In this document: positions 1-13,400 of the stretch, piece by piece
Layout: every line of letters starts with the position of its first letter
Position numbering within the stretch: position 1 is the stretch's first letter
Origin: Dehalococcoidia bacterium
GTDB taxonomy: Bacteria; Chloroflexota; Dehalococcoidia; SM23-28-2; RBG-16-64-32
Assembly: GCA_030690405.1 (NCBI GenBank)
Contig: JAUYGU010000056.1
Span: 1 to 13,400, forward strand
Length of the DNA: 13,400 nucleotides
Reading direction: 5' to 3'
The notes under the pieces: model-generated
What the model was told of the DNA's origin: nothing
Database searches by the model: none
Seen by the model: the letters and a program-made list of their open reading frames with translations, nothing else
Position numbers and translations under genes: made by a program

Positions 1-105
1 GGCAGCACGGTGGAGGGCGGCAAGCCGATCCTCACGCTTATGGCGAGCGTTGATCTGCGCGAGGGCGAGGGCGATGAGTGCCGGGGCAGCCTTGGGGCTG
101 GGCAA
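1..105 (-). CDS. possible start of an unidentified gene downstream of tyrS, cut by the left edge
   Basis: A stop-free minus-strand frame begins at a TTG at 105 and runs off the left edge, giving 35 visible residues. They are Ala/Leu-rich at first and then charged (an NARHKRED stretch). A GGGGAGG purine run lies only two bases before the TTG, closer than is usual for a Shine-Dalgarno. The frame is the same as that of tyrS, so it is also what would be read past the tyrS TAG stop. I do not recognise the sequence, and a chance open frame in GC-rich DNA is quite possible. Confidence 0.22.
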   Translation of the reverse strand, partial: MPSPKAAPALIALALAQINARHKREDRLAALHRAA

Positions 106-153
106 GGCCTCCCCTGGTCGCAAGAGGCGGCCAGGATCCCCGTCCGCTCTCAG

Positions 154-1596
154 CTAGCGCTTGTCCGCATCCACGATGCGCAGGAAGCGGTGCTTGCCGA
201 CGCGAAGAACGGAGCCGTGCCTCACGAATGCGAATTCGCTCGCTGCCTTCTCACCGTCAACATCGACGCCGCCCTGTGCGACTATGCGGTTCGCTTCCAA
301 CCGGCTCAGACCAAACGTGGGCTCTATGATGTCATAAAGGCTCAGCACAATGCCCTGCCCAGACTCAATGCCTTGTCTGTGCCGGTCGACCTCACTAATC
401 GCCCGTTTCGGCGGTGCCTCGACGGCCCTGACAAGAAGAAGCCGGTCTACACCGTCGTAACGGACACGCGCATCAGCATCCGAAAGTGGCTGATCTTCAA
501 AGTTGCCGGTCGGCCTAGCCCACCGCCCCTCCTTCAATAGGTTCGCGACCTTACGAAACGGCATCTCGACCACTGGAACCTGTTCCTCCGGCAGCTCCCG
601 CTTGCGGAAGGTGCGCTCGAAGCCGGCGTTCGCCTCCTCGGCGGCGTCCCAGCTGTGGAACTGCGAGACGACCTCGCGCGCCAGGCGCATCTTGTGCTCC
701 ATGGGGTTGGCGGTGCGTTTCTCGATGGACTGCCGGATATCGGCCAGCTCTCCATCCGGAACGCTGGTGAGCAGCTCGAAGTAGTCCATGATCAGCGTGT
801 CGGGGATGGACATGAGCTTGCCGTACATCTCGTGGGGCGGGTCGTCGATGGCGATGAAGTTGCCGAGCGACTGGCTCATCTTCTGCGTGCCGTCCAGCCC
901 GACGAGGAGCGGCACCAGGAGCACAGCCTGCCCCTCGCCGGCGGGCCCCGCCTTCTGGCCGGCCGCCCGCTGCAGCTCACGCCCCAGCAGGATGTTGAAC
1001 TTCTGGTCCGTGCCGCCGAACTCCATGTCGGCTTCGACCGCCACGGAATCGTACGCCTGGAGCAGCGGGTAGAGCAGCTCGTGCAGGCCGATCGGCTTGT
1101 GCGCGGCGAACCGCTGGGCGAAGTCGTCCCGCTCGAGGATCTGGGCAACGGTGACGCGCGCCGCCAGGCGGACGACGTCGGTCAGGGTGAAGCCGTCGAA
1201 CCATTCGGACTGGCGGCGGATCTCGGTGCGGGACTCGTCGAGCACCTTGTAGAACTGGCGCAGGATCGCCTCCGAGTTCGCCTGCACCTCCTCCGCGGTC
1301 AGCATCGACCGCGTCTGGGACTGGCCGGAGGGGTCGCCGATGCGCGCCGTCCAGTCGCCGATGATGACGACGACGGTGTGGCCCAGGTCCTGGAGCTGGC
1401 GCAGCTTGCGCAGGCCCACGGCCCAGCCGAGGGTGATCACCGGCTTCGTGGGGTCGAACCCCATCTTGAGGCGCAGCCGCCGGCCGGAGCGGAGGCCGTC
1501 CACGAACTCCCGCTGGGGGACGATCTCGGCGACGGCGCGGGTGGTGATGCGGCGAAGCTCTTCGTCGGTGGGGATACGGGGCTTAGGGTTCGTCAT
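154..1596 (-). CDS. tyrS: tyrosyl-tRNA synthetase (TyrRS), with degenerate HIGH motif
   Basis: Class I synthetase that charges tRNA-Tyr in the cytoplasm; 480 residues against about 400-430 for most bacterial TyrRS. The tyrosine pocket is intact: YPLLQAYDS near 176-184 and FGGTDQKFN near 193-201. IGDPSG (86-91) and a C-terminal S4 RNA-binding domain (about 428-478) are also present. The ATP-site signature is not: where relatives read DLHLGH, residues 53-58 read VITLGW, so both histidines are lost, and KMSKS is KMSQS (239-243). An extra stretch of about 60 residues lies between the linker and S4 (about 356-425), in DNA of visibly lower GC than the rest. The start is ATG at 1596, which lines up with the family N-terminus. 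No Shine-Dalgarno precedes it, but it overlaps by four bases the TGA of a small upstream ORF. Either a divergent working enzyme or a paralogue with another role; family assignment is secure, activity is not. Confidence 0.93.
   Translation of the reverse strand: MTNPKPRIPTDEELRRITTRAVAEIVPQREFVDGLRSGRRLRLKMGFDPTKPVITLGWAVGLRKLRQLQDLGHTVVVIIGDWTARIGDPSGQSQTRSMLTAEEVQANSEAILRQFYKVLDESRTEIRRQSEWFDGFTLTDVVRLAARVTVAQILERDDFAQRFAAHKPIGLHELLYPLLQAYDSVAVEADMEFGGTDQKFNILLGRELQRAAGQKAGPAGEGQAVLLVPLLVGLDGTQKMSQSLGNFIAIDDPPHEMYGKLMSIPDTLIMDYFELLTSVPDGELADIRQSIEKRTANPMEHKMRLAREVVSQFHSWDAAEEANAGFERTFRKRELPEEQVPVVEMPFRKVANLLKEGRWARPTGNFEDQPLSDADARVRYDGVDRLLLVRAVEAPPKRAISEVDRHRQGIESGQGIVLSLYDIIEPTFGLSRLEANRIVAQGGVDVDGEKAASEFAFVRHGSVLRVGKHRFLRIVDADKR
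1541..1580 (-). repeat. 40-bp direct repeat, copy A (inside tyrS codons 6-19)
   Basis: This 40-base block within the 5' end of tyrS is repeated without mismatch at 1729-1768, in the same orientation. It encodes the residues around RIPTDEELRRITT. Confidence 0.95.
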
Positions 1597-1784
1597 GACA
1601 GTCGGGCCGCGACGGGGATCAGGGTTACTGCGAGAACCACCGTTTGCCCCTCCCAAGATTCCTTCGCGGCAGGCGTTAGTTCCCCGTACGGGCGCTGTCG
1701 GCGCTCAGAATGACAGGGCGGCCCCTGCGTGGTGATGCGGCGAAGCTCTTCGTCGGTGGGGATACGGGCGTTAGCTTCGGGCAT
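1593..1784 (-). CDS. small bridging ORF made of a tyrS 5' copy plus repeat DNA (63 aa)
   Basis: It starts at ATG 1784 with a G-rich GCGGGG run about seven bases upstream. Its first 19 residues copy the TyrRS N-terminus (six variable residues, then RIPTDEELRRITT). It then reads through a dispersed repeat without a stop and ends in a TGA that overlaps the tyrS ATG as ATGA. The frame extends upstream to a GTG at 1814. Protein function is unlikely. Its plausible role is to carry ribosomes to the tyrS start, which has no Shine-Dalgarno of its own. That role is inference from the layout. Confidence 0.3.
   Translation of the reverse strand: MPEANARIPTDEELRRITTQGPPCHSERRQRPYGELTPAAKESWEGQTVVLAVTLIPVAARLS
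1647..1716. repeat. dispersed repeat family F, copy 1
   Basis: The ends are conserved among four copies in the window: one end reads CCCTCCCAAGATTCCTTCGC and the other GCTCAGAATGACAGG on the plus strand, with a variable core of about 35 bases. Here it lies between the tyrS start and the duplicated tyrS 5' end. No protein function is expected. Confidence 0.75.
1729..1784 (-). pseudogene. duplicated, truncated 5' end of tyrS
   Basis: ATG at 1784 begins a copy of the tyrS N-terminus. Codons 2-6 differ (PEANA instead of TNPKP) but the next 40 bases are identical to tyrS, and the homology ends abruptly at 1729 where unrelated repeat DNA begins. The initiation region was therefore duplicated, or two tyrS starts recombined. 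Perfect identity in the 40-base core beside divergence in the first codons is odd for a simple recent duplication. Confidence 0.75.
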
Positions 1785-1796
1785 GACGCAGCCCCG

Positions 1797-1904
1797 CCCA
1801 TAGCGGGCGACCACAGGGGGTCGCCCCTACCTCGATTGGCTCACGGCTAGCCCATAGCGGGCGACCACAGGGGGTCGCCCCTACCTCGATTGGCTCACGG
1901 CTAG
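1797..1904 (-). repeat. perfect tandem duplication of a 54-bp unit with a GTAG-footed hairpin
   Basis: Units 1797-1850 and 1851-1904 appear identical. Each contains, on the minus strand, GTAG followed by a hairpin with stem GGGCGACC / GGTCGCCC and a six-base loop (1805-1830 and 1859-1884). The second unit ends inside the ribF stop codon. The form matches the REP-like elements elsewhere in the window, with a longer loop. With 54 being a multiple of three, the copy number can change without shifting frame. Confidence 0.93.
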
Positions 1905-2851
1905 CCACGGCCGCCCCCCAGCCGCGCGAAGTACTCACGGGTGTCGGCGATGTCGCGGTGCATCTGCGCCACCAGCTCATCGACCGAATCGAACTTCAGC
2001 TCGTCGCGCAGGCGGTGCAGCAGGTCGATGCGCACCTCCTGGCCGTAGATGTCGCCGTCGAAGGCGATGATGAACGCCTCCACCGTGGGACGCGGCTCCG
2101 AGTCGAACGTGGGACGCACGCCGACGTTGGTGCACGACCGGTACTCGCCCTCGCGGACGTAGGCGCGGGTGACGTAGACGCCGAAGGCGGGGAGGGCGCG
2201 GTCCAGGCCGATGGCGATGTTGGCGGTGGGGAAGCCCAGCCCGGCGCCCCGGTGGGCGCCCGCGACGACAGGCCCGCGCAGGGAGAACGGCCTCCCCAGC
2301 AGCCGCGCCACCTCCTCCACATCGCCGGCGGCCAGCGCCTGGCGGACGGCGGAGGAGCCGATCTTCTCGCCGTCGCGCGTCAGGAGGTCGGCGGTCTCCA
2401 CCCGGAAGCCGAGCTCGCCGCCGATCTTACGCAGCAGGCCCGCCGTGCCTTCGCGGTTGCGGCCGAGGGCGAAGTCCGGCCCGACGAGGAGCAGGCGCAT
2501 GCGCAGCTCCTCCATCAAGAGAGCCACGAAGTCGCGGGCGGAGAGCTGGGCCATCTCCGAGGTGAACGGCAGGATGCCGACGCTGTCCGGCCCGAGCTGT
2601 CGGAGCAGCTCCAGCCGCTCCTCCAGGCTGGTCAGGTAGTTGACGGCGGTACCCGGCCTGAGCACCGTGGTGGGGCTGGGATAGAGGATGATGACGACTG
2701 AGGCGAGGTTCTCCGCCCGCGCCCGCTCGATGAGGCGGGCGATGAGGTGCTGGTGGCCGCGGTGGACGCCATCGAACTTGCCGATGGTGACGGCGGCGTC
2801 GCGCCCGGGGGCGATGCGGGCCAGCTCCTCGCGGGCGAGCGTCACGCTCAC
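1901..2851 (-). CDS. ribF: bifunctional riboflavin kinase / FAD synthetase
   Basis: Makes FMN from riboflavin and ATP, then FAD from FMN and ATP, in the cytoplasm; 316 residues, usual for RibF. The N-terminal FAD synthetase (nucleotidyltransferase) domain shows TIGKFDGVHRGH at 22-33 and later VGPDFALGRNREG. The middle reads GEKIGSSAVRQAL. The C-terminal riboflavin kinase domain shows GLGFPTANI, NVGVRPTFD and VEAFIIAFDGDIYG. The start is GTG at 2851, which overlaps the TGA of the upstream URO-D-like gene (GTGA) and puts the first family-like residues close behind it; the longer open frame upstream is the shadow of that gene. It stops with TAG at 1901-1903, at the edge of the tandem repeat. Pairing with tyrS downstream fits an operon. 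Confidence 0.96.
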   Translation of the reverse strand: MSVTLAREELARIAPGRDAAVTIGKFDGVHRGHQHLIARLIERARAENLASVVIILYPSPTTVLRPGTAVNYLTSLEERLELLRQLGPDSVGILPFTSEMAQLSARDFVALLMEELRMRLLLVGPDFALGRNREGTAGLLRKIGGELGFRVETADLLTRDGEKIGSSAVRQALAAGDVEEVARLLGRPFSLRGPVVAGAHRGAGLGFPTANIAIGLDRALPAFGVYVTRAYVREGEYRSCTNVGVRPTFDSEPRPTVEAFIIAFDGDIYGQEVRIDLLHRLRDELKFDSVDELVAQMHRDIADTREYFARLGGGRG

Positions 2852-3846
2852 GAGCGGGCCACCTCCACGATGGCGAGGAGGTTCTGCGGCGGCGTCTGCG
2901 GGTCGATGGAGCACTCCGGGGCGAGCAGCAGGCGGCGTCCGTCGGTGGCGTCCAGCGCCTCCTCCGCCTCGGCGGCGATGTCCGCGGGAGCGCCCTTGAG
3001 GATCGTCTCCTGGTGATCGATGCCGCCCATGAGCGCCCGCTCCGTCTTCGCCGCGATCTCGGCGAGCGAGGGGTTCGTCGGGGAGCGCGAGCCCCACTGG
3101 AAGACCTGCACCGGGTAGTCCAGGAGGTGCTCGAGCAGGTTGTTGTCGCGGCAGACGTGCAGGACGTTGAACGGCGCTTCGCGGACCGCTCCGAGAACGC
3201 GCAGGTCGAACGGCCGCGCGAAGCGGTCGTAGTCATCGGGCGAGATGTTGTCGCGGCTGCCCCACTCCACGGTGGCGAAGAAGACGCCGGCGGCGCCCCG
3301 CTGGAGGCAGGCCGCGGCGTAGGCGGCCAGCGTCTCAGCGACCGCGTCCAGGGCCGGGAGCAGCGCCTCCGGGGCCTCCCGCATCAGCTTCTGGACGTAC
3401 TTCGTGGAGCCGGTGAGCCGGCTCATCGCCGCCAGGGGGGAGAAGACCGTCTGGAGGAAGGGCGCCTCTCCCCCCAGCCCGCGGGCGATGAGGGAGAGCG
3501 CGGCAAGCTGCTCGCCGTAGGCGCCCTGGGTGACGTCCAGCGGGCGGACGCGGCGGAGGTCATCGGGGGAGCCGACGCCGGGCTCGATGAGCTTCGGCTG
3601 CTGGTAGGGCTCGGCGGACTGTACGTATTGCGCGCCCCAGTCCTCGGCGTAGTAGCAGGCGCGGGGGTTCACCTTCACGAAATCCCAGTCGTAGCGGCGG
3701 TAGGCCTCCAGGGTGGCCTCCGCGAGCCCCTCCGCCGACCACTCGCGGGGGAAGTCGTGCCACCAGGCGGAAACGGGGACGCAGTCCAACTCCTCGCCGC
3801 GCACGGCGGCGAATACGCGCTCGGGCTTGGACATCGCGGTGGCCAT
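2848..3846 (-). CDS. URO-D superfamily protein, MtaA/CmuA-like (possible cobamide- or thiol-dependent methyltransferase)
   Basis: 332 residues with the TIM-barrel outline of the uroporphyrinogen decarboxylase superfamily. The arginine-rich substrate motif near the N-terminus of true HemE is absent, so heme synthesis is unlikely. It instead has LHVCRDN with His230 and Cys232, and Cys312 in LLLAPECSID followed by PQTPPQNL. This His-x-Cys...Cys arrangement is the zinc-binding pattern of the MtaA/CmuA methyltransferase branch. Trp-rich WWHDFP lies at 28-33. The substrate cannot be told from the sequence, and no corrinoid protein is encoded nearby. Start choice: ATG at 3846, with an alternative in-frame ATG at 3834; a TACACT -10-like box sits ten bases before the first. 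The gene ends in a GTGA overlap with ribF, suggesting co-translation, although the two functions are not obviously related. Confidence 0.85.
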   Translation of the reverse strand: MATAMSKPERVFAAVRGEELDCVPVSAWWHDFPREWSAEGLAEATLEAYRRYDWDFVKVNPRACYYAEDWGAQYVQSAEPYQQPKLIEPGVGSPDDLRRVRPLDVTQGAYGEQLAALSLIARGLGGEAPFLQTVFSPLAAMSRLTGSTKYVQKLMREAPEALLPALDAVAETLAAYAAACLQRGAAGVFFATVEWGSRDNISPDDYDRFARPFDLRVLGAVREAPFNVLHVCRDNNLLEHLLDYPVQVFQWGSRSPTNPSLAEIAAKTERALMGGIDHQETILKGAPADIAAEAEEALDATDGRRLLLAPECSIDPQTPPQNLLAIVEVARS

Positions 3847-3905
3847 CGCGAGAGTTAGTGTACGGGAAACGGCCGCGCGGTCGCCAGTGGGGGAGGTTTG
3901 CCGTA

Positions 3906-3925
3906 CCCCAGCCTGAAGGCTGGGG
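3906..3925. repeat. hairpin with TTCA/TGAA loop (family H)
   Basis: Perfect stem of eight base pairs, CCCCAGCC / GGCTGGGG, with loop TGAA on the plus strand (TTCA on the minus strand). No T-tract follows, so it is not an obvious intrinsic terminator. Same loop as six other hairpins in the window but a different stem. Confidence 0.8.
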
Positions 3926-4065
3926 CATCAAGAGGATCGCGCTGGCCGCGCTTCATGACCGCAAGCATGCCGGGCCGCCCGCCAGCAACGGTTCGCCCCC
4001 TCGCGCTCCCCCGGTGGGCGTCGGGGCGAGACTCAGGGCCATCTGACCCACCACTCTCCACAACC

Positions 4066-4130
4066 CCAGATTCCTTCGCGGCGAACCGGGCTTCGAAGAG
4101 GCAGATGTGGCCGGCGCTCAGAATGACAGG
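4066..4130. repeat. dispersed repeat family F, copy 2
   Basis: The AGATTCCTTCGC end and GCTCAGAATGACAGG end match the other copies; the core differs. Confidence 0.75.
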
Positions 4131-4155
4131 GGGGCGGTTACGGGCGCGGCTCCGT

Positions 4156-4178
4156 GGCGACCTGAAGGTCGCCGCTAC
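4156..4178 (-). repeat. REP-like element: GTAG foot plus hairpin
   Basis: On the minus strand GTAGC is followed by stem GGCGACC / GGTCGCC with loop TTCA. It lies about 30 bases beyond the scpA stop codon. Confidence 0.75.
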
Positions 4179-4208
4179 ATCACATCGCCACGTCCGGATG
4201 GTCGCGCG

Positions 4209-4937
4209 CTACGCCGGCTCGGGCGCGGTCTCTACCAGCGTGATCTCGCCGAAGGGACGGTCCTGCTCCGCCCAGAGGCGGGCGCCCTTGATCATCTCCA
4301 GCACCGCCAGGAACAGCACCACGATCTCCGTGCGGGTCTCGCAGGCGGCGAGCAGCTTGCGGAAGGCGAGCCGTCCGCCCGTGCGCTCGAGCGCCAGGGA
4401 GAGCTCACCGATCTTCTCGTCGACGGTGACCGGCTCGATCTCGATTACGGCCTCTTCGGGCTCGGGCGGCTTGCGGGCCAGCGCCTCGCGGACGGCCTGC
4501 ATGAGGCCGTCCACGGTCACGCCCTGGAGGCCGGGCGGCAGGGGGACCTCCTTGCCCGGGGCGAGGCGGGTGTAGCCGCGGCGGCCCTTCTCCTCCAGCT
4601 CGCCCAGGATCTCGGCGGCGTCCCGGAAGCGCTTGTACTCCTCCACCATGCGGGCTAGCTCCGCCGCCACATCGCCTTCGTCGCGGAGCGGCTCCTCCTT
4701 CGGCGGCGACGCCGAGGGCAGGAGGGCGCAGGATTTGATGTAGAGCAGCCGGGAGCCGATGAGGATGAAGTCGGCGAGGGCGTCAGGCTCCAGCCCGCCG
4801 TTCGATTCGACGTGCTGCCAGTACTGGTCGGCGACCTGGGCGAGGGACAGTACGGTTATGTCGAGCTGTTCCCGCTCGATCAGGTCCAGGAGCAGGTCGA
4901 GCGGCCCGGAGAAGCCGTCGACCTTCAGTTCCAGCAT
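4209..4937 (-). CDS. scpA: segregation and condensation protein A (kleisin)
   Basis: Kleisin subunit that bridges the SMC heads, with ScpB, in the chromosome-condensing complex. It has 242 residues, within the family range. The N-terminal SMC-neck-binding helix region is recognisable: FSGPLDLLLDLIEREQLDI at 9-27, then QVADQYW and LADFILIGSRLLYIKS. A charged, probably helical linker follows (about 85-120). The C-terminal winged-helix part contains RLAFRKLLAAC and EIVVLFLAVLEMIKGARL, typical of the SMC-head-binding end. The start is ATG at 4937, the first codon of the conserved N-terminus. A perfect TATAAT ends only eight bases before the ATG, so a leaderless transcript is likely. scpB is not in the window; downstream lies a repeat-filled gap. 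Confidence 0.95.
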   Translation of the reverse strand: MLELKVDGFSGPLDLLLDLIEREQLDITVLSLAQVADQYWQHVESNGGLEPDALADFILIGSRLLYIKSCALLPSASPPKEEPLRDEGDVAAELARMVEEYKRFRDAAEILGELEEKGRRGYTRLAPGKEVPLPPGLQGVTVDGLMQAVREALARKPPEPEEAVIEIEPVTVDEKIGELSLALERTGGRLAFRKLLAACETRTEIVVLFLAVLEMIKGARLWAEQDRPFGEITLVETAPEPA

Positions 4938-4944
4938 CTCGCTT

Positions 4945-4950
4945 ATTATA
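4945..4950 (-). promoter_or_regulatory. TATAAT -10 box directly before scpA (leaderless promoter candidate)
   Basis: A perfect minus-strand TATAAT is separated by seven bases from the scpA ATG. A normal transcription start would fall at or next to the ATG, leaving no room for a Shine-Dalgarno. No good -35 match is seen 16-18 bases upstream. Confidence 0.6.
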
Positions 4951-4997
4951 ACGGGGCCAGACGGCGTAGGTGTCCCGCGGGAGACTGCGAGCCCTTC

Positions 4998-5060
4998 CGT
5001 AGCTGCAGGCCTTCAGGCCTGCTGGCCTGGGTGAGGCTGGGCTGAAGCCCTGCAGCTACG
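4998..5060. repeat. BIME-like pair of inverted REP-like elements
   Basis: Two GTAG-footed hairpins face each other between the DAHP synthase gene and scpA. The plus-strand one (4999-5022) has stem GCAGGCC / GGCCTGC and loop TTCA. The minus-strand one (5039-5059) has stem GGGC / GCCC and loop TTCA. The outer arms CGTAGCTGCAGG (4998-5009) and CCTGCAGCTACG (5049-5060) form a perfect 12-base inverted repeat, so the whole block could also fold into one branched structure. Confidence 0.85.
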
Positions 5061-5092
5061 CGGCCCACATCCCGTTCGTCGTGTCGCGCGGG

Positions 5093-6151
5093 CTAGCTCG
5101 CTTTCCTGACCGCCGCCGTCAACTCATCAATGGACGGCGCCACCGGATGGCCCGTAGCCTCCGCCACCGTGCGCACCTGCTCCATCAGCTTGTCGAAGTT
5201 CGCCGGGGTGAGGGACTGCGGGCCGTCGGAGAGGGCCTGGTCCGGGTTCGGGTGCACCTCGATGAGCAGGCCGTCGACGCCGGCGGCGACGGCGGCAAGG
5301 GCGATGGGCGGTACGAGGTACCATTTGCCGACGGCGTGGCTGGGGTCGCCGATGATAGGCAGGTGGCTCAGCCGCTTGATCACCGGGATGGCGTTGATAT
5401 CGAAGGTGAAGCGGGTGGCCGTCTCGTAAGAGCGAATGCCGCGCTCGCAGAGGATAACGTCGCGGTTGCCGTGGGAGAGGATGTATTCGGCGGCGAGCAG
5501 CCACTCCTCGATCGTCGCCCACATGCCACGCTTGAGGAGCACGGGCTTGTGCGCCTTGCCGACCTCGTCCAGGAGGGCGAAGTTCTGCATGTTGCGGCTG
5601 CCGATCTGGAGGATGTCGGCGTAGCGTGCGACGAGATCGACGTCGCGGGCGTCCATCACTTCGGTTACGATGGGCAGGCCGGTCTCGGCGCGGGCTTCGG
5701 CGAGGATCTTGAGGCCCTTTTCGCCGTGGCCGCGGAAGGCGTAGGGGCTAGTGCGGGGCTTGAAGGCGCCGCCGCGCAGGATGTGGGCGCCGGCGGCCTT
5801 CACCGCCCGCGCCGTCTCCATGACGTTCTCTTCCGTGTCCACCGAACAGGGACCCGCCATCATCACCAGGCGGCCGTTGCCGATCTCCAGCGGCCCCACT
5901 TTGACGATGGTGTCTTCCTCCTTCACCTCGCGGCTGGCGAGCTTGAAGGGCTTGCTGATGCGGACGACGGAGTCGACGCCGTCAAGGACGGCGAACTCGT
6001 CGAGGAGCTCCGGGTAGACGGCGCCGAGCACGGCGACGACGTTGCGCTCAACGCCGCGGATCAGGTGGTCCTTGAACCCCAGCTCTCTGATGTGCTTCTG
6101 GATAGCCAGTACCTTGGCTTCGGTGGCCTCTGTCTTCATTACGATGATCAT
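5093..6151 (-). CDS. aroF: 3-deoxy-7-phosphoheptulonate (DAHP) synthase, type I-beta
   Basis: Condenses phosphoenolpyruvate and erythrose 4-phosphate, the first step of the shikimate pathway. It has 352 residues with the layout of the Thermotoga-type enzyme: an N-terminal ferredoxin-like regulatory domain (about 1-70), then the TIM barrel. Motifs are AGPCSVD (99-105), [16 protein letters not shown] (126-141), [25 protein letters not shown] and GDPSHAVG. The metal ligands expected at Cys102, His272, Glu298 and Asp309 of the family are all at those positions. The regulatory domain implies feedback control by an aromatic product; which one cannot be told. Start ATG at 6151 is supported by AAAGGAG nine bases upstream; an in-frame ATG at 6139 is less well placed. 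It follows aroH by 51 bases, probably in the same transcript. Confidence 0.97.
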
Positions 6152-6202
6152 CTTGGTGGTCTCCTTTTTATCGGCGGTGGCGCGTTCCGGTTCTGGCGGG
6201 TC

Positions 6203-6583
6203 TTACCCCCGGCCGGGCGTGCGGTCCTCGAAGTCGGACCGCAGCACCCTGGCGCCGTGGAGATAGACGTGGGCGATATCGCTGGCTCTCCTGTCGGTGT
6301 TCACGTGGAGGAGAATGCGCAGACACAAGGGGAGGGAGCCCGGTACGTTCATCTCGTGTCCGCAGAGGAGGGCCACGTGAGTCCAGCCCATCTGTCTGGC
6401 GGCGAGAGCGGGGAATTCGGCGTTGAGGTCAGGGCTGGCTGTGAAGAAGGCGGAGGCTACGTCTTCGATATCTATCCCATTCGCCTCCACCATCGCTCCC
6501 AGGAGCTCGGTGGTGGCGGCCAGGATCGCCTCACGGGTGTTGGCCTTGACGGTGGTGGCGCCCCGGACGCCTCGAGTCAGCAT
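6203..6583 (-). CDS. aroH: chorismate mutase, AroH class
   Basis: Converts chorismate to prephenate, the entry to Phe and Tyr synthesis. It has 126 residues, the usual size of the Bacillus-type trimeric AroH. The start MLTRGVRGATTV matches the family N-terminus and sets ATG at 6583; the open frame reaches back to 6679 but that part looks like intergenic DNA. Residues matching the known active site are Arg7, Cys74, Glu77 (in GHEMNV), Arg89 (in CLRILL), Tyr107 (in HVYL) and Arg115 (in VLRSD). The gene lies between trpA and the DAHP synthase gene, so both branches of aromatic synthesis are present in one cluster. Its DNA is somewhat less GC-rich than that of the trpB-trpD block. Confidence 0.95.
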   Translation of the reverse strand: MLTRGVRGATTVKANTREAILAATTELLGAMVEANGIDIEDVASAFFTASPDLNAEFPALAARQMGWTHVALLCGHEMNVPGSLPLCLRILLHVNTDRRASDIAHVYLHGARVLRSDFEDRTPGRG

Positions 6584-6720
6584 GACGGCATCGCCTAAGC
6601 CCGCCCCGCCACGGCGGGGGTGGGCCGACTCACTAACTCGGGCCAAATGCTCCGGCCCGAGAGCCGCCACCATACGCACGGCCGGACGACCCCCCGCCTG
6701 TGGCGGGAGGCCGAGCGGCC
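6584..6720. other. trpA-aroH spacer with three hairpins
   Basis: It contains perfect inverted repeats CCCGCC / GGCGGG with a 3-base loop (6693-6707), CTCGGGCC / GGCCCGAG with a 9-base loop (6637-6661), and CCCCGCC / GGCGGGG with almost no loop (6604-6619). None is followed by a T-tract. They may slow or stabilise the transcript between trpA and aroH; no gene is seen. Confidence 0.6.
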
Positions 6721-7524
6721 TTAGACGGCAGCTCTTCGCCGGCCGGTAACCACCTCCGCATATCGCTTGACCTTCCTTACTCTCTCAGACGGATCGGAAC
6801 GGTCGATCTCGTCAATAATAGCACTGCCGATGACGGCGGCGTCCGCGATGCGGGCCACCGCACGGAAGTGCTTGGGCTTAGATATACCAAATCCTACCGC
6901 CACTGGCAAGGGGGTGCGGGCGCGAACGCGGTTAACGAACGCGGAAAGCCCGGCCGGCAGCTCCTCGCGGGCGCCGGTGACGCCTGTCACGCTCATGCAG
7001 TACACGAAGCCGGAGGCGAGCCCCGCGATCAGCTCTATCCGGCCGTCCGTACTGGTGGGGGCGAGCAAGTATATGAGGTCCAGCCCGTGTTGGCGGCAGG
7101 CGTCCCGCAGAGGGTGCGACTCCTCCGGCGGCAGGTCTACAGCGATGATGCCGTCGGCGCCGGCGGCCGCGGCGTCGCGGCAGAACTCCTCCAGGCCGTA
7201 GGCGAGCAGCGGGTTGTAGTAGCCCATCAGCACGATCGGCGCCTCAACGCCCTGCGTACGCAGCTTGGCGACGACATCCAGGCAGACCGCCGGCGTGACG
7301 CCCCGCGCCAGCGCGTGGTGGGAGGAGCGCTGGATGGTCGGGCCCTCGCCCAGAGGGTCGGAGAAGGGGACGCCCAGCTCGATGACGTCGGCGCCGCCTT
7401 CGATGAGCGCGGGCACCAGCCGCAGCGTCTCCTCCACGCTGGGGTATCCGGCGGTCAGAAAGGCGACGAGGCCGGTCCGCCGCCGGGCCCGCAGTCCGGC
7501 GAACGCCTCCGCTATGCGGCTCAA
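6721..7524 (-). CDS. trpA: tryptophan synthase alpha subunit
   Basis: Cleaves indole-3-glycerol phosphate to indole and glyceraldehyde 3-phosphate in the alpha2-beta2 tryptophan synthase complex. It has 267 residues, full length. Landmarks fall at the standard numbering: catalytic Glu49 in VIELGVPFSDPL, Tyr175 in VYCMSVTGVTG, and the C-terminal phosphate loop VGFGISKPKH. Position 60, normally the catalytic Asp of PLADGP, is Glu here (PLGEGP). The start is TTG at 7524, which overlaps the TGA of the CPBP gene as TTGA and gives the family N-terminus MSRIAEAF. It is separated from trpB by about 2.2 kb containing two plus-strand genes, so it depends on the CPBP promoter or its own, not on simple read-through from trpB. 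Confidence 0.96.
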   Translation of the reverse strand: MSRIAEAFAGLRARRRTGLVAFLTAGYPSVEETLRLVPALIEGGADVIELGVPFSDPLGEGPTIQRSSHHALARGVTPAVCLDVVAKLRTQGVEAPIVLMGYYNPLLAYGLEEFCRDAAAAGADGIIAVDLPPEESHPLRDACRQHGLDLIYLLAPTSTDGRIELIAGLASGFVYCMSVTGVTGAREELPAGLSAFVNRVRARTPLPVAVGFGISKPKHFRAVARIADAAVIGSAIIDEIDRSDPSERVRKVKRYAEVVTGRRRAAV

Positions 7525-8279
7525 CCTGCCACCCCGGAGACGGCCAGCCCGAAGCTGATGGAGTTGAACAGGAGATGCGCAATCATCGGGGCCAGTATGG
7601 AGCCGGAGTAGACGTAGCCCCAGGCGAAGATCATCCCCACGGCGGTGAAGGGGATGAAGACCAGCGGGTCGACGTGGGCCAGGGAGAAGAGGAAGCCGGT
7701 GGAGAGCGCCGCGAAGAAGAAGCCCCAGCGGCCCCGCAGTCCGCCGAACAGGAAGCCGCGGAAGAACGTCTCCTCCATAACCGGCGCCAGGGCCAGGGAG
7801 AGGATGCCCACCAGAACGGTCAGGGGCACGCTATCGAACGCTTCGTCGGGAATGTTGCTGCTGGGCTCCGCGCCGAGGGCGGCGATGATCGCGAAGTAGG
7901 TCCAGATCACTACCAGCGCGCCGCCCAGCAGGGCCAGGGGCAGCCACCAGCCACCGCGCTCCGGCAGCCGCAGCCCAACCATAGCCCAGGAGACTTTGTA
8001 CTTGCGCACGGTGAACAGGGCGACGGCCACGAGCAGGAAGAGCTCCAGGAGCAGGTTCGCACCCAGGAGCACCGCCAGGGCTGCGTCGTCGCTGGTCACG
8101 TCGGAGCCGCCGGCGATGAGGGCGGCTACCGCCGCCGCGGGCAAGGCCACCAGGATGGTGCCGCCGATGACGATGCCGATCGCCATCGCCATATCGGCGT
8201 AGCCCCAGGGCGTGCGACCGCCGGAGTCGGGCGGCTCCGCTATCTGCTCGATGGGAGGGAGCGCTTGCTCGAACGCCAT
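7521..8279 (-). CDS. CPBP-family intramembrane metalloprotease
   Basis: A multi-pass membrane protein of 252 residues with about six to eight hydrophobic segments. The three CPBP (CAAX protease/Abi) motifs are present: EETFFR at 169-174 (EExxxR), FSLAH at 198-202 (FxxxH) and HLLFN at 235-239 (HxxxN), so the active site looks complete. The family includes prenyl-protein proteases, bacteriocin immunity proteins and many uncharacterised members; the substrate cannot be predicted. Start ATG at 8279 has no clear Shine-Dalgarno; a TAGACT box ends six bases upstream. The gene ends in a TTGA overlap with trpA, an unexpected partner for a tryptophan gene, which suggests that the CPBP gene was inserted upstream of trpA or that the operon was rearranged. 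Confidence 0.92.
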   Translation of the reverse strand: MAFEQALPPIEQIAEPPDSGGRTPWGYADMAMAIGIVIGGTILVALPAAAVAALIAGGSDVTSDDAALAVLLGANLLLELFLLVAVALFTVRKYKVSWAMVGLRLPERGGWWLPLALLGGALVVIWTYFAIIAALGAEPSSNIPDEAFDSVPLTVLVGILSLALAPVMEETFFRGFLFGGLRGRWGFFFAALSTGFLFSLAHVDPLVFIPFTAVGMIFAWGYVYSGSILAPMIAHLLFNSISFGLAVSGVAG

Positions 8280-8292
8280 ACACCCAGTCTAA

Positions 8293-8320
8293 GGGGAACA
8301 GGGAACAGGGAACAAGGAAC
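8293..8320. repeat. 7-base tandem repeat, four units
   Basis: The units read GGGGAAC, AGGGAAC, AGGGAAC, AAGGAAC. On the minus strand this lies directly upstream of the TAGACT box of the CPBP gene, so unit number would alter promoter spacing. Confidence 0.85.
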
Positions 8321-8413
8321 ACAGCTGTTGACCCACCCTGTCGCCAAAGGCGACTCGCCTGGGCGAGAGCTTGTCGAAGGGGGCGCGAAGGGCAAACAAG
8401 GAAAGTCGCCGGC

Positions 8414-8437
8414 GGGCGACCTGAAGGTCGCCCCTAC
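8414..8437 (-). repeat. REP-like element: GTAG foot plus hairpin
   Basis: Minus strand GTAG directly followed by stem GGGCGACC / GGTCGCCC with loop TTCA, a perfect eight-base-pair stem. Confidence 0.8.
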
Positions 8438-8461
8438 GTCTCTTCGGGGGGATACTGGGCA

Positions 8462-9052
8462 GTGATGAACGACAGCGAGCGCTTCTGGGACGAACGCTAC
8501 CGGACGGAGGAAGCGGTGCCAGAGCGCGGCCCGGCCGACTTCCTGGTCGAGCACCGACACCTGCTGCCGCCCGCCGGCCGTGCGCTTGACGTGGCGATGG
8601 GGACGGGCCGCAACACGCTCTACCTGGCGTCTCTGGGGTACGAGGTTACGGGGATCGACGTGTCCGGCGTGGCGGTGGAGCGCTGCCGCGCGGAGGCCGG
8701 ACGCCGCGGCCTGCGCGTCGAGGCGGTGCAGGCGGACCTCGAGTCGTACCGGCCGCCCCGGCAGGCTTGCGACGTCGTGATCGACTTCTACTACCTGCAG
8801 CGCGACCTGGCGCCGGCGCTGGTCGCCGCCCTGCGGCCCGGCGGCGTGCTGGTGTTCGAGTCGTTCACGACGGAGCAGCGGCGGTTCGGCTGGGGGCCCG
8901 TGCAGGACGACTTCCTGCTGCGGCCGGGGGAGCTGCGGACGCTGTTCGCGGGGCTGGAGGAGCTCGTCTACCGGGAAGGTCTGGTGGAGAGCCAGAGCGG
9001 GCGGGGGACGAAGGCGGTTGCGGGGCTGGTGGCGCGGAAGCCGGCGGCGTAG
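8462..9052 (+). CDS. class I SAM-dependent methyltransferase (TehB-like outline)
   Basis: 196 residues with the Rossmann-type methyltransferase core. It begins FWDERYRTEEAVPERGPADF, as in TehB/thiopurine-methyltransferase-like proteins. Motif I is ALDVAMGTGRNTLYLA (41-56), with the acidic ribose-binding residue at Asp66 in TGIDVS. VQADLESY is the next motif, DVVIDFYYLQR is the motif IV region, and LRPGGVLVFESF follows. The usual ALDLGCG form of motif I is changed to ALDVAMG. The substrate is unknown. The start may be GTG at 8462 (ten bases after a GGGGGG run) or the ATG directly behind it at 8465. It is transcribed against the trp genes and, with the next gene, splits trpB from trpA. Confidence 0.9.
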   Translation: MMNDSERFWDERYRTEEAVPERGPADFLVEHRHLLPPAGRALDVAMGTGRNTLYLASLGYEVTGIDVSGVAVERCRAEAGRRGLRVEAVQADLESYRPPRQACDVVIDFYYLQRDLAPALVAALRPGGVLVFESFTTEQRRFGWGPVQDDFLLRPGELRTLFAGLEELVYREGLVESQSGRGTKAVAGLVARKPAA

Positions 9053-9091
9053 CGGGCCTTCCGGGGTCTCCTCGCCCCGGCCTGCCGGTGG

Positions 9092-9097
9092 TATAAT
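9092..9097 (+). promoter_or_regulatory. TATAAT -10 box of the SnoaL-like gene
   Basis: A perfect plus-strand TATAAT lies 41 bases before the ATG at 9139. A leader of about 35 bases with a strong Shine-Dalgarno, AAGAGGAGG (9123-9131), seven bases before the start would follow. The -35 region is weak. Unlike scpA, this gene has a conventional leader. Confidence 0.65.
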
Positions 9098-9138
9098 ACG
9101 GCGTTAGTATCGCCCTGTAGCCAAGAGGAGGCCACCTC

Positions 9139-9558
9139 ATGTCCGACGCTGCTTCTATCGCCCGCGAGTACAACGACGCCTGGAACCGGCGCGATTGGGC
9201 CCGCTACCGCGAACTCCTTCACCCTGAGTACACGTACACCGGCGGCGACGGGCAAACGCAGAAGGGGCAGGACGTAGGGCTGGCCGTTGGCCAGATGTTC
9301 GCCACCGCCTTCCCGGACGGCCGGATCGACGTCCAGAGCATCCACGCAGCCGGAAACGTCGCCATCGTCGAGTTCATCGGCCGTGGCAGCCACACCGGCG
9401 ATCTCATGGGCATCGCCCCGACCGGGCGGCAGATGACGATGCCGGTGTGCGACATCCTGGAGATTCGGGACGGGAAGATCTACGCCGAGCGGGAGTATAT
9501 GGACATGCTGCACATGATGCAGCAGCTCGGCGTCGCCCCCGCTCCGGCGACCGCGTAG
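9139..9558 (+). CDS. SnoaL-like / NTF2-fold protein, ester-cyclase type
   Basis: 139 residues with the pattern of the SnoaL-like polyketide cyclase and ester cyclase group: an N-terminal helix AREYNDAWNRRDWARYRELL, HPEYTYT, then a conical barrel with FATAFPDGRIDVQSI, VAIVEFIGRGSHTG, PTGRQMTMPVCDILEIRDGKI and a C-terminal YMDMLHMMQQLG helix. No signal peptide is seen. Proteins of this type are common outside polyketide clusters, so a function cannot be assigned, and no polyketide genes are nearby. Start ATG is well supported by the Shine-Dalgarno AGGAGG and its own promoter. It converges on trpB. Confidence 0.9.
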   Translation: MSDAASIAREYNDAWNRRDWARYRELLHPEYTYTGGDGQTQKGQDVGLAVGQMFATAFPDGRIDVQSIHAAGNVAIVEFIGRGSHTGDLMGIAPTGRQMTMPVCDILEIRDGKIYAEREYMDMLHMMQQLGVAPAPATA

Positions 9559-9609
9559 AGTTCGTTCGCTCTAGGCGAGAGCGCGGGTTTGCCCCGCCTG
9601 GTCCCAGAG

Positions 9610-9633
9610 GCCGGCCCTCTGCCGAGGGCCGGC
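9610..9633. terminator. candidate bidirectional terminator hairpin
   Basis: Perfect ten-base-pair stem GCCGGCCCTC / GAGGGCCGGC with loop TGCC, placed between convergent gene ends. No T-tract follows on either strand, so it is a structural candidate, not a classical intrinsic terminator. Confidence 0.45.
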
Positions 9634-9650
9634 GCCGGATTAGGGCGGCC

Positions 9651-9715
9651 GAGATTCTTCGCTCAGAGCCGCCGCCGTAAGCGGGTGGTTGTCTGGGGTC
9701 GCTCAGAATGACAGG
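9651..9715. repeat. dispersed repeat family F, copy 3
   Basis: GAGATTCTTCGC at one end and GGTCGCTCAGAATGACAGG at the other match the other copies with small changes. Located just beyond the trpB stop. Confidence 0.7.
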
Positions 9716-9741
9716 ACGGAGGCAGGCCTGAGCGCGTTGGG

Positions 9742-10941
9742 CTACTGACGCGCGCCCTCGAGGGCGTGGGCTACGATCTCGAGGTCCTTGTCGCCCCGGC
9801 CTGACAGGCAGACCAGGACGATGGCGCCAGCGGGCAGGCCCTTCGCCATCTCGGCCGCATGGTAGATGGCGTGCGCCGGCTCCAGCGCCGGGATGATCCC
9901 CTCCGTTTCGCACAGCAGTGTGAAACCCTGGAGGGCCTGTGCGTCCGTAACCGCCACGTACTCCGCGCGGCCGGACTCTTTGTAGAAGGCGTGCTCCGGC
10001 CCGACGCCCGGGTAGTCCAGGCCGGCGGAGATGGAGTGCGCCTCCCGCACCTGGCCGGCGTCGTCCTGAAGCAGGTAGGAGAGCGCGCCGTGGAGCACGC
10101 CGGGCCGCCCCGCGCCCAGCGAGGCGGCGTGATGGCCGCTCGCCAGCCCTTCGCCGGCGGCCTCTACGCCGACCAGCCGGACGGACTCGTCGGCGTAGAA
10201 CGGGTGGACGAGGCCGTTGGCGTTGGAGCCGCCGCCCACGCAGGCGACGGCGTAGTCAGGGAGCCGGCCCTCCGCCTCCAGCATCTGCTGGCGCGCCTCC
10301 GCGCCGATGACCGACTGGAAGTCGCGGACGATCATAGGGTAGGGGTGCGGCCCGACGACGGAGCCGAGCAGGTAGTGGGTCGTCTCGACGTTGGTCACCC
10401 AGTCGCGGATCGCCTCGTTGATCGCGTCCTTGAGGGTGCGCGAGCCGGAGTCGACGGGGCGGACCTCGGCGCCCAGCAGCTTCATCCGGAAGACGTTGAG
10501 GGCCTGGCGGCGGACATCCTCCGCGCCCATGTAGACGACGCACTCCAGACCCATCATCGCGCAGACGGTGGCGGTGGCGACGCCGTGCTGGCCGGCGCCG
10601 GTCTCGGCGACGACGCGCGGCTTGCCCATGCGCTTCGCCAGGAGCCCCTGGCCGAGGGCGTTGTTGATCTTGTGAGCGCCGGTGTGGGCCAGGTCCTCCC
10701 GCTTGAGGTAGATGCGGGCGCCGCCGGCGCGCTCCGACAGGCGGGCGGCGAAGTAGAGGGGGGTGGGCCTGCCCGCGTAGTCCCGCAGGAGCCCCGAAAG
10801 CTCCGCCTGGAAGGCCGCGTCCGCCTGGGCCGCGCGATAGACGCTCTCCAGCTCCGCGAGGGCGGACATGAGCGTCTCCGGTACGTACTGGCCGCCGAAC
10901 GGGCCGAAGCGGCCGCGCGCGTCGGGTAAGGGGACGGTCAC
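9742..10941 (-). CDS. trpB: tryptophan synthase beta subunit
   Basis: PLP enzyme joining indole and serine to tryptophan in the complex with TrpA. It has 399 residues, the usual TrpB1 length. The N-terminus [15 protein letters not shown] is typical. The PLP lysine is Lys91 in HTGAHKINN, the catalytic Glu is Glu113 in ETGAGQHG, and the phosphate loop GGGSN lies at 236-240. The C-terminus reads [11 protein letters not shown]. The start is GTG at 10941, overlapping the TGA of trpF as GTGA. The longer open frame upstream is a shadow of trpF. It is the last gene of the trpD-C-F-B block; trpA is not next to it. Confidence 0.97.
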
Positions 10942-11612
10942 GGCGTCTCCTTGGCGGCCTTGATGAAGGCGCGAATCTTGGCGACGTCCTTCACGCCGTC
11001 GGACTCGACGCCGGAGGAGACGTCGACGGCCCAGGGGTGGACTACCGCGACGGCGCGGGCGACGTTGTCGGGCCGCAGGCCGCCGGCGAGCATCACCGGT
11101 TGCTTGGTGGCCACCTGCGCGGCGACCGCCCAGTCGAGGGTGACGCCGGCGCCGCCGTAGGCGCCCTCGACGTAGGGGTCGAGGAGGAGGAGGGCGCCGC
11201 CGTGCACCTGCGCCAGCACCTCGGCGGCGGTCTGGCCGTGGCGGACCTTCAGGCACTTCAGCACCGGCCTCTCGATGAGCGCGCAGACGTCCCAGGGCTC
11301 GGAGCCGGATAGCTGGACGAGGTCCAGGCCGCACTCCCGCGCGATGCCGTTGATCGTGTCCGCGTCCTGGTCCGCGAAGACGCCGACCAGCAGCGGCCTG
11401 CCCGCGCGCAGCCGCGCCTCGACGGCTTCGACGGTGGCGGCGGCCGGCGGGGCGGCGCGCTCTCCGAGGGCCTTGGCGATGCGGCCGGCCTGGCCCATCG
11501 TCACCTGCCGCTGGCTGGGCGCGAAGACGACGCCGATGAGGTCGGCGCCACAGGCGGCGGCGGCGCGGGCGTGCCGGGGCTCCGATACACCGCAGATCTT
11601 AACGAGGGTCAT
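10938..11612 (-). CDS. trpF: phosphoribosylanthranilate isomerase
   Basis: Amadori isomerisation of phosphoribosylanthranilate to CdRP. It has 224 residues, about 20 longer than usual, owing to an Ala-rich insert near 51-72 (in and after [16 protein letters not shown]). The catalytic Cys7 (VKICGVS) is present, as is the aspartate in [21 protein letters not shown]; the phosphate-binding parts [10 protein letters not shown] and VDVSSGVE are intact. Start ATG at 11612 is fixed by the conserved MTLVKICG. There is no Shine-Dalgarno; instead the ATG overlaps the TGA of an 83-residue ORF coming from trpC. Its own stop overlaps the trpB GTG. Translational coupling on both sides is therefore likely. 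Confidence 0.96.
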
Positions 11613-11860
11613 AGCGGAGAACCCAGGAAGGTGAACCAGCGAACCAGAGACCCAGCAAACCAGGTCGTGAGGCAGAACCCTTCGACAGGCTCAGGGCAGG
11701 CTCTAGAAGCGAGAACCCAAGATGGCAACCCAGCACTGCGCATTGAAATGCGCGGCTGACGCGCGTGCGGTGGTCTGCCCCTCCCAAGATTCCTTCGCTG
11801 CGGGGTGCGGTGCCGCGAAAGAGCGTGGTCGCCGCTCAGAATGACACCTAACCACGTCAT
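11609..11860 (-). CDS. bridging small ORF between trpC and trpF (83 aa, repeat-derived)
   Basis: It starts at ATG 11860 in an ATGA overlap with the trpC stop, with GGGAG eight bases upstream, and ends at TGA 11609-11611 overlapping the trpF ATG. It begins MTWLG; the DNA ATGACGTGGTTAGG resembles the trpF start ATGACCCTCGTTAAG with one indel, so it may be a decayed copy of it. The rest is translated from repeat family F, a TTCA-loop hairpin, a CCCTTCGACAGGCTCAGGG repeat (ACPEPVEG) and a CTGGTT-type minisatellite (WFAGSLVRWF). A functional protein is unlikely; a ribosome bridge is the interesting possibility. Confidence 0.35.
   Translation of the reverse strand: MTWLGVILSGDHALSRHRTPQRRNLGRGRPPHARQPRISMRSAGLPSWVLASRACPEPVEGFCLTTWFAGSLVRWFTFLGSPL
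11624..11667 (-). repeat. degenerate minisatellite of AACCAG / CTGGTT units
   Basis: Several irregular units around GAACCAG, GAACCAGA, GACCCAGC and AAACCAGG (plus strand) lie just before the trpF start. They encode the Trp/Phe-rich end of the bridging ORF. Confidence 0.6.
11677..11702. repeat. CCCTTCGACAGGCTCAGGG dispersed repeat
   Basis: An imperfect palindrome; a related sequence with AAGCTC instead of AGGCTC occurs on the minus strand around 8367-8381. Confidence 0.6.
11736..11755. repeat. hairpin with TTCA/TGAA loop (family H)
   Basis: Stem CTGCGCAT / ATGCGCGG with loop TGAA on the plus strand, one T-G wobble pair. It is nearly identical to the hairpin at 12748-12767, where that pair is C-G. 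Confidence 0.75.
11777..11846. repeat. dispersed repeat family F, copy 4
   Basis: CCCCTCCCAAGATTCCTTCGC-type end and GCCGCTCAGAATGACA end, closest to copy 1 near tyrS. It begins about ten bases from the trpC stop. Confidence 0.75.
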
Positions 11861-12672
11861 CGGGCGGTCTCCCGGTCGGCGGGAAACAGCTCTCGGATCT
11901 TGGCCACCGGGTCCGGGGCGGTGACCAGCGCCTCGCCGATGAGGACGGCGTCCACGGGCAGGGCCCGCAGCCGCTCGACGTCGGCGCGGGTGAAGATGCC
12001 GGACTCAGCGACGAGGGTGACCTCGGGCGGGACGAGCGGGCGCAGCCGCTCCGTCGTCGCCAGGTCGACCTCGAACGTGCGGAGGTCGCGGTTGTTGACG
12101 CCGACGATGCGGGCGGAGGCCATGAGGGCGCGCTCCAGCTCCAACTCGTCGTGGACCTCCACCAGGGCGTCCATCTCCAGCGCCTGGGCCAGGCCGATGA
12201 GCTGGGCGAGCAGCGCCGGGTTGAGGACGGCGGCGATGAGGAGCACGGCGTCGGCGCCGTGGACGCGGGCCTCGTACAGCTGGTAGTGGTCGAACAGGAA
12301 GTCCTTGCGCAGGAGCGGCGGGCCGTCCGGCAGGTCGGCGCGGATCGCCGCGAGATGCGCCAGCGAGCCCTGGAAGTGCTTGGCGTCGGTGAGGACGGAG
12401 ACGGCGGCGGGCCCCGCGCCGGCGTAGGCGCGGGCCAGCGCCAGTGGGTCGAAGTCCGCGCGCAGGAGGCCGCGCGAGGGCGAGGCCTTCTTCACCTCGG
12501 CGATGAGGCGGACGGTGTCCCCCTTCAGCGCCCCGCCGAAGGGGCGGACGGGCGGCGCCTCCGGCAGGCGCGCCTTCAGCTCGTCGAAGGGGACGCGGAG
12601 GCAGGTCGCCTCCAGCTCCTCCCGCTTGCCGGCGACGATGCGGTCGAGGACCGTATCCGTGCGCTGGGTCAC
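11857..12672 (-). CDS. trpC: indole-3-glycerol phosphate synthase
   Basis: Closes the indole ring by decarboxylating CdRP. It has 271 residues, a normal monofunctional TrpC. Catalytic and binding residues of the TIM barrel are present: Glu59 and Lys61 in LIAEVKKASPSRG, Lys123 in LLRKDFLFD, Glu172 in LVEVHDELE, Asn193/194 in VGVNNRDL, and Glu223-Ser224 in VAESGIF. The start is GTG at 12672, reading MTQRT, preceded by GGGGGG six bases upstream and overlapping the TGA of a small ORF (GTGA). Two further copies of this start with ATG occur upstream at 12836 and 12949, the last overlapping the trpD stop. The ancestral start was therefore probably ATG joined directly to trpD. The stop at 11857 overlaps the start of the bridging ORF to trpF. 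Confidence 0.96.
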   Translation of the reverse strand: MTQRTDTVLDRIVAGKREELEATCLRVPFDELKARLPEAPPVRPFGGALKGDTVRLIAEVKKASPSRGLLRADFDPLALARAYAGAGPAAVSVLTDAKHFQGSLAHLAAIRADLPDGPPLLRKDFLFDHYQLYEARVHGADAVLLIAAVLNPALLAQLIGLAQALEMDALVEVHDELELERALMASARIVGVNNRDLRTFEVDLATTERLRPLVPPEVTLVAESGIFTRADVERLRALPVDAVLIGEALVTAPDPVAKIRELFPADRETAR

Positions 12673-12836
12673 GAGCCACCCCCCGAAGCGCAGGCTTTAG
12701 CCTGCGACCTTGCCGCAGTCTTCGCCGCCGAAGGGATGAGAACCACACCGCGCATTGAAATGCGCGGCTTCTGTTGCTGCCCCATGCCGCGGGCTTCAGC
12801 CCGCGGTGCCGGCCCGAATCCCGTGCGCTGGGTCAT
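12669..12836 (-). CDS. bridging small ORF 2 between trpD and trpC (55 aa)
   Basis: It starts at ATG 12836 with AGGAG six bases upstream, begins MTQRT like TrpC, and ends in a TGA that overlaps the trpC GTG. Its body encodes three repeat hairpins. Its start overlaps the stop of bridging ORF 1. No protein family is recognised. Confidence 0.35.
   Translation of the reverse strand: MTQRTGFGPAPRAEARGMGQQQKPRISMRGVVLIPSAAKTAARSQAKACASGGGS
12689..12706. repeat. hairpin, family H variant with TTTA loop
   Basis: Perfect stem CGCAGGC / GCCTGCG with loop TTTA on the plus strand. Confidence 0.75.
12748..12767. repeat. hairpin with TTCA/TGAA loop (family H)
   Basis: Perfect eight-pair stem CCGCGCAT / ATGCGCGG with loop TGAA on the plus strand. 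Confidence 0.8.
12787..12806. repeat. hairpin with TTCA loop (family H)
   Basis: Perfect eight-pair stem CCGCGGGC / GCCCGCGG with loop TTCA on the plus strand, opposite in orientation to its neighbours. Confidence 0.8.
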
Positions 12837-12949
12837 GCGAAGCTCCTGTCCCATACCGACACCGCGCACTGAAGTACGCGGCATGAGCCGCCTCCCCCCG
12901 CCCCGGGCTGAAGCCCGGGTGCCGCTGCCAAACCCGTGCGCTGGGTCAT
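12833..12949 (-). CDS. bridging small ORF 1 between trpD and trpC (38 aa)
   Basis: It starts at ATG 12949 in an ATGA overlap with the trpD stop, with GGGAG six bases upstream. It begins MTQRT as TrpC does and ends with TGA at 12833-12835 overlapping the ATG of bridging ORF 2. Too short for a family match; probably a relay for ribosomes or a by-product of duplication. Confidence 0.35.
   Translation of the reverse strand: MTQRTGLAAAPGLQPGAGGGGSCRVLQCAVSVWDRSFA
12862..12881. repeat. hairpin with TTCA/TGAA loop (family H)
   Basis: Stem CCGCGCAC / GTACGCGG with one C-A mismatch, loop TGAA on the plus strand. Confidence 0.7.
12902..12919. repeat. hairpin with TTCA/TGAA loop (family H)
   Basis: Perfect seven-pair stem CCCGGGC / GCCCGGG with loop TGAA on the plus strand. 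Confidence 0.8.
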
Positions 12950-13400
12950 GCCAAGCTCCCGGTGAGCGCGACGAAGGCGTCCAGCTTCTCGCGGGCGGCG
13001 CCGGAGTCGACGGCGCGGGCGGCGCGGGCGACGCCGTCCTTCAGGTCGCCGGCGAGGTCGGCGGCGACGAGGGCGGCGGCGGCATTCAGCAGCGTTATGT
13101 CGCGTAGAGGGCCGGGGGTGCCGTCCAGCACCCCGCGCAGGGCGGCGGCGTTCTCCTCCGGACTGCCGCCGCGCACCGCCTCGTTCGGCGCCGGCGCAAG
13201 GCCCACCTCCTCCGGCGAGACGGCGTACTCCCGCAGGACGCCGTCGCGCAGCTCGTGGACGGCGGAGGGGCCGGAGAGCGAGAGCTCGTCGAGGCCGCCG
13301 TGGCCGTGGACGACGAGGGCGTGGCGGGCGCCCAGCCGGCCCAGCGCCTCGGCCAGCAGAGGGGCGAGCTCCGCGCGGGCGACGCCCAGGAGCTGGTGCG
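12946..13400 (-). CDS. trpD: anthranilate phosphoribosyltransferase, C-terminal part (cut by right edge)
   Basis: Transfers phosphoribose from PRPP to anthranilate. About 150 C-terminal residues are visible of roughly 340. The frame is open to the window edge, so the N-terminal part with the PRPP glycine loop lies outside. Visible family features are LLGVARAELAPLLAEALGRL, ALVVHGHGGLDELSLSG (the conserved HGxxGLDE region), VHELRDG and the C-terminal helices with NAAAALVAADLAGDLKDGV. The stop TGA at 12946-12948 overlaps an ATG (ATGA) that begins an extra copy of the trpC start. Upstream trp genes (trpE, trpG) would be expected beyond the right edge. Confidence 0.94.
   Translation of the reverse strand, partial: HQLLGVARAELAPLLAEALGRLGARHALVVHGHGGLDELSLSGPSAVHELRDGVLREYAVSPEEVGLAPAPNEAVRGGSPEENAAALRGVLDGTPGPLRDITLLNAAAALVAADLAGDLKDGVARAARAVDSGAAREKLDAFVALTGSLA

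Follow-up and report, generated by a model that had tools for sequence, protein, structure and literature searches.

The window, a 13,400-nt stretch of DNA from a Dehalococcoidia bacterium, carries trpD, trpC and trpF and, elsewhere, ribF and tyrS on its minus strand (Table 1). Gaps of 273, 244 and 304 nt separate trpD from trpC, trpC from trpF, and ribF from tyrS, in line with the 240-300 bases of insert originally reported. Four mini-ORFs of 38, 55, 83 and 63 aa cross these gaps free of stops, and the TGA of each lies inside the ATGA or GTGA (RTGA) of the next start; their start-to-start spacings (113, 164, 248 and 188) fit the frame requirement, so all four are in the right frame, as predicted. 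The ribF/tyrS junction departs from a pure chain of -4 overlaps: ribF overlaps an additional 45-aa ORF by 8 nt, the 45-aa and 63-aa ORFs overlap by 14 nt, and the 63-aa ORF meets tyrS at -4.

Table 1. Genes, bridging ORFs, repeats and junction copies at the three window junctions
Feature	Position	Strand	Remarks
trpD, 3' part	12946..13400	-	stop TGA within ATGA 12946-12949
Junction copy 1 (trpD/trpC): ACCCAGCGCACGGG	12918..12959	-	trpD tail with SD-like GGGAG, ATGA, trpC head
Palindrome CCCGGGC-TGAA-GCCCGGG	12902..12919		trpD/trpC insert
Bridging ORF a, 38 aa	12833..12949	-	trpD ATGA to next ATGA
REP hairpin GCCGCGTAC-TTCA-GTGCGCGGT	12861..12882	-
Junction copy 2: AGGAGCTTCGC ATGA CCCAGCGCACGGG	12805..12846	-
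REP hairpin CCGCGGGC-TTCA-GCCCGCGG	12787..12806
REP hairpin CCGCGCAT-TGAA-ATGCGCGG	12748..12767
REP-like hairpin, TTTA loop	12689..12706
Bridging ORF b, 55 aa	12669..12836	-	terminates on GTGA of trpC
trpC	11857..12672	-	begins with junction copy 3 (12657-12672; 16 nt, 15/16 match)
Bridging ORF c, 83 aa	11609..11860	-	trpC ATGA to trpF ATGA
74-nt dispersed repeat, family D8	11773..11846		78% identity to 1642-1715
REP hairpin GCGCAT-TGAA-ATGCGC	11738..11753
trpF	10938..11612	-	SD weak
ribF	1901..2851	-	stop TAG within GTGGCTAG
54-nt unit copy 1 (D15)	1850..1903		ribF stop region and GTAG-headed palindrome 1859-1884
54-nt unit copy 2 (D15)	1796..1849		100% identity to copy 1
Extra bridging ORF, 45 aa	1771..1908	-	links ribF to 63-aa ORF
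tyrS start region duplicate (D14)	1729..1787	-	59 nt, 88%; right arm 49/56
Bridging ORF d, 63 aa	1593..1784	-	duplicate start to tyrS ATGA
74-nt dispersed repeat D8	1642..1715		within ribF/tyrS insert
tyrS	154..1596	-	no SD

The odds first attached to this arrangement, one in three per ORF before stops are counted, proved too generous: when phase is random and the gap dinucleotide-shuffled, the trpD/trpC chain arises with a null chance of 0.17 and that at trpC/trpF with 0.15. A looser chain like that at ribF/tyrS (45 and 63 aa) has a chance of 0.14; the loose test, which allows overlaps as long as 20 nt, discriminates poorly, with a chance of 0.14-0.67 where junctions are bridged, and we therefore relied on the strict one. 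The lack of stops, seen in all four ORFs as described, is by itself no more than slightly unusual for DNA so rich in GC, and phase, rather than stop absence, is the main signal. The contrast in Shine-Dalgarno (SD) sites was confirmed, with anti-SD duplex energies of -3.1 (trpF) and -1.7 (tyrS) versus -6.6 to -9.3 kcal/mol before five bridging ORFs; trpC has a good SD of its own (-10.7 kcal/mol). Open frames of 38-83 codons could suggest that the four named ORFs encode conserved small proteins, but Pfam at E 0.1 returned no match for any of them, a homologue search, made for the 83-aa ORF alone among the mini-ORFs, found none, and their sequence consists of repeat and, in most, copied gene ends; we reject this idea as having next to no likelihood.

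The inserts hold REP-type palindromes with variable stems and TTCA or TTTA loops, together with other dispersed repeats; Rfam has no match anywhere in the window. The main insert class of hairpins is ATGCC-headed, and a GTAG/GTGG head marks another (window 4166 and 8425). In a set of 39 REP sites whose six inner positions were free to mismatch during collection, pairing holds in 211 of 234 cells, with several pair types at five of the six positions (the sixth, nearly always C-G, is uninformative), and these palindromes thus show the compensating stem changes typical of RAYT-associated REPs. In the sample from the relative G015, hairpins with TTCA/TTTA loops number 118 versus 16-22 for three control loop pairs and fall in 22 of 294 same-strand gaps versus 0-2 of 294, counts that exclude chance. 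The transposase profile PF01797, a family that also includes IS200-type enzymes, passes its cut-off in 11 of the 15 genomes from the Chloroflexota family of the nearest relatives and has no match in G001, G006, G016 or G002, the last of which has REP inserts. TTCA/TTTA hairpins lie near PF01797 in 12 of 15 fetched loci, or 11 of 15 without L260, where the sole hairpin is ~0.8 kb from the gene; L254, L255 and L258 have no such hairpin. The hairpins at the fetched loci are of the ATGCC class in L248 and of GTAG classes in L249, L250, L257, L261 and L262.

Ten of 15 bridged units display a feature absent from the original prediction: a stretch of 12-56 nt from the end of an adjacent gene is copied across the insert (P <= 0.0012 per arm versus random RTGA pairs, each unit being tested on two arms; the wrongly anchored ribF tandem row is left out of the count). 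With the junction end duplicated, both genes are intact and ATGA is present twice. Copies 1 and 2 at the window's trpD/trpC junction match at 9/10 positions in the left arm and 27/32 in the right, and at trpC/trpF the arm comparison found no junction duplication for the 83-aa ORF. The 15 units span 35 to 248 nt, all 2 mod 3 by construction because the units chosen were bridged. In the ten units the copied DNA, and with it the sequence context of the second ATGA, comes from the end of the host gene itself and varies from locus to locus, which argues against docking as a property of a mobile element that targets RTGA junctions or brings its own ATGA, and counts largely against the earlier suggestion that an initiation region comes with the unit, which lands at ATGA. 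That suggestion fits ribF/tyrS in G011, where a repeat-like end, CTCAGAATGACA, provides the ATGA start of tyrS. RTGA stops are also commoner before the REP gaps of G015 than before its other gaps (12/29 versus 51/262, P 0.015), as a targeting element would predict, but 17 of the 29 same-strand REP gaps follow TAG or TAA, and docking by the element instead of by selection appears improbable.

Inserts differ by presence or absence between species. We assembled a table of 18 junctions by reading junctions, leaving out whole-gene inserts and G011 trpD/trpC. Five lack an upstream RTGA stop, so that the strict test is inapplicable: ribF/tyrS of the window and of G015 are bridged by the loose test only, and trpD/trpC in G006, G010 and G012 have unbridged gaps of 20, 18 and 7 nt. 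The remaining 13 insert junctions do have an RTGA stop, and the strict test finds 12 of these bridged, with a chance of 0.011-0.352 for each junction; the trpD/trpC insert of G003 is unbridged. Without the window's own two junctions and without lysS, a junction discovered by seeking bridges, nine of ten eligible inserts orthologous to the window's three junctions are bridged (Poisson-binomial P 4.7e-7 if independent, computed without G008 trpC/trpF, an 18-aa bridge found later); their independence is doubtful because the trpC/trpF inserts may share one ancestral event. Insert-free counterparts overlap directly, trpC/trpF in G001 and, at -4, lysS/methyltransferase in G010, G011 and G016. Whole genes between trpC and trpF are ATGA-docked at both ends in G005, G010, G011 and G016; two-sided docking is absent from the genes inserted at trpC/trpF in G003 and at trpF/trpB in G001, G003, G004, G015 and G016. 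The window's inserts rest on one assembly of the source organism, but the same anatomy occurs in the separate assemblies G002, G004, G015, G003 and G011, making chance or an assembly artefact barely credible; the hairpin at 12861..12882 recurs in the trpD/trpC insert of G002.

Genome-wide counts were drawn from relatives rather than from the window's own genome, after dropping masked-base pairs (30/676) and gaps outside 40-600 nt. The comparison with chance proposed at the outset came out positive in G015 (1.00 Mb), where six of 12 REP gaps with RTGA are bridged against a null mean of 1.34; a single null set out of 1000 attained this figure, in a test that is small and has three loci in common with the junction table. 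With the REP gaps displaced by 1 or 2 nt, 0/12 are bridged, and fixed-phase shuffles give 2.5 rather than 6, which places stop absence mildly above shuffles. The other RTGA gaps of G015 are not significantly enriched (8/51 versus 4.54, reached by 68 of 1000 sets). One of the six bridged REP gaps, L195 (406 nt, 137-aa ORF), may represent a gene; L193 and L240, among the eight bridged non-REP gaps, were scored repeat-free by the detector, and L193 is REP-like by eye. The samples of G004 (seven REP gaps, one with RTGA) and of G002 contigs (four, one with RTGA) contain no bridged REP gap. The first 20 contigs of G002 are poor material, with three TTCA/TGAA hairpins in 155 kb. Repeat-free gaps are bridged in 3/15 cases in G004, versus 1.74 in fixed-phase shuffles, and in 0/9 in G002.

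We posit, with a probability of about two in three and from sequence comparisons, that selection retains those inserts that keep stop/start coupling between operon genes. RAYT-type REP palindromes and other dispersed repeats would have entered ATGA/GTGA junctions, and at most scored sites the host junction, either the upstream tail with its SD or the ATGA with the downstream head, is duplicated, which leaves the repeat between two junction copies and both genes whole. The first ATG(A) could then start a mini-ORF across the repeat that ends on the TGA of the next start if phase and stops permit. Ribosomes arriving from the upstream gene would reinitiate on the mini-ORF and translate across the repeat, a passage that would melt the hairpins and keep ribosomes on the RNA, before a further reinitiation at the downstream gene. 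Inserts that break the chain would lose coupling, cause polarity and tend to be removed by selection. A spacing of ~20 nt nearly abolishes reinitiation in the system described in PMC10666635, and an untranslated insert would be costly because termination-reinitiation couples -4 overlaps. Of the two ideas in the original prediction, the survival of inserts that let ribosomes pass is thus the better supported, by open, in-phase orthologous inserts of many lengths and by the enrichment among G015 REP gaps; as a strict rule it fails, since six of the 12 RTGA REP gaps in G015 are unbridged.

A rival account would make the mini-ORF a by-product without a role: junction copying gives the downstream gene its own SD and start, and the frame follows from shared ancestry, scarcity of stops and the natural openness of copied gene ends. 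Copied trpC tails do retain an SD (-6.6 kcal/mol before trpF in G002, G015 and G004) that could initiate the downstream gene without coupling, and the mild excess of open frames over shuffles, the possible single origin of the trpC/trpF inserts and the unbridged half of the G015 RTGA REP gaps all agree with it. We nevertheless consider it rather unlikely: 12 of 13 RTGA insert junctions are open and in phase over such different unit spans, trpF and tyrS of the window have no useful SD, five of the 15 bridged units show no scored duplication, and the enrichment appears in REP gaps and not in others.

The selective-retention reading has a precedent. It had been supposed that no system of this design was described, but a 2025 review describes the mycobacterial interspersed repetitive units (MIRUs; Supply et al. 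1997) in such terms, as seemingly mobile intergenic repeats at start codons whose internal ORF couples to the gene at -4, an arrangement suggested to reduce the impact on expression (PMC12548453). The window inserts share this layout, the sole basis of the comparison, with a unit at the start codon and an ORF that meets the gene at -4. Unlike MIRUs, the Chloroflexota inserts have palindromes of varying sequence and vary in length, many relatives carry Y1 transposases, and the flanks often copy host gene ends; nor is the host mycobacterial, since its nearest relatives are Chloroflexi/Dehalococcoidia records. The accessible text of PMC2817692 and PMC3733652 describes REP/BIME/RAYT systems with short palindromes, compensating stems, a class headed by GTAG, TTCA-loop REPs in a published table, hairpins adjoining Y1 transposase genes and termini that provide TAG stops. 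Short palindromes with compensating stems, TTCA loops and hairpins beside Y1 transposase genes recur here, whereas siting at -4 junctions, in-phase bridging ORFs and gene-end duplications are not among the features given in those portions. Rickettsia palindromic elements and intragenic REPs are likewise tolerated if the frame is kept, but those, as described in PMC3733652, occur within a single gene and extend its protein, whereas the window's three inserts sit between complete genes and form mini-ORFs of their own. Termination-reinitiation at -4 overlaps is treated for direct gene pairs, with no mention of repeats in the available sections of PMC10666635 and PMC6728339. The bridged design is thus already known from MIRUs, and its REP-built variant looks like a new one. 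We tentatively propose that RAYT-type REPs may have reached the MIRU strategy independently, by an insertion that copies 12-56 nt of the junction, harmless siting and a phase held by selection for ribosome hand-over; a REP could then occupy an overlapping gene pair harmlessly because its insertion duplicates the junction.

If this is true, REP biology would be tied to a strategy described for MIRUs, and coupled junctions would admit repeats chiefly at sites with a duplicated junction and a preserved frame. IS200/IS605 enzymes are described in PMC2817692 as producing no larger target duplications, and the finding would raise the question of how palindromes linked to IS200-like enzymes gain long host-copy flanks. 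The mini-ORFs would constitute a natural set for measuring reinitiation, and comparison between species would reveal how strongly stop/start coupling constrains operons.

On its minus strand, the window holds the last part of trpD followed by trpC, trpF and trpB; farther along come a CPBP protease gene, trpA and aroH, genes for a DAHP synthase and a corrinoid-methyltransferase-like protein with scpA between them, and finally ribF and tyrS. Repeat inserts separate trpD from trpC (273 nt), trpC from trpF (244 nt) and ribF from tyrS (304 nt), and the four mini-ORFs that the original prediction placed there exist, each stop-free and ending in a TGA that overlaps the following start. A further ORF overlaps both ribF and the 63-aa mini-ORF, so that a chain of overlapping frames spans the ribF/tyrS insert too. 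As predicted, trpF (-3.1 kcal/mol) and tyrS (-1.7 kcal/mol) have no Shine-Dalgarno (SD) element of their own and the bridging starts do have one. Judged from these sequence features, hand-over from the bridging ORFs is the likeliest source of ribosomes for both genes.

Further features of the window by position
Feature	Positions	Description
Additional ORF at ribF/tyrS	1771-1908	45 aa; overlaps of 8 nt with ribF and 14 nt with the 63-aa ORF
Plus-strand genes	8465-9558	Methyltransferase-domain and SnoaL-like (Pfam); lie between trpB on one side and trpA with the CPBP protease gene on the other

Among relatives (genomes G001-G016; start codons by our own reading), the trpC/trpF junction is a direct -4 overlap in G001. 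It holds REPs (short palindromic repeats tied to Y1 transposases), bridged by a strict -4 chain through ATGA or GTGA (RTGA), in the window, G002, G015 and G004, the last of the same taxonomic order but outside the 15-genome family list; short bridged inserts in G006, G008 and G012; and whole genes, docked through ATGA on either side, in G005, G010, G011 and G016, the exception being the undocked gene of G003. The docked genes (loci L004, L070, L072 and L075) start and end on ATGA as the repeats do, and encode 284-288 aa with similar N-termini in G010, G011 and G016 and an unlike 325 aa in G005. In G003, an in-frame simple repeat (L003, 9956-10000) appears to extend the TrpF N-terminus. The window, G002 and G015 have a bridged trpD/trpC junction; it is direct in G004, a short uncoupled gap in G006, G008, G010 and G012, and an unbridged insert in G003. 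At trpF/trpB, direct overlaps (window, G002, G005, G006, G008, G010, G012, G014) coexist with inserted genes lacking docking on both sides (G001, G003, G004, G015, G016). The genomes compared at ribF/tyrS show direct overlap (G002, G007, G012), a bridge (window, G003, G011, G015) or an in-frame extension of tyrS (G010), and the G001 contig stops within tyrS; simple repeats in the G010 locus (L273) appear to extend the TyrS N-terminus. At lysS/methyltransferase, G010, G011 and G016 have a -4 overlap, G005 and G006 a longer one, and G015 a bridged REP insert.

Under a per-junction null of random phase and shuffled gap, 1-35% of trials succeeded over 13 RTGA junctions. Of these insert junctions, 12 were bridged, the sole miss being trpD/trpC of G003; the list was made by reading junctions and excludes whole-gene inserts. 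Setting aside the two window junctions and lysS, the latter because it was found through a search for bridges, leaves 9 of 10 (P = 4.7e-7 if independent); independence is incomplete, since the trpC/trpF inserts may share ancestry. A cleaner test used separate loci: 100 contigs of G015 (1.00 Mb) were screened for gaps of 40-600 nt between genes on the same strand. Genes were called by a purpose-written simple finder that yields 14 genes on the window. REPs or related repeats occupy 29 gaps, 12 of them after an RTGA stop. The predicted excess of bridges held in these 12, six carrying a bridge where 1.34 were expected (a count reached by 1 of 1000 null sets), including a gene-sized one (L195) and the trpD/trpC, trpC/trpF and lysS junctions already listed, but not in the smaller samples from G004 (seven REP gaps) and G002 (four), which have one RTGA stop each and no bridged REP gap. 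Other G015 gaps were bridged in 8 of 51 cases versus 4.54 expected (68 of 1000 null sets). Shifting the G015 REP gaps by 1 or 2 bases abolished every bridge, whereas phase-preserving shuffles retained a mean of 2.5; the signal is therefore one of phase.

The original prediction missed that host gene ends are duplicated across the inserts. For tyrS, 59 nt are present twice (88% identity), and the trpC start region occurs in three copies around the window trpD/trpC insert. A second TrpC-tail copy closes the trpC/trpF inserts of G002, G004 and G015 (tandemly doubled in G015), and a second LysS-tail copy closes the G015 lysS/methyltransferase insert. Copies were scored in 10 of 15 bridged units (P <=0.0012 per arm versus random RTGA pairs), units whose in-phase state is circular as evidence for phase, and none in window trpC/trpF or the G012, G008, G003 and G011 units; in most scored units, therefore, the second start region consists of copied host sequence. 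Such duplications could stem from long target duplication upon insertion or from tandem duplication followed by arrival of the repeat. Where the upstream tail and its SD were copied, the downstream gene may initiate independently, and the mini-ORF may be less important there; for window trpF and tyrS, ribosome hand-over is the preferred reading.

The insert hairpins have TTCA or TTTA loops and stems that vary from copy to copy. Over 39 related sites, collected by a pattern that left the inner six stem positions unconstrained, 211 of 234 inner stem cells are paired, with several pair types at 5 of 6 positions. Such hairpins number 118 in the G015 sample (16, 22 and 18 for three control loop pairs) and turn up in 22 of the 294 gaps between same-strand genes (1, 2 and 0 for controls). 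The Y1 transposase family PF01797 scored above cut-off in 11 of the 15 genomes that make up the family of G002, G001, G002, G006 and G016 having no such match, and the hairpins accompany 12 of 15 fetched PF01797 loci, with a distance of about 0.8 kb to the gene at L260. Published REPs carry a GTAG head, which one class of the hairpins shares, and include examples with TTCA loops (PMC2817692); we read the hairpins as REPs. A 74-nt dispersed repeat is common to the window trpC/trpF and ribF/tyrS inserts; at G011 ribF/tyrS (L274), the tyrS ATGA start comes from a CTCAGAATGACA end resembling that of this repeat. Near 8195 of L149 (G015), the ribF TAG stop seemingly derives from a REP's GTAG head, and PMC3733652 describes other REPs supplying TAG stops.

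The original prediction knew of no comparable system; the bridging-ORF design is in fact known, a 2025 review having described it for mycobacterial interspersed repetitive units, MIRUs (PMC12548453). Exact-word searches of one open-access library found neither the same arrangement from REPs nor a tie to long gene-end duplications. Reinitiation at -4 junctions is reportedly almost abolished at a gene spacing of about 20 nt (PMC10666635), and untranslated RNA attracts Rho (PMC12548453), so that harm is to be expected from a repeat between coupled genes if ribosomes are not guided across it. By guiding ribosomes through the repeat, a mini-ORF would avoid that harm.
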